From: an uncultured Bacteroidales bacterium | Lineage (GTDB): Bacteria > Bacteroidota > Bacteroidia > Bacteroidales > Paludibacteraceae | DNA length: 64,000 nucleotides | NCBI GenBank assembly: GCA_900320865.1 | Contig: ONTT01000004.1 | Span: 1-64,000, forward strand | Direction: 5' to 3' | Part shown: positions 1 through 64,000 of the stretch, piece by piece | Numbering within the stretch: position 1 is the stretch's first letter | Layout: every line of letters starts with the position of its first letter | Made by a program: the position numbers and the translations under genes | Notes under the pieces: generated by a model | What the model was told of the DNA's origin: nothing | The model's database searches: none | Seen by the model: only the letters and a program-made list of their open reading frames with translations

Positions 1-67
1 AATTGAAAATGAGCCCGGTACAATACCGAACTCACTTTCAAAATCAAGTCAAATAGATTTAATAATC

Positions 68-87
68 TGTCCAACTTTTTGGGGTCA
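68..87. mobile_element. Possible terminal inverted repeat of an IS3-family element
   Basis: The 20 bases read, on the minus strand, TGACCCCAAAAAGTTGGACA. This resembles the terminal repeats of IS3/IS150-group insertion sequences as I remember them. The rest of the element would lie to the left, outside the window. One forward frame is open from base 2 to about 142 without a start codon and is not recognisable as transposase. Between this repeat and the promoter at 198 nothing else was seen. The partner repeat and transposase are not visible, so this is only a candidate. Confidence 0.4.
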
Positions 88-197
88 CCTCACGCGAGAC
101 CGCTCTTTTTGTCTTTCATTCTTTTATTTACTAAAATTCAACTAACTCCACTTATATGCGGGAAAATGACTTTTTTTAAAAATCACTATATATAGGT

Positions 198-229
198 ATT
201 GCATATGTCAAAAAAAAGCAGTAATTTTG
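198..229 (+). promoter_or_regulatory. Bacteroidota-type promoter of the feoB-like operon
   Basis: ATTG at 198-201 serves as the -33 box and TAATTTTG at 222-229 as the -7 box, with 20 nt between them. It lies about 60 nt upstream of the FeoB-like start. Confidence 0.8.
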
Positions 230-241
230 CAGCCCGGAACG

Positions 242-263
242 TCTTCCCGATGAAACGGGAAGA
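242..263 (+). promoter_or_regulatory. Hairpin in the 5' leader of the feoB-like gene
   Basis: A perfect 8-bp stem (TCTTCCCG with CGGGAAGA) closes a 6-nt loop in the transcribed leader, about 27 nt before the start codon. No U-run follows, so it is not an intrinsic terminator. A weaker GCCT/AGGC pairing follows just before the start. It matches no riboswitch class I recognise. Confidence 0.5.
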
Positions 264-289
264 GTGGCCTCCGCCGAGAAAGGCAAAAA

Positions 290-1975
290 ATGGTCAAAGA
301 AATGGTTCATAAAATAGCCGTCATTGGGCTGACGCAGAGCGGAAAGAGTTCCCTCACCCGGGCCTTGCAGCGCTTGGCCGATCAGGGCAAGCGGCCTTTC
401 CAGTTCACCGAGGTGCACAACCCCGATGAGTTGCATGGCCATGCCTTTGACGTCGTCCTCCAGGTAGTGGACTCCACCCGGCTGGAGGAATCGCTCATGC
501 TCACGCCGCATATCATCGACGAGCAGCAGAAAATTGTACTCGCCATTGGCAGGTATGACCTGCTCTTGAAGACGGACCACTCGCTCAACCTCCCTAAACT
601 GGAGCAACTGATTGGTGTACCTACCTGCCGCGTGTCCGTGCGCCTCAACTACGGTCTTCCGAACTGTTTGGACATCCTTGAGACCACCATCCGCAAACCG
701 GCTTCTACTGCGCACCCCATCTACCACCTTCGTGACCAGGGCGATGAGGATACCTATCGCGCGTACGTACACGGTATATTAACGGAAACGCTCACGCACG
801 CGAAGGACGACAAGCATCAGACAAGCTTGGAGCGCATCGATAAGGTGCTGACCAACCCTTGGCTCGGATTCCCGATCATGATGGCGATCCTCTATTTCGT
901 CTTCTGGTGTACTTTTACATTAGGCGCTTATCCGCAAGCCTGGATAGAAGGCGGTATCGATGCCATGAGCCAATGGTTATGGAGCCTGTTGACGCCTTCA
1001 TGGTGGTCGTCGTTGCTTATTGATGGCGTGCTGCAAGGCGTTGGCGCCGTACTGGCATTCCTGCCGAATATCATCATTCTCTTCTTCTTCATCTCGCTTA
1101 TGGAGGACTCCGGATATATGGCTCGTGAGGCATATATCATGGATACCATCATGCACCGCGTCGGTTTGCACGGCCGTAGTTTCATCCCGATGCTGATGGG
1201 CTTCGGGTGCAACGTACCGGCTATCATGGCGGCAAGAGATATCCAGAATCCCAAAGACCGCGTGCTGACCATGCTCATGGTGCCTTTCATGTCTTGTTCG
1301 GCACGGCTGCCGGTTTATATGCTTTTTGTCGATACCTTCTTCGAGCGCCACAAAGCTCTCGTCATGATCTCTCTCTACGCGATAGGTATCTGCCTGTCGG
1401 TTATTTTTGCAGTTATCATGAAGCGCACCAAGTGGTTCAAACAAGATAACGATGATACCGTAAACGAGTTGCCGGAGTTCCGTATCCCCAAGGCACGTAA
1501 TACCGCAGCGCATATTTGGGAACGCGTAGCGGACTACCTCCAGAAGATATGTACCGTCATCCTTTGGGCATCGATCATCATCTGGGCGCTTGAGTATTTC
1601 CCGACGCAAGACCTCAACGACCTCGAGCACTCGTATCTGGCATCCATCGGACAGTTCGTTGCACCCCTTTTGGAGCCGCTCGGCTTCGACTGGAAGATGT
1701 CGGTTTGTCTCTTGACGGGCCTTCCGGCCAAAGAAGCCATCGTCTCGACGCTCGCTATCCTCTATGGTGGCGATATCAGTGCCGCCGGCTTCACCCCGCT
1801 CACCGCCTTCAGCTTCATGCTCTTTGTGCTGCTCTACTTCCCCTGCGTGGCAACCATCGCTACCCTGCATCGCGAAGCCGGCAAAAAATGGGCTTGGTTC
1901 ACCGTCTTCCACTCCCTCGCCCTCGCCTGGCTCGTCTCCTTCCTCGTCTATCAAATAGGCAGCCTAATCATATAA
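290..1975 (+). CDS. feoB: FeoB-like metal permease with reduced GTPase domain
   Basis: A polytopic inner-membrane transporter of the FeoB family, which takes up ferrous iron. The 561-aa protein has a P-loop (GLTQSGKS, residues 13-20). The region between the P-loop and residue 55 is too short to hold switch I or the DxxG switch II motif. The usual NxxD guanine motif is replaced by GRYD (87-90). The membrane core is intact: Gate 1 GFGCNVPAI (304-312), SCSARLPVY (335-343) and GLPAKEAI (477-484). Typical Bacteroidota FeoB proteins are about 800 aa and carry a fused FeoA; this one has none. An in-frame ATG at 302 is an alternative start. The next gene, 7 nt downstream, encodes a secreted CxxC metal-binding protein, so the substrate may not be Fe2+ (inference). 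Confidence 0.85.
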   Translation: MVKEMVHKIAVIGLTQSGKSSLTRALQRLADQGKRPFQFTEVHNPDELHGHAFDVVLQVVDSTRLEESLMLTPHIIDEQQKIVLAIGRYDLLLKTDHSLNLPKLEQLIGVPTCRVSVRLNYGLPNCLDILETTIRKPASTAHPIYHLRDQGDEDTYRAYVHGILTETLTHAKDDKHQTSLERIDKVLTNPWLGFPIMMAILYFVFWCTFTLGAYPQAWIEGGIDAMSQWLWSLLTPSWWSSLLIDGVLQGVGAVLAFLPNIIILFFFISLMEDSGYMAREAYIMDTIMHRVGLHGRSFIPMLMGFGCNVPAIMAARDIQNPKDRVLTMLMVPFMSCSARLPVYMLFVDTFFERHKALVMISLYAIGICLSVIFAVIMKRTKWFKQDNDDTVNELPEFRIPKARNTAAHIWERVADYLQKICTVILWASIIIWALEYFPTQDLNDLEHSYLASIGQFVAPLLEPLGFDWKMSVCLLTGLPAKEAIVSTLAILYGGDISAAGFTPLTAFSFMLFVLLYFPCVATIATLHREAGKKWAWFTVFHSLALAWLVSFLVYQIGSLII

Positions 1976-1982
1976 TTTTAAC

Positions 1983-2363
1983 ATGAAAAAATATCTTTTA
2001 TTATTTGTCTGTATTCTGTATTCCGTACTCTGTACTCCTCTGTTCGCAAAGGCAAACAAACAGGTTGTTGTTCTTTCGGTAGACATCCACTGCCAGGGCT
2101 GTATTGACAAAATCATGAAGAATATAGCGTTTGAGAAAGGCGTGAAAGATCTCGTTTGCGACCTTGACACCAAGACGGTAACGGTTACTTACGACGCCAA
2201 TAAAACGGACGTGCCGGCGCTTCTCGAAGCATTCAAGAAGATCAACAAACCTGCTACGGTGAAAGAAACGGTCTCTAAGGACCCTAAAGACCTTAACGCC
2301 CCTAAGGACTCTAAGAACCGCCCTTCCACCGACGCCAACACAGGCGCATCCACTCCTTATTAA
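1983..2363 (+). CDS. Secreted heavy-metal-associated (HMA) domain protein
   Basis: A 126-aa protein with an N-terminal signal peptide (residues 1-22, hydrophobic core ending PLFA) and one ferredoxin-like HMA fold. The metal site is HCQGC, with C37 and C40 forming the CxxC pair that binds Cu+ or Zn2+ in this family. The beta-alpha-beta pattern continues to about residue 92. After that comes a low-complexity Lys/Asp/Pro tail. It starts 7 nt after the FeoB-like permease and ends before a terminator, so the two form an operon. A periplasmic metal carrier or sensor for the neighbouring permease is inferred from position. Confidence 0.8.
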   Translation: MKKYLLLFVCILYSVLCTPLFAKANKQVVVLSVDIHCQGCIDKIMKNIAFEKGVKDLVCDLDTKTVTVTYDANKTDVPALLEAFKKINKPATVKETVSKDPKDLNAPKDSKNRPSTDANTGASTPY

Positions 2364-2368
2364 GTACA

Positions 2369-2384
2369 TGCGCGCATGCGCGCA
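2369..2384. repeat. 16-bp alternating purine-pyrimidine palindrome
   Basis: TGCGCGCATGCGCGCA is a perfect palindrome with strict purine/pyrimidine alternation, placed 6 nt after the HMA gene stop and 4 nt before the terminator. It could form Z-DNA or a strong hairpin in the transcript. Confidence 0.6.
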
Positions 2385-2387
2385 CAA

Positions 2388-2424
2388 CAAAAAACAGACG
2401 CCCGTCGGACGTCTGTTTTTTTTG
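2388..2424. terminator. Rho-independent terminator between converging units
   Basis: The stem ACAGACG/CGTCTGT (2394-2400 with 2410-2416) is flanked by an A-run on the left and a T-run on the right. It can therefore stop transcription from both the HMA gene (plus) and gap (minus). Confidence 0.85.
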
Positions 2425-2441
2425 CATCAAGTTCCGCATGG

Positions 2442-3455
2442 CTAAGCGCCTGCGGAGGCTCTCCGCTTACTTGAGTTCAGCGAGATATTTAATGGTGCGA
2501 ACCATCTGGCTGGTGTAGCTGTTCTCGTTGTCGTACCAGCTAACAACCTGTACCTGATAGGTATCCTCGTCGATCTTAGCAACCATAGTCTGGGTAGCAG
2601 AGCAGCCTTCATAGCTGCATTGATACCCTCTTTGGTGATGTCTTTACCCTTAACAACTGCAACCAGGATAGTGGTAGAACCGGTCGGAGTCGGAACACGC
2701 TGTGCGCTACCGATCAACTTACCGTTCAGCTCCGGAATTACCAAACCGATAGCCTTAGCAGCACCGGTGCTGTTCGGAACGATGTTCTGAGCACCTGCAC
2801 GGCTACGACGCAGATCACCCTTACGTTGCGGACCGTCCAGAATCATCTGGTCACCCGTATAAGCGTGGATCGTGCTCATAATACCACTCTGGATCGGAGC
2901 GTATTTGTGCAGAGCAGCTGCCATCGGAGCGAGACAGTTGGTCGTACAAGAAGCAGCGGAGATAACTTTATCAGCCGGAGTCAGAGTCTTGTGGTTTACA
3001 TTGTAAACGATGGTCGGAAGATCGTTACCTGCCGGAGCGGAGATAACAACTTTCTTTGCACCTGCCTGGATATGAGCCTCAGCTTTTGCCTTGCTGGTAT
3101 AGAAACCGGTGCACTCCAATACTACATCGATACCCAGCTCACCCCAAGGCAGCTCAGCTGCGTTCGGCTTAGCGTAGATAGTGATCTCCTTGCCGTCCAC
3201 AGTGATCGAACCCGGAGTAACGACGGTCTTACCATCCTCAGCGAGAACAGCGTCTTTGTAAGCTACAGTGTGCTTGCACTCACCGAACTTGCCTGCGAAA
3301 CCACCCTGAGCGGTGTCGTACTTCAGAAGGTGAGCCAACATCTTTGGGCTGGTCAAGTCGTTGATCGCAACTACCTCATAACCCTCAGCTTCGAACATCT
3401 GACGGAAAGCCAGACGACCAATACGGCCAAAGCCGTTAATTGCTACTTTTGTCAT
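2442..3455 (-). CDS. gap: Glyceraldehyde-3-phosphate dehydrogenase, 3' end out of frame
   Basis: Glycolytic GAPDH, which oxidises glyceraldehyde-3-phosphate with NAD+. It has the Rossmann motif NGFGRIG near residue 7 and the catalytic segment [10 protein letters not shown] with Cys170. After residue 285 (INAAMKAA) the frame is lost and the last 52 residues are not GAPDH-like. The normal C-terminus, from ATQT through SWYDNENSY to LAELK, is present in another frame and would stop at 2467. About 27 codons that lie before ATQT in relatives, around a GYNEDE-like segment, are missing. The sequence therefore shows an internal deletion whose length is not a multiple of three, or an assembly error. 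It is the only GAPDH gene in the window and has a strong promoter, which favours an assembly or population artefact. Confidence 0.85.
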
Positions 3456-3478
3456 AATTGTGAAAAAAATTTATTAGT

Positions 3479-3490
3479 TATTGTACAATA
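3479..3490. promoter_or_regulatory. Palindrome in the gap leader
   Basis: TATTGTACAATA is a perfect 12-bp palindrome, 24 nt upstream of the gap start and inside the transcribed leader. It could be an operator or a leader structure. No regulator can be named. Confidence 0.3.
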
Positions 3491-3541
3491 TTTGTTTGTT
3501 TTTTTGTTTCCTCAAGGGCGGTTCTGGAGCCGTACCCCTCG

Positions 3542-3584
3542 ACCTTTGCGGCTGCAAAGGTAGTGTTTTTTTTTGATATACAAA
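3542..3584 (-). promoter_or_regulatory. gap promoter overlapping an inverted repeat
   Basis: On the minus strand the -7 box TACCTTTG is at 3562-3555 and a -33 TTTG is at 3584-3581, 18 nt apart. The -7 box is the left arm of an inverted repeat (ACCTTTGC with GCAAAGGT, 3542-3561). The same inverted repeat occurs in the same position at the promoter of the 981-aa surface protein (16609-16628). Confidence 0.75.
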
Positions 3585-3668
3585 AATAAATCGTCAAAAA
3601 ATCTTTATTTTGCTATCTATTTTTTGCAAAAAGCCCCTAATCCACTAATCCGCTAACCCATTAATCCT

Positions 3669-4082
3669 TTATTTCCTTCCAAAGTCCGCCGGAATCTCAC
3701 CCCACGCTTTTGTGTCCCATTTATATATCGGCGTCGTCCATGTGTTGTCATGCAGCCACATCTCCGCCTTGCGAACCATATGAAACAGATCCTGATTCTT
3801 GGCGTTCCATTCAATCTTCGTCTTGCAGCGTTTCTGACGCAACCAAGCAAGCGCCGTGACGCTATCTGTATAAATCACCCAATTGAGGTTATACTTCTTG
3901 ATATAGGCAAGTCCCAGCACTAACGCCAGGAACTCGCCTATGTTATTCGTTCCTTCCGGGAATGGACCACGGTGAAAAACCTCCGTACCTGTATCGGCTA
4001 TCACTCCGCGGAACTCCATCACACCGGGGTTCCCGCTGCAGGCTGCATCAACGGCCAGGGCTGGTAAAATCGGTTTACTCAT
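3669..4082 (-). CDS. rnhA: Ribonuclease H (type HI family)
   Basis: Degrades the RNA strand of RNA-DNA hybrids. The 137-aa protein has all four carboxylates of the family: D12 (VDAACSGNPG), E50 (NNIGEF), D73 (YTDS) and D133 (WGEIPADF). It is the short form, without the N-terminal viroplasmin-like domain found in many Bacteroidota RNases H. The ATG at 4082 is chosen. A TTG at 4088 would add two residues. The start lies inside the end of the 1520-aa surface protein gene (stop 4077-4075), an 8-nt overlap, so it is translated from the same mRNA. Confidence 0.85.
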   Translation of the reverse strand: MSKPILPALAVDAACSGNPGVMEFRGVIADTGTEVFHRGPFPEGTNNIGEFLALVLGLAYIKKYNLNWVIYTDSVTALAWLRQKRCKTKIEWNAKNQDLFHMVRKAEMWLHDNTWTTPIYKWDTKAWGEIPADFGRK

Positions 4083-7000
4083 GAACAACCATTTTAGTTG
4101 TGATACGCTTGCCTTCGATCTCCGTCACTACGATATAAACGCCGCGACCAAAGGTACCCGAAACAGGACGACCCATCGTATCATAGATACCAATCACCTG
4201 CGAGGCCCCGCCTGTTGTCACAGTTCTACTCGGCGTCACTTCGTCGAAGGTCTGCGGGCAAGTGATCAAGGTCTTTCCGTCCGTGGTCGTCAAACGACAT
4301 TGATAGAGTATCGAGGTGCCACTCAGTCCATTCGGGTCATAGAGACTTTGTTGTGTCTCACCCGTCAGTTCCACTCCGTCCGCTAACCATTGATAGCCCA
4401 CATAGCGGTTTTCCTTGTTGCTCACGAAGAGTACATCGGTCCACTTGCTGTACATCTGACCCGAGATGGCGATAGTGAAAGAGACCGTGTTGGTGCTCTC
4501 GCAAAGCCCGCCTTCGCTTGTAGTGATAGTAGCAGAGTAATCTCCCGCTTCCATCGATGTCAACGAGAAGACGATGTCCGTGCCTTCTACCGCACCTGCA
4601 TAGTGCGCACCGTTGACCGCCACATCATATGTATCCGGTGCTCCGGCAGAAATCGTGAACGGGATACGAATCTCACTCGCACTATCGCACGTCAAAGCTA
4701 CTGTACCCACAGCAATACGCGGCGTAGCTTTGACGGAGAGATAGAGCGAGTCATGGAGTGTGCCGTATTCATACTCGCCCACTGCCGGCGTATGGATATC
4801 AAACCCATGGTCGGTATAACTCTCGCCTTCGCAGATCGTCTCCCGCCAGATATTGCATACAGGTGCGGGTGCAGCATCGAACGCATCAGACGGCACCGGC
4901 GTACAAGCCGTTGCATCTTCATACCTGGCGCCGATGACCAGTCCGGTAGCACCGATATTTTCCAATGTAAGCGGTACTACAGTCTGCATACCGGTGGCAG
5001 TAACGGTAGCATCCGCAGCTCCCGAGAGAACGATATTCTTGCCTGTTGCGTCGTACGGCGTTTTGATTGTCACAGTGAGGTTGTAATTTTTTGACCCGCA
5101 CACCAGTGCAGTAGGATCCACCGCTACCTCTACGGAAGTGATTTTCGGAGAGAAGGGCGCTACATCCAGTGTATGCGTACTATCGCAACTATTCGGTCCG
5201 TCAAAGGCTACATATAACGTATGCACCTTGCCGTCCGCCGGAATACCTTCAAAAGTAAGACCTGTCAGGTGCTGCTCGCCCTTGTCTTTCTCCGTGATAG
5301 ACTGACTCTTGGCGGTCATTCCGTCAACACGATAGGTCAAGTTTCCTTGCTGGTAGGTATAGTCCAAATCAAAAGTCAGTGTTGTCGTCTCATCGTCACA
5401 ACCGGGGGTAGAGTAACTGAAATTCCTGATATCCAAGCTTGGTGCTCCCGGAAGATCAAAAGCATCAGACGGGAATGTGCATGCAGGCGCATCTGCATAA
5501 GCAGCATTGATCACTTTGGTTCCGGCTGCATCGTGTAAGGTAATGGTGGCAGAAGCAGTGCTTCCGGATATAGTCAGTTCCTTACTTCGGGCGGTACCTT
5601 CGTCTTCGTAAGTCAAGGTGACTTTCTTCCCGTCCGCCGGATAAGGAGTGGTGACGGTTACGGTAGCGTTATAACTTGTGCCGTGACAAGCCAGTCCCTC
5701 CGGAACGCCACTCACAACCACTGACTGCAAAGCCGGAGTGAAAGGACAAGCCGGGAGGGTATACTCTTTCGTACAACTATTCGGTCCGTCGAACGTCACA
5801 TGCAATTTGCGTGTGTTGCCGTCCGCCGGGATGCCTTCAAAAGCAAGTTTTGTGAGATGTTGCTCGCTCTTAGAGGTGGTGATAGTGCGGGTTGAGTCTC
5901 CACTCAAACCTTCAATGCTATAATGCAAAGTACCTTGCTGATAGGTATAATCCAAATCAAAAGTCAGTGTGGTCGTCAAATCGGTACATCCCGGTGTGGA
6001 GAAAGTAAAGTTCTTGCTCAAGGCGCTCGGCGTGACAGGTGCTTCAGGCAGCGTATAGTCAGCAATCGGACATCCGTGCGTGCCGCTGAAGTTGACATTC
6101 AGTTTATGATTAGCCAATCCATCGGCGGCAACTCCCGGGATGACAAGCGTCACCTCTTTCTCGTCATCGCTATCGGCAGTGAACGAACCGGAAACAGACG
6201 TACCTCCATCCACGTTGGCTGTCAAAGTTCCGTTCTGATTGGTATAAGCGATGACGGCTGTGAGGGTGACAGTAGCGGCGTCGCATGCCACTTCTCCCCA
6301 AGTGACTGATTTGACGGAGATAGCAGGGACAGCCCGCGCATTATAGACATAGGTGGAAGGCGCATCGGTCTTCACCACGCCATCGTTAAAATAGACGGTG
6401 AGCGTATGATCGGCATTATCAACCGGCTGATCCTTCAGTACGCCTGTGTACGACGTAGCATTATCACCTATCTCGCTATGCGGAATCTTAGCCAGCAGGG
6501 TAGTACCCTCATAGATATAGAGGTCTCCGCGCGGATTGGTGAAGTTTACGGTGAAATCCACATCCGCTACCGTTGTCCCGCATCCTATGGGTTGACGCTG
6601 GGCGAAAGTAGCACTATGGATAGCACATGCTATATATTTCACAGGGAAAATCTCATATCCCGCGATATTGGAAGAACTGGCGGTGATTGCCTCGAAACGG
6701 ATATCATCGAGCGCAAAGTCGTTTCCGATATTTTTGTTACTGGTGTTCTTATTGATCACACGTAGTGCTACATTCGTACTGGAGGTGGTAGGAGTAGCGA
6801 TAGAGGACAATCCGTGCCAGCGGTTGTCTTTATAATTGCCGAGGTTGATCTCTCCGCCTAAGTTGCTCCATGTAGAACCTCCGTTGTAACTGATCTGGAA
6901 CTGCAGTCGCGCGCCGTTGTTCATCTGATAGAAAGCGTTGACATTCGCTACCCAGAAAGAGAAGAGGTAACTTATGCCTTTCTGCACTTTCAGTTTCGGA

Positions 7001-8637
7001 TTATTCGTGCCGGATTTGGCAATCCATGCCGCTTGATCCTCTACATTCGTAGTGACCTTGGAGTCAAAGAGTCCGAAATATTCTCCTTCGTGCGCTTTCA
7101 CGGAATTATAGGTGTGATAGAAAGTGTACGAATCTTTGACAATAGCGTAACCTCCGGATGCGTCCGTATGCGAGTCATAGTAATTATTGACCGCATCGCC
7201 CATCCCCCAGTAATCATACTTGCTCTCCAAGTTATCTTTTGTCTCAAAAGTACCATTGGTGATGAGGTTGCCTTCCGGCGTAGGAGGATCATTGGTGGCG
7301 AGGAAATAATAGGTTATAGTAGTAGCCTCTGAAGGTGCATCAAAAGTGATGTTTCTATTATCCGACGAAGTACCGATAATCGTATCATTATTGGCAGAGT
7401 TCGTCCACATGAAATAGGTGGAAGTCTGGTTATCCGGCGTCAGTTTGACATCCACTTCGGTGAATCGGGTGAGGTTCTGATCGCCCTCAGTCCCGGTAGT
7501 CGTGTGGGTCTCGGGATTCTTAACAGGCGGCTCTACCGTAACCTGACAGGATGCCTCGCATCCGCTGCCTTCAAGGAACTTGGCATAGAGCGTATAGGTC
7601 TTCTTGGACGAAGCATCCAAACCTTTCAGACGGAAGGTCTGCGGAGTCTCGATATCTGCATTCTCAATAATCAATGTATCCACATCCGGACACCATATTT
7701 GCAGTTTTCCGGCATTCTTCTTGTCGTCAAAAGCTACTACGCCGTTCACCGCACTGGTCCTGTCTGTTACATTAGCATCTGCCGCTACAGCAACAAACGA
7801 AGTGATCTTACATGCACCCGGTGCTCCTTCCGAGCAATCCTGATTAATCCGCACACGTATTAGCCTGCACATGGAAGGACGACTGGCCTGTAGGAAATAA
7901 TAGACATCGGAATTGACTCCGCCTAAAGTCACGGACAGGGCGATGTGCCCCCTGTCCTCAGTCGTGTACCATTCGCTTTGGTCCAGACGTGTCCAGGTGT
8001 TGTTCTCATATTTGAACCATGAGTGGCAATAGGTGTTTTCATAATCATAGTTTTTCGCTTGCAGCACATATTGTGTGCCAGCAGCTTCCTTACAAATCTG
8101 CTCGTCCTCATACTCCCATGTGGCCGGACTTCCCGAAGGAGCAGGGGCTACATATTCCCAGTTGGCACCGTTTTTGTCTCCGCCGTCGTTATAATAGAAA
8201 TTCTGGATGTAGTTCTGCTCGCGCATCTTCTTTTCGGAGCCCTCGTAATAATAGAACCATATATCTCCCGTTTGATGGGTTACTGTTCCCCAACTCGGGT
8301 TCGCGGAGGAGTGACGCGTCAGGATCACATACTCCCAGTCGCCGGCGGGTGCCTCTACGTACCAAACGGAACCCTGGTATTGCTTGACCTGTGTACTCCA
8401 TGCATTGGTAGAACCACGGAAAAAATACGCATAGTTATAATTATTCGTGGTAGCGTACCAGCCGTATTTCAAATCGCCTCCGGCATCTTTCACGCTTTGT
8501 GCCTCCATGTTGATATACAAGCGTTCGCCTTTGTCAAAGATGCGTGCCTGCATACTTGTAGCAGCCAGTAAGGCAACTAACAATATATATATTCGTGTTG
8601 TCTTTGTCATAAAGGCACGATTAACTTCGTTTTTCAT
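4075..8637 (-). CDS. Large T9SS-type surface protein with Ig-like repeats (cargo P1)
   Basis: A 1520-aa exported protein. The start at 8637 is preceded by an ideal Shine-Dalgarno (AAGGAGG, 7-nt spacing) that begins at the stop codon of the upstream barrel gene. The signal peptide core is at about residues 15-30. A jelly-roll, carbohydrate-binding-like domain lies at about 455-655 and ends in the FALDDIRF motif. Alternating Ig-like repeats of roughly 90-100 aa follow, with recurring motifs TTTLTFDLDYTYQQG, FEGIPADG and FDGPNSC. Next come a degenerate ICEGESY module, a pre-CTD module (YSKWTDVLF...YQWLADG) from about residue 1390, and a C-terminal sorting domain (MGRPV, GVYIV, KMVV). The likely location is the cell surface, via T9SS. 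The ligand is unknown. Confidence 0.8.
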   Translation of the reverse strand: MKNEVNRAFMTKTTRIYILLVALLAATSMQARIFDKGERLYINMEAQSVKDAGGDLKYGWYATTNNYNYAYFFRGSTNAWSTQVKQYQGSVWYVEAPAGDWEYVILTRHSSANPSWGTVTHQTGDIWFYYYEGSEKKMREQNYIQNFYYNDGGDKNGANWEYVAPAPSGSPATWEYEDEQICKEAAGTQYVLQAKNYDYENTYCHSWFKYENNTWTRLDQSEWYTTEDRGHIALSVTLGGVNSDVYYFLQASRPSMCRLIRVRINQDCSEGAPGACKITSFVAVAADANVTDRTSAVNGVVAFDDKKNAGKLQIWCPDVDTLIIENADIETPQTFRLKGLDASSKKTYTLYAKFLEGSGCEASCQVTVEPPVKNPETHTTTGTEGDQNLTRFTEVDVKLTPDNQTSTYFMWTNSANNDTIIGTSSDNRNITFDAPSEATTITYYFLATNDPPTPEGNLITNGTFETKDNLESKYDYWGMGDAVNNYYDSHTDASGGYAIVKDSYTFYHTYNSVKAHEGEYFGLFDSKVTTNVEDQAAWIAKSGTNNPKLKVQKGISYLFSFWVANVNAFYQMNNGARLQFQISYNGGSTWSNLGGEINLGNYKDNRWHGLSSIATPTTSSTNVALRVINKNTSNKNIGNDFALDDIRFEAITASSSNIAGYEIFPVKYIACAIHSATFAQRQPIGCGTTVADVDFTVNFTNPRGDLYIYEGTTLLAKIPHSEIGDNATSYTGVLKDQPVDNADHTLTVYFNDGVVKTDAPSTYVYNARAVPAISVKSVTWGEVACDAATVTLTAVIAYTNQNGTLTANVDGGTSVSGSFTADSDDEKEVTLVIPGVAADGLANHKLNVNFSGTHGCPIADYTLPEAPVTPSALSKNFTFSTPGCTDLTTTLTFDLDYTYQQGTLHYSIEGLSGDSTRTITTSKSEQHLTKLAFEGIPADGNTRKLHVTFDGPNSCTKEYTLPACPFTPALQSVVVSGVPEGLACHGTSYNATVTVTTPYPADGKKVTLTYEDEGTARSKELTISGSTASATITLHDAAGTKVINAAYADAPACTFPSDAFDLPGAPSLDIRNFSYSTPGCDDETTTLTFDLDYTYQQGNLTYRVDGMTAKSQSITEKDKGEQHLTGLTFEGIPADGKVHTLYVAFDGPNSCDSTHTLDVAPFSPKITSVEVAVDPTALVCGSKNYNLTVTIKTPYDATGKNIVLSGAADATVTATGMQTVVPLTLENIGATGLVIGARYEDATACTPVPSDAFDAAPAPVCNIWRETICEGESYTDHGFDIHTPAVGEYEYGTLHDSLYLSVKATPRIAVGTVALTCDSASEIRIPFTISAGAPDTYDVAVNGAHYAGAVEGTDIVFSLTSMEAGDYSATITTSEGGLCESTNTVSFTIAISGQMYSKWTDVLFVSNKENRYVGYQWLADGVELTGETQQSLYDPNGLSGTSILYQCRLTTTDGKTLITCPQTFDEVTPSRTVTTGGASQVIGIYDTMGRPVSGTFGRGVYIVVTEIEGKRITTKMVVHE

Positions 8638-8649
8638 AGTTTGTCCTCC

Positions 8650-10215
8650 TTATTCAATATCACTTTGTTTCTGAACTACTTTTACTTCTACACGGCGATC
8701 CAACGGCAACTCGTGGTTGACATTCTCCTCGTTCGGAACTAATGATCCATGCCCGATGACAATCACGCGGTCTTTATCCAGACCCTGACTAATCAGATAA
8801 TTGGCTACCGCCTTTGCACGGTTATAAGCCAAAATCTCATTGAAGGTCTTGTCACCTTCCTCCGATGCGTGACCGTCGATAGATACCTTCGCATCCGGTA
8901 CTTTATTCAGCACACCTACAATAGAGGACAAGTACGCCTTGGCTTTATTGGTCAACTGATGACTCGCCAAAGCAAAGTAAATCTTATTAAATTTCTCCAC
9001 TTCTTCGGCTGCTTTCTTGATATGCGCACGAGTGAGCGTATCTACCCGACTCACGATACTCGTATCATTGCGGGCAATTAACTGAACCGTCGTATCCGTA
9101 CGAGTGAAATAGTCGAAGTAATCGATGGTTTTATGCTTCGGCGCAGCAATATGATGCCAGTGAATACCTACCTTCACGCCTACTTCCCAAGGATGCGACT
9201 TACCCGCCATATCCAGCGAGTACGCACCCGTGTATTCTTCCATAAAAGTAAAGGTGTCGTCCTTCCAACCCAACGGATGCTTCGTCGATTTGTTTACATC
9301 ATTCAACGCGATATTAAAATGACCGCCTAAGAACAAATCAATTTGATCCGTCAACGGAAGTAAGGCACCCAGGTCCATAAATAAAGCCACTTGCGGACGA
9401 ACATCCAACTTCCCCTGATAAGCATAGTTCTTCACACCAAACTCATGCATGTCGTTCAACCATAAGTTCCATGCGGGGTAGTATCCCTCATGCGCCACTT
9501 CGCCTTGCAGCACTTTGTATTTCTTCATTACAGAGAACGCCGGAGCAATACCTAAATCAGCAAAGATACGCGCTTTCCAGTCCTCCTTTTTGTATTGGAA
9601 CTGCAGCGAGATAGGAACACCTATATTATGGATCGTCTGGCGCTCATTCCAACGATTGACGGTCGAATGATGGTCATAATGCTGCTCCAGGTCCGTATCC
9701 GTTTGGTCCAACCATGAATAGGCTCCGCCCAAACGAGCATGTGTCGTGTAATTCGTGAACCATAATCCGGCTCCCACACCCCAGTTCTCATGGAAGAAAT
9801 AGGCGTATTGTATCTGCAGCAAACCACTGAATGAACCAATCGTCCTGTTCTCTGTACCGGCTAAAGAATAACCTAAGGAACCGTATCCAAGCCCCACATA
9901 GGCTTCGATATAATGCCCTTTGCGACTGGTCGAGTCCGCATAGGTCACTTCTTCACGCTGCTTCGCTACGCTGTCCTGCGAAGCGATCAACAGAGTCAAG
10001 GTGTCCGTGTAGTGATAGATAGTGGTCGTCTGAACACGAGTCAAACTGTCCGGAGTCTTCTGTAACTCCGGCGTATCCTCCATCTCAAAACTACGTTCGT
10101 GCATCTCCGTCATTCCCGGAGATATCGCGGAACGGAAAATCCGGGTAGTGTCGCTTTGGGCACTCAGCGCCAACGGAATACTCAGCGCTGCGAGAATAAG
10201 CCATTTGTGTTTCAT
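8650..10215 (-). CDS. Outer-membrane beta-barrel protein with OmpA domain (OmpA1)
   Basis: A 521-aa protein with a signal peptide (MKHKWLILAALSIPLALSAQ). A beta-barrel with alternating aromatic strands occupies about residues 100-370. After a linker, an OmpA/MotB peptidoglycan-binding domain spans about 405-512, with IDGHASEEGD, YNRAKAVANYL and LDRRVEVKV. It would anchor the outer membrane to the cell wall. It sits directly upstream of surface protein P1, whose Shine-Dalgarno overlaps this gene's stop, and 30 nt downstream of a tRNA-Arg gene. No promoter box was found between the tRNA and this gene. An accessory role for the surface protein is inferred from the repeated pairing in the window. 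Confidence 0.82.
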   Translation of the reverse strand: MKHKWLILAALSIPLALSAQSDTTRIFRSAISPGMTEMHERSFEMEDTPELQKTPDSLTRVQTTTIYHYTDTLTLLIASQDSVAKQREEVTYADSTSRKGHYIEAYVGLGYGSLGYSLAGTENRTIGSFSGLLQIQYAYFFHENWGVGAGLWFTNYTTHARLGGAYSWLDQTDTDLEQHYDHHSTVNRWNERQTIHNIGVPISLQFQYKKEDWKARIFADLGIAPAFSVMKKYKVLQGEVAHEGYYPAWNLWLNDMHEFGVKNYAYQGKLDVRPQVALFMDLGALLPLTDQIDLFLGGHFNIALNDVNKSTKHPLGWKDDTFTFMEEYTGAYSLDMAGKSHPWEVGVKVGIHWHHIAAPKHKTIDYFDYFTRTDTTVQLIARNDTSIVSRVDTLTRAHIKKAAEEVEKFNKIYFALASHQLTNKAKAYLSSIVGVLNKVPDAKVSIDGHASEEGDKTFNEILAYNRAKAVANYLISQGLDKDRVIVIGHGSLVPNEENVNHELPLDRRVEVKVVQKQSDIE

Positions 10216-10245
10216 AGTATTGTGTTTTTCAATCGTTTATTGTTG

Positions 10246-10317
10246 TGACTCGCCCGAGAATCGAACTCGGATTTGAGCTTTAGGAGAGCCCCGTTCTATC
10301 CATTGAACTAGCAAGTC
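10246..10317 (-). tRNA. tRNA-Arg (anticodon CCT)
   Basis: The minus strand folds as a full cloverleaf: acceptor GACTTGC/GCGAGTC, D-arm with GTTCAATGGATAGAAC, anticodon stem GGGCT/AGCTC with loop CTCCTAA, and T-arm with TTCGATT. The anticodon is CCT. CCA is not encoded. It lies between DUF2461 and the OmpA1 gene on the same strand. No own promoter was seen, so it may be processed from a longer transcript. Confidence 0.93.
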
Positions 10318-10363
10318 TTTGCTAAATCGTGCCCTTGTGGCTAAGAACTATCAGGCCGTCGGG

Positions 10364-11074
10364 TTAGCACCTATCCGGGAACTCCCCGTATTCCTCAAAC
10401 GTATAATTGAGGAAGTCATTCATCGGCTTGGCAGCCCTCGCGATATCGATCATTTTATCGATGAAATCGGGCGAACACACCTCCTCATCTGTGAGTGGCG
10501 TACTGAACGTATAGTCTTTGTGTTTCAACCAGTCCGCATGTTTGAACGCCGGATCAAAACCTACCGGCACTTTCTTCAGCACACCCCAATAACTGTCAAA
10601 ATCCTGCCCGAAATAGCGTTGCCACTCTTTGGTTCCCATGATCTCTTCCACTTCCTCGTAGTTCGCCTCAACCTCCTTGCGCAAAGCAGTCAATAACTCC
10701 TTGCTCGGCTCCCATATACCTCCGGCAAACATACATTGCCCGGGCTGGATATGCATGTAATAACCACCGCGCATCGATTTTCTTCCCCACGTCTTCGGCT
10801 GACCGGGTACACCTTTCGCTGGGAAGCAACCCATCCACTCTTTGTACGGGTTTTTGTTCTTCGAGAACCGCACATCGCGGTAGATACGCCAGATACAGTC
10901 CTTCGGTTGCAGGATAGCCAACTCCGGTTCTATCATCGCAAGCTGACGGATATACTCCGCGCATACCTCGTTGAAGCGCGCGTAGCACCGTTGGTACCAC
11001 GTCTTGTTCTCGGCAAACCACTCCCGGTTATTATGCACCGACAACTCCGTCAAAAAATCCAGAACCTCTTTCAT
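10364..11074 (-). CDS. DUF2461 family protein
   Basis: A 236-aa soluble protein of the DUF2461 (TIGR02453) family, whose function is unknown. Recognisable features are the N-terminal NREWFAENK motif, a central IYRDVRFSKNKNPYK segment, and GGYYMHIQPG. Members are usually 210-240 aa, so it is full length. ATG 11074 is chosen. A TTG 6 nt upstream is in frame and lies in a heptamer repeat. It follows rfbD on the same strand, separated only by that repeat. Confidence 0.82.
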   Translation of the reverse strand: MKEVLDFLTELSVHNNREWFAENKTWYQRCYARFNEVCAEYIRQLAMIEPELAILQPKDCIWRIYRDVRFSKNKNPYKEWMGCFPAKGVPGQPKTWGRKSMRGGYYMHIQPGQCMFAGGIWEPSKELLTALRKEVEANYEEVEEIMGTKEWQRYFGQDFDSYWGVLKKVPVGFDPAFKHADWLKHKDYTFSTPLTDEEVCSPDFIDKMIDIARAAKPMNDFLNYTFEEYGEFPDRC

Positions 11075-11128
11075 TACCAATTACCAATCACCAATTACCA
11101 ATTACCAATTACCAATCACCAATTACCA
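11073..11128. repeat. Tandem heptamer array, 8 units
   Basis: Eight uninterrupted copies of the heptamer ATTACCA (two copies read ATCACCA). The order is such that a 28-bp block of four units occurs twice exactly. The array supplies the final codons and the TGA stop of rfbD, and the sequence just before the DUF2461 start, so changes in unit number would move the stop or the spacing. Confidence 0.9.
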
Positions 11129-11982
11129 ATCCTTTCCATGCAACGTCTAAGTCCGTCCATCCAATGCGGGATCTCTACGTCAAACGTCTTTTTGAACTTC
11201 GACTTATCGAGTACGCTATAGTGTGGCCGCGGCGTCTTATACGCATATTCCTCCGATAAAATCGGGCGAACTTGACATTTTGTTATCCCCGCCAACTCAT
11301 GAATCGCTAACGTGAAATCATACCAACTGCATACACCTTCGTTCGTGAAATGATAGATACCCGCGTGCCATACAGGCGCCACTATCACCGTGAAGATAGC
11401 CCAAGCCAAATCAGCCGCGTAAGTAGGTGTTCCTATCTGATCAAACACCACGCCCAATTGTTCTTTCTCCTTACCCAATTTAATCATCGTCTTCACAAAG
11501 TTATTCCCGTATTCGGAGTACAACCAAGCCGTACGAAGTATTACCGCATCGGGACATGCCGCCAAGAGCATTTTTTCTCCTTCATATTTTGTCCGTCCGT
11601 AAGCTGTACGAGGCGCAACCGGATCCGTCTCTCGACATGGCACATGCTCATCGCCGGAGAATACATAATCCGTACTCACATGAATCACTTTCACACCCTG
11701 ATTTCCCAACACACTCAGCGCCTCCGCATTAATCTTCATCGCCGTCGCCTCGTCCTCTTCCGCCTTATCCACGTTCGTGTAGGCAGCACAATTGACAATC
11801 AGGTCTATTCCATGCTCCGCCACAAAAGCACTTACCGCCTGCTTATCCGTGATATCGAGCATATACACGCCATCCGCCTCCACGACATCTGTGAAGAAAT
11901 AGCTATGCTTCGAGTGCTTTGCACTCAACACGCGCATCTCATTGCCTAATTGTCCGTTGGCGCCTGTAATTAATATATTCAT
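11116..11982 (-). CDS. rfbD: dTDP-4-dehydrorhamnose reductase
   Basis: Last step of dTDP-L-rhamnose synthesis: NAD(P)H-dependent reduction of dTDP-4-dehydro-L-rhamnose. The 288-aa protein has a Rossmann glycine motif GANGQLG (7-13) and the catalytic pair Y128/K132 in YGRTK. ATG 11982 is chosen because the family N-terminus MNILITGANG begins there. A 20-bp duplication places a second ATG at 12002 that opens a 7-codon reading frame ending in a TGA overlapping the real ATG. The C-terminus (RIGNW, stop TGA) is encoded by the tandem heptamer array. It lies downstream of rfbC in the same unit. rfbA and rfbB are not in the window. Confidence 0.93.
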   Translation of the reverse strand: MNILITGANGQLGNEMRVLSAKHSKHSYFFTDVVEADGVYMLDITDKQAVSAFVAEHGIDLIVNCAAYTNVDKAEEDEATAMKINAEALSVLGNQGVKVIHVSTDYVFSGDEHVPCRETDPVAPRTAYGRTKYEGEKMLLAACPDAVILRTAWLYSEYGNNFVKTMIKLGKEKEQLGVVFDQIGTPTYAADLAWAIFTVIVAPVWHAGIYHFTNEGVCSWYDFTLAIHELAGITKCQVRPILSEEYAYKTPRPHYSVLDKSKFKKTFDVEIPHWMDGLRRCMERIGNW

Positions 11983-12002
11983 CCTGTAATTAATATATTC
12001 AT
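11963..12002. repeat. Tandem 20-bp duplication over the rfbD start codon
   Basis: Two exact adjacent 20-bp copies (11963-11982 and 11983-12002). Each carries the rfbD start codon and its first codons. The upstream copy encodes MNILITG followed by TGA, and this TGA shares bases with the true ATG (ATGA). Confidence 0.92.
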
Positions 12003-12087
12003 TCTTTATATGGGTGATTACTGAGTGAGTAGGACTCATTACCTGGGTATATCGTATCCTGCACGTACCTATAATATACAAAGTATA

Positions 12088-12636
12088 TTATTCCGTGATT
12101 TTCAAATCTTTCAATAACGGATGGTGTTTATCTTTCTCGCTGATGATCCGTTTCTCCTCCGGGATTTGCCAATCTATCGCCAAATCCGGATCGTTCAAAA
12201 GAATACCTCCGTCAGCCTCCGGATGATACAAGTTATCGCATTTATAGGTAAAAATAGCTTGCTCACTCAATACCGAAAAACCATGCGCAAAACCACGCGG
12301 AATAAAGAACTGACGTTTGTTCTCTTCGCTCAATTCCACGCTGAACCACTGCCCATACGTCTTGCTGCCTTTACGCAAATCTACCGCCACATCCAGCACA
12401 CGACCTACCGTGCAGCAAACCAACTTCGCCTGACTGTATGGCGGACGCTGAAAATGCAAACCGCGCACCACACCATAACTGGAGCAAGACTGGTTATCCT
12501 GCACGAACTGCGCATCAATCCCCGCTTCGCGGTAGCGTTTCTCATTATACGTTTCCACAAAATACCCGCGAGAATCCCTGAAAACCTGCGGTTCAATCAC
12601 CAACAATCCCTCAATCGGAGTCTTAATAATATTCAT
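12088..12636 (-). CDS. rfbC: dTDP-4-dehydrorhamnose 3,5-epimerase
   Basis: Third enzyme of dTDP-L-rhamnose synthesis, epimerising C3 and C5 of the 4-keto sugar. The 182-aa cupin protein matches the usual family length. Visible motifs are FRDSRGYFVETY near residue 19, the catalytic His61 in RGLHFQ, KLVCCTVGRVLDVAVDLR, IPRGFAHGF, and the Tyr in FTYKCDNLY. It is the first gene of a minus-strand unit (rfbC, rfbD, DUF2461, tRNA-Arg) that may run on into the OmpA1/P1 pair. A promoter lies 31 nt upstream. Confidence 0.95.
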   Translation of the reverse strand: MNIIKTPIEGLLVIEPQVFRDSRGYFVETYNEKRYREAGIDAQFVQDNQSCSSYGVVRGLHFQRPPYSQAKLVCCTVGRVLDVAVDLRKGSKTYGQWFSVELSEENKRQFFIPRGFAHGFSVLSEQAIFTYKCDNLYHPEADGGILLNDPDLAIDWQIPEEKRIISEKDKHHPLLKDLKITE

Positions 12637-12666
12637 CTTACCATTTACGATTTACAAAAAAGCGAG

Positions 12667-12698
12667 CAAATTTACAACAAAAATTGCATATATGCAAA
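12667..12698 (-). promoter_or_regulatory. rfbC promoter
   Basis: On the minus strand, TTTG at 12698-12695 lies within a TTTGCATATATGCAA palindrome, and the -7 box TAAATTTG is at 12674-12667. The spacing is 20 nt. Confidence 0.85.
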
Positions 12699-12742
12699 TA
12701 AAAATGGATTTTTTCGCAAAAATAGAACGAATTCTTTTATTT

Positions 12743-13654
12743 TTAGAAGACAAAAGGACTACACCGGCAAGGAAAAGCACGGCGACGGGAAGCACGATCG
12801 TAAGGAGAAATAGCATAGGATATCTTAAGTCCTACATCGAAGAGCGCACATTGACTCACCAACTGCCGGAGGAAGCGGTTGGCGGACATAACCGGCGTCA
12901 GAACTCGTTGCAGCGGAAAACCGTCACGAGTGTCGGTTAGCATGATCAGGCACTCGGCATTGCTATGCTCCGGCTTATAGTTGGTTAAACTATAGTCAAA
13001 ATAAGCCCCGACAACGAGATACGAACGGTAAGTATCCGCTCGAGGATTCAATGGAATCATATAACTCAATTCCGTAGCCAACCACCACTGCACCTTTGGT
13101 AATTGCAACTTACCGCTATTGTACATTGCAAAATCCCGCGAAGCCGCCAAAGGAAACGACTCATAGACGCGGTTGTCATAATCCGGATAATAGACCGAGA
13201 GAGCTGCATTTTCCACGTTCTGCTTCCACCAAGTATTCATCGGGAAGACCACCTTTGCGCCAATGAGGAACGAGAAGTTTTTAACGGAAAGCGCCAACTG
13301 CAGCGGGACTCCTACAGACCATGTTGTATAGCGTTCGGTAAGGCGACCGATGGTATAATCAATCTCCATCCGTTGGTTTTCAACATCGATGGTAGCATAA
13401 TGATCTACATAATTCGTTTTGGCAAATCCCGGTTGATGGCAGTCCAGCGTAAGTCCGGTTCGGAAACCTATCACATAGGGCGAGAGATAGTTATAATAGA
13501 CCTGTGCTCCGCCGTGAAATCCGACCGTATTGTTCACATATACCGTCTTCGAAGACCAACCGGCTATTCCGCCATGTATACCCACCTCGAACACGTGTTC
13601 GGCATGAAGCACGAGCGGAAAAAACAATACTATGTAAAGGAGGACACGTCTCAT
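12743..13654 (-). CDS. Outer-membrane beta-barrel protein, coupled to cargo P2
   Basis: A 303-aa protein with a signal peptide (MRRVLLYIVLFFPLVLHA). The remainder reads as a porin-like beta-barrel of amphipathic strands (FEVGIHGGIAGW, VPLQLALSV, YLVVGAYFDYSL), followed by a short Arg/Cys-rich tail ending in Phe. There is no OmpA domain. Its ATG at 13654 overlaps the TGA of the 981-aa surface protein (ATGA), so translation is coupled. ATG 13678 upstream is in frame but would precede the signal peptide. It is similar in size and placement to the barrel at 25063-25992. It does not obviously match PorP/SprF. A role in export or anchoring of P2 is inferred. Confidence 0.75.
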   Translation of the reverse strand: MRRVLLYIVLFFPLVLHAEHVFEVGIHGGIAGWSSKTVYVNNTVGFHGGAQVYYNYLSPYVIGFRTGLTLDCHQPGFAKTNYVDHYATIDVENQRMEIDYTIGRLTERYTTWSVGVPLQLALSVKNFSFLIGAKVVFPMNTWWKQNVENAALSVYYPDYDNRVYESFPLAASRDFAMYNSGKLQLPKVQWWLATELSYMIPLNPRADTYRSYLVVGAYFDYSLTNYKPEHSNAECLIMLTDTRDGFPLQRVLTPVMSANRFLRQLVSQCALFDVGLKISYAISPYDRASRRRAFPCRCSPFVF

Positions 13655-16596
13655 GGTATCAGTTTCTTCTCTGTCCATTTTTTCTCCCCCTGTTCATAGC
13701 GATAGAGGTACACCCCGTGGGATACTTGGTTCTCTCGAACAAGCATACCCCAGCTATTGAAGATAGTAACCCGAACAGGTAACTCTTCCTGCGCTTCGCC
13801 GATTTCCAGAATATTTGACCATATCGCTTGCTCATTGTCTAAGACAATACGCAACTGGAATCGCCCACACAACTCATTCTGCTCAGAGTAGTCATCGTCG
13901 GTGGCACCCGGTATCGGTGCGTCGTTTTTGTACCATTGGTAAGCACACGCGATACGTCCCGGAAGCAAACGGGCTAATGACACATTATCCAACAGCAAGA
14001 CCCAGTTGTACTTGTTGACAATAAGCGGCCATAACTTCTCACAATGGAATGTATCGAGATGGAGAATATAACTGGTATCCGTACAATCGGTCCATTTCGG
14101 ATGAGGTATATCCAGCACTTGAATCTCGGCGTGTTCAAAGACAAAAGTCTTATTTCTTAGCGTCCAGGTAAAGGGTAACAACGTATCGCAGACTGTCGTG
14201 TCGGCGGTAATGGTCACCATCTCGGGACAGCAGACCTGGGTATTAAGAGTCAAGACACGGAGCAGGCTGTCACAACCCAGTTGATCCTTATACAGAATCT
14301 CATAGGTAGCAGGTTCTGTAAACAGCGTATCCCGCCAGCGGTACGGCATCAACGTGTCACAAACCACCGTATCCACCGTAATAGTTACCGCCTTGGGACA
14401 GCAAATCTGGGTGTTAAGAGTCAAGACACAGAGCAGACTATCACAGCCCCGTTGATCCTTATACAGAATCTCATAGGTAGCAGGTTCTGTAAACAGCGTA
14501 TCCCGCCAGCGATAGGGCATCAATGTGTCGCAAACCACCGTATCCACCGTAACAGTTACCACCTCCGGGCAAGGCGGTTCCGGCGGCTCACATTTGTTCA
14601 CTTTTAGTAGGAAAGGCTCACTCACGGCTCGGCAGTTCTCGCTCTCGATATTTCCATCGCCGGAGACGGCTACTTTATACCAACCCGAGTCGGCTTTCTG
14701 GATGGTGCTGAAAGTGAGGATTTCTCCGTTGAAACCGGACATTTCTGTCCATGTGATGCTGTCCGTCGAGTGCCACCATTTATAAGCTAAAGGTTCAGCA
14801 AATGTACCATCGTTGGTAAAGTTGGCGGTGAGGGTTGTTGGTTTGTTTGCGCACACTTCCGCCTCGCCTTCTATCGTCACAGGCGGTGCGCAGAGGTGAA
14901 TCTCGATGTCGTCCAATACAAAGTCATTACCGCTTCCGTTTATGGGTACATTATTATAAATGGTGAGTTTCACACGAGAAATGTTGTCCGGTACGGTGAA
15001 GTTCATACCGATGAGCCGCCAGTGTGCTGAATACTGCCAAGACGAATTATCTCCGATAAAAGCGGAGTCAAATGGTATATCACCTGTGTCATAGGTAGCC
15101 AGTTCGGTCCCCGAAGAGGGATCGGTCAGCACAAACTTCATCCGCGGATAGATATCATCCCTGTTAGGGTTCATGTAATGTCCCCAAGTCATGACATTCG
15201 CCACATAGGCAGAGAATGTGAGACGCGAACCGGGACAGAGACCTGCTATCGTGGTGGTATAGAAAGGCGCATTGTCCCCTCGTCCGTCTATCTGCAAGAG
15301 ATAGCCTTTTGTCTTGTCATTCGGATAAGTGTGGTCATCCATGATATGCCACTGAATCCCATTTTTATATCCTTGTTTGGTTACCAAGAACTTTCCGCTA
15401 CTCATCCCGCTTGTCCGGCTCAAACAGGGAGAATAACCGGAGGACATGCCAAGTACAGCCGCCCGCGCTTCGTTGGCATCAGAAATCATTTCCGGCTCGG
15501 ACGGGTCATTACCGCCGAAATCCTCCCGGAAGAGGAGTATTCCGTCGATACACAACTCCGGCTCAGGCGGCTCACATTCGTTGACCCGCAAACGGAACGG
15601 TTCGCTCACGGCTCGACAGTTCACGCGCTCGATATTTCCATCGCCGGAGACGGCTACTTTATACCAACCCGAGTCGGATTTTTGAACGGCATCGATGAGC
15701 AGATTTTCTCCGTTGAAACCGGACATTTCTGTCCATGTGACGCTATCTAAAGAGTGCCACCATTTATAAGCTAAAGGTTCAGCAAATGTACCGTCGTTGG
15801 TAAAGTTAGCGGTGAGGGTTGTTGGTTTGTTTGCGCACACTTCCGCCTCGCCTTCTATCGTCACAGGCGGTGCGCACAGGTGAATCTCGATGTCGTCCAA
15901 CGCAAAGTCATTACCGCTACCATTCTGTACTACGTCGTTATAGATGAACATTTGAATGGACTCGACTCCATCAGGAACGGTGAAATTCATACCGAATAGT
16001 TGCCACTCAGCAGATAATTGGTTGTCCCGCGCATATTTCCAAGTCTCCGGCGTACCGTACCGCCAGTCGGGTTGGATATCACCTGTCGATTTCTCTGCCA
16101 ATATTGCACCCGTCTCGGGATCCTTGAGCACAAATTTCATCCGCGGATAGACGTACCTACTGCCGAAATAATCGAGTTGTCCGGCGTAATGGACGTTCAC
16201 TATATAGGCGCTGAAGGTGAGTTGTGTTCCGGCGCAAAGACCTTCTATCGTCTTGCTATAAAATGGTTTGGCGCCGCCTACTCCATCCACCTCCAAAAGA
16301 TAGCCTCGTGTCTTGTCTCCGAAATAAGTATGGTCATCCTGCCAATGCCATTGAATACCGTTGTGCCAGCCCTCTTTGCGCAGCGTATAATTGCCGCTAC
16401 CCAAGCTATTACCGGAGTTGTGATAACTCGGGTCCATGCCTTGGACACTGGCCATGCTGATGTCCGGATCGGACGGGTCGTTACCGCCGAAATCCTCACG
16501 GAAGAGGAGCGTTCCGTCAATACAGAGTTCTTCCTCTTGCGCAACCATCGGCAGCACAAGCGACAAACAGAAAAATATGCTCCAGAAACGTTTCAT
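13651..16596 (-). CDS. T9SS-type surface protein with duplicated jelly-roll/Ig modules (cargo P2)
   Basis: A 981-aa exported protein with signal peptide MKRFWSIFFCLSLVLPMVAQ. Two copies of a roughly 330-aa unit follow (about 22-345 and 350-675). Each begins CIDG(T/I)LLFREDFGGNDPS, contains a jelly-roll ending NDFALDDIEIHLC or NDFVLDDIEIHLC, and then an Ig-like domain (YKWWHS...SGWYKVAVSGDGN). Next come 57-aa repeats around CDTLMPYRWRDTLFTEP...GCDSLL, a pre-CTD module with AYQWYKNDAPIPGA, and a sorting domain (NSWGMLV, GVYLYRY, KKLIP). It is predicted to be surface-exposed via T9SS and carbohydrate- or protein-binding. The next gene is a coupled barrel. Confidence 0.8.
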   Translation of the reverse strand: MKRFWSIFFCLSLVLPMVAQEEELCIDGTLLFREDFGGNDPSDPDISMASVQGMDPSYHNSGNSLGSGNYTLRKEGWHNGIQWHWQDDHTYFGDKTRGYLLEVDGVGGAKPFYSKTIEGLCAGTQLTFSAYIVNVHYAGQLDYFGSRYVYPRMKFVLKDPETGAILAEKSTGDIQPDWRYGTPETWKYARDNQLSAEWQLFGMNFTVPDGVESIQMFIYNDVVQNGSGNDFALDDIEIHLCAPPVTIEGEAEVCANKPTTLTANFTNDGTFAEPLAYKWWHSLDSVTWTEMSGFNGENLLIDAVQKSDSGWYKVAVSGDGNIERVNCRAVSEPFRLRVNECEPPEPELCIDGILLFREDFGGNDPSEPEMISDANEARAAVLGMSSGYSPCLSRTSGMSSGKFLVTKQGYKNGIQWHIMDDHTYPNDKTKGYLLQIDGRGDNAPFYTTTIAGLCPGSRLTFSAYVANVMTWGHYMNPNRDDIYPRMKFVLTDPSSGTELATYDTGDIPFDSAFIGDNSSWQYSAHWRLIGMNFTVPDNISRVKLTIYNNVPINGSGNDFVLDDIEIHLCAPPVTIEGEAEVCANKPTTLTANFTNDGTFAEPLAYKWWHSTDSITWTEMSGFNGEILTFSTIQKADSGWYKVAVSGDGNIESENCRAVSEPFLLKVNKCEPPEPPCPEVVTVTVDTVVCDTLMPYRWRDTLFTEPATYEILYKDQRGCDSLLCVLTLNTQICCPKAVTITVDTVVCDTLMPYRWRDTLFTEPATYEILYKDQLGCDSLLRVLTLNTQVCCPEMVTITADTTVCDTLLPFTWTLRNKTFVFEHAEIQVLDIPHPKWTDCTDTSYILHLDTFHCEKLWPLIVNKYNWVLLLDNVSLARLLPGRIACAYQWYKNDAPIPGATDDDYSEQNELCGRFQLRIVLDNEQAIWSNILEIGEAQEELPVRVTIFNSWGMLVRENQVSHGVYLYRYEQGEKKWTEKKLIP
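14281..14560. repeat. 171-bp internal repeats in cargo P2
   Basis: Two near-identical 171-bp units (the second starts at 14452) encode a 57-aa module with VVCDTLMPYRWRDTLF and GCDSLL. A third, diverged unit lies downstream in the gene at about 14160-14250. Confidence 0.85.
14768..14934. repeat. Conserved ~167-bp repeat, copy A (copy B at 15752-15918)
   Basis: About 167 bp recurs with only a handful of mismatches 984 bp away, inside the duplicated units of cargo P2. It covers the end of the jelly-roll and the start of the Ig-like domain. The near-identity contrasts with the divergence of the rest of the unit and suggests recent duplication or gene conversion. Confidence 0.85.
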
Positions 16597-16608
16597 GACT
16601 TAATCATC

Positions 16609-16653
16609 ACCTTTGCGGCTGCAAAGGTACATCTTTTTTTTGACATACGCAAG
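16609..16653 (-). promoter_or_regulatory. Promoter of cargo P2 with inverted repeat
   Basis: On the minus strand, -33 TTG at 16652-16650 and -7 TACCTTTG at 16629-16622 are 20 nt apart. The -7 box is one arm of the inverted repeat ACCTTTGC...GCAAAGGT (16609-16628), identical to that at gap. Confidence 0.8.
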
Positions 16654-16804
16654 AGCAACTTCTTATCATCAAATGGGATATATACAGAGTATATATAGTC
16701 ATTGCAGTAAAAGTACAAATAGGTCATTTACATACGATTCAGGTATGTAATTATTATAAGGAATGAGTCTGATTCGGGATTTGGAGATGTGAAATAGTGA
16801 ACAC

Positions 16805-16840
16805 AAAATGCGACATTATGAGTTCGCAAAATACGACATT
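16805..16840. promoter_or_regulatory. Direct repeat pair in the divergent intergenic region
   Basis: The 13-mer AAAATRCGACATT occurs at 16805-16817 and 16828-16840, 23 bp apart (about two helical turns), between divergent surface-protein genes. It may be an operator. The rest of 16597-16988 is AT-rich, with only the two promoters recognised. Confidence 0.4.
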
Positions 16841-16923
16841 TAGAATATTTTAAAGGAAATTTTGTGATTTTTGTAATATTTATTTTGCAAAATGCAATAA
16901 AATTACAGAAAAAGCAGCAGAAA

Positions 16924-16955
16924 GTTGTGTAATTGGAATATTTTGCGTATTTTTG
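16924..16955 (+). promoter_or_regulatory. Promoter of cargo P3 operon
   Basis: TTG at 16925-16927 and TATTTTTG at 16948-16955, 20 nt apart, about 30 nt upstream of the P3 start at 16989. Confidence 0.7.
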
Positions 16956-16988
16956 CACGCTTTTTAAGTCCAATTACAACAGGTTGCT

Positions 16989-19900
16989 ATGTTTAAACAT
17001 ATTATTTCATATATGAGAGGTGCGAGAGTTTTTGCTCTTGCTGTGTTGAGCGTTTTCCTTTTTTGTTCGTACGCGTACGCGCAGAATGCTGACGCGAGTA
17101 TATCAGTGCCGTACAATTTCAGTTTTGAAGAGGATGAGGCTGTTGAGTTGTCGAAGTGGGTGCTGAATCCCGGCTTGGGAGCTGATACGCTTTCAGAGAA
17201 ATGGATAGTGGGGAAAGCAGCACGGAGCGATGGAGAAAGATCACTTTATATATCAAACAATGGCGAAGACAATCAGTTTGGGGTCGGCCCTCTTACTCAA
17301 TATGCCTATCGGGACATTTTGCTTCCCAAAGGAGTATATGAATGTTCTTTCGATTGGTGTTGCGTTGGTGCACAAGGTGCTTCTCTGTATGCCGGCATAT
17401 ATGATAAAGAAACCATAAATTCGCTTACCGTTGGTTCGTCCCGCGCAGAAATTCCTTCTACGGTTCTAACCGGTTGTTCATTAACGAACCTGTATAGCGC
17501 AAGTCGTTGGCAACATGCTGATTTTCGTGTGTCAAGTAACGGGACACGAGTGCTCCGCATGTATTTCATCTGGGTTAATCGAAATACAGAAACGGACTTA
17601 CCAATGCCTATCGGCGCATGTATTGATAATATTCAAATTACATTGGCCAATTGCAAGAAGCCCACAAACGTTCAGTCTCAGATTATCGGAGATAGCATGC
17701 TAGTCACTTGGGAAGGAACTAGCGAACAATATGCGGTCGAATATCGCCGCCATGGACGCAATAAATGGAATGTAACATCCGGTATCTATGACGAAAAGCA
17801 TATTTTAGAAGGATTGGACGAAGGCTCTTATGACATACGAGTATGCGGAATTTGCAATAATGTAGATACGAGTGCATATACCTATCTCAATTCTGTTCTT
17901 GTTTATTATCCTGATCGGCATTGTATCGATTATGTACATTTAGAAAACAATCCGGCGATCGAAGTAATGTATGGGACGTATACTACTCCGGATCAGAATG
18001 AGGGCATTGTGGATTATGGCCCTGACAGCAAATACTCACGCCACACCATTAACGTCAATCCGGATGTTTACGATCCTCGTACAGATAATAAATTACCCAC
18101 GATAGCCCCAAATGAACTGGCATCTATTCGATTAGGGAACTGGGACGTCGGCTCTGAAGCGGAAAGTATGATTTTTTCATACACAGTAGATGAATCGTCC
18201 GCCATACTATTGATGCACTATGCTATTGTCATGGAGGATCCGGAGCACGATACGGAAAGTCAGCCCCGTTTCCGATTAGAAATTATCGATGCTTGGGGAG
18301 ATTTAATAAGCCCAACTTGCGGAGATGTTGATTTCATCGCAGACATGACGCGTTTAGATAACGGATGGCATGTTACAAGCCGAGGCGTGACATGGAAAGA
18401 GTGGACAACAATAGGCCTAAACCTCTCTGATAGAATGGGCGAAACAATTCGTATTCGCCTAACCACATATGATTGCAATTGGGGAGGACACTATGGTTAT
18501 GCCTATTTCTCGCTTGACTGTGTGGCTGCTCGCATTGTAGGAACAAGTTGTGGTGACGATGCACAAATGTCGATTGCTGCTCCGGACGGATTTGATTATG
18601 AGTGGTTTGACAAGTACGACAACCCGGTACCAGCAGAAAAATTATCTCCCGATGGTCAAACCTTGTTAGTGGATGCAACAGACACTACTACTTATCGCTG
18701 TCACCTTACTTATCTCGAGGAGCAGAGTTGTGGTTTTGACCTCTATTCCTCCGCACGTCCTCGTTTCCCAATTGCCGATTTCGAATGGCAATATGCGCCG
18801 TCTAATTGTCAGAACCGCGTTAAGTTTACTAATAAGAGTCACATTATGACAAAGTACAATAATGTGATTGAATACCATTATGATCAACCCTGCGATGAGT
18901 ATGAATGGGATTTTGGAAATGGTCAAGTAGGAGCAGAGAGGAATCCGGTGGTAACGTTCCCTCAAAAAGGAGGAACATACAATGTCACATTATATTCGTC
19001 AATTGCAGAGGGGAAATGCATGGATGATACAGTAATTACCATTACTCTTCCTGAGATTGGGGATAAATTCCTGCAAGTTGATTCTACTATTTGCGACGGA
19101 ACATACATTGTTTTCGGACCACAATATTTAGCTGCAGCTGGTGAATATGAAAACACTTGGAAAACAGCTACCGGTTGCGACTCAACGGTTCAGATGAAAC
19201 TTAGTGTCAGTCCCGTTACCAACGAGTATGTCGGAGATACAACGATCTGCGCAGAAGTTCCGCTCACTATGGATGGCCAGACCTATAAATCACATGAATC
19301 CGGTAAGTTCTACCGTTTCTATACCAATCAATATGGTTGCGACTCCACACTCTGGATGAATGTAACCGTTCTCGATTCGATTTTACCGATTGTGACGGTT
19401 CGTGAGATGAGCGATGCCCCGAATTCGGGAGCAATCTTCATCGACGGAGAAGGATTTGATTACTATACCATAAACGGCGGAGAGCCTCAGACCTCGGACT
19501 CCATCACCGGATTGAACGGAGGTTTCTTTGAATTGGAGTTCTTCAATGACTTCGGTTGCTCTGTCGTTCGCGAAGCCGCTGTCAGCGTCTGTATGCCCGG
19601 TTGGGTCTATCAGCGCTGGGGAGATGTGCTCTCGCTCAAGAATGCAGAAGCGTTGGACACCGATTCGGCCACTCATGTCTTTACCGATTTCCAATGGTAT
19701 AAGAACAACGAAGCTATTCCGGGCGCCAACCTCTCCTATTTATATGTAGAAGAAGGTCTGGATCCGTCGGCCAGTTATCATTTGGAAATGACACGCGTAA
19801 GCAACGGCGAGAAAGTGGCCACCTGTCCCTTCCGCCCTACTGCCGTAGAGGACCAGAAAGTGGTATACGTCTATCCGTCGCCTGTTCAGGTAGGCGGAAC

Positions 19901-20087
19901 ACTTACTGTCAAAGTATCGGAGGCCGCTTCGTTAACCATCGTCAATATGTTCGGAGACATCGCGCTCACACAAGCGCTCTCCGAAGGAACAAATAGTATC
20001 ACCATGGCGGTACCTGCGGGTATCTATGTGGTACAAGTGCAAATAGGCAGCGAGACACGTGTCTGCCGAATCAGTGTAATCGAATAA
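16989..20087 (+). CDS. T9SS-type surface protein with PKD and CDS-type repeats (cargo P3)
   Basis: A 1032-aa exported protein with a signal peptide to about residue 31 (LFCSYAYAQ). An N-terminal jelly-roll-like domain (FSFEEDEAVELSKWVLNPG...LPKGVYECSFDW) is followed by a FnIII-like segment (VTWEGTSEQYAVEYR), a central domain of unknown type, and a PKD domain (YEWDFGNGQVGAERNP...KGGTYNVTLY, about 636-675). Then come ICDGTYIVFG and ICAEVPLTM modules ending GCDST, the pre-CTD module (WVYQRWGDVLSL...FQWYKNNEAIPGA, from about 868), and a sorting domain (YPSPVQVGG...GIYVVQV...CRISVIE). Cargo P4 downstream is a paralogue in the N-terminal half. It is followed by an OmpA barrel gene whose Shine-Dalgarno starts at this stop codon. 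Confidence 0.8.
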   Translation: MFKHIISYMRGARVFALAVLSVFLFCSYAYAQNADASISVPYNFSFEEDEAVELSKWVLNPGLGADTLSEKWIVGKAARSDGERSLYISNNGEDNQFGVGPLTQYAYRDILLPKGVYECSFDWCCVGAQGASLYAGIYDKETINSLTVGSSRAEIPSTVLTGCSLTNLYSASRWQHADFRVSSNGTRVLRMYFIWVNRNTETDLPMPIGACIDNIQITLANCKKPTNVQSQIIGDSMLVTWEGTSEQYAVEYRRHGRNKWNVTSGIYDEKHILEGLDEGSYDIRVCGICNNVDTSAYTYLNSVLVYYPDRHCIDYVHLENNPAIEVMYGTYTTPDQNEGIVDYGPDSKYSRHTINVNPDVYDPRTDNKLPTIAPNELASIRLGNWDVGSEAESMIFSYTVDESSAILLMHYAIVMEDPEHDTESQPRFRLEIIDAWGDLISPTCGDVDFIADMTRLDNGWHVTSRGVTWKEWTTIGLNLSDRMGETIRIRLTTYDCNWGGHYGYAYFSLDCVAARIVGTSCGDDAQMSIAAPDGFDYEWFDKYDNPVPAEKLSPDGQTLLVDATDTTTYRCHLTYLEEQSCGFDLYSSARPRFPIADFEWQYAPSNCQNRVKFTNKSHIMTKYNNVIEYHYDQPCDEYEWDFGNGQVGAERNPVVTFPQKGGTYNVTLYSSIAEGKCMDDTVITITLPEIGDKFLQVDSTICDGTYIVFGPQYLAAAGEYENTWKTATGCDSTVQMKLSVSPVTNEYVGDTTICAEVPLTMDGQTYKSHESGKFYRFYTNQYGCDSTLWMNVTVLDSILPIVTVREMSDAPNSGAIFIDGEGFDYYTINGGEPQTSDSITGLNGGFFELEFFNDFGCSVVREAAVSVCMPGWVYQRWGDVLSLKNAEALDTDSATHVFTDFQWYKNNEAIPGANLSYLYVEEGLDPSASYHLEMTRVSNGEKVATCPFRPTAVEDQKVVYVYPSPVQVGGTLTVKVSEAASLTIVNMFGDIALTQALSEGTNSITMAVPAGIYVVQVQIGSETRVCRISVIE

Positions 20088-20100
20088 GGAGGGCCGCAAG

Positions 20101-21894
20101 ATGAGAAAGACATTGTATTACATTCTGATGATCATGCTGGTAGCCGCTCAGACGTTGAGCGCGGCTCCCGCAAAAAAGACAAACAGCAAGAAAGCCGGTT
20201 CTACCAAAGAGTGGAAAGGCGCCAACCGTAACTTACACCACATCGCTTTCTGGGGTGGTGCCGGATATAGCGGCCTGCTGAACAATAGCACCTACAGCCG
20301 TTTCAACGGCGGTGGAGGCGGTTTGTTAGGCGTAGGCTATGAGTATCGCTATGACCATTTCATTCTCAATGCCGGACCGGAATTCCGTATTTTCTCCTCC
20401 ATGGATAAGATCTCATTCCCTTATCCGTACGATGTAGCGATGATGGCGGAGGGCTATAACCAGATCAAGCATTATACCTTCGGAGATCCGATGCGCGAGA
20501 ACCATGTCGCAGGTCAGGTGATGCTGCCGATATTGCTTGGCGGGCAATGGGATAAATGGTATTTCATGGCGGGTGTGAAAGTCGGCTATACCGTACTCGG
20601 TACCTATAGCCAGCGTGGTACACTCACCACATCCATCACGGACCTCTCTGCTTTTGATCCGAATTGGACCGATATGCCTTCGCATGACATTATCACCGAT
20701 GCACCCTACCGCACCAAAGGCACGTATAATTACGGGCTCGACTTAACAGCCAGCGCCGAAGTAGGTGTCTATATCAACGGCTTCATGGGAGATGAATGGA
20801 ATAAGCGTAATAAAGCGAGTAAATACCCGTTGCATCTGCGTGCAGCCCTCTTCATGGATTACGGTGTGATGAACCTGGCGAAAGGTGCGCAAGGTCCTAT
20901 AGCAACAGCGGATGAGAACACCATCACTACACGTTCGCTCCATAGCTCCGATTGGGCAAGTCAACGTATCAACAGCTTACTGGTCGGTGTGAAAGTGACC
21001 GCCCTGCTGCAAATGAATAAGCCGCAGCCTCCGAAACCGCAAAAACCGGCTATGGTATTGCGCATTGCGGATAGCCGGACAAACAAGGCTATTCCGTCTG
21101 TAGCGGTTGAAATGACGGCGTTGGATAAACCGAAAGCCAAACCGATTCGCAAGACCGCGAATTCCAAGGGTGTGATGGTTGCGAAAGTGGCAGCTGGAGG
21201 TTATCGTCTCCTGTTAACGCATGCGGATTATATTCCGTTGAAGCACGAGTATAGCCATGGCGAATGGGGAGATACCCTGGAATTAGCTATGACGCCGCGG
21301 CCTGAGTTCCGCTGTTTCGTTCGTGATGCCAAGAGTGACTCGCTCTTAGCCTCCACAATCACCTTCTTGAATACCGCGGATGATAAGGTACTGGCTTCGG
21401 CCAATACGAATGAGCAAACCGGCGCTGCGCAATTACGCTTGCCGCTCAATACCTCGTTACGCATCCATATCGAAGCAGCTAACCACTTTGCGTTAACAGC
21501 ACCGCTGGAGAGCATCGAAGGCGAATATACCTATTATCTCGAGCCGATCGTGAAGAAACGTGTGATTATCTTGCATAACCTCTTCTTTGCGACCAACGAG
21601 ACCACGATTCTTCCGGAATCTATGCCGTCTATGCAAGACCTGTATGATCTCATGAACGAGAATCCGGAGATTCGCATCCGTATCACAGGTCATACCGATA
21701 ACGTAGGTTCGGATGAAGCGAACCAGAAACTGTCCGAAGGACGTGCTAATAGCGTACGTGACGACCTCATCCGCCGTGGTATAGCTCCTGAGCGTATAGA
21801 AGCGGAAGGAAAGGGTGAATCGCAACCGATTACCACCAATGATACCGAGGAAGGTCGTGCACAAAACCGTCGTGTAGAGTTTGTAATACTATAA
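20101..21894 (+). CDS. Outer-membrane beta-barrel protein with OmpA domain (OmpA2)
   Basis: A 597-aa protein with a signal peptide (LMIMLVAAQTLSAA). A barrel spans about residues 40-300, including a Gly-rich turn. Two carboxypeptidase-regulatory/CNA-B-like domains follow at about 315-480 (VLRIADSRTNKAIPSVAVEM; FRCFVRDAKSDSLLASTITFL). The OmpA domain at about 485-597 has ITGHTDNVGSDEANQKLSEGRANSV and QNRRVEFVIL. The start ATG has an AAGGAGG ribosome site that begins at the P3 stop codon. A barrel plus regulatory-like domain plus OmpA resembles cell-wall-anchored OMPs near T9SS cargo. It lies between the paralogous cargos P3 and P4. Confidence 0.85.
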   Translation: MRKTLYYILMIMLVAAQTLSAAPAKKTNSKKAGSTKEWKGANRNLHHIAFWGGAGYSGLLNNSTYSRFNGGGGGLLGVGYEYRYDHFILNAGPEFRIFSSMDKISFPYPYDVAMMAEGYNQIKHYTFGDPMRENHVAGQVMLPILLGGQWDKWYFMAGVKVGYTVLGTYSQRGTLTTSITDLSAFDPNWTDMPSHDIITDAPYRTKGTYNYGLDLTASAEVGVYINGFMGDEWNKRNKASKYPLHLRAALFMDYGVMNLAKGAQGPIATADENTITTRSLHSSDWASQRINSLLVGVKVTALLQMNKPQPPKPQKPAMVLRIADSRTNKAIPSVAVEMTALDKPKAKPIRKTANSKGVMVAKVAAGGYRLLLTHADYIPLKHEYSHGEWGDTLELAMTPRPEFRCFVRDAKSDSLLASTITFLNTADDKVLASANTNEQTGAAQLRLPLNTSLRIHIEAANHFALTAPLESIEGEYTYYLEPIVKKRVIILHNLFFATNETTILPESMPSMQDLYDLMNENPEIRIRITGHTDNVGSDEANQKLSEGRANSVRDDLIRRGIAPERIEAEGKGESQPITTNDTEEGRAQNRRVEFVIL

Positions 21895-21898
21895 AAAA

Positions 21899-24800
21899 TT
21901 GAAGAAACTATTATTCATATTACTGACCGTTCTGCTGTCGTTCCCGATGGCAGCGCAGATTGTCTATCAATGCGACTTTGAGGACGAAGCCGAGCGTGAG
22001 CAATGGGTTCTTAACCCTGGAAACCGAGCTGAAAGATGCGAAAACTGGTGGTATCTCGGGAAACCAGGTAACTACTCTTCATTGGGGCAGTATGGTCTAT
22101 ATGTTGCTGCTAAAAGCGCCAAGGATACATTATGCTATACCACACAAGCTACTATGATGACGGTAGCTTATAGAACGATTACTCTTCCAAAAGGCGAGTA
22201 TCTTATCAATTTTGACTGGATTGGCAAATGCAAAAATTTAGGAGACGAAGGTGTATATGTATATTGGGCGCCGGAAGATTTGGATGCTTTGTCCATGCCC
22301 ACTTCTGATATGTTCGCATGGCAAAGAGAAACAACATATTGCTTAACAAAAGAAGGAAACAAAGTTAAGCCTTTGTATAATCAGGGAACTTGGGATCGTG
22401 GAACCCTATCTCTTATCGTAAAAGAGGAAACAGAGACACGTCGTCTAATGTTCGTATTTTATTCTATCAAAGGATACCCCACCAATCCGTCCTTTGCAAT
22501 TGATAATATAGAGATCGGCTATGACACGGATTGCCCATTCCCTACAGAAATACATCATAACTTGAATGTGGATGCTACTGTTACGGTTTCGTGGCGAGCA
22601 ACAGGTAGTGTAGCTGCATACGAAGTGCGATTATGCGATATGCAAAGTGGGCAATGGTATAATCGCATAGTAGATAATGTCAATCCAGGAAAAGGAGGAC
22701 GGTTAGAAACAATATTCTCCGGATTAGAAGAAGGAGCTCAAATGGTGCAAATTCGCTCTCTGTGCGTAGAAGAGAATGACACCATACACACGAACTGGGT
22801 ATCTTATTATTTCTTGTATTATCGACCTGGAGAGAGATGTGTAGATTATATGCAATTAGATAAGACTACATGTTCGTGGCAAACTAATTATAATATAGAT
22901 GAGAATGAAAATCCCATCTTACCTTATAATTTAACGAACCGAGGTGCGGTTGATTATGGAAATCAGGATTATAGTAAGACGTTGCATACGCTTCATTATA
23001 TGCCTAATGAGTATGACCCTTATTCCATGAATAAACTACGCACAAAACCGGATGGGGCGTTGGCGTCTGTTCGTATTGGACGTTATGAACCTACTCACAT
23101 GAGCCGAGTTCGCTATAGTTATACTATTCCTGAGAATGAAGAGAAAATATTAGTGTTAAGATATGCACTTGTATTACCTAATCCGCACCCAGATCATCCC
23201 TCCTATAATCCGATTTTTGCCATGGAAACATTGGTGGATGGACAGCCGTTAGAAGGGGGATGCGGCGATGCGAATTTCACATCGGGATATGGCGATGCAG
23301 TAGAGTGGGACAATGCCAAAAATTATGGAGGAAGCGATGTGTATTTCAAAGACTGGACTACCGTTTCTCTCAACATGAAAGAACATGCAGGAAAAACATT
23401 CACAGTATCATTCACCACAACCGGATGTTCGCTTTCTGCTCATGGTGGATACGGATACATAACGCTTTCTTGTGAATCGGGTGAAATGTCTGGTCTCAAT
23501 TGCGGAGAAGAAAATCCAACAACACATTTTACGGCACCTATTGGATTTGGATACCGCTGGTGGAAAGATGATAGAGATCACGTACTCAGCACGCAACGCA
23601 CTTTTGTCATCGACCCGATGGATACAGCTACATACCATGTAGATTTAATCACTCTGGGAAACGAGCAATGTTACCACACTCTGGAGGTATCAGGTATTCC
23701 TCGTTTACCTCATGTTGAAGCGGGCGTGCATAAAACGGAAGTAGAGCATTGTCAAAATGTAGTAACCTTCTATAATAACTCATATATCCTCTACAAAGCA
23801 TATCACAAAGAATGGGATATTAATATACAGGATAGTATCATTGTAGTAGATCAAGAATTCACGAAAGGTGAGTTGCTTCATAATATTGTATGGGATTTCG
23901 GAGATGGCTCCCCAAGAATATCAGACACAGACTCACTTGTATCTCATATCTACCCGAAAGAAGGAGGAACGTATACAGCTTGGATGATTGGAACGCTGAA
24001 TGGCGCAAATGGAGACTGTGTAGATTCTATTCCTATTGAAGTAACCGTGCCTCAAGTGGGCTACGCGGATGTAGTCTTAGACAAAGGACGAGGATATCAA
24101 TTCATTTATAATGATGGAACGATAGGAAATACCTATTGGAGTGTTGGGGATGATACGATTCATGAGTACATAGGAGAGTGTGAGCGTATCATATATCTTC
24201 ATATCCACGAAACAAAATTCACCATTGACACCTCATTCTGCGAAGGTGGTTACTTCCAATTGGGTGACCAGAAAATCACCACTTCAGGCACATATACTGC
24301 AAATCTTAAAAGTACACAATGGCCTGATGTGGATAGTATCGTAACACTTCATCTAAGTGTAGAACCTACGCTTATGGTTGAACTGAGCGATACCTTGATG
24401 GCTTGCGCCGACGAACCGGCATTACCTGTTCCGATGCAAATCGTACAAGGTCGCTTGGATAGTGTGCATATCCTGTTTGACAGCATCGCCATAGTTGCCG
24501 GATTTGACTCGCTCTACCAATTCAGTAAAGACGACGAGATCGCCATTCCTCTGCCGGATACGGTCGTACCGGGTTACTACCATGCTACGCTCCGCTTAGG
24601 TACGCCGCGCTGCCCCGCACCGGACGTACCCGTGATGGTACAAGTCAACTATCCGTCATCTATTGTGGCGCAGAAGAACGGCATCATTGCGCTGCTCAAC
24701 GATAGCCTGAATGGCGGCTACTCCTTCTCTGCGTACCAGTGGTATCGCAATGGGCAACGGATGGATGGCGCCAATAGTTCCTATCTGATCGTAGGTACAG

Positions 24801-25066
24801 CGGATCTGGGAGCGCAATATACCGTCGTGGTAACCCGTTCCTCGGATGGCGTCAAAGTGGCTGTTTGTCCGGTAATTTACAATGGTGCACAAGGTATAGA
24901 CGAGATTTCGGCTGAAATGGACGGACCGTGGATGCTCATAGACGTCATGGGTCGCGTAGTGATTCCTTTGTCCGAATCGAATACGCTCAGCGGTGTTACC
25001 GCTCCGGGTATCTACCTGCTGGTTTGCCCCGCTGCGCATCGTACCGCTAAAATTGTAATAAGATGA
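21899..25066 (+). CDS. T9SS-type surface protein, paralogue of P3 (cargo P4)
   Basis: A 1055-aa exported protein. Initiation is at TTG 21899, because the signal peptide (MKKLLFILLTVLLSFPMAAQ) begins exactly there, only 4 nt after the OmpA2 stop, and no ATG is available. Domain order mirrors P3: jelly-roll-like domain (FEDEAEREQWVLNPG...LPKGEYLINFDW), FnIII-like segment, central domain, PKD (IVWDFGDGSP...KEGGTYTAWM), and an FCEGGYFQLG module. Then come the pre-CTD module (FSAYQWYRNGQRMDGA) and a sorting domain (DVMGRVV, GIYLLV, KIVIR). From about 24,370 onward the sequence is visibly more GC-rich than the passenger. The TGA stop overlaps the ATG of the next barrel gene. Confidence 0.8.
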   Translation: MKKLLFILLTVLLSFPMAAQIVYQCDFEDEAEREQWVLNPGNRAERCENWWYLGKPGNYSSLGQYGLYVAAKSAKDTLCYTTQATMMTVAYRTITLPKGEYLINFDWIGKCKNLGDEGVYVYWAPEDLDALSMPTSDMFAWQRETTYCLTKEGNKVKPLYNQGTWDRGTLSLIVKEETETRRLMFVFYSIKGYPTNPSFAIDNIEIGYDTDCPFPTEIHHNLNVDATVTVSWRATGSVAAYEVRLCDMQSGQWYNRIVDNVNPGKGGRLETIFSGLEEGAQMVQIRSLCVEENDTIHTNWVSYYFLYYRPGERCVDYMQLDKTTCSWQTNYNIDENENPILPYNLTNRGAVDYGNQDYSKTLHTLHYMPNEYDPYSMNKLRTKPDGALASVRIGRYEPTHMSRVRYSYTIPENEEKILVLRYALVLPNPHPDHPSYNPIFAMETLVDGQPLEGGCGDANFTSGYGDAVEWDNAKNYGGSDVYFKDWTTVSLNMKEHAGKTFTVSFTTTGCSLSAHGGYGYITLSCESGEMSGLNCGEENPTTHFTAPIGFGYRWWKDDRDHVLSTQRTFVIDPMDTATYHVDLITLGNEQCYHTLEVSGIPRLPHVEAGVHKTEVEHCQNVVTFYNNSYILYKAYHKEWDINIQDSIIVVDQEFTKGELLHNIVWDFGDGSPRISDTDSLVSHIYPKEGGTYTAWMIGTLNGANGDCVDSIPIEVTVPQVGYADVVLDKGRGYQFIYNDGTIGNTYWSVGDDTIHEYIGECERIIYLHIHETKFTIDTSFCEGGYFQLGDQKITTSGTYTANLKSTQWPDVDSIVTLHLSVEPTLMVELSDTLMACADEPALPVPMQIVQGRLDSVHILFDSIAIVAGFDSLYQFSKDDEIAIPLPDTVVPGYYHATLRLGTPRCPAPDVPVMVQVNYPSSIVAQKNGIIALLNDSLNGGYSFSAYQWYRNGQRMDGANSSYLIVGTADLGAQYTVVVTRSSDGVKVAVCPVIYNGAQGIDEISAEMDGPWMLIDVMGRVVIPLSESNTLSGVTAPGIYLLVCPAAHRTAKIVIR

Positions 25067-25992
25067 AACAACGTTCTATCATAGTAGGTATCTGTCTGCT
25101 GTTGGCTGCTTCGCTGATGGCTGCGCCGCGGTATGGTAGAACCGCCGTAACCCATTGGTTAGGCCTCAGCCTGACCGGTGTGGAAGCAAATATGTTACCT
25201 GCTTCATCCTCCGGAGTAAAACCCAAAGCCGGTTATGGGGGACAAGCGCACTTGCAATATGAGATCCACGCAGGTAAATTCTTCTTCAATGCCGGTTTAG
25301 GTTTCGATTATATTGTTACCAACAATGCGATGGCTTCCTATTCCGATGCCTTTGACCGCGTTGACTTCACCGGTGAACCGCTTATCTATCGTTATGTCTA
25401 TTCCGATTTCAAAGAGCAGGAGCGCCAACTCCGTTTCATTCTTCCTGTTCAATTCGGCTATGAGATTGGCGAATGGATGTATATCGGTCTTGGAGCGGAA
25501 TTCCGCGCCGCGCCGTTTATCAACAACTACAAATCCAGTGGACGAATGTTAGCGGAAGGAGAATACGAGCGCTTTATCGAACCTATTCGTAATTCAGAGC
25601 AATATGGCTTCTGGCCGGAAACCGAGTTCAATACCATTCCGCTTCGCGCCAGTGCAGATGCGCATGAGGTAGCCGTAGAACTGGAGTTGGGTGCTCGCGT
25701 ACCCATGGGCAAAAAAGGCTTAGCGCGGTTTGGGGTATATGCCGGTTATGATATTCCGGTTGAGTATTCATCAAAAACGCCTACGCCATTATTCGATTAT
25801 TCGAGAATAGACACCAACCCGGCCACGCAATCCTGGGAGAACACGCAAAAGAATCTCCAAATCAACAGCCTCATAGGTTCGACGCTCATGAATATAACTA
25901 CCCAACGCTTGCGCGTAGGCGTGCGCGTTTCCTTATTAATAAATGTAACCCATACACCTTCGCAGTGTATGTGTTTGAGAGATTATTATTGA
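25063..25992 (+). CDS. Outer-membrane beta-barrel protein, coupled to cargo P4
   Basis: A 309-aa protein with a signal peptide (VGICLLLAASLMAA). The rest is a porin-like barrel with strands such as FFFNAGLGFDYIV, FILPVQFGYEIG and LARFGVYAGYDI, ending in a short Cys-containing tail. There is no OmpA domain. The start ATG overlaps the P4 stop (ATGA), the same arrangement as at 13651-13654. The two simple barrels (303 and 309 aa) are likely functional counterparts, but the similarity visible by eye is limited to size, layout and strand style. Confidence 0.75.
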   Translation: MKQRSIIVGICLLLAASLMAAPRYGRTAVTHWLGLSLTGVEANMLPASSSGVKPKAGYGGQAHLQYEIHAGKFFFNAGLGFDYIVTNNAMASYSDAFDRVDFTGEPLIYRYVYSDFKEQERQLRFILPVQFGYEIGEWMYIGLGAEFRAAPFINNYKSSGRMLAEGEYERFIEPIRNSEQYGFWPETEFNTIPLRASADAHEVAVELELGARVPMGKKGLARFGVYAGYDIPVEYSSKTPTPLFDYSRIDTNPATQSWENTQKNLQINSLIGSTLMNITTQRLRVGVRVSLLINVTHTPSQCMCLRDYY

Positions 25993-26013
25993 TAAAATAA
26001 TAACTATAACAAC

Positions 26014-26038
26014 TGCATTTTTCACCCACGAAAATGCA
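26014..26038. other. Hairpin between barrel gene and cargo P5
   Basis: TGCATTTTTC pairs with GAAAATGCA around a 6-nt loop. No T-run follows. No TAnnTTTG promoter is evident in 25993-26067, so P5 may be reached by read-through from the P3 operon. The hairpin may be a processing or attenuation site. Confidence 0.35.
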
Positions 26039-26067
26039 CCCTATTAATCACTAAATTAATTAACATT

Positions 26068-29000
26068 ATGAGAAAAACTTTACTCTCCGCGTTGTTTATG
26101 GTCTTGATGACCGTAGCAGCATTTGCAGCCAGAGAAGATCTTTATGTGCTGCATGCAGGGTTTGAGGATGGTGCTATTCCTGAAGGATGGACTCAGGAAA
26201 ATGTCGCCGGTCAAACCTCATGGATAGTGGAGAAAATCGACACGGCATTGTATCCTAAAGGCACTGCTGATGGCGACTTCCGTGTGATGCTCCGTAATAC
26301 GACGGATCAGACGCAACGCTTTTGCACGCGTTTGATTACGCCTGCAATGGATTTACGCGAAGTAACTCTCCCTGTCTTAATGTTCTCACATGCTCAGTTA
26401 CAACGAACGGGTGATGTGGACACTCTTCGTGTCTATTATCGCTCTTCCGAGGAAGCTCGCTGGGTGTTGTTGGCAACATACCCTGACAAAACAACATCGA
26501 AGTACACTAAATGGACTTCGGAAACAATTGATTTGCCTGCGCAAAGTGGGACATATCAATTAGCATTTGAAGGGTCTGATAATTTCGGACGCGGTATTGC
26601 ATTGGATGAAATTATTGTCCGTCCGATGCCGACGTGCGACTTGCCTTCCCATTTGAATGCAGGTAGTATTACAACCACATCCGCAAATTTGTCTTGGTTA
26701 GCTTCAATGGATGCCGATAGTATCAGATTGGTCGTGTCTTTGTCTGAGCCAGATTCGGCACTCTACATTAAGCCTGCTGACATAGTTGTAGATACATTCG
26801 TTACTAATTTCTCGTTTGAATTGAAGAACTTAGAACGTAACACTATGTATTATTGGTTTGTAAACTCTTACTGCTCTGGAGAAACAAGCGGTTGGTCTGC
26901 AGCTTCATTCCGCACGCGTAACATCTCGGATGTTCCTTATGTGCAAGATTTCAATAAGACCTATCTTGCAAACTCTCCTACGCACATGGAGTACATGACA
27001 TCCGGTACAAGTATTATGGAAAGCGACGGTGTGACGATGGATATCATGCCGTATGTCAACCGTAATACTGCGGAATCAGATTGGCACAAGTATGCCTATG
27101 ACAGCACTACATGTTTTGTATTCTCTGGAAGCAAAACCTCAGTAACAACTGCCATCCCTGCTGGAGAATATGCTTACGGTGCTACTCCGGAAATGAATGT
27201 AGAGGATGTCCGTGATCTGTCGGTTACTTTCTGGGGATATGCAGAGCGCTATGCAGGTCCCGACTATTCGGAGTATGCGGCTGCTATTATAGTCGGTGTG
27301 ATGACCAATCCGGACGACTATGCTACTTTCGTGCCGGTGGATACGTGCTATCTGTCCGATTCATATATGCATCACCGTTTCACGGTAGATCTGAAGAATT
27401 ATCAAGGTTATCAGATTGCTGATACCACCATCTATGGTAAGTATATCGCTTTTGCTTCGGATTTCCAAGACAAGAAGAATCTCTTCTATATGGACAATCT
27501 CAAAGTGAAATACACCTCAGCGGCTTCTATTCCGCAAGGATTGTCATTCTCGAATGTGGACTACAATAGCTTGAAAGTAAAAGTGGCTGAATTAGGTAAA
27601 TCTACTGCATGGAATCTGGTTATCGCTTCCGATTTGGTATATGACGGTAGCAAGCCGAAAAAAGTGCTTGCTGAGAAAGAAGGAATCACAGAAACTTCCA
27701 CTTCTATTGAAGCAGATACCTTAGAAGGAAAGGTAATATACCTCTATGCACAAGGTTTGAATGGTAGTGATTCGTCTATTTTCGCTCTTCCTGTGGGCGT
27801 GAAGATGCCTCGCATGCAAGATACACTGCCTTATGAGATTATCTTCAATGCAAAGGAAGAGGCCAAAGGCACGTATTCCAGCCGGGAGGTAGTTCCGTTC
27901 AACCGGATACTCACTACCCGCAACCTCTTCCCAGATGTAACAGTGGAAATCAGCACACCGCCCAACCGTTGGCCGTGGTACTATAGCAGTGCCCCTGCCA
28001 TGGTGATGAGCTATGTGGGAGAGTATATCGCCATGCCTGCGGTACCGAATGTGAAGGATGTATTCGTCAATTTTGGCATATCTCCTTATTATTCTTCTGC
28101 AGCACACGTGGACGATGCGCGTATTGCATTGGGTGTCATGACGGATCCGTATGATATCTCCACATTCGATTCCATTGCAGTGTTTGACGGTACAGGTACC
28201 ATGTCTCCGCGTGTTCAAAACTGCGCGTATGCGTTGAGCGGTTATACCGGAGAAGGCAAGTATATTGCGTTCAAATATGTGCTGCCAAAGAGTGGAAATG
28301 ATGGAGACGGTGTGAATATTTACAACGTCAGCTTCTACTCGCAATCTGCTCGTCCCCGTCCGTATGATATCGAATTGACAGCCGGCTCGGATTCCGCTGA
28401 AGTGGCATGGAAAGGTAATGCCGAGGTGGAGCATCAGGTGGTAGTTACCAAAATGAAAGCGGTTGCTGTCAGCACAGATAGTTATGGTACCTACTCGTTA
28501 CAGTATGAGGTGGATAAAGAAGTGATTGATACGGTAGTGAACGGTCTTGGTGCAAAACTTGGATTGGAGCCTCATTCTGTTTATCAGATTTCTATTTCTG
28601 CTATCTATGGCACCGACACATTACCAGGTATCATCAATTATGCTTTCACGACGGATTGCCGCGAGAAAGAGCCTATCCCCTATTTCGATGATATGGAGTC
28701 ATATGCGGCTAATGCCCAGTTCAAGCAGTATCCTGCGTGCTGGATCGGTTCTCCATGGAAGTCCTATACCCCTAGTGGCAGTTATTCGCATACAGAATAC
28801 TATCCTTACATCAGCTCCTCGTCATTGGATGGCTACACACATTCTGGAAAGAACATTCTTGTAATGGGTGCTTCTACCACTTCGACGACCGATCTGTGGT
28901 TGGCTTTACCCGAATTAGACGCTGAAATTAACACCTTGCAATTGAGCATGTGGCTCAAACCGGCAAGCGCAGGATATAATGACACGATTGAGATCGGTCT

Positions 29001-32000
29001 AATCCCTGTCAATGCTACTGATTTGAGCGTATTTGAGCATGTCGCTTATGTTAAGGTACAGGGTCTGGCAGCTATGAAGGAGTATATCGTCCGTTTAGAC
29101 GAATATGTGGGTTCGTCGGCTGGTAAGCGTCTCTGCATGGTAAAACGTTCAACTGCAAACCACTACTATTACATCGACGACGTAAAGGTGGAACCGCTGT
29201 CTTTGTGTCCGAAAGTAATGGATGTCGAAATTGAGAATATTGGTACGATGGGAGCTACCGCCAAATGGACATCGGCTGTTTCTACAAAATGGGAATTCCT
29301 GATGACGGCCAAATCCATGACCGAGGCCGGATTGGACACTCTGAACAGAGCTGCCATTGACAGTACTATCGTATACCTGTGGGAAACAGTGGATGCGATG
29401 CCGTATGCTTTCATAAGCGAAAAAGCAAAAGTCAATACAACCTATTATGTCCGTGTACGCGGAATATGTGATGACAAGGTCGGCGCATGGAGTGACGAGG
29501 TGTCGTTTGCAACCATGTGTGAGAGTGTCAATATTGATACATATAAAGAGACTTTCTCTGTCAAAGGAAACGAGGAATGCTGGACGATGGGTGTACGTTC
29601 CGGTACTACCAATGCACCATCCTTCAACACAAACGGATATCTCTATATGTTCAATACCACGGCATCAGACGGTGCTTATGCTGTCACTCCGCCGATGAAC
29701 ACGGATGATATCAGCAAATATCAAATCTCGTTTGATGCACATGGAGGAAATTCGGCTGCATATCTTAAAGAAGTGACGGTAGGCGTGGTAACTAATGCAA
29801 GTGACTTGACGACGTTCGAGCCGATGACAACACTCAAACTGAATCAGGTATCCCTTACAACAGTCGCGACCAACTATGGATTCGACGAAGCGTATCGTTA
29901 TACCGTTCGTTTCGACCAATATGAAGGCGATTGGCGTGGAAATAAGGGTAACCGTATCATGTTCCTTTCGGAATCCGGTGACTTGGCTAACTACGTCTAT
30001 GTGGACAATATCGAATTCAAGTCTATTGCCGCCGTTCGTGAGCCACTTGAGGTTTGGGCGGAAGAAGTAGGCGAGAATTACGCAATTCTGACTTGGGATA
30101 CGGTAGGCACGAAATATAAGGTCAAAGTATCCAGCAAGAAGATTGATCCTGCTACGGAAGAAGGTGACATGATGGACTCGCTCGTACAAGGCAATGGTGT
30201 CCGTGTGGATGGTTTGAAGATGCTAACCCGCTATTATGTATATGTACAGACAGTAGGCGAAGAGTCTGAGAGCTTGTGGTCTAACATGCGCTGGTTTAAT
30301 ACCGTATGCCCTCTTTCATACAATATGCCGTATGAGAACGATTTCAGAGGTAAAGTGGTTCGTACTTCTTCTCCGTATGACGGAGTGGATTGCTGGAATC
30401 TGTATTATGGTGGCCAGGCCATTGAGGAATACCTCTCTGGTTCTGCATTCTATTGCCGTCCGTACGCGACGGCTAACAAGGCAGGTACTGTAACAGGTGA
30501 CAACGGTTTGTATCTCGGAAGTACCTTTGGCACCGCTTCGACACCCGCTAAGTCTGCTGTGGCTGTGCTGCCGGTAATCAATGCCGATTGGAAAAAGGCA
30601 ATGATTGAGTTTGACTGGAGAACCTCTGTGACTACAGTGGCTGAGGCAAGCAAACGTAATCTTGCTTATGGTATAGCCGAATATGCAGAACCGCTGGATT
30701 CTGTTCTGGCTACTGTTCAGTGGCTGGACACCATTAATACGGGTGAGAACTATGGAACATGGATTCATGAGATGTTGCCGCTTAACACCTATGAAGGAGC
30801 AGGCAAGCATCTGGTACTGTGCCAATTTGGTGGTAGCGGTTCCGGTACGACTGCAGTTTATGCTTATCTGGACAATCTACGCGTAGTAGAAGCTCCGGAA
30901 GTGTTTGCGCCGGCAACAATCGAGTGCGGTAGAACCTATGCGACTACTGCTGAATTAAGTTGGAAGCAGACAATCGGAGACTACAAACAGTGGCAGGTGG
31001 TTGCCGTTAAAGCAGGCGAAGCTATTCCGGAAAACCCGGAGGTTTCTACCTTTGATACTACGGCTTGTGTACTGACCGGCTTACTGCCGAGTACCTCCTA
31101 TGAGTTCTATGTACGTGCCGTCAGTGGTGATAAGGTTTCGCCTTGGGTTTCTGAAGCAGCTAAGGGTACGACATTGTATTTAGTGGAGGTAGCAGATGCG
31201 TTCTGGAACTTTGATTCTCAGAGTACGCAAGAGCATTACAACAACTCTACGTACTGGAAAGAGAAAGGTTGGTTGCAGGGAATGATTCGTGGTTCTTTCA
31301 GCAATTCCAATGTTCCTTATCTCCAAGCCAACACCATTAATGCAACATCCAAACTGCGCACTTCGTGGTACTCCTTCTCGGGCGATACCTGTATGCGTTT
31401 CTACAGTTCAAGTACAGTGGGCTCATATACATTAATGCCTCAAATCAATTGTAATCTCGATTCGATGCAGTTACGTTTCAAGGCTCGTCCTGGTTATGGA
31501 AATGAGAGCACGGGTGCTTATTCCAACACGTACGCTAAGGGTACATATAGTAGATCTATTACTATCGGTTATATGACCGATCCGTATGATTACAATACGT
31601 TTAAAGAGATTACTACCTACAAAGCTGACGAAGTAACCGCTACCAAGTTAGCAGATGATCCGCAAGGAACTGATTTCTGGCGTGAAGTAGTTATTCCGCT
31701 GTATGGAGTAGGCGAAGGTAAATATATTGTGTTTGCCACCAACTACGACCAAACGAACTACATGTACATCGATGATGTAATCGTTGAGAAAGAGACCGGT
31801 TGTGCTGTCCCAGTTCAAACTTCAATGTTGAATGAAAAACTGAAATACAACACGGCTGCTTTCAAGTGGGGTAGCGGTAAAGAGGATTGGGATGTACAAA
31901 TCTTAACCAAAGCAACTTCCGGAGAAGATAGTATTGTTGTTAACACGACTGTCGACACACTCTATTTCGAAGTTGACACCCTCAAAGCTGAAACCGCTTA

Positions 32001-34926
32001 TACATTCCGTGTTCGTTCGAATTGCGGTGGCGAAGAATTCAGCGATTGGATCAGTATCCCATTCACTACACCTTGTGCTCCGCAAGAAGCGGAAGATGTT
32101 GTATGGAATTTTGAAAATAATCTCGTTCCATTCTACACATCCGGTACTACTCATTACGACATTCCGGCTTGCTGGGCAAATGGCATAACAGGAACCACCA
32201 CCCAGTCCTATAAACCGTATGCTTATGCTAACACATGGGCTACCACAACGGCAAAGGCATATGCTCGTAATGATGAGAAGGATGGTAAAGCATTACGCTT
32301 CTACACTACTGCTTCCTACTACAATGCATATGTAGCACTGCCCGATATGGCCTTCCCGCTTGACTCGATGACACTCCACTTCTGGGGACGTGCTGCTGAG
32401 TTCTATAGCACGAGTAACACCAATACGAACGCAGATATTAAGGGTAAAGGACGCTTGTCGTCTGTTAATAGCGGCTACAGTCGTACGTTAGTTATCGGCG
32501 TGATGACGAATGTGGAGGATTTCGAGACATTCACTCCGTTGGATACCATCACGTATGATAAAGTATGGTCAGGAACGATCAATACCAGCATGGCTGATCG
32601 CTTTATTACAGATGATAAGAGCGGTAACAACTGGTGGCAAGAGTATGCTATTCCTCTAGCAAAGTATGCTGGTAAGGGCCACATTGCTATTGCAGCACTT
32701 AAACCAACTGCTACTAGTTACTTCTATGTAGATGATATGGAAATCGTGAAGGGATCCTTCTGTACTGCAGCTAACAATATTCGAATTACGAATGTTTCTG
32801 CACATAATGCTTCCATTGCATGGAATCTGCCTGAAGATGCCTGCGACTCCGTATCCATTGAGCTGTATGCAGCAGATAAAGACGGACTTGCTTCTGATAG
32901 CATTGTAATGAAGATTGATTCGACGATAGCATCACGCGAATTGAGTTTCAATAATCTCATATCGGCGCATACGTACTTCTTCCGCATCAAGCATCTCTGC
33001 TCGGAGGATGAGGAGTCCCCTTGGTCCGCTTTGCAATCCTTCATATGTAGTTATGAAGCTCCGCTCTTCGTTGAAGATTTTGCAGAAGAGAGAATGTATC
33101 CGGCTAACTGGACACGTGGTGGATCTACATCCAGTACGGGCAGTTCAATTGCTGATTTCATTGAAACCGGCAAAGTTGGTTCATTCACCTCTGATGCCGC
33201 AACCAGCAATGCCGCTTGGCGTCGTAACTCGAACGATGCAGACGGTATGGGAGAAGGAACCATCTATAGCATTCTTTCTACCGGTACCGGATCTTCGGCA
33301 ACATACTGCTACGCTTGGCTCTTCACGCCGGCTATCTTCCTTGATGGCGAGCAAGCAGAGAATATGATGTTGAGTTTCGATCTCGGTATGTGGAATAATA
33401 ACCGCAAGAGTGCTCCGAAAGCTCTGGGACTCAATGACCAATTCGTAGTTCTCATTTCTGAGGATGGAGGTGCATCTTGGTCTTTGGAGAATTCATGGGC
33501 TTGGAAAGCAGACGGAACCGGCGACTTCGACTATAACGAGGTACAGAACGAACGCCGTAAATGGTATGTAGACATGACGAAGTATGTAGGCAAGAATATT
33601 AAGATTGCATTCTATGCTGAGTCACACACATATCAAGGTGTTAACACGGGCAACTACCTCTATCTGGATAATGTACAACTTAATACATTCTCCAAGAACG
33701 AGTATAGCGAGACAATTTGCCGTTGGAATGACTATGCCGATGCTTCGTTCGAGATTGATGCATATGATTTGATTGTAGGTAAGACTACTACTTACGACGA
33801 ATATATCGCATCTACCAAGAAGGGTTATCCGGATAAACTGACTATCCTCAATCTTACCGTTGAGTGTGATACTCTCACTCCATTAAGCGCGACTATTTGC
33901 GAGGGCTCAGATTATGAGGAGAACGGATTTGTTATCCATAATGCCAAGGCTTCGGATACGTATAAACGTAAACTCTCCGGTGAAAATAAGTGCGACTCTA
34001 TCGTAGAGCTCCAATTGACAGTAATACCAATTATCCACATAAATATTGAGGATACTATCTGTCAAGGTGCATACTATGAGTTCAAAGGCGAGAAGTATTA
34101 TACTAACACCACGGTTACGGAAACCTTTACAGCTTCTACCGGATGCGATAGTATCGTTACGCTCTATCTCACAGTAACTCCGATTTTGGAAGGCGAAACC
34201 GAAGAGGTATTCCTCTGCCCGGATTCCGTTTACTACTTCTCGGAGAAATATCCTGCGCTGACTGAAGCGGGTATCTACAAAGATACTATTAAGAATGCAA
34301 AGGGCTGCGATTCGTTAATCGCTGTTGAGATTAAGAATGTACCGAATGAGAAGACCTTCATCCGTGCAGCTATCTGCCCGAACGAGAAATATGATGAGTA
34401 TCCTTTCCGTGGTTTGAGCGAAGCTGGCGATTGGACAAGTACACTCAAGACTATTTATGGTTGTGACTCGATCGTTACGCTCCATCTCTTGGTAGCTACA
34501 CCGACTGACGAACAAACCTTCACGCTGGAGGATAGCATCGATGTAAATAACCTGCCGTATGTACTCAACGACGTAGAGATTCTGCCGCTTGGTACCGAGG
34601 TTGGTGTTTACACACGTACGATTAACCTCAACTGCGGCGAGGCTACATTGGTTATCACGGTTGGTTATCCGCAAAGTATTAACAATACGTTTGTCAACTC
34701 GCTGGCTGTTATGCCGAACCCGGCACAGGTTGGTGAACCGATTCGCATCCTCGGTTCCTTCGATGATGCTTCTATCGAGGTTACCTCCGCTACCGGTGCA
34801 CTCGTTTATACAGCACAGAATCTGATCAACCCGATCACTATCCCCGGTATGCCGGTTGCTGGTGTTTACCTCATCCGCTTACGCGAGAATGGTCGCATCT
34901 ACCAGGCTAAACTGATGGTTAAATAA
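26068..34926 (+). CDS. Giant HagA-like T9SS adhesin with alternating jelly-roll and FnIII domains (cargo P5)
   Basis: A 2952-aa exported protein with signal peptide MRKTLLSALFMVLMTVAAFA. About nine jelly-roll (choice-of-anchor J / cleaved-adhesin-like) domains each end in a (V/I/L)D(D/N/E)(I/V/L/M) motif, for example GIALDEIIV, YMDNLKV, YYIDDVKV, YAYLDNLRV, YMYIDDVIV and LYLDNVQL. About eight FnIII-like domains lie between them (TSANLSW, SAEVAW, GATAKW, YAILTWD, TAELSW, NTAAFKW, NASIAWN). The C-terminus has four to five ICEG...GCDSIV repeats (about 2605-2860) and a sorting domain (LAVMPNPAQVGEPI...GVYLIRLRENGRIYQAKLMVK). Unlike the other cargos it lacks the QWYKNG pre-CTD module and has no adjacent barrel gene downstream. 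Adhesion is inferred from similarity to Porphyromonas HagA-type architecture. Confidence 0.82.
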   Translation: MRKTLLSALFMVLMTVAAFAAREDLYVLHAGFEDGAIPEGWTQENVAGQTSWIVEKIDTALYPKGTADGDFRVMLRNTTDQTQRFCTRLITPAMDLREVTLPVLMFSHAQLQRTGDVDTLRVYYRSSEEARWVLLATYPDKTTSKYTKWTSETIDLPAQSGTYQLAFEGSDNFGRGIALDEIIVRPMPTCDLPSHLNAGSITTTSANLSWLASMDADSIRLVVSLSEPDSALYIKPADIVVDTFVTNFSFELKNLERNTMYYWFVNSYCSGETSGWSAASFRTRNISDVPYVQDFNKTYLANSPTHMEYMTSGTSIMESDGVTMDIMPYVNRNTAESDWHKYAYDSTTCFVFSGSKTSVTTAIPAGEYAYGATPEMNVEDVRDLSVTFWGYAERYAGPDYSEYAAAIIVGVMTNPDDYATFVPVDTCYLSDSYMHHRFTVDLKNYQGYQIADTTIYGKYIAFASDFQDKKNLFYMDNLKVKYTSAASIPQGLSFSNVDYNSLKVKVAELGKSTAWNLVIASDLVYDGSKPKKVLAEKEGITETSTSIEADTLEGKVIYLYAQGLNGSDSSIFALPVGVKMPRMQDTLPYEIIFNAKEEAKGTYSSREVVPFNRILTTRNLFPDVTVEISTPPNRWPWYYSSAPAMVMSYVGEYIAMPAVPNVKDVFVNFGISPYYSSAAHVDDARIALGVMTDPYDISTFDSIAVFDGTGTMSPRVQNCAYALSGYTGEGKYIAFKYVLPKSGNDGDGVNIYNVSFYSQSARPRPYDIELTAGSDSAEVAWKGNAEVEHQVVVTKMKAVAVSTDSYGTYSLQYEVDKEVIDTVVNGLGAKLGLEPHSVYQISISAIYGTDTLPGIINYAFTTDCREKEPIPYFDDMESYAANAQFKQYPACWIGSPWKSYTPSGSYSHTEYYPYISSSSLDGYTHSGKNILVMGASTTSTTDLWLALPELDAEINTLQLSMWLKPASAGYNDTIEIGLIPVNATDLSVFEHVAYVKVQGLAAMKEYIVRLDEYVGSSAGKRLCMVKRSTANHYYYIDDVKVEPLSLCPKVMDVEIENIGTMGATAKWTSAVSTKWEFLMTAKSMTEAGLDTLNRAAIDSTIVYLWETVDAMPYAFISEKAKVNTTYYVRVRGICDDKVGAWSDEVSFATMCESVNIDTYKETFSVKGNEECWTMGVRSGTTNAPSFNTNGYLYMFNTTASDGAYAVTPPMNTDDISKYQISFDAHGGNSAAYLKEVTVGVVTNASDLTTFEPMTTLKLNQVSLTTVATNYGFDEAYRYTVRFDQYEGDWRGNKGNRIMFLSESGDLANYVYVDNIEFKSIAAVREPLEVWAEEVGENYAILTWDTVGTKYKVKVSSKKIDPATEEGDMMDSLVQGNGVRVDGLKMLTRYYVYVQTVGEESESLWSNMRWFNTVCPLSYNMPYENDFRGKVVRTSSPYDGVDCWNLYYGGQAIEEYLSGSAFYCRPYATANKAGTVTGDNGLYLGSTFGTASTPAKSAVAVLPVINADWKKAMIEFDWRTSVTTVAEASKRNLAYGIAEYAEPLDSVLATVQWLDTINTGENYGTWIHEMLPLNTYEGAGKHLVLCQFGGSGSGTTAVYAYLDNLRVVEAPEVFAPATIECGRTYATTAELSWKQTIGDYKQWQVVAVKAGEAIPENPEVSTFDTTACVLTGLLPSTSYEFYVRAVSGDKVSPWVSEAAKGTTLYLVEVADAFWNFDSQSTQEHYNNSTYWKEKGWLQGMIRGSFSNSNVPYLQANTINATSKLRTSWYSFSGDTCMRFYSSSTVGSYTLMPQINCNLDSMQLRFKARPGYGNESTGAYSNTYAKGTYSRSITIGYMTDPYDYNTFKEITTYKADEVTATKLADDPQGTDFWREVVIPLYGVGEGKYIVFATNYDQTNYMYIDDVIVEKETGCAVPVQTSMLNEKLKYNTAAFKWGSGKEDWDVQILTKATSGEDSIVVNTTVDTLYFEVDTLKAETAYTFRVRSNCGGEEFSDWISIPFTTPCAPQEAEDVVWNFENNLVPFYTSGTTHYDIPACWANGITGTTTQSYKPYAYANTWATTTAKAYARNDEKDGKALRFYTTASYYNAYVALPDMAFPLDSMTLHFWGRAAEFYSTSNTNTNADIKGKGRLSSVNSGYSRTLVIGVMTNVEDFETFTPLDTITYDKVWSGTINTSMADRFITDDKSGNNWWQEYAIPLAKYAGKGHIAIAALKPTATSYFYVDDMEIVKGSFCTAANNIRITNVSAHNASIAWNLPEDACDSVSIELYAADKDGLASDSIVMKIDSTIASRELSFNNLISAHTYFFRIKHLCSEDEESPWSALQSFICSYEAPLFVEDFAEERMYPANWTRGGSTSSTGSSIADFIETGKVGSFTSDAATSNAAWRRNSNDADGMGEGTIYSILSTGTGSSATYCYAWLFTPAIFLDGEQAENMMLSFDLGMWNNNRKSAPKALGLNDQFVVLISEDGGASWSLENSWAWKADGTGDFDYNEVQNERRKWYVDMTKYVGKNIKIAFYAESHTYQGVNTGNYLYLDNVQLNTFSKNEYSETICRWNDYADASFEIDAYDLIVGKTTTYDEYIASTKKGYPDKLTILNLTVECDTLTPLSATICEGSDYEENGFVIHNAKASDTYKRKLSGENKCDSIVELQLTVIPIIHINIEDTICQGAYYEFKGEKYYTNTTVTETFTASTGCDSIVTLYLTVTPILEGETEEVFLCPDSVYYFSEKYPALTEAGIYKDTIKNAKGCDSLIAVEIKNVPNEKTFIRAAICPNEKYDEYPFRGLSEAGDWTSTLKTIYGCDSIVTLHLLVATPTDEQTFTLEDSIDVNNLPYVLNDVEILPLGTEVGVYTRTINLNCGEATLVITVGYPQSINNTFVNSLAVMPNPAQVGEPIRILGSFDDASIEVTSATGALVYTAQNLINPITIPGMPVAGVYLIRLRENGRIYQAKLMVK

Positions 34927-34942
34927 ATCAGTCTACGCCTAT

Positions 34943-34979
34943 AAAAAGATAGCTCGAGCAATCGGGCTATCTTTTTTTT
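34943..34979 (+). terminator. Rho-independent terminator after cargo P5
   Basis: A 15-bp stem (AAAAAGATAGCTCGA with TCGGGCTATCTTTTT, one G-T pair) caps a GCAA tetraloop and is followed by a T-run. It starts 17 nt after the P5 stop. Confidence 0.93.
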
Positions 34980-34988
34980 ATTTCTGTT

Positions 34989-35004
34989 TGGCACGATAGT
35001 TGTT
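34989..35004 (+). promoter_or_regulatory. Sigma-54 (RpoN)-like -24/-12 promoter
   Basis: TTGGCACGATAGTTGTT (34988-35004) matches the RpoN consensus YTGGCACGRNNNTTGCW except for T in place of C in the -12 element. The GG and GT dinucleotides are separated by exactly 10 nt. It lies about 70 nt upstream of the small Cys/His-rich protein. No -33/-7 promoter was found there. Confidence 0.6.
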
Positions 35005-35072
35005 AATCCCTGGTAACTGCGAGATGAGTCGCGGTTAAGAACATTCATTAACCCATTAAAAATCAAACAGTT

Positions 35073-35402
35073 ATGAAAAGAATGGTTACTCTGGCACTGT
35101 TAGTTGCCGCTATGATGAGCGCTTCCATGAGCGCAAGTGCACAAGGCCGACGAGGCGAGTTCAAAGGACGTAAAGCAGATTTCCGCAAAGAGATATTTCT
35201 CAAACAATGCCAATGTCCCAAATGCCGGGAAGCGAGAATGATGGAGGCTAAACGAGCACAGTTATTGATGCGCGAGGCACGATTCAAAAAAGCATCCTTC
35301 CGAGACGCTCGCTTTGAAAGGGAGTTCCAAAAATTCCATGGCAAAGTTGGCAAAGTTGACAAAGTTGGCAAACATCATCACCGACATCATCATCGTAGAT
35401 AA
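35073..35402 (+). CDS. Small secreted basic protein with CxCxxC and His-rich tail
   Basis: A 109-aa protein with a signal peptide ending SMSASAQ (about residue 24). The mature part is strongly basic. It has a CQCPKC motif (three Cys, about residues 46-51), an Arg/Lys-rich helical stretch (REARFKKASFRDARFERE), a short tandem GKVGKVDKVGK repeat, and the C-terminal tail HHHRHHHRR. I do not recognise the family. Cys and His clusters suggest metal binding in the periplasm or outside the cell, which is inference. It is a single-gene unit: a sigma-54-like promoter lies upstream and a terminator downstream. Confidence 0.7.
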   Translation: MKRMVTLALLVAAMMSASMSASAQGRRGEFKGRKADFRKEIFLKQCQCPKCREARMMEAKRAQLLMREARFKKASFRDARFEREFQKFHGKVGKVDKVGKHHHRHHHRR

Positions 35403-35427
35403 CATCCCACGATAATGCATCTTACCT

Positions 35428-35460
35428 AAAGAAATGGGGCCTCAAGCTCCATTTCTTTTG
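35428..35460 (+). terminator. Rho-independent terminator of the small Cys/His-rich gene
   Basis: AAAGAAATGG (35428-35437) pairs with CCATTTCTTT (35449-35458), with further inner G-C pairs, and the 3' arm ends in T residues. Confidence 0.85.
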
Positions 35461-35485
35461 TCTCCCTACGCCTCTGCATCACATT

Positions 35486-35551
35486 TTGTTGGTGTCTTGT
35501 TGGAGTTTTGTTAGAGTAATGTTGGAGTATTGTCGGACTAATCCTAGACTT
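35486..35551. repeat. Degenerate 11-bp phased repeat
   Basis: Six consecutive 11-mers related to TTGTTGGAGTA run without gaps (TTGTTGGTGTC, TTGTTGGAGTT, TTGTTAGAGTA, ATGTTGGAGTA, TTGTCGGACTA, ATCCTAGACTT). No gene is seen in 35403-35770. The rest of this gap holds two further groups of three 8-mers (GAAACTTT type at 35635-35658; TGGCACTC type at 35671-35694). Confidence 0.7.
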
Positions 35552-35718
35552 TAGTACTGGTCATGTACTACTCAAGTAATACTTTTGTCCTATGCATTAC
35601 CTATTGTCGACCCTTTCGACAAAAATTTTTTCGTGAAACTTTGAAACTTTGAGACTTTCAAAATTTGCCGTGGCACTCTGGCATTCTGACACTCTTTTTA
35701 AACAAAATCATTGTTTTG

Positions 35719-35750
35719 TTTGCATATATCGAAAAAAAACTGTAATTTTG
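35719..35750 (+). promoter_or_regulatory. mrp promoter
   Basis: TTTG at 35719-35722 followed by CATATAT, and TAATTTTG at 35743-35750, with 20-nt spacing. It places the transcript start only about 15 nt before ATG 35771. Confidence 0.85.
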
Positions 35751-35770
35751 CACTCGCAAAATTGAATAAC

Positions 35771-36811
35771 ATGTATCCACAGCAGATTATAGATGCCCTA
35801 CGCCATGTGCGCTATCCCGGAACCGGCAAAGATCTTATCGAAAGCGGAATGCTCGAAGATGACATTCGTATCTCCGGTTTTGAAGTCTCGTTCTCTCTCA
35901 TCTTCCAAAAAGAGAACGACCCGTTCATTAAATCCGTACTCAAAGCCGCAGAAACCGCTTTAAAAACCTATATTGATCCCAATATAGCAGCGAATATACA
36001 TACCAAATTCGTCAAGGTAAATCCCACGCCAACTACCAACCACCAATCGCCCATAGCCGCGAAGCACATCATCGCAATTCATAGCGGCAAAGGAGGTGTC
36101 GGTAAATCAACCGTCACAGCCAACCTGGCTGTCGCCTTGGCGCAAAAAGGCTATCGCGTCGGACTTCTCGACGCCGATATTCACGGACCATCTATGCCCA
36201 AGATGTTCCATACCGAAGATTGTCGACCTTTCTCCGTTGAAATCGAAGGAAGAACGCTTATCGAACCCATCGAACAATTTGGCGTTAAGATGCTCTCCAT
36301 CGGTTTCTTCGTCAATCCCGATCAAGCAGTTATCTGGCGCGGTGGAATGGCCTCTAATGCGATCAAACAACTTATTGATGATGCCCATTGGGGAGAACTC
36401 GATTATTTTCTGATTGATCTTCCGCCAGGTACCAGCGATATTCATCTTACCCTTATCTCGGCGCTCCAACTCACCGGAGTCATCGTCGTTACTACGCCGC
36501 AACCCGTTGCGCTCGTCGATGCACGAAAAGGCGTAGAGATGTTCCAGAACGAGAAAATCAACGTCCCTATTCTCGGTCTCGTAGAAAATATGGCATGGTT
36601 CACGCCGGCCGAACTACCGCAAAACCGCTATTATATCTTCGGCAAAGATGGAGGTAAAGCCTTAGCGGAAGAACTCCAAATCCCGCTTCTGGCGCAAATT
36701 CCATTAGTTCAATCCATTCGCGAAGGTGGAGATTCTGGCGAACCCATCGCCCTACAAACCGGTCATCCCGCCGCTTCTGCCTTCGATGAAATCGCTACAA
36801 AAATCATATGA
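35771..36811 (+). CDS. mrp: Mrp/NBP35-type ATPase, iron-sulfur carrier
   Basis: A cytosolic P-loop ATPase of the Mrp/ApbC family that carries Fe-S clusters to target proteins. The 346-aa protein has an N-terminal MIP18/DUF59 domain (about 1-85), a Thr/Pro-rich linker, and a deviant Walker A, GKGGVGKS (106-113). DLPPGTSDIHLT and ENMAWFTPAELP follow. The C-terminal CxxC found in many Mrp proteins is absent; Bacteroides Mrp proteins also lack it. ATG 35771 is chosen because it lies 21 nt behind the -7 box; an earlier in-frame codon would lie upstream of the promoter. The stop overlaps the MATE gene start (ATGA). Confidence 0.93.
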   Translation: MYPQQIIDALRHVRYPGTGKDLIESGMLEDDIRISGFEVSFSLIFQKENDPFIKSVLKAAETALKTYIDPNIAANIHTKFVKVNPTPTTNHQSPIAAKHIIAIHSGKGGVGKSTVTANLAVALAQKGYRVGLLDADIHGPSMPKMFHTEDCRPFSVEIEGRTLIEPIEQFGVKMLSIGFFVNPDQAVIWRGGMASNAIKQLIDDAHWGELDYFLIDLPPGTSDIHLTLISALQLTGVIVVTTPQPVALVDARKGVEMFQNEKINVPILGLVENMAWFTPAELPQNRYYIFGKDGGKALAEELQIPLLAQIPLVQSIREGGDSGEPIALQTGHPAASAFDEIATKII

Positions 36812-38160
36812 CCCGAACCGCCGAATTAGGTACAGCTCCCGTGCATAAACTGCTGTGGAAATATGCACTACCTGCCATCATCGCGATGACAGCCACTTCG
36901 CTGTATAATATCGTCGATTCAATCTATATCGGGCATGGTTGTGGCGCGTTGGCACTCAGCGCACTTACCGTAGCCAAACCGTTCATGGATATCTGCGCCG
37001 CTTTCGGCAGTCTTGTTGGCGTAGGCGCTTCTTCGCTCTTAGCCATCTATCTCGGCGAGAAAGATTATGATAAAGCCAACCGCGTTTTAGGCAATGTCAT
37101 CGTCCTCAATATCATTCTCTCTGCCATCGTCATGGCCGTTGGTCTTATCTGGCTAGACCCGATTCTCATGGCCTTTGGGGCCAGCGAGGACACCATTCTT
37201 TACGCACACGAATATATGGAGATCATCCTGTACGGAAACATCCTCACCCATATATATTTCGGCCTTAACGCCATGTTGCGCTCTGCCGGACATCCGCGTT
37301 TCTCCATGATCGCTACCCTCTTCGCTGTCATCATCAATATCATTCTCGACCCCATCTTCATCTTTGCGCTCGATATGGGCGTACGAGGCGCGGCATTAGC
37401 CACGGTTCTCAGCCAAGCCTTTGCTGTCGTCTGGCAAGTTACCAAATTTACAGACCGTAGCGAATTGGTTCGATTTCATCGGGGAATATGGCGACTTAAC
37501 AAACATATCACCGGACGGGCTTTAGCCATCGGAATGTCGCCGTTCCTCTATAATATTGCCCACTGCTTTGTAGTTATTATCATCAATAATCAACTCAAAA
37601 ACTTCGGCGGAGATATGGCGATTGCTTCATACGGAGTTATCAACCGTCTCACCTTCGTCTTCGCCATGATGGTGATGGGCCTCAACCAAGGAATGCAACC
37701 TATCGCCGGCTATAACTATGGAGCCAAACATATGGATCGTTTGCTTCAGTCTTTCTATCTTACCTGCGCATATGCCACTGGAGTCATGGGGATCGTCTTT
37801 ATCCTTGGAGAGTGCTTCCCTGAACTCGTCACGAAGATGTTTACGCATGACATAGACCTTATTAGTCAAACTATTCGACCCATGCGTATCATCTGTAGCA
37901 CCATGCTCATCATCGGTTTCCAGATGGTAACAGGTAACTTATTCACCTCTGTTGGAAAAGCCGGCAAATCCATCTTCCTCAGCCTTACGAGACAAGTCAT
38001 CTATCTTATCCCGCTGGCTCTTTGGTTACCGCTTGCATTTACAGATCCCATCGATGGCATCTGGTGGGCTATCCCTATCAGCGACACACTCTCAGCTATC
38101 ACAGCTGTCATCCTTCTCCTTGCCTCCCGTAAAAAACTCCAACGCGAGTGCGAAGGATAA
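36808..38160 (+). CDS. MATE family efflux transporter
   Basis: An inner-membrane multidrug/toxin extrusion antiporter. The 450-aa protein has about 12 membrane segments in two six-helix halves. Motifs visible are the N-terminal ALPAIIAMTATSLYNIVDSIYIG and the mid-protein ALAIGMSPFLYNIAHCFVVIIIN, which mark the two halves. It resembles the MepA/DinF branch more than NorM. Substrate is unknown. The start overlaps the mrp stop by 4 nt, so it is co-transcribed and probably translationally coupled. Confidence 0.92.
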   Translation: MTRTAELGTAPVHKLLWKYALPAIIAMTATSLYNIVDSIYIGHGCGALALSALTVAKPFMDICAAFGSLVGVGASSLLAIYLGEKDYDKANRVLGNVIVLNIILSAIVMAVGLIWLDPILMAFGASEDTILYAHEYMEIILYGNILTHIYFGLNAMLRSAGHPRFSMIATLFAVIINIILDPIFIFALDMGVRGAALATVLSQAFAVVWQVTKFTDRSELVRFHRGIWRLNKHITGRALAIGMSPFLYNIAHCFVVIIINNQLKNFGGDMAIASYGVINRLTFVFAMMVMGLNQGMQPIAGYNYGAKHMDRLLQSFYLTCAYATGVMGIVFILGECFPELVTKMFTHDIDLISQTIRPMRIICSTMLIIGFQMVTGNLFTSVGKAGKSIFLSLTRQVIYLIPLALWLPLAFTDPIDGIWWAIPISDTLSAITAVILLLASRKKLQRECEG

Positions 38161-38164
38161 AGTC

Positions 38165-38367
38165 CACGCGTGTTGGAGGCACCTTTGTCTTCTAACAAAA
38201 ATAGCAGCCGTTGAGCTGCTATTTTGTCGAGAAGACGTGACTTGGAAATTGCGACCAGCAATAATCGTTCGAGCTTAGCGAGATAAGAACACGCGTGTTG
38301 GAGGCACCTTTGTCTTCTAACAAAAATAGCAGCCGTTGAGCTGCTATTTTGTCGAGAAGACGTGACT
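38165..38367. repeat. 78-bp exact direct repeats including a tRNA-Pro 3' fragment
   Basis: Two identical 78-bp copies (38165-38242 and 38290-38367) are separated by 47 bp. Each contains a hairpin (AATAGCAGC/GCTGCTATT) and 15 bp of the 3' end of tRNA-Pro. Only the right copy is joined to a full tRNA. The 47-bp spacer shows no gene. Repeats of a tRNA 3' end are typical of integration sites, though here the repeat extends beyond the tRNA into its flank. Confidence 0.93.
38318..38352 (-). terminator. Hairpin downstream of tRNA-Pro
   Basis: The AATAGCAGC/GCTGCTATT stem with a 6-nt loop is followed on the minus strand by TTTTTGTT. It also lies 3' of the MATE gene through the left repeat copy (38198-38226). 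It probably terminates the tRNA transcript. Confidence 0.65.
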
Positions 38368-38424
38368 CGAACACGCGACCCCTACGTCCCGAACGTAGTG
38401 CGCTACCAACTGCGCCACTTCTCG
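38352..38424 (-). tRNA. tRNA-Pro (anticodon CGG)
   Basis: A full cloverleaf on the minus strand: acceptor CGAGAAG/CTTCTCG, D-arm GCGCAGTTGGTAGCGC, anticodon stem CTACG/CGTAG with loop TTCGGGA (anticodon CGG), and T-loop TTCGAGT. CCA is not encoded. Confidence 0.95.
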
Positions 38425-38434
38425 AAAGCGGGTG

Positions 38435-38466
38435 CAAAAGTACTGCTTTTTTTTGAAATGTGCAAA
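38435..38466 (-). promoter_or_regulatory. tRNA-Pro promoter
   Basis: On the minus strand, TTTG at 38466-38463 and TACTTTTG at 38442-38435, 20 nt apart, about 10 nt before the tRNA. Confidence 0.85.
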
Positions 38467-38476
38467 TTTTTCGCGA

Positions 38477-40792
38477 TTATTTTACACTTTTTTTGCGAAA
38501 AGTGAACTTTCCTGGCTTATTCGGCTCCGACTTCGCCATTATTTCACGCACTTCGGCCTCCGTTATCGTTTCAGGATTCATACCCTTCGGCATCTGGTAA
38601 TTACCCTCTGCGGTATGGATATAGGCTCCGTATCTACCCTTCCTTACCTGGATGGTACCCCATTGTTGAATCGGTTGTTGTTCCTCCTCTTTCTTCTCTA
38701 TCATCTGAATAGCTTCTTCCAAACTGACACTCAGAGGATCGATCGAACGAGGAATGCTGATGTAACTCTTGCCATAATTGACATACGGACCATACTTTCC
38801 TTCACCGATGATTACATCCTTATCGTTATATTGACCTAAAGTCAACGGCAAAGAGTTCTTAAAGAGTTCCAATGCCTCCGCAAGCGTAATACTGAAGATC
38901 GACTGACCTTTCCTCAGACTTGCAAAACGCGGTTTATCGTCTGCCGCATCACCCATCTGAACACACGGACCTATCTTACTAATCTTCGCAATAATAGGCA
39001 AACCTGTTGCTGGATCATTTCCCAACAATCTACCCGACACTTTACCCGATGGAATCGAAGAAAGTAATGGTTTAAAAGTCTTATAGAAAGTATCTACAGT
39101 CTGCGTCCAATCGGCTTTACCAATAGCGATACGGTCAAATTGCTCCTCCTCATGCGCCGTGAAGTCATAACTCAAAATAGTCGGGAAATGCTCCACTAAA
39201 AAATCATTGGTGATCCGTCCCAGATCAGTAGGCAGCAAACGCTGTGCATCCGCTCCGTACATCTCCGATTTCTTGCGCTCCATCACCATACCGTTCTTCA
39301 AACTCAACGTAACTACGTCGCGCTTTTGACCGGCAATAGAACCCTTCTCTACGTATTTCACGTTCTGAATCGTCTCAATAATCGTTGCGTAAGTGGATGG
39401 ACGACCGATACCCAATTCCTCCATGCGTTTTACCAACGTTGCTTCATTATAACGGAAAGGAGGTTTAGCATAGGTCTGTATAGCCTCGGCATTCACCAAT
39501 TTCAATCGCTCGCGCTTTGACATAGCCGGTAAAACGCGGCGCTCTTCAGCTTCTTCATCCGTCGACTGCACATAAACACGCGTAAAACCGTCAAAGGATA
39601 CCACTTCGCCGGTAGCCACGAATGCAAACTTACTGCCGTGTACCGAAACCTCTATTGTAGTTTTCTCACTCTCCGCATCAGCCATCTGAGAAGCAATCGT
39701 ACGCTTCCAGATCAGTTCATACAGCCGTTGCTCATCTTTGGTCGCTCCTGCGTTTAACGTACTTATATACGTCGGACGAATAGCCTCGTGAGCCTCTTGA
39801 GCTCCTTTGGATTTGGTGCGGTACTGACGAGTATGAACATATTCCTTTCCGTATTGCTCGGCAATCACTTCTTTTGCTGTACCCAATGCCAAAGTAGACA
39901 GGTTTACCGAGTCCGTACGCATATAGGTAATCTTTCCGCTCTCATATAACGATTGCGCTAAACGCATCGTCTTCGATACAGAGAACTTTAATTTGCGGGC
40001 CGCTTCTTGCTGCAGGGTCGATGTCGTAAACGGAGGAGCAGGCATATGTGTTACCGGCTTACGTTGTACATCGCGCACAATAAACATCGCAGAGTTCAAA
40101 CTCTCCATGAAAGTAATTGCATCGTTCTTATGCGAGAAACGATGATTCAACTCGCATTTCAAAACGGATGCATCGCCCGGATTTACTCCGATGAAATCGG
40201 CAAAAATACGATAACTGGACGAAGCACGGAAAGATTCAATCTCACGCTCTTTCTCGACGATTAAGCGAACAGCAACCGATTGTACTCGACCGGCCGACAA
40301 ACCTGTTGTCACTTTTTTCCAAAGAATAGGAGAGAGTTCAAAACCCACAATGCGGTCTAATACGCGACGTGCCTGCTGCGCATTCACCAAATTATAATCG
40401 ATATCGCGCGGATGCTGAATAGCCTCTTCTATAGCCGGCTTTGTAATTTCGTGAAATACAATACGCTTCGTATCCTTATTTTCCAAGTTCAGCACCTCTT
40501 TTAAGTGCCATGCAATAGCCTCTCCTTCACGGTCCTCATCGGAAGCCAACCATACGGTCTCCGCCTTCTTGCTCTCGCGTTGTAATTGCTCTATCAAGTG
40601 CTCCTTATGGGCATCAACGGCATAATGCGGTTGGTAGCCATGCTCGAAATCAATACCCATCGAGTTCTTTCCTATCGGCTCAATGTCACGCACATGTCCC
40701 TGACTACTCAATACATGATAGTCACTTCCCAGAAACTTCTCAATCGTCTTCGCCTTCGCGGGGGACTCCACAATAACCAAATTTTTGCTCAT
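38477..40792 (-). CDS. topA: DNA topoisomerase I
   Basis: A type IA topoisomerase that relaxes negative supercoils. The 771-aa protein has an N-terminal Toprim domain (VESPAKAKTI near residue 8; DEDREGEAIAWH, 85-96) and the catalytic Tyr290 in ITYMRTDS. The GRPSTYATIIETI region completes the core. The C-terminal part carries repeats of the topoisomerase C-terminal type with G(K/R)YGPYVNYG and GRYGAYIH motifs and few cysteines. It ends in a Lys-rich tail. It is monocistronic on the minus strand with its own promoter. Confidence 0.97.
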   Translation of the reverse strand: MSKNLVIVESPAKAKTIEKFLGSDYHVLSSQGHVRDIEPIGKNSMGIDFEHGYQPHYAVDAHKEHLIEQLQRESKKAETVWLASDEDREGEAIAWHLKEVLNLENKDTKRIVFHEITKPAIEEAIQHPRDIDYNLVNAQQARRVLDRIVGFELSPILWKKVTTGLSAGRVQSVAVRLIVEKEREIESFRASSSYRIFADFIGVNPGDASVLKCELNHRFSHKNDAITFMESLNSAMFIVRDVQRKPVTHMPAPPFTTSTLQQEAARKLKFSVSKTMRLAQSLYESGKITYMRTDSVNLSTLALGTAKEVIAEQYGKEYVHTRQYRTKSKGAQEAHEAIRPTYISTLNAGATKDEQRLYELIWKRTIASQMADAESEKTTIEVSVHGSKFAFVATGEVVSFDGFTRVYVQSTDEEAEERRVLPAMSKRERLKLVNAEAIQTYAKPPFRYNEATLVKRMEELGIGRPSTYATIIETIQNVKYVEKGSIAGQKRDVVTLSLKNGMVMERKKSEMYGADAQRLLPTDLGRITNDFLVEHFPTILSYDFTAHEEEQFDRIAIGKADWTQTVDTFYKTFKPLLSSIPSGKVSGRLLGNDPATGLPIIAKISKIGPCVQMGDAADDKPRFASLRKGQSIFSITLAEALELFKNSLPLTLGQYNDKDVIIGEGKYGPYVNYGKSYISIPRSIDPLSVSLEEAIQMIEKKEEEQQPIQQWGTIQVRKGRYGAYIHTAEGNYQMPKGMNPETITEAEVREIMAKSEPNKPGKFTFRKKSVK

Positions 40793-40831
40793 CTGTGCTA
40801 TATATTATAAGGTGTACTTTCAAAAACGCCG

Positions 40832-40863
40832 CAAAAGTACTATATTTAAATTAAATGTGCAAA
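40832..40863 (-). promoter_or_regulatory. topA promoter
   Basis: On the minus strand, TTTG at 40863-40860 and TACTTTTG at 40839-40832 with 20-nt spacing. It lies 15 nt from the divergent nfeD promoter. Confidence 0.85.
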
Positions 40864-40877
40864 TTTATTTTTTTTTG

Positions 40878-40909
40878 TTTGCATATATCAAAGATATTTA
40901 TTATCTTTG
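40878..40909 (+). promoter_or_regulatory. nfeD-floA operon promoter
   Basis: TTTG at 40878-40881 followed by CATATAT, and TATCTTTG at 40902-40909, with 20-nt spacing. Confidence 0.85.
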
Positions 40910-40957
40910 CACCCGATTTAGAAAAAATAGTTGGAAATTTTTTAATAAAAGATTTGC

Positions 40958-41278
40958 ATGGAATATTTTTTAGTTGTATTATTAGTGCTCGCGGGCGTCG
41001 CGCTTTTATTAACGGAGATGTTCTTGATTCCCGGTTTCGGCATTGCGGGCGTATTTGGTTTCGGCTGTCTTATTGGCGCCGTTGTGTTAGCATGGCTTTG
41101 GATTGGTGCAACAGCCGGCTATATTACGCTCGGCGCCTGTGTACTCTTATCCGCATTGGCTGTTTGGGGATTCCTGCGTAGCCGCGCTTTGGATAAAATG
41201 GCCCTGGATACCAAGGTAGATGGCCATGTAGAGTTAGCAAACAATAAATTAAATAATAAAAAGGAGGAACAAAAATGA
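40958..41278 (+). CDS. NfeD-like membrane protein
   Basis: A 106-aa protein with three to four hydrophobic segments ([60 protein letters not shown]) and a short charged tail. Truncated NfeD proteins of this kind, without the OB-fold domain, are partners of flotillin-like proteins in membrane microdomains. It is the first gene of the operon. Its stop overlaps the floA start (ATGA). Confidence 0.8.
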
Positions 41279-42300
41279 TCAATGCCCTTTTATCGAGCGT
41301 ACTCTTGGTTGCCGAAGAGACCAATGAGGTTATTACCGCCATTCTGATTACCTTATTGGTGATCTTACTTTGCATCTTCTTCTATTACGTGCCCTTCATG
41401 CTGTGGATCAATGCCGCAGTTAGTGGCGTTCGTATCAGTCTGGTTCAGCTCTTCCTTATGCGTATTCGCAAAGTGCCGCCCGCAAAGATCGTTAACTGTT
41501 TGATTGAGGCGCACAAAGCCGGTTTGACCGATGTGAAACGCGATGGACTCGAGGCGCACTATCTGGCTGGGGGTCATATTGAGCGGGTTGTTCATGCCCT
41601 CGTTTCCGCAAGCAAAGCAGGTATTACCTTGCCTTTCCAGATGGCTACCGCTATCGACCTGGCCGGTCGTGACGTTTTTGAAGCGGTTCAGATGTCCGTT
41701 AATCCCAAAGTGATTGATACTCCTCCCGTTACGGCTGTAGCCAAAGACGGTATTCAGCTCATCGCTAAAGCACGTGTTACGGTGCGTGCGAATATTAAGC
41801 AACTCGTCGGAGGTGCAGGTGAAGATACCATCTTAGCCCGCGTCGGTGAAGGTATCGTTAGTTCCATCGGTAGCGCTGAAAGCCATAAGATGGTGCTCGA
41901 AAACCCCGATTCCATCAGTAAATTAGTGCTATCTAAGGGTCTGGACGACGGTACGGCATTCGAGATTCTTTCTATCGATATCGCCGATATTGATGTTGGT
42001 AAGAATATCGGTGCACAATTGCAGATGGATCAGGCTGAAGCCGACAAGAATATTGCGCAAGCGAAAGCAGAGGAGCGTCGTTCCATGGCTATCGCAAGCG
42101 AGCAGGAGATGAAAGCCAAAGCACAAGAAGCCCGAGCGAAAGTGATTGAGGCAGAAGCACTTGTGCCGCAAGCAATGGCAGAGGCATTCCGCAAAGGCAA
42201 TCTCGGCATTATGGACTATTATCGCATGCAAAATATGCAAGCAGATACCGCTATGCGCGAGAACATTGCCGGAACAGGAGAAAAAAAGGCGAAGAAGTAA
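41275..42300 (+). CDS. floA: Flotillin-like protein FloA
   Basis: A 341-aa protein with a short periplasmic N-terminus and one membrane segment (about 20-42), followed by a re-entrant-like hydrophobic stretch. The SPFH/PHB region (about 100-240) contains [40 protein letters not shown] and [12 protein letters not shown]. An Ala/Glu-rich coiled coil (about 245-310) and a short tail complete it. FloA organises functional membrane microdomains. It has an AAGGAGG ribosome site inside the end of nfeD. Confidence 0.95.
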
Positions 42301-42333
42301 GTCTGACGACAACCAACAACCGACCAACAACGA

Positions 42334-43119
42334 ATGCGCATTGCGCTGCTCCAATATCCCATCGAGTGGGCGAACCCACAGGCGAATGTGGGCTTGCTGA
42401 ATGAGCGCCTGCAAGCTATAGCCGGACAAGCAGACATCGCGGTCATTCCCGAGATGTTCAGCACCGGTTTTTGTACCGATCGTCCTGGCTTGGCGGAAGA
42501 ATGGATAACGGGTCCAACCAGTCAAGCGCTTCAGCATATGGCGAACACCTATGACTTGGCTATCATCGGGTCGATGATTGTTTCCGAGCAAGGACGATTA
42601 TATAATCGTGGGTTCATGTTCCGTCCCAATGATACTCCGCTCTATTACGATAAGCATCATCTCTATCGTAGCGGAGGAGAAGCTGAGTACTTCACTCCGG
42701 GAAATAAAAGACCCATATGGGATTTTCGCGGCATAAAGATACGTTTGGCTGTATGTTACGATTTACGCTTCCCTGTTTGGTTGCGGCAAGACAAACATAA
42801 CCTGTATGATATCCTCATCTGTGTCGCATGTTGGCCTACTGTCCGAATCCAATATTGGGATGTTCTGTTGCCGACACGCGCTGCAGAGAACCATTGCTAT
42901 GCTGTGGGCGTCAATATGGTTGGAACAGACGGTATTCAAATGGATTATAATGGTCATTCCGTGGCTTACGACACGTGGCTCAAAGATATCGCAGGATTTG
43001 AAGATTACGAAGCAGGAACACGAATCGTTGATTTCTCAATAGAGAAACTAAGACATTTTAGAGAAGTGTTGCCGCAATGGCAAGAAGCGGATGAATATAC
43101 GATAAAGAATGGAGATTAA
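42334..43119 (+). CDS. Nitrilase-superfamily amidase (omega-amidase-like)
   Basis: A 261-aa cytosolic hydrolase with the Glu-Lys-Cys triad of the carbon-nitrogen hydrolase family: E40 in VIPEMFSTGF, the Lys in YYDKHHLY, and the Cys in AVCYDLRFPVW. The FSTGF and DLRFP signatures match the YafV/Nit2 omega-amidase branch, which hydrolyses alpha-ketoglutaramate. Substrate assignment is by family. The gene starts 33 nt after floA, and its end overlaps recJ by 11 nt. Confidence 0.88.
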   Translation: MRIALLQYPIEWANPQANVGLLNERLQAIAGQADIAVIPEMFSTGFCTDRPGLAEEWITGPTSQALQHMANTYDLAIIGSMIVSEQGRLYNRGFMFRPNDTPLYYDKHHLYRSGGEAEYFTPGNKRPIWDFRGIKIRLAVCYDLRFPVWLRQDKHNLYDILICVACWPTVRIQYWDVLLPTRAAENHCYAVGVNMVGTDGIQMDYNGHSVAYDTWLKDIAGFEDYEAGTRIVDFSIEKLRHFREVLPQWQEADEYTIKNGD

Positions 43120-44821
43120 TTGGCGACTTAAACAACTGACGGCAGACGAACAACAAGCGGCTGAACGCCTTAGCACCGAACTGGATATCAGTCCGGCTGC
43201 CGGTCGTATTCTCGCTGGAAGAGGCCTGCGTACAGCGGCCGAAGCACGAGCATACATACGCCCAACGCTCGATAGTCTGCATGACCCATTCTTGATGCGC
43301 GATATGACGGCAGCCGTAGACCGGCTATGCCGCGCCATAGACAAACATGAACGAATCATGGTTTATGGAGACTACGATGTGGATGGCACTACCGCCGTAG
43401 CACTTATGTATTCCTTTCTTCGTACGCAAACCGATAATTTGATCTATTATATTCCCGATCGATATACCGAAGGATACGGTATTTCCACCAAAGGAATTGA
43501 TACCGCAAAAGAAAAAGGATGTACGCTTGTCATTGCATTGGACTGCGGCATCAAAGCCGTAGAAAAAATGGAGTATGCCAATAGCATTGGTGTCGATTTC
43601 ATCATTTGCGACCATCATACGCCCGGAGACATCACTCCAAAGGCCGTAGCGGTACTGAATATGAAACGCGCCGACTGCCACTATCCATTTAAGGAACTGA
43701 GTGGTTGCGGGGTGGGATTTAAATTGGCGCAAGCTTATGCACAGCGGCGAGGAATAGATATGCAAGAGGTATATCGTCTGCTCCCGCTATTAGCTATGTC
43801 TATTGCCAGCGATATCGTTCCGGTAACTGGAGAGAACCGCATTCTGGCATTTTATGGTCTCCGCGCCCTTAATGCGCAACCTTCAGTAGGGCTGCAAGCT
43901 ATCATGCAAGTAGCTGGCATTGCGGATAAAACCATCACGATGAGTGACCTCGTCTATAAGTTCGGTCCCAGAATCAATGCGGCCGGACGAATTAAAAGCG
44001 GGGCAGAAGCCGTGCGATTACTTATCACAGACGATGCCGAAGCTGCATTACGATTCGCCAAAGATATCGACTCCTATAACCAGGACCGTCGCGATTACGA
44101 TAGTAAGACAACAGATGAAGCGTTAGAACAATTGCAACAAGACCCGATGAACTCGAGCAAACACACAACTGTCGTGTTCTCGCCCGAATGGCATAAAGGA
44201 GTAGTGGGTATAGCTGCAAGCCGTCTTACAGAAACTTACTATCGTCCGACTATCGTGCTTACCGCAGGAGAAGATGATATCATCAGTGGCAGTGCGCGGT
44301 CAGTAAGCGATTTTGATATCTATACCGCCATTGACTCATGTCGTGACCTGCTCACCAACTTCGGAGGACATAAGTTTGCTGCCGGCTTGAGCATGCATAA
44401 AGCCGATTTGCCGGAGTTTAAGCGTAGATTCGAAGAATACGTTGCAGCTCATATAACACCGGAACAACAAGTGCCCACTTTAGATATCGAGGCGGAAGTA
44501 GAACTGAGTGATATGAATTGGAAGATGTATAAGATCCTTCAATGCTTGGAACCCTTTGGTCCGGGCAATGAACGCCCATTATTCCTTTGCCGCAACCTCA
44601 TTAACAACCGAAACACGCGCGCGGTAAGCGAAGGAAGACATCTTCATCTTGACCTCACCGACCGTATCGTAGCAATGGATGGTATCGCCTTTGGACAAGG
44701 AGAGAAAGCCGAACATCTGCAAAACGGCAAGAGTATCGATATATGTTTCTATCTGGAGGAAAATAGCTATCGCGGACGTACAACCCTCCAGATGAATGCG
44801 CAAGATATTAAATTGAACTAA
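43109..44821 (+). CDS. recJ: Single-stranded-DNA-specific exonuclease RecJ
   Basis: A 5'-3' ssDNA exonuclease for recombination and repair. The 570-aa protein has DHH-family motifs: [10 protein letters not shown] (86-95), ALDCG, and CDHH (DHH 168-170). DHHA1 motifs follow: SGSARSV and [15 protein letters not shown]-terminal OB-fold is present. The length is normal for the family. It overlaps the amidase gene by 11 nt, and tdk starts 4 nt after its stop. Confidence 0.95.
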
Positions 44822-44825
44822 ATAT

Positions 44826-45419
44826 ATGTATTCTGAACGAGACAGCAAAGGCCCGAGTTTACGAAAGGGATCCATTGAAGTAGTATGCGGATCTATGTTC
44901 AGCGGAAAAACCGAAGAACTCATCCGTCGTATGAAACGTGCGAAGTTTGCTAAACTGCGCGTAGAAATCTATAAACCCGCTATTGATGTGCGTTATAGCG
45001 AAGAAGATGTAGTGAGCCATGACCGCAACGTAATTCAATCTACACCCGTTGATAGTAGCCAGAATATCCTCCTGATGGTGGATGATATTGATGTGGTGGG
45101 AATTGATGAAGCGCAGTTCTTTGATATGGGTATTGTGGAAGTATGTAAGCAACTGGCCGATCGCGGTATACGCGTAATTTGTGCAGGACTGGACATGGAC
45201 TTCAGAGGAGTTCCGTTTGGTCCGATGCCCGCATTAATGGCTATTGCCGATGATGTATATAAAACCCATGCTATTTGCGTAAATTGCGGAGATCTGGCTT
45301 ATGTCAGCCATCGTCTCGTGGCCTCCGAAAAACGCGTCTTACTCGGCGAAACAGATAGTTACGAACCCCTCTGCCGCAATTGTTATAACAAAGCTTTGGC
45401 AGCCGAGGCAAACAACTAA
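44826..45419 (+). CDS. tdk: Thymidine kinase
   Basis: Phosphorylates thymidine in the salvage pathway. The 197-aa type II enzyme has the P-loop GSMFSGKT (22-29), the DEAQFF segment, the lasso region, and a four-Cys zinc site (CVNC and CRNC). It has an N-terminal extension ([15 protein letters not shown]) seen in Bacteroidota homologues. Confidence 0.95.
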
Positions 45420-45439
45420 TTACCAATTATAAGCCTTCC

Positions 45440-47461
45440 ATTATCAACTACGTTGATATCATATTACCTTTAGCTATCCGAGATTGCTATACGTACAGCA
45501 TCCCGGATAGTTTGTCTATTCCCCAACCCGGGACACGCGTTATCGTGCCCCTGATGAAGAAAGAAGTGCGCGGTGTGGTACTACGCACACATACAGAACC
45601 TGTTGAGGAGGCATTTGCTTCCAAAATACGGCCTATATCAGCCATCATAGATGCACCTAAAATCTCCCGAGAGCAGTTAGCACTATGGCAATGGATCAGT
45701 GAGTATTACATGTGTACTATTGGCGAAGTCATGTCTGCTGCTCTCCCCGGTAGTTTAGATAAACGTCTGGTAGATCCTCCGAAACGGCGAACAAGAAAGA
45801 TTGCTCCTTACACAGGTCCGATTGAACCTATGCATGCTTTATCTCCTGCCCAGCAAACTGCACTCGATGAAATCGAGGATTTGTGGCAGGCAGATAAAGA
45901 TATAGTGCTCCTGCATGGTGTCACATCGAGCGGGAAAACAGATATTTACATCCACCTCATTCAAGAGCAACTGAATACAGGAAAGAATGTAATGTATCTC
46001 GTTCCGGAAATCGCTCTTACTACTCAATTAACCAGCCGACTCCAATGCATCTTTGGTGACCAACTCATCGTATATCACAGTCGGCTCACTGATGCAGAAC
46101 GAGAAGAGCGATATAAACAAATCACCAATCAACATTCAATAATCAGCAATAATTACGTAGTTATCGGAGCCCGAAGTGCCGTGTTACTACCTCTGCAGAA
46201 CATTGGACTCATCATTGTCGATGAAGAGCATGATCCAAGCTATAAGCAAGTAGAACCAGCCCCCAGATATCATGCCCGCTCCACGGCGATCGTACTGGCT
46301 AGGATGCAGAAAGCCAAAGTACTTTTAGGTTCTGCAACTCCTTCCATTGAATCCTATTATTTAGCTCAAAAAGGAACATATGGTTTAGTGACCCTCTCTG
46401 AACGCTTTGGCGGAGTGGAACTGCCGGATATCACCCTCATTGATCTCAAGCAGCAATATGAGCGCAAAGAGATGTACGATCATTTCTCCGATCCTCTGGT
46501 AGAACGGATTCAAGAAACCTTGGAGGAACATAAACAGGTGATCCTTTTCCAGAATCGCCGCGGTTATGCTCCTCAAGTGCAATGCGTACAATGTGGTCAA
46601 ACTCCACGTTGCGTGCAATGCGATGTTACCACTACTTACCATAAGCGAGCTAACGAGCTACGTTGCCATTATTGCGGCTATCATACGCCATTGCCACCCG
46701 TTTGTCCCAATTGCGGAGGGGAATTGAAAACCATCGGTTTTGGTACGGAACGCATCGAAGATGAGATACAAACGCTCTTCCCGGATGCCCGTGTACTGCG
46801 TATGGACCTGGATACGACGCGCAATAAAACGGCATACCAAGATATCATCAATGCCTTTGCACGCCATGAATGCGATATATTGGTAGGAACACAAATGGTA
46901 ACCAAGGGACTTCATTTTGATGACGTGCGTCTTGTGGCTGTTTTGAATGCCGACCCCCTATTTAACCAACCGGATTTCCGAGCATACGAACGCGCATATC
47001 AGATGCTGGAACAAGTTGCCGGTAGAGCCGGACGAAAAGGAACAAAAGGAGAAGTATGGATTCAGACATTCTCTCCGGAAAACAGCGTGCTCCATTTTGT
47101 TCGAGCCCATGACTACAAAGCATTATATGATCAACAAATAGCCGAACGCAATCTATTCGCATATCCTCCATTTCACCGGCTCATTCGACTGCAACTACGC
47201 GACCATAACGGAGTGCGCGTACAGCACGCCGCTATCCAACTGCAAACGTATCTCACCCAGGTATTCGGAAAACGTATTTCTGCGGTTATAACTCCCCCTG
47301 TGGATCATATCCAGGCCTATACCATACGCGAACTGACCGTTCGCATTGAACAAGGAGCAAATATCGCGGAAGCCAAACGAAGAATCAAAGAAGCAATAAC
47401 TCACATTCTTTCTATACCATCTAATAAAAACGTAAAAATTATTACCGATGTCGATTGCTGA
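45440..47461 (+). CDS. priA: Primosomal protein N' (replication restart helicase PriA)
   Basis: A DNA helicase that restarts stalled forks. From TTG 45512 the protein is 649 aa. It has Walker A GVTSSGKT, DEEH, helicase motifs to QVAGRAGR, and a zinc-binding block with paired CxxC motifs (CVQCGQTPRC, CHYCGYH, CPNCGG). The conserved N-terminal strand of PriA (NYVDIILPLAIRDCYTYSIPD) is encoded in frame upstream, from about 45440. That stretch contains no ATG, GTG or TTG; the candidates are ATT 45440 and ATC 45443. Either a rare start codon is used, the start has mutated, or translation begins at TTG 45512 with a trimmed N-terminus. The gene begins shortly after tdk and overlaps the kinase downstream by 14 nt. 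Confidence 0.92.
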   Translation: MINYVDIILPLAIRDCYTYSIPDSLSIPQPGTRVIVPLMKKEVRGVVLRTHTEPVEEAFASKIRPISAIIDAPKISREQLALWQWISEYYMCTIGEVMSAALPGSLDKRLVDPPKRRTRKIAPYTGPIEPMHALSPAQQTALDEIEDLWQADKDIVLLHGVTSSGKTDIYIHLIQEQLNTGKNVMYLVPEIALTTQLTSRLQCIFGDQLIVYHSRLTDAEREERYKQITNQHSIISNNYVVIGARSAVLLPLQNIGLIIVDEEHDPSYKQVEPAPRYHARSTAIVLARMQKAKVLLGSATPSIESYYLAQKGTYGLVTLSERFGGVELPDITLIDLKQQYERKEMYDHFSDPLVERIQETLEEHKQVILFQNRRGYAPQVQCVQCGQTPRCVQCDVTTTYHKRANELRCHYCGYHTPLPPVCPNCGGELKTIGFGTERIEDEIQTLFPDARVLRMDLDTTRNKTAYQDIINAFARHECDILVGTQMVTKGLHFDDVRLVAVLNADPLFNQPDFRAYERAYQMLEQVAGRAGRKGTKGEVWIQTFSPENSVLHFVRAHDYKALYDQQIAERNLFAYPPFHRLIRLQLRDHNGVRVQHAAIQLQTYLTQVFGKRISAVITPPVDHIQAYTIRELTVRIEQGANIAEAKRRIKEAITHILSIPSNKNVKIITDVDC

Positions 47462-48398
47462 AGATAAACGCCGAATCGCGTACATTAATGAAATGATTGA
47501 GAGCGGACATGCTGCTCAGTTAGTCGCAGAAGGCGAGAAATACCATGCCGACCAGTTATCTTCCATTGCACAAACAATATGTGCAAACCCCAATGTACGC
47601 GTTGTGCTCATTAGCGGCCCTTCGTCCAGCGGAAAAACAAGTACAAGTCACCGACTTTGCTTGGAACTGCTCGCGCAAGGAAAGCAACCCGTAGCACTTT
47701 CACTAGATAACTGGTATGTGGATGGTAGCCTCACTCCGCTCGATGAAAACGGCAAGAAAGACTACGAGTCTGTCTACGCAATCGATTTAAATCAATTGGA
47801 GATAGACCTCAAAGCTCTTATTGCCGGCAAAGAGATAGCACTTCCCACATTCAATTTTGCAGAAGAAAAACGCGAATACCAGGGAGAAACGCTTTCTATA
47901 GAAGAGGATGCCATTCTCGTTATAGAAGGTATTCATGCCCTGAACCCTATATTAACCGAGCATATTGATCATAACTGCAAATTTAAGATATATGCCGCAC
48001 CAATGAGTCCTGTTTCATTAGATGGCCAAACGTGGATACCCACATGGGTTCATCGTCTTTTGCGTCGCATGAGTCGCGACCTACGCACACGTGGTAAATC
48101 CCCGCAACAAACGATTGCTTCTTGGTCTGCTGTTCGAGAAGGAGAAATAAAATGGATTGAACCTTTCCGCGAAGAAGCAGACGCTCTCTTCGACACATCC
48201 ATGACTTATGAACTGCCTGCAATCCGATATACCGTAGAAACGGCACTACAAACGGTTCCCGCCTCTTCGGAAGAATATCAAGTAGCTTATCAATTATTGT
48301 ATTATCTCAGTTTCTTTGAGGGACTTTCCGCTTCGTTTATTCCGCGCACCTCTATTCTACGTGAATTTATCGGCGGTAGCCAATTCAATGTAGGTTAA
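47448..48398 (+). CDS. Uridine kinase-like nucleoside kinase
   Basis: A 316-aa P-loop kinase of the phosphoribulokinase/uridine kinase family. Motifs are ISGPSSSGKTST, LSLDNWYVD, a Walker-B-like ILVIEGIHALNP, and the lid region RLLRRMSRDLRTRG. Bacteroidota homologues often carry an N-terminal TGS-containing extension of about 200 aa; it is absent here. The role is probably nucleoside salvage, consistent with tdk two genes upstream. It is the last gene of the operon from nfeD. Confidence 0.85.
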   Translation: MSIAEDKRRIAYINEMIESGHAAQLVAEGEKYHADQLSSIAQTICANPNVRVVLISGPSSSGKTSTSHRLCLELLAQGKQPVALSLDNWYVDGSLTPLDENGKKDYESVYAIDLNQLEIDLKALIAGKEIALPTFNFAEEKREYQGETLSIEEDAILVIEGIHALNPILTEHIDHNCKFKIYAAPMSPVSLDGQTWIPTWVHRLLRRMSRDLRTRGKSPQQTIASWSAVREGEIKWIEPFREEADALFDTSMTYELPAIRYTVETALQTVPASSEEYQVAYQLLYYLSFFEGLSASFIPRTSILREFIGGSQFNVG

Positions 48399-48448
48399 GT
48401 GATAAAAGATAATTTTTCGGGCGTTTTGTGGCAAAAATAATAGTTATA

Positions 48449-48480
48449 TTTGCATAAATGCAAAAAAAACACTAATTTTG
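48449..48480 (+). promoter_or_regulatory. comF-nadB operon promoter
   Basis: TTTG at 48449-48452 lies within a TTTGCATAAATGCAAA near-palindrome, and TAATTTTG is at 48473-48480, with 20-nt spacing. The ATG of comF lies only 10 nt after the -7 box. Confidence 0.88.
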
Positions 48481-48489
48481 CAGCCGATT

Positions 48490-49197
48490 ATGTTGAGAAG
48501 CCTCTTTTTCCCACGATGTTGTCCTATGTGCGGAGACTACGTAGGCGAGAAGACACCAGCAGGGCTACTATGCCCCAAATGCTTATCAGAACTACCTCGT
48601 ACGGAGCAGGCTCAGAAACGACATAATAGTACTGAAATGGCTCTCTCCGGCATGAAGAGAGATATCGCTAGAGCATTGAAAATAATGCACATGAAACAAG
48701 CTGCTGCCTTTTTGTTCTACGAGAAAGATCATCCGATCCGGCAAGTGATTCATGCCATGAAATATGCAGATCAACCATGGATTGGATACCAACTTGGGAA
48801 ACAGGCGGCCATTGAAATGCAATATGCGGATTTTTTCGATGAAATCGACCTGATTATTCCAATTCCTCTGCATCCGAAACGGCTACGGAGTAGAGGATAC
48901 AATCAATCAGAGTACATTGCGCGAGGGATTAGTGATGTCACAGGCATTCCTATCGATACTACCCATGTTACGCGCAAACGCAATACGCCCAAACAGGCTT
49001 TACAAGCCGGACAAGATCGGAAAAGCAACGTGGCAGACGCTTTTTCTGTGAATCATCCGGAGCAATTGTATCATTCGCGAATCTTAGTGGTGGACGATTT
49101 GTTAACAACCGGAGAAACGATGCGCGCCTGCTTACAAGCAATGAAAATATGTAGAGGAGCCGAGTTTAGCGTTCTGGCGCTATGCAAGGCACAATAA
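48490..49197 (+). CDS. comF: ComF family phosphoribosyltransferase-like protein
   Basis: A 235-aa protein with an N-terminal four-Cys zinc motif (CCPMCG and CPKC, within residues 9-32) and a C-terminal PRTase domain with RSRGYNQSEYIARG and the PRPP loop VVDDLLTTGETM. ComF proteins are linked to DNA uptake and fork rescue. ATG 48490 is chosen. The TTG at 48478 belongs to the -7 promoter box. This makes the mRNA nearly leaderless. Confidence 0.9.
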   Translation: MLRSLFFPRCCPMCGDYVGEKTPAGLLCPKCLSELPRTEQAQKRHNSTEMALSGMKRDIARALKIMHMKQAAAFLFYEKDHPIRQVIHAMKYADQPWIGYQLGKQAAIEMQYADFFDEIDLIIPIPLHPKRLRSRGYNQSEYIARGISDVTGIPIDTTHVTRKRNTPKQALQAGQDRKSNVADAFSVNHPEQLYHSRILVVDDLLTTGETMRACLQAMKICRGAEFSVLALCKAQ

Positions 49198-49204
49198 CAA
49201 TGAT

Positions 49205-50806
49205 ATGACTCGAAAGTACGATTTTTTAATTATCGGCGGAGGAGTAGCCGGTATGAGTTTTGCGCTCAAAGTAGCGCGCACACAAAAGTACAAGATTGCA
49301 TTATGCTGCAAGACGACCTTGGAGGAAGCAAATACGGCTAAAGCCCAAGGAGGTATCGCTTCGGTCACCAACCTGCTCGTAGATGATTTTGAGAAGCATA
49401 TTCATGATACAATGGTTGCCGGAGATTGGTTAAGTGACCCTGCAGCAGTAGAACAAGTCGTTCGCAATGCACCAAAAGGTATCGAAGAACTGGTTAACTG
49501 GGGGGTTAACTTCGATAAAAAAGAAGACGGCCTCTTCGACCTGCATCGTGAAGGTGGTCATTCGGAGTTCCGCATCCTGCATCACGCCGATGACACCGGC
49601 GCAGAGATACAGCGCGGACTGATGGCGGCGGTGCGCAGCAATCCATATATCGAGGTGCTGGAGAACCATTTTGCCGTGGAGATTATCACGCAGCACCACT
49701 TGGGTGTCCGCGTCACACACCGCACGCCGGATATCGAGTGCTACGGCGCGTATATCCTCAATCCCGAGACACAGAAGATAGACACGTATCTAAGTCGTAT
49801 CACGCTGATGGCTACCGGAGGTACCGGTGCGGTGTATGCCACGACGACGAACCCCGAGATAGCTACCGGTGACGGCATTGCGATGGTGCACCGCGCGAAG
49901 GGTGTCATCAAGGATATGGAGTTCGTGCAGTTCCATCCGACGAGCCTGTTCAATCCCCGCGAGACGCATCCGGCGTATCTTATCACAGAAGCCATGCGCG
50001 GCTACGGAGGTATATTGCGACTGCCGAACGGAGAAGAGTTCATGCAGAAATACGACCCGCGTCTGAGTCTTGCGCCTCGTGACATCGTAGCGCGTGCGAT
50101 AGATAACGAGATGAAGATTCATGCTATCGACCATGTATGTTTGGATGTGACGCATAAGGATGCCGAGGAGACCAAACATCATTTCCCGAATATCTACGCG
50201 AAATGTATGTCAATAGGCATTGACATCACCAAGCAATATATTCCGGTCGCACCATGTGCACATTACATGTGTGGTGGTATAAAAGTGGACTTGGATGGTC
50301 AATCTACTATCCATCGTTTATATGCGGTTGGCGAATGTTCATGTACAGGTCTTCACGGAGGAAATCGACTCGCATCCAATTCTCTCATTGAAGCCGTTGT
50401 ATATGCCGATGCAGCTGCAAAACACAGCCTCAGCGTCATAGACAAGTACGATTTCAACGAGAAAATTCCTGCCTGGAATGATGAAGGCACGTTAAGCAAT
50501 GAAGAGCGCGTGCTTATTGCGCAAGATGTAAAAGAAGTAGGACAAATAATGTCCACCTACGTAGGAATTGTTCGTTCTGACCTACGTCTACGACGCGCCT
50601 ATGAGCGTCTTGACCTGCTCTATGAAGAGACAGAAGACCTCTTCAAACGCGTCAAAGCGACAAAAGAGATATGTGAGTTGCGTAATATGATTAATGTCGG
50701 GTATCTCATTACTCGCCAAGCGATGGAACGTAAAGAAAGTCGAGGACTACATTACTCCATCGATTATCCTAAATTGCAATCGGAACACCCACAGGAAGTT
50801 TGGTAA
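49205..50806 (+). CDS. nadB: L-aspartate oxidase
   Basis: The FAD-dependent enzyme that oxidises aspartate to iminoaspartate, first step of de novo NAD synthesis. The 533-aa protein has an FAD-binding GGGVAGMS near residue 11, TAKAQGGIAS, HREGGHSEFRILH, and MEFVQFHPTSLF. The succinate dehydrogenase/fumarate reductase family segments CGGIKVD, GLHGGNRLASNSL and a helical C-terminal domain follow. Codon use between about 49,510 and 50,215 is visibly more GC-rich than on either side. nadA and nadC are not in the window. It starts 7 nt after comF. Confidence 0.95.
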   Translation: MTRKYDFLIIGGGVAGMSFALKVARTQKYKIALCCKTTLEEANTAKAQGGIASVTNLLVDDFEKHIHDTMVAGDWLSDPAAVEQVVRNAPKGIEELVNWGVNFDKKEDGLFDLHREGGHSEFRILHHADDTGAEIQRGLMAAVRSNPYIEVLENHFAVEIITQHHLGVRVTHRTPDIECYGAYILNPETQKIDTYLSRITLMATGGTGAVYATTTNPEIATGDGIAMVHRAKGVIKDMEFVQFHPTSLFNPRETHPAYLITEAMRGYGGILRLPNGEEFMQKYDPRLSLAPRDIVARAIDNEMKIHAIDHVCLDVTHKDAEETKHHFPNIYAKCMSIGIDITKQYIPVAPCAHYMCGGIKVDLDGQSTIHRLYAVGECSCTGLHGGNRLASNSLIEAVVYADAAAKHSLSVIDKYDFNEKIPAWNDEGTLSNEERVLIAQDVKEVGQIMSTYVGIVRSDLRLRRAYERLDLLYEETEDLFKRVKATKEICELRNMINVGYLITRQAMERKESRGLHYSIDYPKLQSEHPQEVW

Positions 50807-50811
50807 TAGCG

Positions 50812-51630
50812 ATGAAAGGTATTAGTTTATATAGCGTTGTACCCGTTCGTGCTGAATCACGAGAAAGCGCAGAGCAAAACACGCAAATGCTATTCGGCGA
50901 GACCTGTACCATTCTAGAGCAAAAACCTCGATGGAATCGCATTAAACTCGATAATGATGGACAAGAGGGCTGGATAGACGCCAAGATGCTTGCTCCAATG
51001 ACGGAAGAGGAATATACTTCATATAGCAAAGCCTACGTTTCTGCAGCTATGGTATCTTTTCCTATGGTATTCGCTGTTAGCGAAAATAACCAACAAACGA
51101 TACCCCTTACAGCCGGTACACGCCTAACGAACTATCAGGACGGTCGATTTGAAATCCTTGGTGTTCCGTTTCGTATAGACGCATCGATGGTGATTACGCA
51201 ACCCATCGAACTGAACGAACAAAATCTTTTACAAACAGTACGTTTCTTCCTGAATATCCCATATCTATGGGGCGGAAAAAACGCGATGGGAATGGACTGT
51301 TCCGGTTTTACGCAAATCATCATGAGCCTTTTCGGCAAGCGTTTATTGCGCAATGCGAGTGAACAAGCCACCCAGGGAACAGAACGCGCTAATATCACTC
51401 AAGTGAAAGCCGGGGACCTGGTCTTTTTCAACCATGAAGGATTGAACGATGGAGCCGCTAATCCCCCAAAAATAACGCACGTAGGAATCGCTATTGACTC
51501 CACGCGCGTCATTCATTGTTCCGGCCGTGTTAAGGTAGAAAAACTCGATTCCACCGGTATTTATAATATAGAGCAAGGTGGCTATTCACACCACCTTGCA
51601 TCTATCATCGATTCAGAATCTCTTCTTTAA
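50812..51630 (+). CDS. SH3 / NlpC-P60 family cysteine peptidase
   Basis: A 272-aa putative cell-wall amidopeptidase. An SH3-like domain (about 1-70: VRAESRESAEQNTQMLFGE, GWIDAKML) precedes a C40 peptidase domain with the catalytic Cys in GMDCSGFTQ, His in KITHVGIA, and a third polar residue in IHCSGRVK. No signal peptide is evident, as in other Bacteroidota members. ATG 50812 is chosen. A TTG 12 nt upstream overlaps nadB. The 3' end overlaps the end of the convergent OmpA3 gene by 26 nt. Confidence 0.87.
   Translation: MKGISLYSVVPVRAESRESAEQNTQMLFGETCTILEQKPRWNRIKLDNDGQEGWIDAKMLAPMTEEEYTSYSKAYVSAAMVSFPMVFAVSENNQQTIPLTAGTRLTNYQDGRFEILGVPFRIDASMVITQPIELNEQNLLQTVRFFLNIPYLWGGKNAMGMDCSGFTQIIMSLFGKRLLRNASEQATQGTERANITQVKAGDLVFFNHEGLNDGAANPPKITHVGIAIDSTRVIHCSGRVKVEKLDSTGIYNIEQGGYSHHLASIIDSESLL
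51573..51599. terminator. Hairpin at the convergent end of nlpC and OmpA3
   Basis: A perfect 9-bp stem (GCAAGGTGG/CCACCTTGC) with a 9-nt loop lies in the end of the peptidase gene and just past the OmpA3 stop. No T-run is present on either strand, so it may be a 3'-end stabiliser rather than a classical terminator. Confidence 0.4.
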
Positions 51631-53443
51631 GACGTTGCGCCTCTTGAGCGGCTTCTGTCTCATTCATTCCTTTCAATCTCTCCGAAAGGTTAGGTATTTC
51701 TATCTCTATACCTACCGGCAAGTTACTCGGGTCGGTTATCTGATCGCGGTTAGCCTCATAGATAAATACCCAGAAGTCCGGATTACCATAGTGACGACGA
51801 GCAATTTGTGCCAAACGTGAGCCGGGACGAACGATCTCTGTTGTACGATAGGTCGGTACAATCTCTACGCGACGATCTTTACTCAGTTGGTGATGGCCAT
51901 TATAACGATATGGTACATCATCTCCTAAGCTGGCGATAATCATCTGGTCATCACGAACGCCTAACTCTTCCAATTCCTTTGCGACAGCTTTCGCACGGCG
52001 TAAAGCGAGACGTTTGTTGTAGTCCGGTTTTCCTAATTTACATGCGTGACCGTTCACATGAATCTTCTGGTCCGGATGATTGCGGAGTATTTCTGCTATA
52101 CGAATCAGAATATCTTCGGGCTCAAGGATAGGTATAGCCTTATCCAAATCAAAGAAGATAACAGCCTTAGCCAACATATCATCCAATTGTTTAGCTACGG
52201 GGTCTTCACGAATAACCGGAGTCGGCTCAACATCACCAATATAAATCGTGTCGTGGATATAACAGAAGGTCTCACAAAGATCAATACCTGCCGAATCTGC
52301 CAACTCGAGGATGCGACGAATAACTTCTTCACGCGGATCAAGTACAATTTCTTCAGGAATCTCCTCTACTTCTTCCGTAGGCACATCTTCTACTACGACA
52401 ACAGTCGATGAGGAGGGTTGCTCTTGCTCTGCCTCTTTCTGTTGTTTACGGAGACGTTTCTGTTCTTTGTCATACTCACGCTGTGCCTTGGTGCGGTTAG
52501 CATTCACCTGCACGGTAAATTTCAAACCAGCAGCCCAGGGATGAAGGCTCTCCACTTCATTCGTACGCAATACGCCGTTGTATGTTGTGGTATACGGCAT
52601 CGGATACTTGCCGGCATCAGTCGTTAAGTCCGAGAAACCAAGCGCTTTCGTGCCGTGGGTATCCAATACGTCATTGACATAATAGGTTCCAAAAGCCGAA
52701 ATGGCTAACTCTACGCGCTGATGAACGCGAATCAACATACCCAATTCTAAACTGACTGCATAATTGAGCTTCTTGAAACTCGACATAGGCAACATACCGG
52801 ATGAAGGATTAACTATCACATCCTCTACCACTTTAGGTACGTCATTCATCGTTAAGTCGAAGTATTGGTAGTACACTTCGTTGTCAAACGAACCTCCGTT
52901 AGCTAACTTGTAATTATTATACATCGGGAAGCCCAGTTTCATGCCCAACGAAGCCGTCATACCCACCACACCGGGACGATAACGGAACTTCAATGCTACA
53001 GGCACCTCTAACATATAGAGATTCTGGTATTCATTAATAGCATGCGGAGTAGAAGTGATCGTGTACTGACACCATGGATCCGTACCATATTGATCATATG
53101 TTGTTTCTGTCCATGGCTTCGTAACCGCAGTACGATTGGCGTACGTCGAGAATTCAACACCCGTTCCAATACCCATCCAGGGAACGAAATAGTAGTTAAT
53201 ACCAACCATCGCATTGCCTGCCGGGAAACCAAGTTTATTGGTCGTATATGGAGAAGCGAATTTGGATCCCAATTGTGAGAAGCGATAACCGCCAACTCCG
53301 AGACCTCCTCCGAATTCAAAATTCCAACCATAAGCAATATTCGGTTCCTCTTGACTCGCTTGTTGAATCGAATCCGGATACTGCTTCGCCGAAAGGGAAA
53401 CGGCTACTAACAAGATACTTGCGATTAAAATAGTCTTTTTCAT
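51605..53443 (-). CDS. Outer-membrane barrel protein with OmpA and LysM domains (OmpA3)
   Basis: A 612-aa protein with signal peptide MKKTILIASILLVAVSLSA. A beta-barrel occupies about residues 35-320. A Lys/Glu/Gln-rich coiled coil (REYDKEQKRLRKQQKEAEQ) and an acidic linker follow. The OmpA domain (about 430-540) contains VNGHACKLGKPDYNKRLALRRAKAV and KDRRVEIVP. A LysM domain (about 542-590: VRPGSRLAQIARRHYG, FWVFIYEANRDQI, LPVGIEIEIP) and a helical tail end it. Two peptidoglycan-binding modules in one OMP are unusual. ATG 53443 is chosen for its AGGAGGA ribosome site and signal peptide. An in-frame ATG at 53461 overlaps the stop of cargo P6 (ATGA). It lies directly downstream of P6. Confidence 0.87.
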   Translation of the reverse strand: MKKTILIASILLVAVSLSAKQYPDSIQQASQEEPNIAYGWNFEFGGGLGVGGYRFSQLGSKFASPYTTNKLGFPAGNAMVGINYYFVPWMGIGTGVEFSTYANRTAVTKPWTETTYDQYGTDPWCQYTITSTPHAINEYQNLYMLEVPVALKFRYRPGVVGMTASLGMKLGFPMYNNYKLANGGSFDNEVYYQYFDLTMNDVPKVVEDVIVNPSSGMLPMSSFKKLNYAVSLELGMLIRVHQRVELAISAFGTYYVNDVLDTHGTKALGFSDLTTDAGKYPMPYTTTYNGVLRTNEVESLHPWAAGLKFTVQVNANRTKAQREYDKEQKRLRKQQKEAEQEQPSSSTVVVVEDVPTEEVEEIPEEIVLDPREEVIRRILELADSAGIDLCETFCYIHDTIYIGDVEPTPVIREDPVAKQLDDMLAKAVIFFDLDKAIPILEPEDILIRIAEILRNHPDQKIHVNGHACKLGKPDYNKRLALRRAKAVAKELEELGVRDDQMIIASLGDDVPYRYNGHHQLSKDRRVEIVPTYRTTEIVRPGSRLAQIARRHYGNPDFWVFIYEANRDQITDPSNLPVGIEIEIPNLSERLKGMNETEAAQEAQRLKEEILNR

Positions 53444-53457
53444 ATCCGTTCCTCCTA

Positions 53458-56400
53458 TCATTTAACGATTAATTTGTGTGTTTCAACCCTACCGTCTTCG
53501 GTCGTAATCTGCACGAAGTATATTCCCGGTACTCTCGGAGCATTTACAATGGCCTTGGCATCAATAGTACCGATTTCGGAAATACGTTCGCCTGCCAAAG
53601 AAACGATTCTAGCCGAACCGAAAGCCTCAATCGAGAGCGGTTCGCCCACACCAACAGGTACTGGATATACCGTTGTACTCTGCGGAGCATTCGAAGTACT
53701 CTCTGCCGGTAATATAACATCACACGTGCGGTAGGAATTTCCTTTTGTATCTTTCAGCATACAGTAGAATACTCCGTTCAGGATGGCACCACCCTCATGG
53801 TAATACTGTCCGGTTTCGCCTTCTTGCAACAGACCATTCTTATACCACTGATAGGATACAAACTCTAACTTCTCCGTAGCATCAGGAAGAGCTCCGTTGT
53901 TCGGGTTGTTATCCACAAATACAACGCGATCGTACTTGCTATATACATAGCCGCCCAGACTCGGATAGAGACGCATCAGATGCGAGGTACTATAACATAC
54001 ACCGGAAGCAGACTCTGCTTGATAACCGATCTGAACATTTAGATAGAGATCACCCGTACCTAAGTTCGGCATATTATCGAACAAAATAGTTCCCGGAGTA
54101 GTAATGACTCCCGTTGTATCCTTCGCTCCCATATATTTAGCTAAATCTTCCGAATAACGAATATAGAAGACATTTGAAGGAGCACCCGGATCCTCTACAT
54201 AATATACCGACATCGTACCTGTCGTCTGGCACCAACTTACATACTCGTCCAATTGGAAATTCGGCATCGTTGCCAATTCGATCTTATAGTCGGTAATATC
54301 AGGACATATACCACTTTCGTCTGTTACCGTCCAAACATCCGTTGCGGAATAGAAGACATGGGTCTTGCCATCCTCCAAAGTCATGGTGAAAGGCAGATCG
54401 TTCGCACAAACAATCGTGGTTACCTCATGATATGATTTCTTACCAAACACTTGGCTTACTGCGCCTGTAGAGGGAACCCAAGCGCAATCCGGATTAGAGT
54501 TGCGCACTTGGCGAGTGAAAGTATAGGTCTGACCCAATTTAATCTCTCCCATCATGAATGTATATTCCAACTCTGCATTCTGACCTACCACTTTGTTTCC
54601 CGGATTCATAATCCACTCATATACGACTCCACCACTACATGTGGCTGGGGTTGTCTCATGGATAATAATCGTGTGGGGTGTTAACTTATTGTCATCTGCT
54701 TCGAAGCAGAAGGTCTCCCATGTGGCATTCTCTATGGCACCCGGAGTTAACACAGCCATGATACGAATCTTCTTCTCGTAACGCGAGCGAGTAAGCGTTG
54801 TGAAGCGAGTGTTGTCTTCTGCTTCTCGAACGAACGTGTAATCATGCCCGGCCTCTAAGGTAAGACCATTTAACGACAGAGTCATATTCGTAGCTCCGTT
54901 GATCTTCGTGAGTACATCGCCGCTTTTGAAATACCATTGATAATTATATCCTTTGTTGCTAACACCTCCGGATGCAGAAGTTGCTTGGACAACGTATGCT
55001 TGTGCATCTTCTACCGAGCAGAAAGTAGTATCTTCATGATTGCTAATCTCGCCCGGATCGAATTTATCAAACGCATAAACAATATATTTACCCAGATATT
55101 CTACAGAAGATTGCGGAACGTAGCATATACTGTCACGGGTTTGACGTGTGAAAGTATAGACGCCCGGTTGAGTAATTGCATAATTAACAAGCGTTAAACC
55201 TTCTTGTCCGGGAATCGTATCACCATTTAATAACCATTGATAATAAACCGGTCCACCTCCTCCGTATGACTCCGTTTTGCTTTGCGCATTAACAAATGTC
55301 GGAATTTCATCCAAGAGGATGGTATCTATCTTCGTCACGATTTCACCGGGAACGAATTCTCCAAATACCACGAACTCGAAACCGGGTTTATTCTCGATCC
55401 AATCGGTTACACAACCATTATCGTGAACCCAACTGCGAATGAGGAAATGGCCTGCCTTGTCGGTAGGGATAATAAAGTTCTCAACCCAAGAGCGATATTC
55501 AGAGGTCGAGGCATCCGAAAGTAAGGTACTTATCAAAGTCGTATCATTATTCTCATCGTCGATAGAATAAAACTCTACTTTATAATGATAGTCTCCACCA
55601 TCTCCCAACCAACCGCGAGAAGCATATTCAACTCTGCTCTGCGTAGATAGTTCCCAATAAGACTCAAAGCAATAGCCCATTATTTTCCCTGTCTCTCCGG
55701 TCTCATCATCATAACTGATAAATGTACCGGCTAATAGATCCTCGACGCGGCGAGGGCGCATGTATACTACACGCACTTCAGTGTCCAGTTTCGAGTCTAC
55801 TAATACATCCGTCTCTGTACAAGGGCGAACGACCTTCACATCTTTGCCGCTAATCTGAATCCATTGTTTGTCGCTCTCATCCTGGCATGTCCAAGTAATA
55901 CCACCTTCTACGCTAACGGTAAAGTTATTGGTTAGATCGTTGGCGTGATTCACCGGCTCAATATCACCAGCCTCAATAAACATCGGAGCCGCCGATAACT
56001 TCGCCGCATTAGTAGATGCGAATTGCTTCAGAACAGGATAGCGGTTTTCTGCTACCGACCAAGTGGTGGGGATATTTTTGAATAACGAGAACATATCCTC
56101 CGTTACATCATAGCCGATAATCGCATCGTCATCAATACCTGATTTCTGATAATATAATTTACGGTCAAAGTATACATCGATATAAGTACCATGATTGTCA
56201 AAACCAACAATGGCATTACCATTCTTTGCATAACCCACGTTGAAAACACGCGTTAACTTACCGGAGTTAAGACCAACAATAGCTCCAATCGTATCTGCCG
56301 CATTGAGAATCAGACCCGATTGATAGCAATCCTCCATGTTTCCATTGCCAGATAACTCACCGACCAAACCACCGACGACATTCCCTGCAACCGGAATGAA

Positions 56401-56844
56401 AGCCATACTCCAACACTTGAGGATTGTACCATCGCATACACCTGCGATAGCGCCGATTCGACGTTTGTTCTTTGCAATCAAAGAGCCACCGCTGATACCC
56501 AAATTCTCTACAACGCCCGTTTTAGCGATGAAGCCGAATAAACCGACACCATCCGTCGCATCAAAAGTTCTAAAACCTTTGATTGTGTGTCCTTGACCAT
56601 CGAACTTACCCTTGAATGGTTTATCTTTGGTTCCAATTGGAATCCATTTCACCCCATCCAAATCAATATCCGCAGTAAGCGTGATGTTTTGTTCATCCGC
56701 TCCCGCTGTCGCGGCATACTGGTTGGCAATCGCTACCAACTCATCAGCAGACGAAACGTTCACAGCTATAGCAGCTATAGCTTTGAACGGGCACGCGCAC
56801 GCGAACATTAAAAATAAAAAAAAGGAGAGTACTTCTTTTTTCAT
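53458..56844 (-). CDS. T9SS-type surface protein with GLUG-type repeats (cargo P6)
   Basis: A 1128-aa exported protein with a signal peptide (FFLFLMFACACPFKAIA). The N-terminal third (about 30-290) is a right-handed, pectate-lyase-like helix of GLUG-type turns (GQGHTIKGF, GVGLFGFIAKTGVVENLGI, NVVGGLVGELSG, DTIGAIVGLNSGKL). Several Ig-like domains follow with paired motifs VYYQWLLNGDTIPGQEG and YNYQWYFKSGD, and TFTRQTRDS or TFTRQVRNS. Then come an IVCANDLPFTM module, the pre-CTD module (YSKYDRVVFVDNNP...YQWYKNGLLQEGE), and a sorting domain (YPVPVGVGEPLSI...GIYFVQITTEDGRVETHKLIVK). It begins 27 nt after the tRNA-Leu 3' end with no promoter between. OmpA3 follows in the same unit. Confidence 0.82.
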   Translation of the reverse strand: MKKEVLSFFLFLMFACACPFKAIAAIAVNVSSADELVAIANQYAATAGADEQNITLTADIDLDGVKWIPIGTKDKPFKGKFDGQGHTIKGFRTFDATDGVGLFGFIAKTGVVENLGISGGSLIAKNKRRIGAIAGVCDGTILKCWSMAFIPVAGNVVGGLVGELSGNGNMEDCYQSGLILNAADTIGAIVGLNSGKLTRVFNVGYAKNGNAIVGFDNHGTYIDVYFDRKLYYQKSGIDDDAIIGYDVTEDMFSLFKNIPTTWSVAENRYPVLKQFASTNAAKLSAAPMFIEAGDIEPVNHANDLTNNFTVSVEGGITWTCQDESDKQWIQISGKDVKVVRPCTETDVLVDSKLDTEVRVVYMRPRRVEDLLAGTFISYDDETGETGKIMGYCFESYWELSTQSRVEYASRGWLGDGGDYHYKVEFYSIDDENNDTTLISTLLSDASTSEYRSWVENFIIPTDKAGHFLIRSWVHDNGCVTDWIENKPGFEFVVFGEFVPGEIVTKIDTILLDEIPTFVNAQSKTESYGGGGPVYYQWLLNGDTIPGQEGLTLVNYAITQPGVYTFTRQTRDSICYVPQSSVEYLGKYIVYAFDKFDPGEISNHEDTTFCSVEDAQAYVVQATSASGGVSNKGYNYQWYFKSGDVLTKINGATNMTLSLNGLTLEAGHDYTFVREAEDNTRFTTLTRSRYEKKIRIMAVLTPGAIENATWETFCFEADDNKLTPHTIIIHETTPATCSGGVVYEWIMNPGNKVVGQNAELEYTFMMGEIKLGQTYTFTRQVRNSNPDCAWVPSTGAVSQVFGKKSYHEVTTIVCANDLPFTMTLEDGKTHVFYSATDVWTVTDESGICPDITDYKIELATMPNFQLDEYVSWCQTTGTMSVYYVEDPGAPSNVFYIRYSEDLAKYMGAKDTTGVITTPGTILFDNMPNLGTGDLYLNVQIGYQAESASGVCYSTSHLMRLYPSLGGYVYSKYDRVVFVDNNPNNGALPDATEKLEFVSYQWYKNGLLQEGETGQYYHEGGAILNGVFYCMLKDTKGNSYRTCDVILPAESTSNAPQSTTVYPVPVGVGEPLSIEAFGSARIVSLAGERISEIGTIDAKAIVNAPRVPGIYFVQITTEDGRVETHKLIVK

Positions 56845-56871
56845 GAGAAATTAATATTAGATTGTTTGTTG

Positions 56872-56957
56872 TACCGCGGGCGGGAATCGAACCCGCACAG
56901 CCATCACTGGCCAAGGGATTTTAAGTCCCTCGTGTCTACCTATTCCACCACCGCGGC
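56872..56957 (-). tRNA. tRNA-Leu (anticodon TAA)
   Basis: An 86-nt class II tRNA on the minus strand: acceptor GCCGCGG/CCGCGGT, anticodon stem AGGGA/TCCCT with loop CTTAAAA (anticodon TAA), a long variable arm, and T-loop TTCGATT. CCA is not encoded. It has its own promoter and sits just upstream of cargo P6. Confidence 0.95.
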
Positions 56958-56971
56958 AATAAAATCGGCTG

Positions 56972-57003
56972 CAAAAGTACACTTTTTTTTGCACATATGC
57001 AAA
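56972..57003 (-). promoter_or_regulatory. tRNA-Leu (and P6/OmpA3) promoter
   Basis: On the minus strand, TTTG at 57003-57000 and TACTTTTG at 56979-56972, with 20-nt spacing. The -33 box is one half of the palindrome TTTGCACATATGCAAA shared with the ychF promoter. With no other promoter found before P6, it probably drives tRNA, P6 and OmpA3. Confidence 0.85.
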
Positions 57004-57019
57004 TTTTTTAGTAATTTTG
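56988..57019 (+). promoter_or_regulatory. ychF promoter
   Basis: TTTG at 56988-56991 and TAATTTTG at 57012-57019, with 20-nt spacing. It uses the other half of the palindrome 56988-57003. Confidence 0.87.
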
Positions 57020-57071
57020 TGCGCTTTTTGAAAAAATATAACTCATCACACGCTAAATCGTAAAAAAAAAT

Positions 57072-58178
57072 ATGTCTTTACAATGCGGAATCGTAGGATT
57101 GCCTAACGTAGGTAAATCCACATTATTCAACTGTTTAAGCAATGCAAAAGCGCAGAGCGCTAATTTCCCATTTTGCACGATTGAACCGAATGTAGGTGTC
57201 ATTACCGTTCCGGATGAACGCCTTATCAAATTAGGAGAACTTTGCAAACCTGAACGAGGAGTCATTCCGACTACTGTTGAAATTGTAGATATTGCAGGTT
57301 TGGTTAAGGGCGCGAGCAAAGGAGAGGGACTCGGCAATAAATTCTTAGCTAATATCCGTGAGACGGATGCTATCATACATGTTCTACGCTGTTTTGATGA
57401 TGAGAATGTGGTGCATGTGGATGGTTCTGTTAATCCGGTTCGAGATAAGGAAATTATTGATGCAGAACTTCAGTTAAAAGACCTGGAGACCGTTGAATCC
57501 CGCATTCAGAAATGCGAAAAAGCCGCAAAAGCAGGTGGAGACAAGAATGCAAAACTACAACTCGAAGTGCTTGTTAAATATCGTGAAGCGCTGTCTCAAG
57601 GCAAGAATGCCCGCACAGTAGAATTAGATAACAAGGACCAAGAACTGGCAGCAAAAGACTTGTTTTTATTAACCAACAAGCCGGTAATGTATGTTTGCAA
57701 CGTAGATGAAGCTTCGGCTGTAAACGGCAACGCGTATGTCGATCAAGTGCGCGAGGCGGTAAAAGACGAGGACGCGCAAGTGCTGGTTTTGGCAGCAAAA
57801 ATAGAAAGCGAGATTGCGGAATTGGAGACCTATGAGGAGCGTCAGATGTTCTTGGAAGAGATTGGTTTACAGGAATCGGGTGTTAACCGTCTTATTAAAG
57901 CTGCTTACGCATTACTTAATCTTCGTACGTTCCTTACTGCAGGAAGCGATGAGGTGCGGGCTTGGACATTTAAAGCAGGATATAAAGCACCTCAATGTGC
58001 CGGAGTTATCCACACCGATTTTGAACGCGGTTTTATTCGGGCGGAAGTAATCAAATATAGCGATTTCATCGAGCTCGGAGGAGAAGCTCAATGCCGTGCA
58101 GCCGGTAAACTGGCTACGGAAGGAAAAGATTATCTGGTACAAGACGGGGACATAATGCATTTCTTATTTAACGTATGA
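57072..58178 (+). CDS. ychF: Ribosome-binding ATPase YchF
   Basis: An Obg-family P-loop protein that binds ribosomes and hydrolyses ATP. The 368-aa protein has P-loop GLPNVGKST (9-17), NFPFCTIEPNVG, DIAGLV, a NVDE motif in place of the NKxD guanine motif (the reason for ATP preference), a coiled-coil arm (about 130-200), and a C-terminal TGS domain (AGVIHTDFERGFIRAEVIKY). The length matches the family. Its TGA overlaps the next start (ATGA). Confidence 0.97.
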   Translation: MSLQCGIVGLPNVGKSTLFNCLSNAKAQSANFPFCTIEPNVGVITVPDERLIKLGELCKPERGVIPTTVEIVDIAGLVKGASKGEGLGNKFLANIRETDAIIHVLRCFDDENVVHVDGSVNPVRDKEIIDAELQLKDLETVESRIQKCEKAAKAGGDKNAKLQLEVLVKYREALSQGKNARTVELDNKDQELAAKDLFLLTNKPVMYVCNVDEASAVNGNAYVDQVREAVKDEDAQVLVLAAKIESEIAELETYEERQMFLEEIGLQESGVNRLIKAAYALLNLRTFLTAGSDEVRAWTFKAGYKAPQCAGVIHTDFERGFIRAEVIKYSDFIELGGEAQCRAAGKLATEGKDYLVQDGDIMHFLFNV

Positions 58179-59164
58179 TAGAATCCTTATTAGCACATGG
58201 TATTTGGGTAGCGATAATTTTTATTATCGTCGGTTTCGTAGCATTGGTTAAAGGTGCAGACTTTCTTGTAGATGGTGCCTCAGCCATTGCTAAACGTTTT
58301 GGCATATCTGATTTAGTCATCGGTTTAACCGTGGTGGCATTCGGCACCTCTATGCCGGAGTTTGTCGTTAATATGGTGTCCGTTGCGGAAGGTTCTACAG
58401 ACCTCGCCATAACGAATATCTTAGGATCGAATATTATCAATACCTTTGTTATCTTAGGTCTCACAGCACTTGTATATCCGGTAATATCGCAAAAACGAAG
58501 CCGGGACTTTGATATCCCGATGTCCATTATCGCCGGTATATTGGTACTTTGCTTCGTTGCCGTTCAACTCCCATTCGGTGAATCCGAACGCGGTATAGGC
58601 CGAATTGGTGGTATTGTATTGCTGCTCATGTTCTGTTATTTTCTATACAATACGTTCCGCCATGCGAAAGATCATCCGGAAGAGGCAGAAGCTGAAGCGA
58701 TTAAACCTATGGGTGTCGGCAAGGCAATACTGCTCGTTTCTTGCGGTTTCATCGGGTTAGTAGTAGGTGGGGAACTGATTGTTCAGAGTGCTGTTGATAT
58801 AGCTACTCGCTGCGGCGTGAGCGAAGCCATCATCGGCCTGACTATTGTCGCATTAGGAACCTCACTACCGGAATTGGCAACATCGGTTATTGCGGCATTT
58901 AAAAAGAATTCCGATATCGCATTGGGCAACGTTATCGGAAGTAATATCTTCAATGTTTTCTTTGTATTGGGAATGAGCGCAACAATACGCCCATTGCCGG
59001 CCTATGAGGGTATCGAATTAGATGCCATTATTGCTGCATCGGGAAGCGTCATCGTATGGATGGCAGTAAAAACGAATAAGGAACGTAAGGTGCAAAGATG
59101 GGCAGGTTTGTTATTGTTGCTAATATACGGAGGATACCTAACTTATAGATTATTGAACGTATGA
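58175..59164 (+). CDS. Calcium/sodium antiporter (CaCA family, YrbG-like)
   Basis: A 329-aa inner-membrane exchanger with ten predicted helices. The two inverted alpha-repeats are clear: GTSMPEFVVNMVSV (about 66-79) and GTSLPELATSVIAAF (about 229-243), each with the ion-binding Glu. It is coupled to ychF by a 4-nt overlap. Its 3' end overlaps the end of the convergent glycosyltransferase gene by 22 nt. Confidence 0.93.
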   Translation: MIESLLAHGIWVAIIFIIVGFVALVKGADFLVDGASAIAKRFGISDLVIGLTVVAFGTSMPEFVVNMVSVAEGSTDLAITNILGSNIINTFVILGLTALVYPVISQKRSRDFDIPMSIIAGILVLCFVAVQLPFGESERGIGRIGGIVLLLMFCYFLYNTFRHAKDHPEEAEAEAIKPMGVGKAILLVSCGFIGLVVGGELIVQSAVDIATRCGVSEAIIGLTIVALGTSLPELATSVIAAFKKNSDIALGNVIGSNIFNVFFVLGMSATIRPLPAYEGIELDAIIAASGSVIVWMAVKTNKERKVQRWAGLLLLLIYGGYLTYRLLNV

Positions 59165-59940
59165 CGTTCTGAATCGAAGAGCCAACCCCATTTATTGAAA
59201 TACTTACACATGTTTTGGATATGTACCCAAAGCATGTGTTTGTTTTTATAGGATTCCCGAGCATGTGCATGGACAACCGTCCACTCCGGATAATAGAGCG
59301 TGAGCCAATGGCGATGAATGGTGCGCGTTAGGTCGACATCCTCCGGATACATAAAATATCGTTCATCGAAAAGTCCCGATTCCACCGCAGCTTTTGTGCG
59401 CAAAAGCATAAAGCAGCCGCTTAAATAAGGTGCATTTATCGGACGTGTTAAGTCCTTATCTCGCAACTCGTATTTACGATTTCTTTTAGACATCATCCAT
59501 TGCGGCAAGAAACGACGCCCGAATACATCCAAAGGCGCAGGAAGACGTTTGGCCAGAAACTGCTGCGAACCATCCGGATTAAGCACTTTCGGCATGAGTT
59601 GCCCAACTTGAGGTTGACTGAGCATCCAATCGTGCATCGCATCAATATCTTCCGCTTTCACCTGAATATCGCTATTCATCACCAGGTGCAATTCGGTCTT
59701 ATAATAAGCGCTTTCACGCAAAGCGATATTGTGAGCCTTTCCATATCCCAGATTAGAGGCTATATGCATATATCGAAGCTTCGGGTTCTTAATTTCCGAT
59801 TTGGGATGTATCTCTCGATTTTCACTATTGTCCAACAAATAAATCTTGCGTAGATTTTTCACACGCAGCAATTCTTCAACGAGAGGCAGAACTTCATGCT
59901 CCCAATTGGGATGATATAGTACGATAGAAATATTTAACAT
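59143..59940 (-). CDS. Glycosyltransferase family 2 (rhamnosyltransferase-like)
   Basis: A 265-aa GT-A fold enzyme starting MLNISIVLYHPNWEHE. It has a DNSENRE segment, the NLGYGKAHNIAL motif, a metal-binding NSDIQV, and the acceptor-side YLSGCFMLLR...GLFDERYFMYPEDVDL. This pattern is that of GT2 enzymes transferring rhamnose or related sugars to surface polysaccharide. It is the last gene of the minus-strand cluster, 3 nt after the preceding one. Confidence 0.88.
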   Translation of the reverse strand: MLNISIVLYHPNWEHEVLPLVEELLRVKNLRKIYLLDNSENREIHPKSEIKNPKLRYMHIASNLGYGKAHNIALRESAYYKTELHLVMNSDIQVKAEDIDAMHDWMLSQPQVGQLMPKVLNPDGSQQFLAKRLPAPLDVFGRRFLPQWMMSKRNRKYELRDKDLTRPINAPYLSGCFMLLRTKAAVESGLFDERYFMYPEDVDLTRTIHRHWLTLYYPEWTVVHAHARESYKNKHMLWVHIQNMCKYFNKWGWLFDSERHTFNNL

Positions 59941-59943
59941 TCT

Positions 59944-60690
59944 CTATGATTTACGAAGGAATTGCCGTACTTTGCGTAGTTGTTTGAAGGCTACTGTCAA
60001 GTAGCCAGCGCCCACGTTATTTTTTTTGAGAGCGATATAGTCCTCCTGCGTTTTAGATAAGCGAGCTTTGGTATTTTTGTTACTTGCCCCTCCCGTCTCC
60101 ATACGCACTAATACTTCAGGGATATAACAGGACTGATATCCTCCTTTGAAAATACGCAGCATCATATCATAATCCGCTGATATATGGAACCACTCATCGT
60201 ATTCGCCCACCTGCTCATATACTTTACGACGTACATAAACTGTAGGGTGAGGAGGCATCCATCCGAACTTTAGACTCAACGGGCGGAACGCATTGCTGCG
60301 CCAACGACGAATTACTTTCTCTCCATGGCAGTATTGCAGATCGCCATAGACGACATCTACTGATTTGTTCTCAAAAGAAGCAGCAATTTGTCCGATGGAA
60401 TCGGAGGAATATAGCATATCGTCGGAATGTAAAAAACCGATTACATCACCTGTAGCCATTTGAATGCCCTTATTCAACGCATTATAAATACCTTTATCTG
60501 GTTCAGAGATGTAACGCACATTCTTATGATCCGCCGCGTATTTTTCTACTATTTCACGTGTACCATCCGACGAAGCCCCATCCACAATGATGTGCTCAAT
60601 GTCAGAATAGTGCTGGTTCTGTACGCTATCCAAGGCTCGTTGTACTGTCTTGGCACTATTATAAGTGATGGTTATAATAGATATCTTCAT
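59944..60690 (-). CDS. Glycosyltransferase family 2
   Basis: A 248-aa GT-A enzyme starting MKISIITITYNSAKTVQRALDS. It has VDGASSDGT, EPDKGIYNALNKGI, and the DxD-like HSDDML, followed by an ISADYDMMLRIFK acceptor region. It resembles WcaA-type colanic/exopolysaccharide transferases. ATG 60690 is chosen because the fold starts there. It overlaps the end of the upstream GT4 gene by 32 nt. Confidence 0.88.
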   Translation of the reverse strand: MKISIITITYNSAKTVQRALDSVQNQHYSDIEHIIVDGASSDGTREIVEKYAADHKNVRYISEPDKGIYNALNKGIQMATGDVIGFLHSDDMLYSSDSIGQIAASFENKSVDVVYGDLQYCHGEKVIRRWRSNAFRPLSLKFGWMPPHPTVYVRRKVYEQVGEYDEWFHISADYDMMLRIFKGGYQSCYIPEVLVRMETGGASNKNTKARLSKTQEDYIALKKNNVGAGYLTVAFKQLRKVRQFLRKS

Positions 60691-61600
60691 ATACTTGTTT
60701 TGTTTGTGCATAGGTTTTATCCCAAGAGAAGCGCTTGGCATTTTGCATTCCTTTCTCTATAATGGACTGAGTGGGTTGAGAGAGAAGTTGCCTCACCTTG
60801 TCTGCCATAGCATCTGCCATCCGGACTGTCGTATCATGCGACACCAAGAGCTCTCCATTCCCTATCACTTCCGGGACCGAAGATGTGTTTTGCGCAATAA
60901 CGGGGCATCCGGCTTTCTGAGCTTCCAAAATGGGTATTCCAAATCCCTCATAGTCTGATGGGTACAGCAGACACAAAGCTTCATTGTACATTATATTGAG
61001 TTGTTCGCGGGTCACGTTAGAAGCCGTTCTTAGTTCAAGTCCTGTTCGTTTCGCCACTTCTTGAGCCACATCAAAACGTTTATAGGCAACTTGGCTATTT
61101 CCAATAAAAAGTAGATAGCCTTTCTTTTCAACCGATTCTATCGGATAAAATTCATCTCCGACGCCGTTATATATAACGCGAATATTTTCTTCTTTTACCC
61201 ACGGATAGAAATGCAACAGATCTCGCTTGGTATTTTCACTCACACATATCACTGCTTCACTATTCCTCAACGCTCGTTCTTCTTCCCAAAGATGTACCGC
61301 TTTTGCTAATCCGCGGCGGTAGAAATGATAGGTCAGGTCATGTACCGTTGTCACATTATACACTCCTTTCTGCGGCAGCACACGGAAATAGGAAGAATGG
61401 AAGACAGAGGGTGTTTCGGCTTTATATGCGGGTATGCGATACCTCTCCATGAACCGCATCGGTATCTGATGGTAATCCAGTTCCTTTACTGCCAAATCTT
61501 TGTCTGCCAGCGCACGGTTCAGCAATTCGGTCCATACCACCGAGATACCGCCATATCGCTGTAGCGAAAAGATAATATTGTCAAATGTGACAGGAATCAT
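60659..61600 (-). CDS. Glycosyltransferase family 4
   Basis: A 313-aa GT-B enzyme. It begins MIPVTFDNIIFSLQRYGGISVVWTEL, typical of mannosyltransferase-like GT4. It has the donor-site EGFGIPILEAQKAGCPVIA with the E-x7-E pattern and SSVPEVIGNGELLV. The start overlaps the upstream stop (ATGA). It acts in surface polysaccharide assembly; sugar unknown. Confidence 0.9.
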   Translation of the reverse strand: MIPVTFDNIIFSLQRYGGISVVWTELLNRALADKDLAVKELDYHQIPMRFMERYRIPAYKAETPSVFHSSYFRVLPQKGVYNVTTVHDLTYHFYRRGLAKAVHLWEEERALRNSEAVICVSENTKRDLLHFYPWVKEENIRVIYNGVGDEFYPIESVEKKGYLLFIGNSQVAYKRFDVAQEVAKRTGLELRTASNVTREQLNIMYNEALCLLYPSDYEGFGIPILEAQKAGCPVIAQNTSSVPEVIGNGELLVSHDTTVRMADAMADKVRQLLSQPTQSIIEKGMQNAKRFSWDKTYAQTKQVYEDIYYNHHL

Positions 61601-62742
61601 TGCTCAATCAGTTTTTGCCAAAGAGGCATTATATTTTTCTCACTATACATGGTATGCGCGAAAGTCTGTGCTTTTTGTGCACGCTCTGCCGCTTCCTCCG
61701 GATGAGACAACAGGTATTCCAATTGCCGGGTTAGAGCCGCTATATCTCCTTCGGGAACCAACCATCCCCGCTCGTCCGCCAATAATTCCGCCGGTCCGTG
61801 CGGACAGTCAAAAGACACGCAAGGTGTACCGCACCACATGGCCTCAATAAGCGCAAGCGGAAGCCCCTCGTACCGGGATGAGAGTACGAAAAGTGAAGCC
61901 TCAGCATATTCCTCTGCCATTTTATCCACCTTTCCGGCAAGATATACACGCTGTAAGCCCATAGCTTGGATCTGTGCCTCCAATTCCGCACGTTTAGGAC
62001 CTTCTCCCACAATGCGCAACTGCCATTCGGGATAGTGTTTCTCTACCGGCTGCCATGAGCGCAGAAGAAGGTCAAACCCTTTCTGCTCATGCAGCCGTCC
62101 AACCGCCAGCACCGTCTTGGTCTTTCGACTTTCGACTTTCGACTTTCTACTATTTAGCGCACAAGGATTGGGTATGACGGTCACGTTCGTGCAACCGGCT
62201 TTCTCCCAGGCTGCTTTGTCTGCTTCGGTCAGAACGACCAAGCGCTCCAAGGGTTTAACGTCTCTCACCAATTGGCGTGTGCGAATCGCCCCCAAGAGCG
62301 ACCAGAAAGCGCCGGTGTGATTCGCCATCAGCAGCTGCTTTCGTTGATCCATAGCGAAGTGCATCTCCGCTATCGTGCGGCAAGGCAGGTGACGTAGGAA
62401 CGCGATCTCTTTGCCGCCGAGCGAGATACAGAGATCTATCTTATGCGTACGTATATATTTGGTTAGAGCGCGTTTGTATGCGCTCATGCGACGCATGTGC
62501 GCGTAGTATTTGGACAGCAGCGGCTTGGTGTAGTCTGCGTTAAAGTCGATATTCAGTTCCTCCACCTGCACTTTCTCCGAAAGCGGGAAATAGCATTTCG
62601 GAGTGCCTGCCGGCACCGGCTCCGTCGTCAGGATCGTGATCTCATGCTCCGTGTGTGCTGCGAGCCAATTCACTTTCTGCGTCAATACGCGTTCCATCCC
62701 GCCGGAGTTATAGAGATGCGGGATACAATAGAGTATTCTCAT
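61597..62742 (-). CDS. Glycosyltransferase family 4
   Basis: A 381-aa GT-B enzyme starting MRILYCIPHLYNSGGMERVL. It has the donor-site VLSSRYEGLPLALIEAMWCGTP and CPHGPAELL motifs and the GRLHEQKGFDLLL strand-turn. It resembles Bacteroidota GT4 enzymes near Wzy polymerases. ATG 62742 overlaps the polymerase stop (ATGA). An in-frame start further upstream would lengthen it by 13 residues and lacks family support. Confidence 0.91.
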   Translation of the reverse strand: MRILYCIPHLYNSGGMERVLTQKVNWLAAHTEHEITILTTEPVPAGTPKCYFPLSEKVQVEELNIDFNADYTKPLLSKYYAHMRRMSAYKRALTKYIRTHKIDLCISLGGKEIAFLRHLPCRTIAEMHFAMDQRKQLLMANHTGAFWSLLGAIRTRQLVRDVKPLERLVVLTEADKAAWEKAGCTNVTVIPNPCALNSRKSKVESRKTKTVLAVGRLHEQKGFDLLLRSWQPVEKHYPEWQLRIVGEGPKRAELEAQIQAMGLQRVYLAGKVDKMAEEYAEASLFVLSSRYEGLPLALIEAMWCGTPCVSFDCPHGPAELLADERGWLVPEGDIAALTRQLEYLLSHPEEAAERAQKAQTFAHTMYSEKNIMPLWQKLIEQ

Positions 62743-64000
62743 GGCTGCACCTCCTTCTTTTTGCCCAGTCCGTTGAGCCAATGAACGATTTGCGTCTGAT
62801 GCTCAGTAAGCGTCATGACGATGAGCAGAAGCAAAAGACTCCACGTCACCAATCTCGGGTCAAAGAGAAGCGGGGCACGAGGATAGATAAGCGCATGTCC
62901 TACCAAGAGGAAATACATCAAGTACCAATAGACATTGTTCTTCGCCCGATAATAGCTTTCCTTTACCCAGAGGCCGATGAGGAACATGGCAATCGCTGTT
63001 CCAACCGCCCCAAAAGAACGGTATGCTTCGCCAATCATGTTGGTGCCGGTCCCCCAGGTAGCGTCAGGTCCTAAGAAGAGGTATGAAGGCAGATCACCGC
63101 CATGCAACATCTGGGGCGGAAGATCGGAGTGCTCAATGATATATCCGGCAAGCCCGGGAACAGGCGAAGACAGATCAAGCGACATCCCGGTGAACCATGT
63201 CAAGTCGTTCTCTTGCGCCCACCCGAAAAGGCGGAAGAGGTTAACATCGTTCACAATCAGGTCTTCATAGATATCCCAAAACTCTTCTAAATTAGTATGC
63301 GCCAGTTTGGCTTGCCATGCCGCAGGATCCAAACCTTCTTTACGAAGCGTCATAACCAGGAAGAGAACAATCGATCCACCGGCCACAAGACCGAGTACGT
63401 GCCACCATTTAAGGTGATACACATACATACTGAATCCCACAACAAGAATCAGCGCCAAACCGACAGCCAACTGGCGGCTTCCGGTAGAAAGGAGTATAAG
63501 CATGAATGAAGCTATCACCGCCAGATAAAACCACCATTTCTGTTTCGGCAGGCGGAAAATGAAAATCGCCAAGAAATAGCATCCGATAGTGAAGATATTG
63601 TTAAAATAGCTATATATGCCCACATCGCGCAGGTTCGCACCCTCGGCATAGACACTCTGCAGCGCCGCGAGGCCACCGGTAGCGACAAAGAGGACCCAAG
63701 CCACCATCGTAATACCGAAAAACCAGATGTATTGGCGCATGGAGATGGTAAAGGTCGGTTCGGTAGGTTCTTCCCTATTGAGTTGAAGAATGCGCGTGGC
63801 ACCTAACATATACCATGCGTATCCGAAATAGGCCAAGGCCGTCGCCCTCGTTACAAAATTATCATTGAACGAGAAACTGAAGAACGACCAATAGATACGT
63901 TCCGTAGGCGCATAGAAAACCGGATAGACGAAGTTAACGAGGAAGAACGAAAGGGCAAAGAAAAACTCAAAACCCAACCAGTTTTTCCGCTTATTCGAAA
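62739..64000 (-). CDS. Polysaccharide polymerase-like membrane protein (partial, 5' end outside window)
   Basis: At least 412 aa of an integral membrane protein with about ten hydrophobic segments. It has a large hydrophilic loop (about residues 220-320 from the first TTG at 63977) that contains GMSLDLSSPVPGLAGYIIEHSD. Topology and neighbours fit an O-antigen/exopolysaccharide polymerase (oligosaccharide repeat unit polymerase). The reading frame stays open to the window edge (SNKRKNWLGFEFF), so the true start lies beyond 64000. It is the first visible gene of the glycosyltransferase cluster. Confidence 0.78.
   Translation of the reverse strand, partial: SNKRKNWLGFEFFFALSFFLVNFVYPVFYAPTERIYWSFFSFSFNDNFVTRATALAYFGYAWYMLGATRILQLNREEPTEPTFTISMRQYIWFFGITMVAWVLFVATGGLAALQSVYAEGANLRDVGIYSYFNNIFTIGCYFLAIFIFRLPKQKWWFYLAVIASFMLILLSTGSRQLAVGLALILVVGFSMYVYHLKWWHVLGLVAGGSIVLFLVMTLRKEGLDPAAWQAKLAHTNLEEFWDIYEDLIVNDVNLFRLFGWAQENDLTWFTGMSLDLSSPVPGLAGYIIEHSDLPPQMLHGGDLPSYLFLGPDATWGTGTNMIGEAYRSFGAVGTAIAMFLIGLWVKESYYRAKNNVYWYLMYFLLVGHALIYPRAPLLFDPRLVTWSLLLLLIVMTLTEHQTQIVHWLNGLGKKKEVQP

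What the first reader, a model, noticed from the sequence alone, without database searches (positions are those of the whole stretch)
4075..56844. Repeated two-part modules: T9SS-type surface cargo plus outer-membrane barrel
At four separate loci in one window a large exported protein with a C-terminal sorting domain is adjacent to a barrel protein: OmpA1-P1 (4075-10215), P2-barrel (12743-16596), P3-OmpA2-P4-barrel (16989-25992) and P6-OmpA3 (51605-56844). The barrels fall into two classes: simple barrels of about 300 aa, and barrels with OmpA (plus regulatory-like or LysM) domains. SprB/SprF-type cargo-barrel pairs are known in Flavobacterium, but these barrels do not look like PorP/SprF by eye. 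They may form a dedicated surface-anchoring or export system. The sequence shows pairing and domains; function is inferred.
Basis: partly seen in the sequence, partly recalled or inferred. Interest (0 to 1): 0.78.

Follow-up and report, generated by a model that had tools for sequence, protein, structure and literature searches.

The report
Paired surface adhesins and membrane anchors
A group of uncultured gut bacteria carries many gene pairs, each an adhesin-like surface protein beside a small outer-membrane protein that looks like its private anchor, and that anchor ends either in a cell-wall-binding type of domain or in a two-cysteine tail like those that fasten proteins to the gliding track of related bacteria.

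Summary
The four cargo-barrel loci are real. The five barrels form one small-barrel family; 0 of 53 aligned members (mostly B2 orthologues) match PorP/SprF, PorV or DUF6089 models. The cargos share an Ig-like ("QWYKNG") domain followed by a whole or halved type A-like sorting domain. The pairing recurs: 8 of 10 barrels in this genome, 54 of 55 simple barrels in 49 named loci, 27 of 30 loci outside the genus. Orphan cargos also exist.

The new point is how the barrels end on the periplasmic side. One class carries an OmpA domain. The other ends in Cys-x(1,2)-Cys: 30 of 35 in the genus, 54 of 54 in the named loci, 0 of 20 outside the genus. SprF and PorG use such tails to bond GldK, the gliding-track protein (PMC12635249). 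PorG-type genes of this genus also have twin cysteines (16 of 16); 12 of 13 from other families do not. In one orthologous module the OmpA domain is exchanged for a CMC tail.

Best reading: a non-PorP family of T9SS cargo carriers, static (OmpA) or track-linked (twin-Cys). The disulfide and any movement are inferred, untested.

The parts
8650..10215 (-). OmpA1: family barrel + OmpA domain (motif GHAS); first gene of OmpA1>P1
   Evidence: PF13568 31.5 bits, PF00691 59.4 bits; A3
4075..8637 (-). P1: 1520-aa cargo, Ig-like domain + halved sorting domain
13651..16596 (-). P2: 981-aa cargo, Ig-like domain + halved sorting domain; overlaps B2 by 28 bp
   Evidence: AlphaFold model of C-terminal 127 aa, pLDDT 91.9, pTM 0.61
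12743..13678 (-). B2: simple barrel, ten strands in the model, tail ...FPCRCSPFVF (Cys304, Cys306)
   Evidence: AlphaFold pLDDT 89.2, pTM 0.79; both Cys invariant in 7 orthologues
16989..20087 (+). P3: 1032-aa cargo, Ig-like domain + full sorting domain; first gene of a quartet
   Evidence: TIGR04183 30.8 bits
20101..21894 (+). OmpA2: family barrel + unassigned middle + OmpA domain (motif GHTD)
   Evidence: PF00691 83.7 bits
21899..25066 (+). P4: 1055-aa cargo with a PKD match, Ig-like domain + halved sorting domain
   Evidence: PF00801 24.2 bits
25063..25992 (+). B4: simple barrel, tail ...TPSQCMCLRDYY (twin Cys)
26068..34926 (+). P5: 2952-aa FN3/MAM protein with full sorting domain, 75 bp after B4; not hit by the QWYKNG profile; may or may not use B4
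   Evidence: fn3, MAM; TIGR04183 35.3 bits
53458..56844 (-). P6: 1128-aa cargo, Ig-like domain + full sorting domain
   Evidence: TIGR04183 27.1 bits
51605..53461 (-). OmpA3: family barrel + OmpA domain (motif GHAC) + LysM-like end
   Evidence: PF00691 52.6 bits, NF008399 E 1.8e-5

Best explanation
Each module is a T9SS surface adhesin plus its own outer-membrane carrier. The cargo's C-terminal Ig-like domain and whole or halved type A-like sorting domain take it through the T9SS translocon and are handed to the neighbouring small barrel, which holds the cargo at the surface as SprF holds SprB. The carrier's periplasmic end decides where it stays: an OmpA domain ties it to peptidoglycan (static), a Cys-x(1,2)-Cys tail bonds the conserved cysteine of GldK/PorK in the T9SS/gliding track (track-linked, possibly moving). 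Shown by sequence: pairing, one barrel family, two kinds of ending, their exchange at one orthologous module, conservation of the tail cysteines and of the GldK cysteine. Inferred: export by T9SS, physical cargo-carrier binding, the disulfide to GldK, peptidoglycan binding, movement.
For: Pairing: own genome 8 of 10 barrels, named loci 54 of 55 (the exception, L144, has no cargo in 814 bp upstream), outside the genus 27 of 30. Matched divergence of cargo ends and barrels: Mantel rho 0.53 on 48 pairs; 0 of 1000 within-genome partner shuffles reach it (max 0.35). PorU, PorV, PorP and GldK are encoded, each over its model's cut-off; SprA/Sov, PorL, PorM and PorN were not searched by model. PorG-type (PF19573) genes: genus 16 of 16 CxxC; other families 12 of 13 without a twin motif. 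GldK Cys329 aligns with PorK Cys356; Cys in 30 of 30 aligned rows, own genome twice, L255 not resolved. Anchor exchange: cargo 57-63% identical over about 1130 aa, barrel proteins 45-47%, ending OmpA or CMC. PMC12635249 (sections read): SprF and PorG C-tail cysteines bond GldK Cys343.
Against: No experiment and no complex model. Five genus simple barrels lack twin Cys, and none of the 20 simple barrels outside the genus has it, so it is not part of the ancestral pairing. 36 of the 50 OmpA rows do not show the GHTD motif (30 have S or C at the position of the Asp that binds peptidoglycan in PorE, placed by motif spacing; 6 not matched by the pattern; at least five rows are second copies of a gene). 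Type A sorting domains are known to use PorV (PMC12618676, introduction), so P3 and P6 might not need a private carrier for export. Orphan cargos exist, one of them in this genome (C25:27385). The Mantel result would also follow from duplication of whole modules without contact.
Confidence: 0.6

Rival explanations
1. The carrier is a shuttle and surface anchor, but the twin cysteines bond something other than GldK (another copy of the carrier, a PorE-like lipoprotein) or only each other.
For: No partner was tested. The barrel profile does not align convincingly with the genome's PorG-type protein or PorP (single sequences, a weak test), so descent of the motif from a known GldK partner is not shown.
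Against: Same motif and place as SprF and PorG (PMC12635249); the genus's own PorG-type protein has the same kind of tail, CxxC; the GldK cysteine is kept.
Confidence: 0.2
2. The cargos leave by the ordinary PorV/PorU route and are fixed to lipopolysaccharide; the barrel is a linked porin or OmpA protein with another job.
For: P3, P6 and P5 have type A sorting domains over the cut-off; PorU and PorV are encoded; other sorting-domain proteins of this genome have no family barrel beside them: C64 and C27 (over cut-off), C25:6175 and C35:99206 (under it).
Against: Pairing across many genera, overlapping genes (28 or 4 bp in 46 of 53 listed pairs), halved or replaced sorting domains in paired cargos, matched divergence.
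Confidence: 0.15
3. The modules are a variable set of surface proteins whose linkage reflects repeated duplication and shared operons only.
For: 4-13 family barrels in 23 of 25 genus genomes; recurring quartets.
Against: Conserved twin Cys in tails whose other residues vary, and exchange of OmpA for CMC with cargo and barrel kept, point to selected attachment.
Confidence: 0.05

Closest known systems
SprB-SprF (Flavobacterium johnsoniae; type B CTD with PorP/SprF carrier on the gliding track)
   Same: Large adhesin gene with its barrel gene directly downstream; periplasmic Cys-x-Cys tail on the barrel; GldK cysteine present.
   Different: Barrel family (0 of 53 hit TIGR03519); ten strands in the model; cargo has Ig-like domain + type A-like end, no type B hit; movement untested.
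PG1035-PorP-PorE (Porphyromonas gingivalis) and Fjoh_3952-3951-3950
   Same: Cargo, barrel and an OmpA-type part proposed to work as one anchoring unit (PMC9143113 abstract; PMC12618676 discussion).
   Different: Here barrel and OmpA domain are fused in one protein; the barrel is not PorP.
PorG (T9SS)
   Same: Small outer-membrane barrel with cysteine tail bonded to GldK in F. johnsoniae (PMC12635249).
   Different: No convincing sequence relation to the genome's PF19573 protein (hhalign 7.7%); that gene is single here. That PF19573/DUF6089 is the PorG family is recalled, not from a call.
PorV (type A shuttle)
   Same: Receives type A sorting domains from the translocon (PMC12618676, introduction).
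   Different: PorV/PorQ models hit none of 53 members; PorV is encoded separately beside PorU.

Membership tests
PorP/SprF carriers | Match to TIGR03519 over its cut-off | tested here: not met
   0 of 53 A5 members at E<=0.1; the genome's single PorP scores 202.6 bits
PorP/SprF carriers | Gene directly downstream of a T9SS cargo gene | tested here: met
   54 of 55 simple barrels in named loci; P2-B2, P4-B4, P3-OmpA2, P6-OmpA3 in the window; P1 is downstream of OmpA1 instead
PorP/SprF carriers | Partner has a type B CTD (TIGR04131) | tested here: not met
   NCBIfam scan of the 5 cargos at E<=0.1 gave only TIGR04183; that TIGR04131 is in this release is assumed
SprF-like track attachment | Twin Cys in periplasmic C-tail | tested here: met
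   30 of 35 in genus, 54 of 54 in named loci; not the OmpA class; periplasmic side inferred from the model
SprF-like track attachment | Disulfide bond to GldK Cys and movement | not testable with these tools
   Only the GldK cysteine was checked: conserved in 30 of 30 rows
PorG | Match to DUF6089 (PF19573) or profile similarity | tested here: not met
   No PF19573 hit in 53 members; hhalign 7.7% with own PF19573 protein; family identity of PF19573 recalled
PorV/PorQ | Match to NF033709/NF033710 | tested here: not met
   0 of 53
T9SS type A cargo | TIGR04183 over cut-off | tested here: inconclusive
   P3, P6 and P5 yes; P1, P2 and P4 under cut-off or no hit, halved domain
OmpA C-terminal domain (peptidoglycan binding) | PF00691 match and the Asp/Asn/Arg set named for PorE (PMC7192894) | tested here: inconclusive
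   PF00691 over cut-off in all three; Asp kept in OmpA2, Ser in OmpA1, Cys in OmpA3; Asn and Arg kept in all three
OMP_b-brl_2 (PF13568) | Match over cut-off 27 bits | tested here: inconclusive
   OmpA1 31.5 bits; 5 of 53 A5 members at E<=0.1

The most novel reading that the evidence does not exclude
A genus of gut Paludibacteraceae has independently built a second gliding-type adhesin system. It kept only the one core PorP/SprF, expanded an unrelated small-barrel carrier family, and gave its members (and PorG) twin-cysteine tails, so that adhesins are carried along a GldJ/K/N track, while OmpA-ended carriers of the same family hold static adhesins. Quartets (cargo, OmpA carrier, cargo, twin-Cys carrier) would place one fixed and one moving adhesin from one operon.
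Probability: 0.3. Interest if true: 0.9.

Novelty: new variant of a known kind. Interest (0 to 1): 0.78.

Why it matters
How T9SS cargos are told where to stay on the surface is open; the carriers described in the papers I read are PorV and PorP/SprF. A further carrier family with two interchangeable periplasmic endings would turn 'fixed or moving' into a part that can be swapped and tested. It would also extend the 2025 disulfide-to-track mechanism from Flavobacterium and Porphyromonas to uncultured gut bacteria for which my one search (listing only) showed no report of gliding, and it would give a meaning to many unannotated gene pairs in Bacteroidales.

Tried and rejected
PorP/SprF membership: rejected. 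PorG origin of the barrels: not supported (weak test). Displacement of a GldJ-side SprF by a family barrel: considered because in 11 other-family genomes GldJ lies beside a PorP/SprF hit (coordinates), while in the genus a CxxC family barrel lies near GldJ; but it is two genes away across divergent folP/cdaA, was present in 8 of 11 genus loci seen, and the two GldJ-side PorPs labelled (L177, L181) have no twin Cys, so I do not claim displacement. (In one search my 'GldJ' reference was by mistake an antisense ORF, so GldJ-like genes are labelled GldK there; their identity rests.) GldJ as a marker of gliding: not usable, since 41 of 41 genomes have some match, 8 over the cut-off, none of them of this genus. 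Viral contigs: 76 pattern matches, none a relative. Foldseek on the cargo end: no match at E<=0.001; RgpB CTD 5ag8 only at rank 18, E 0.11. Foldseek on the barrel: TM-scores over the query are low for every listed hit (0.32 at best), so the fold class is not settled. Rows dropped before the 30-of-35 count: L002, L013, L066, L098 (cut), L110_6270 (fragment), L071, L072, L074 (outside the genus). PorG-type rows left out: L247 (no ORF resolved), G017 (no locus given). Fisher tests are not used: rows are related, and one was labelled with another count than it used.

Literature: six full-text searches in the PMC library; their listings showed nothing on these pairs. Subscription papers and preprints are mostly not held. 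Read: PMC12635249 abstract, sections 6 and 7, section 10 part 1, section 13 part 1, and passages; PMC12618676 abstract, sections 4 and 12; PMC9143113 abstract; PMC7192894 passages. Others: search listings only.
Full report
What is there. The window lies in a 1.97-Mb, 82.65%-complete genome bin. It holds four same-strand cargo-barrel loci at the stated places, among housekeeping-type genes and three tRNA genes. The relatives that carry names are records labelled Bacteroidales or Paludibacteraceae; those whose titles name a source come from ruminant gut.

One barrel family. The five barrels align over their barrel part. A profile from them finds five more in the same genome at E<=1: C52, C41 and C33, each beside a cargo with the Ig-like domain (the C33 domain was seen by eye, the searches did not report it), and C12 and C29, which have no such neighbour. 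Pfam barely knows the family (5 of 53 members hit OMP_b-brl_2); NCBIfam's PorP/SprF and PorV/PorQ models hit none (the 53 are mostly B2 orthologues), nor the own C12, C41, C29 and C33 barrels. AlphaFold gives B2 a signal helix, ten strands and a loose tail after the last strand (pLDDT 89.2, pTM 0.79), so the tail should be periplasmic (inference from an even strand number). Best PDB matches are OpcA (E 1.5e-6), a Legionella porin, OmpA and Ail; FadL stands at rank 9, OmpX at 12; TM-scores over the query are low for all listed.

The cargos. They share a C-terminal Ig-like domain (QWYKNG motif) followed by a type A sorting domain that is whole in P3 and P6 and lacks its first strands in P1, P2 and P4. 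The model of P2's end is an Ig-like fold plus three strands (pLDDT 91.9, pTM 0.61). The C52 cargo has only a short tail in place of the sorting domain and still has a carrier. PKD matches in P4, an IgGFc-binding match in the C41 cargo and FN3/MAM in P5 suggest adhesins (inference).

Is the pairing general? Of 24 other genomes of the genus, 23 carry the barrel family and 23 the cargo domain; G014 has neither. Of 140 listed cargo-domain hits there, 48 have a barrel within 1 kb downstream, 2 more within 2.5 kb, 30 a barrel upstream within 12 kb on the same strand, 60 none; chance would give about 0.2 of the first kind (the hit lists were cut by the tool at 150 and 149 rows). Twenty loci of the last kind were fetched: 7 have an adjacent barrel after all, 1 has one with a gene between, 12 have none adjacent, some at contig ends. 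Orphan cargos, often in tandem, are therefore real or at least common in these fragmented assemblies; the own genome has one (C25:27385). Recurrent orders are cargo>OmpA-carrier>cargo>simple carrier (window, L106, L111, L114, L115), simple>OmpA>cargo>cargo (L092, L112, L113) and cargo>simple and OmpA carriers (L105, L109, L122). A scan of genome contigs with B2 orthologues gave 49 named loci. Of 55 distinct simple barrels there, 54 follow a cargo end directly (53, the L155 one); in 46 of the 53 listed pairs the genes overlap by 28 or 4 bp. The exception, L144, has no cargo in the 814 bp upstream, but a 1158-aa ORF runs off the contig downstream. In a sample of 295 genomes of the order, 40 have the barrel at E<=1e-8, two of them of this genus, and in 27 of the 30 loci outside the genus that were looked at it follows a cargo of this kind (domain threshold E 0.05; not L204, L209, L074). 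Cargo ends and barrels diverge together (48 pairs, 19 genomes, rho 0.53; within-genome shuffles mean 0.15, maximum 0.35, 0 of 1000), which shows that modules keep together but not that the proteins touch.

The twin-cysteine tails. Complete simple barrels of the genus end in C-x(1,2)-C in 30 of 35 cases; the exceptions are L028, L047, L069, L092 and L113. The tail around the cysteines varies while they do not. Background: 12 of 404 other ORFs in the last 45 residues, 7 of 404 in the last 30. Outside the genus: 0 of 20. None of 50 OmpA-class rows has the motif at its end; CDDC (linker) and CLLC (residue 11) occur in two proteins. PMC12635249 (sections read) shows that the C-tail cysteines of SprF and PorG bond GldK Cys343 and tie these barrels to the track. 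In this genome the PF19573 protein, which I take for PorG (that DUF6089 is the PorG family is recalled), ends ECRICNY. Such genes have CxxC in 16 of 16 resolved genus cases; of 13 from other families 12 have no twin motif and one tail cysteine, as that paper reports for P. gingivalis PorG, and one has CKC. GldK Cys329 aligns with PorK Cys356, and all 30 aligned GldK rows keep it, own genome counted twice. So the genus changed PorG and its cargo carriers in the same direction.

The exchange. In own C52 (L033), L103 and L106 a cargo precedes an OmpA-ended carrier; in L119, L133, L135 and L150 the carrier ends in QRRRCMC[AS]MMK. The L119 cargo is 63% and 57% identical to those of L106 and L033 over about 1130 aa, and the carriers are 45-47% identical. 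On a quick tree of 107 barrels the L119 barrel lies inside an OmpA clade (SH-aLRT 98), and endings change at least 6 times within the genus. The two endings thus replace each other under the same barrel and cargo.

How it would work. The nearest logic is Flavobacterium's: SprF-type carriers move adhesins on the track, while another stands beside a PorE-like protein and looks static (PMC12618676, discussion). Here both would be built on one unrelated barrel, with the PorE-like part fused. The genus has exactly one PorP/SprF over the cut-off in 25 of 25 genomes, against 0-13 matches in 16 genomes of other families, as if this family took over. Weak points: 30 OmpA-class rows have Ser or Cys where PorE's peptidoglycan-binding Asp would stand, so static anchoring by all of them is unsure; type A ends normally use PorV; no contact, bond or motion was tested; SprA/Sov and the motor genes were not searched by model; and the GldJ-like protein of this genome scores under that model's cut-off (333 against 458 bits).

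Verdict.

Noticed in passing
L032 4905-7730, L033 4041-7481 and 12231-13940, L034 14438-15907, L028 13258-14535, L047 3611-4249: Several secreted-looking proteins of this genome end in a short tail like [IV]LR[DN]GQL[IV]I[LI]RxGxxYxxxGxxI instead of a full T9SS sorting domain; one paired cargo (C52) has it. Perhaps a minimal sorting signal.
   Followed up: no
window 51605-53461 and loci: 15 of 50 OmpA-class rows have Cys (GHAC) at the position of the peptidoglycan-binding Asp, 12 have Ser (GHAS); OmpA3 is GHAC, OmpA1 GHAS, OmpA2 GHTD.
   Followed up: partly
L046 6010-7146; L183-L188, L191: A lone CxxC-tailed family barrel without a cargo neighbour sits in a conserved metG-barrel-cdaA-folP-gldJ neighbourhood in 8 of 11 genus loci seen (gene names from similarity to own ORFs and by eye); it could serve the orphan cargos.
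   Followed up: partly
L069, L092, L113 (first barrel of barrel>OmpA operons): A clade of simple barrels without the twin cysteines (...GKSYVYDYYK... in L069) next to a CxxC relative on the tree, so probably a loss.
   Followed up: no
L034 7633-14427 (own C41 cargo): Paired cargo of 2265 aa with an IgGFc-binding-protein domain (PF17517, E 1.7e-46).
   Followed up: no
window 12088-12636, 11116-12081, 10364-11080: rmlC, rmlD and DUF2461 genes lie between the P2-B2 and OmpA1-P1 pairs; ORFs of matching size and order recur before the OmpA1-type carrier in L103, L106 and L119.
   Followed up: partly
L025 5729-10394: PorU and PorV genes are adjacent in this genome.
   Followed up: no
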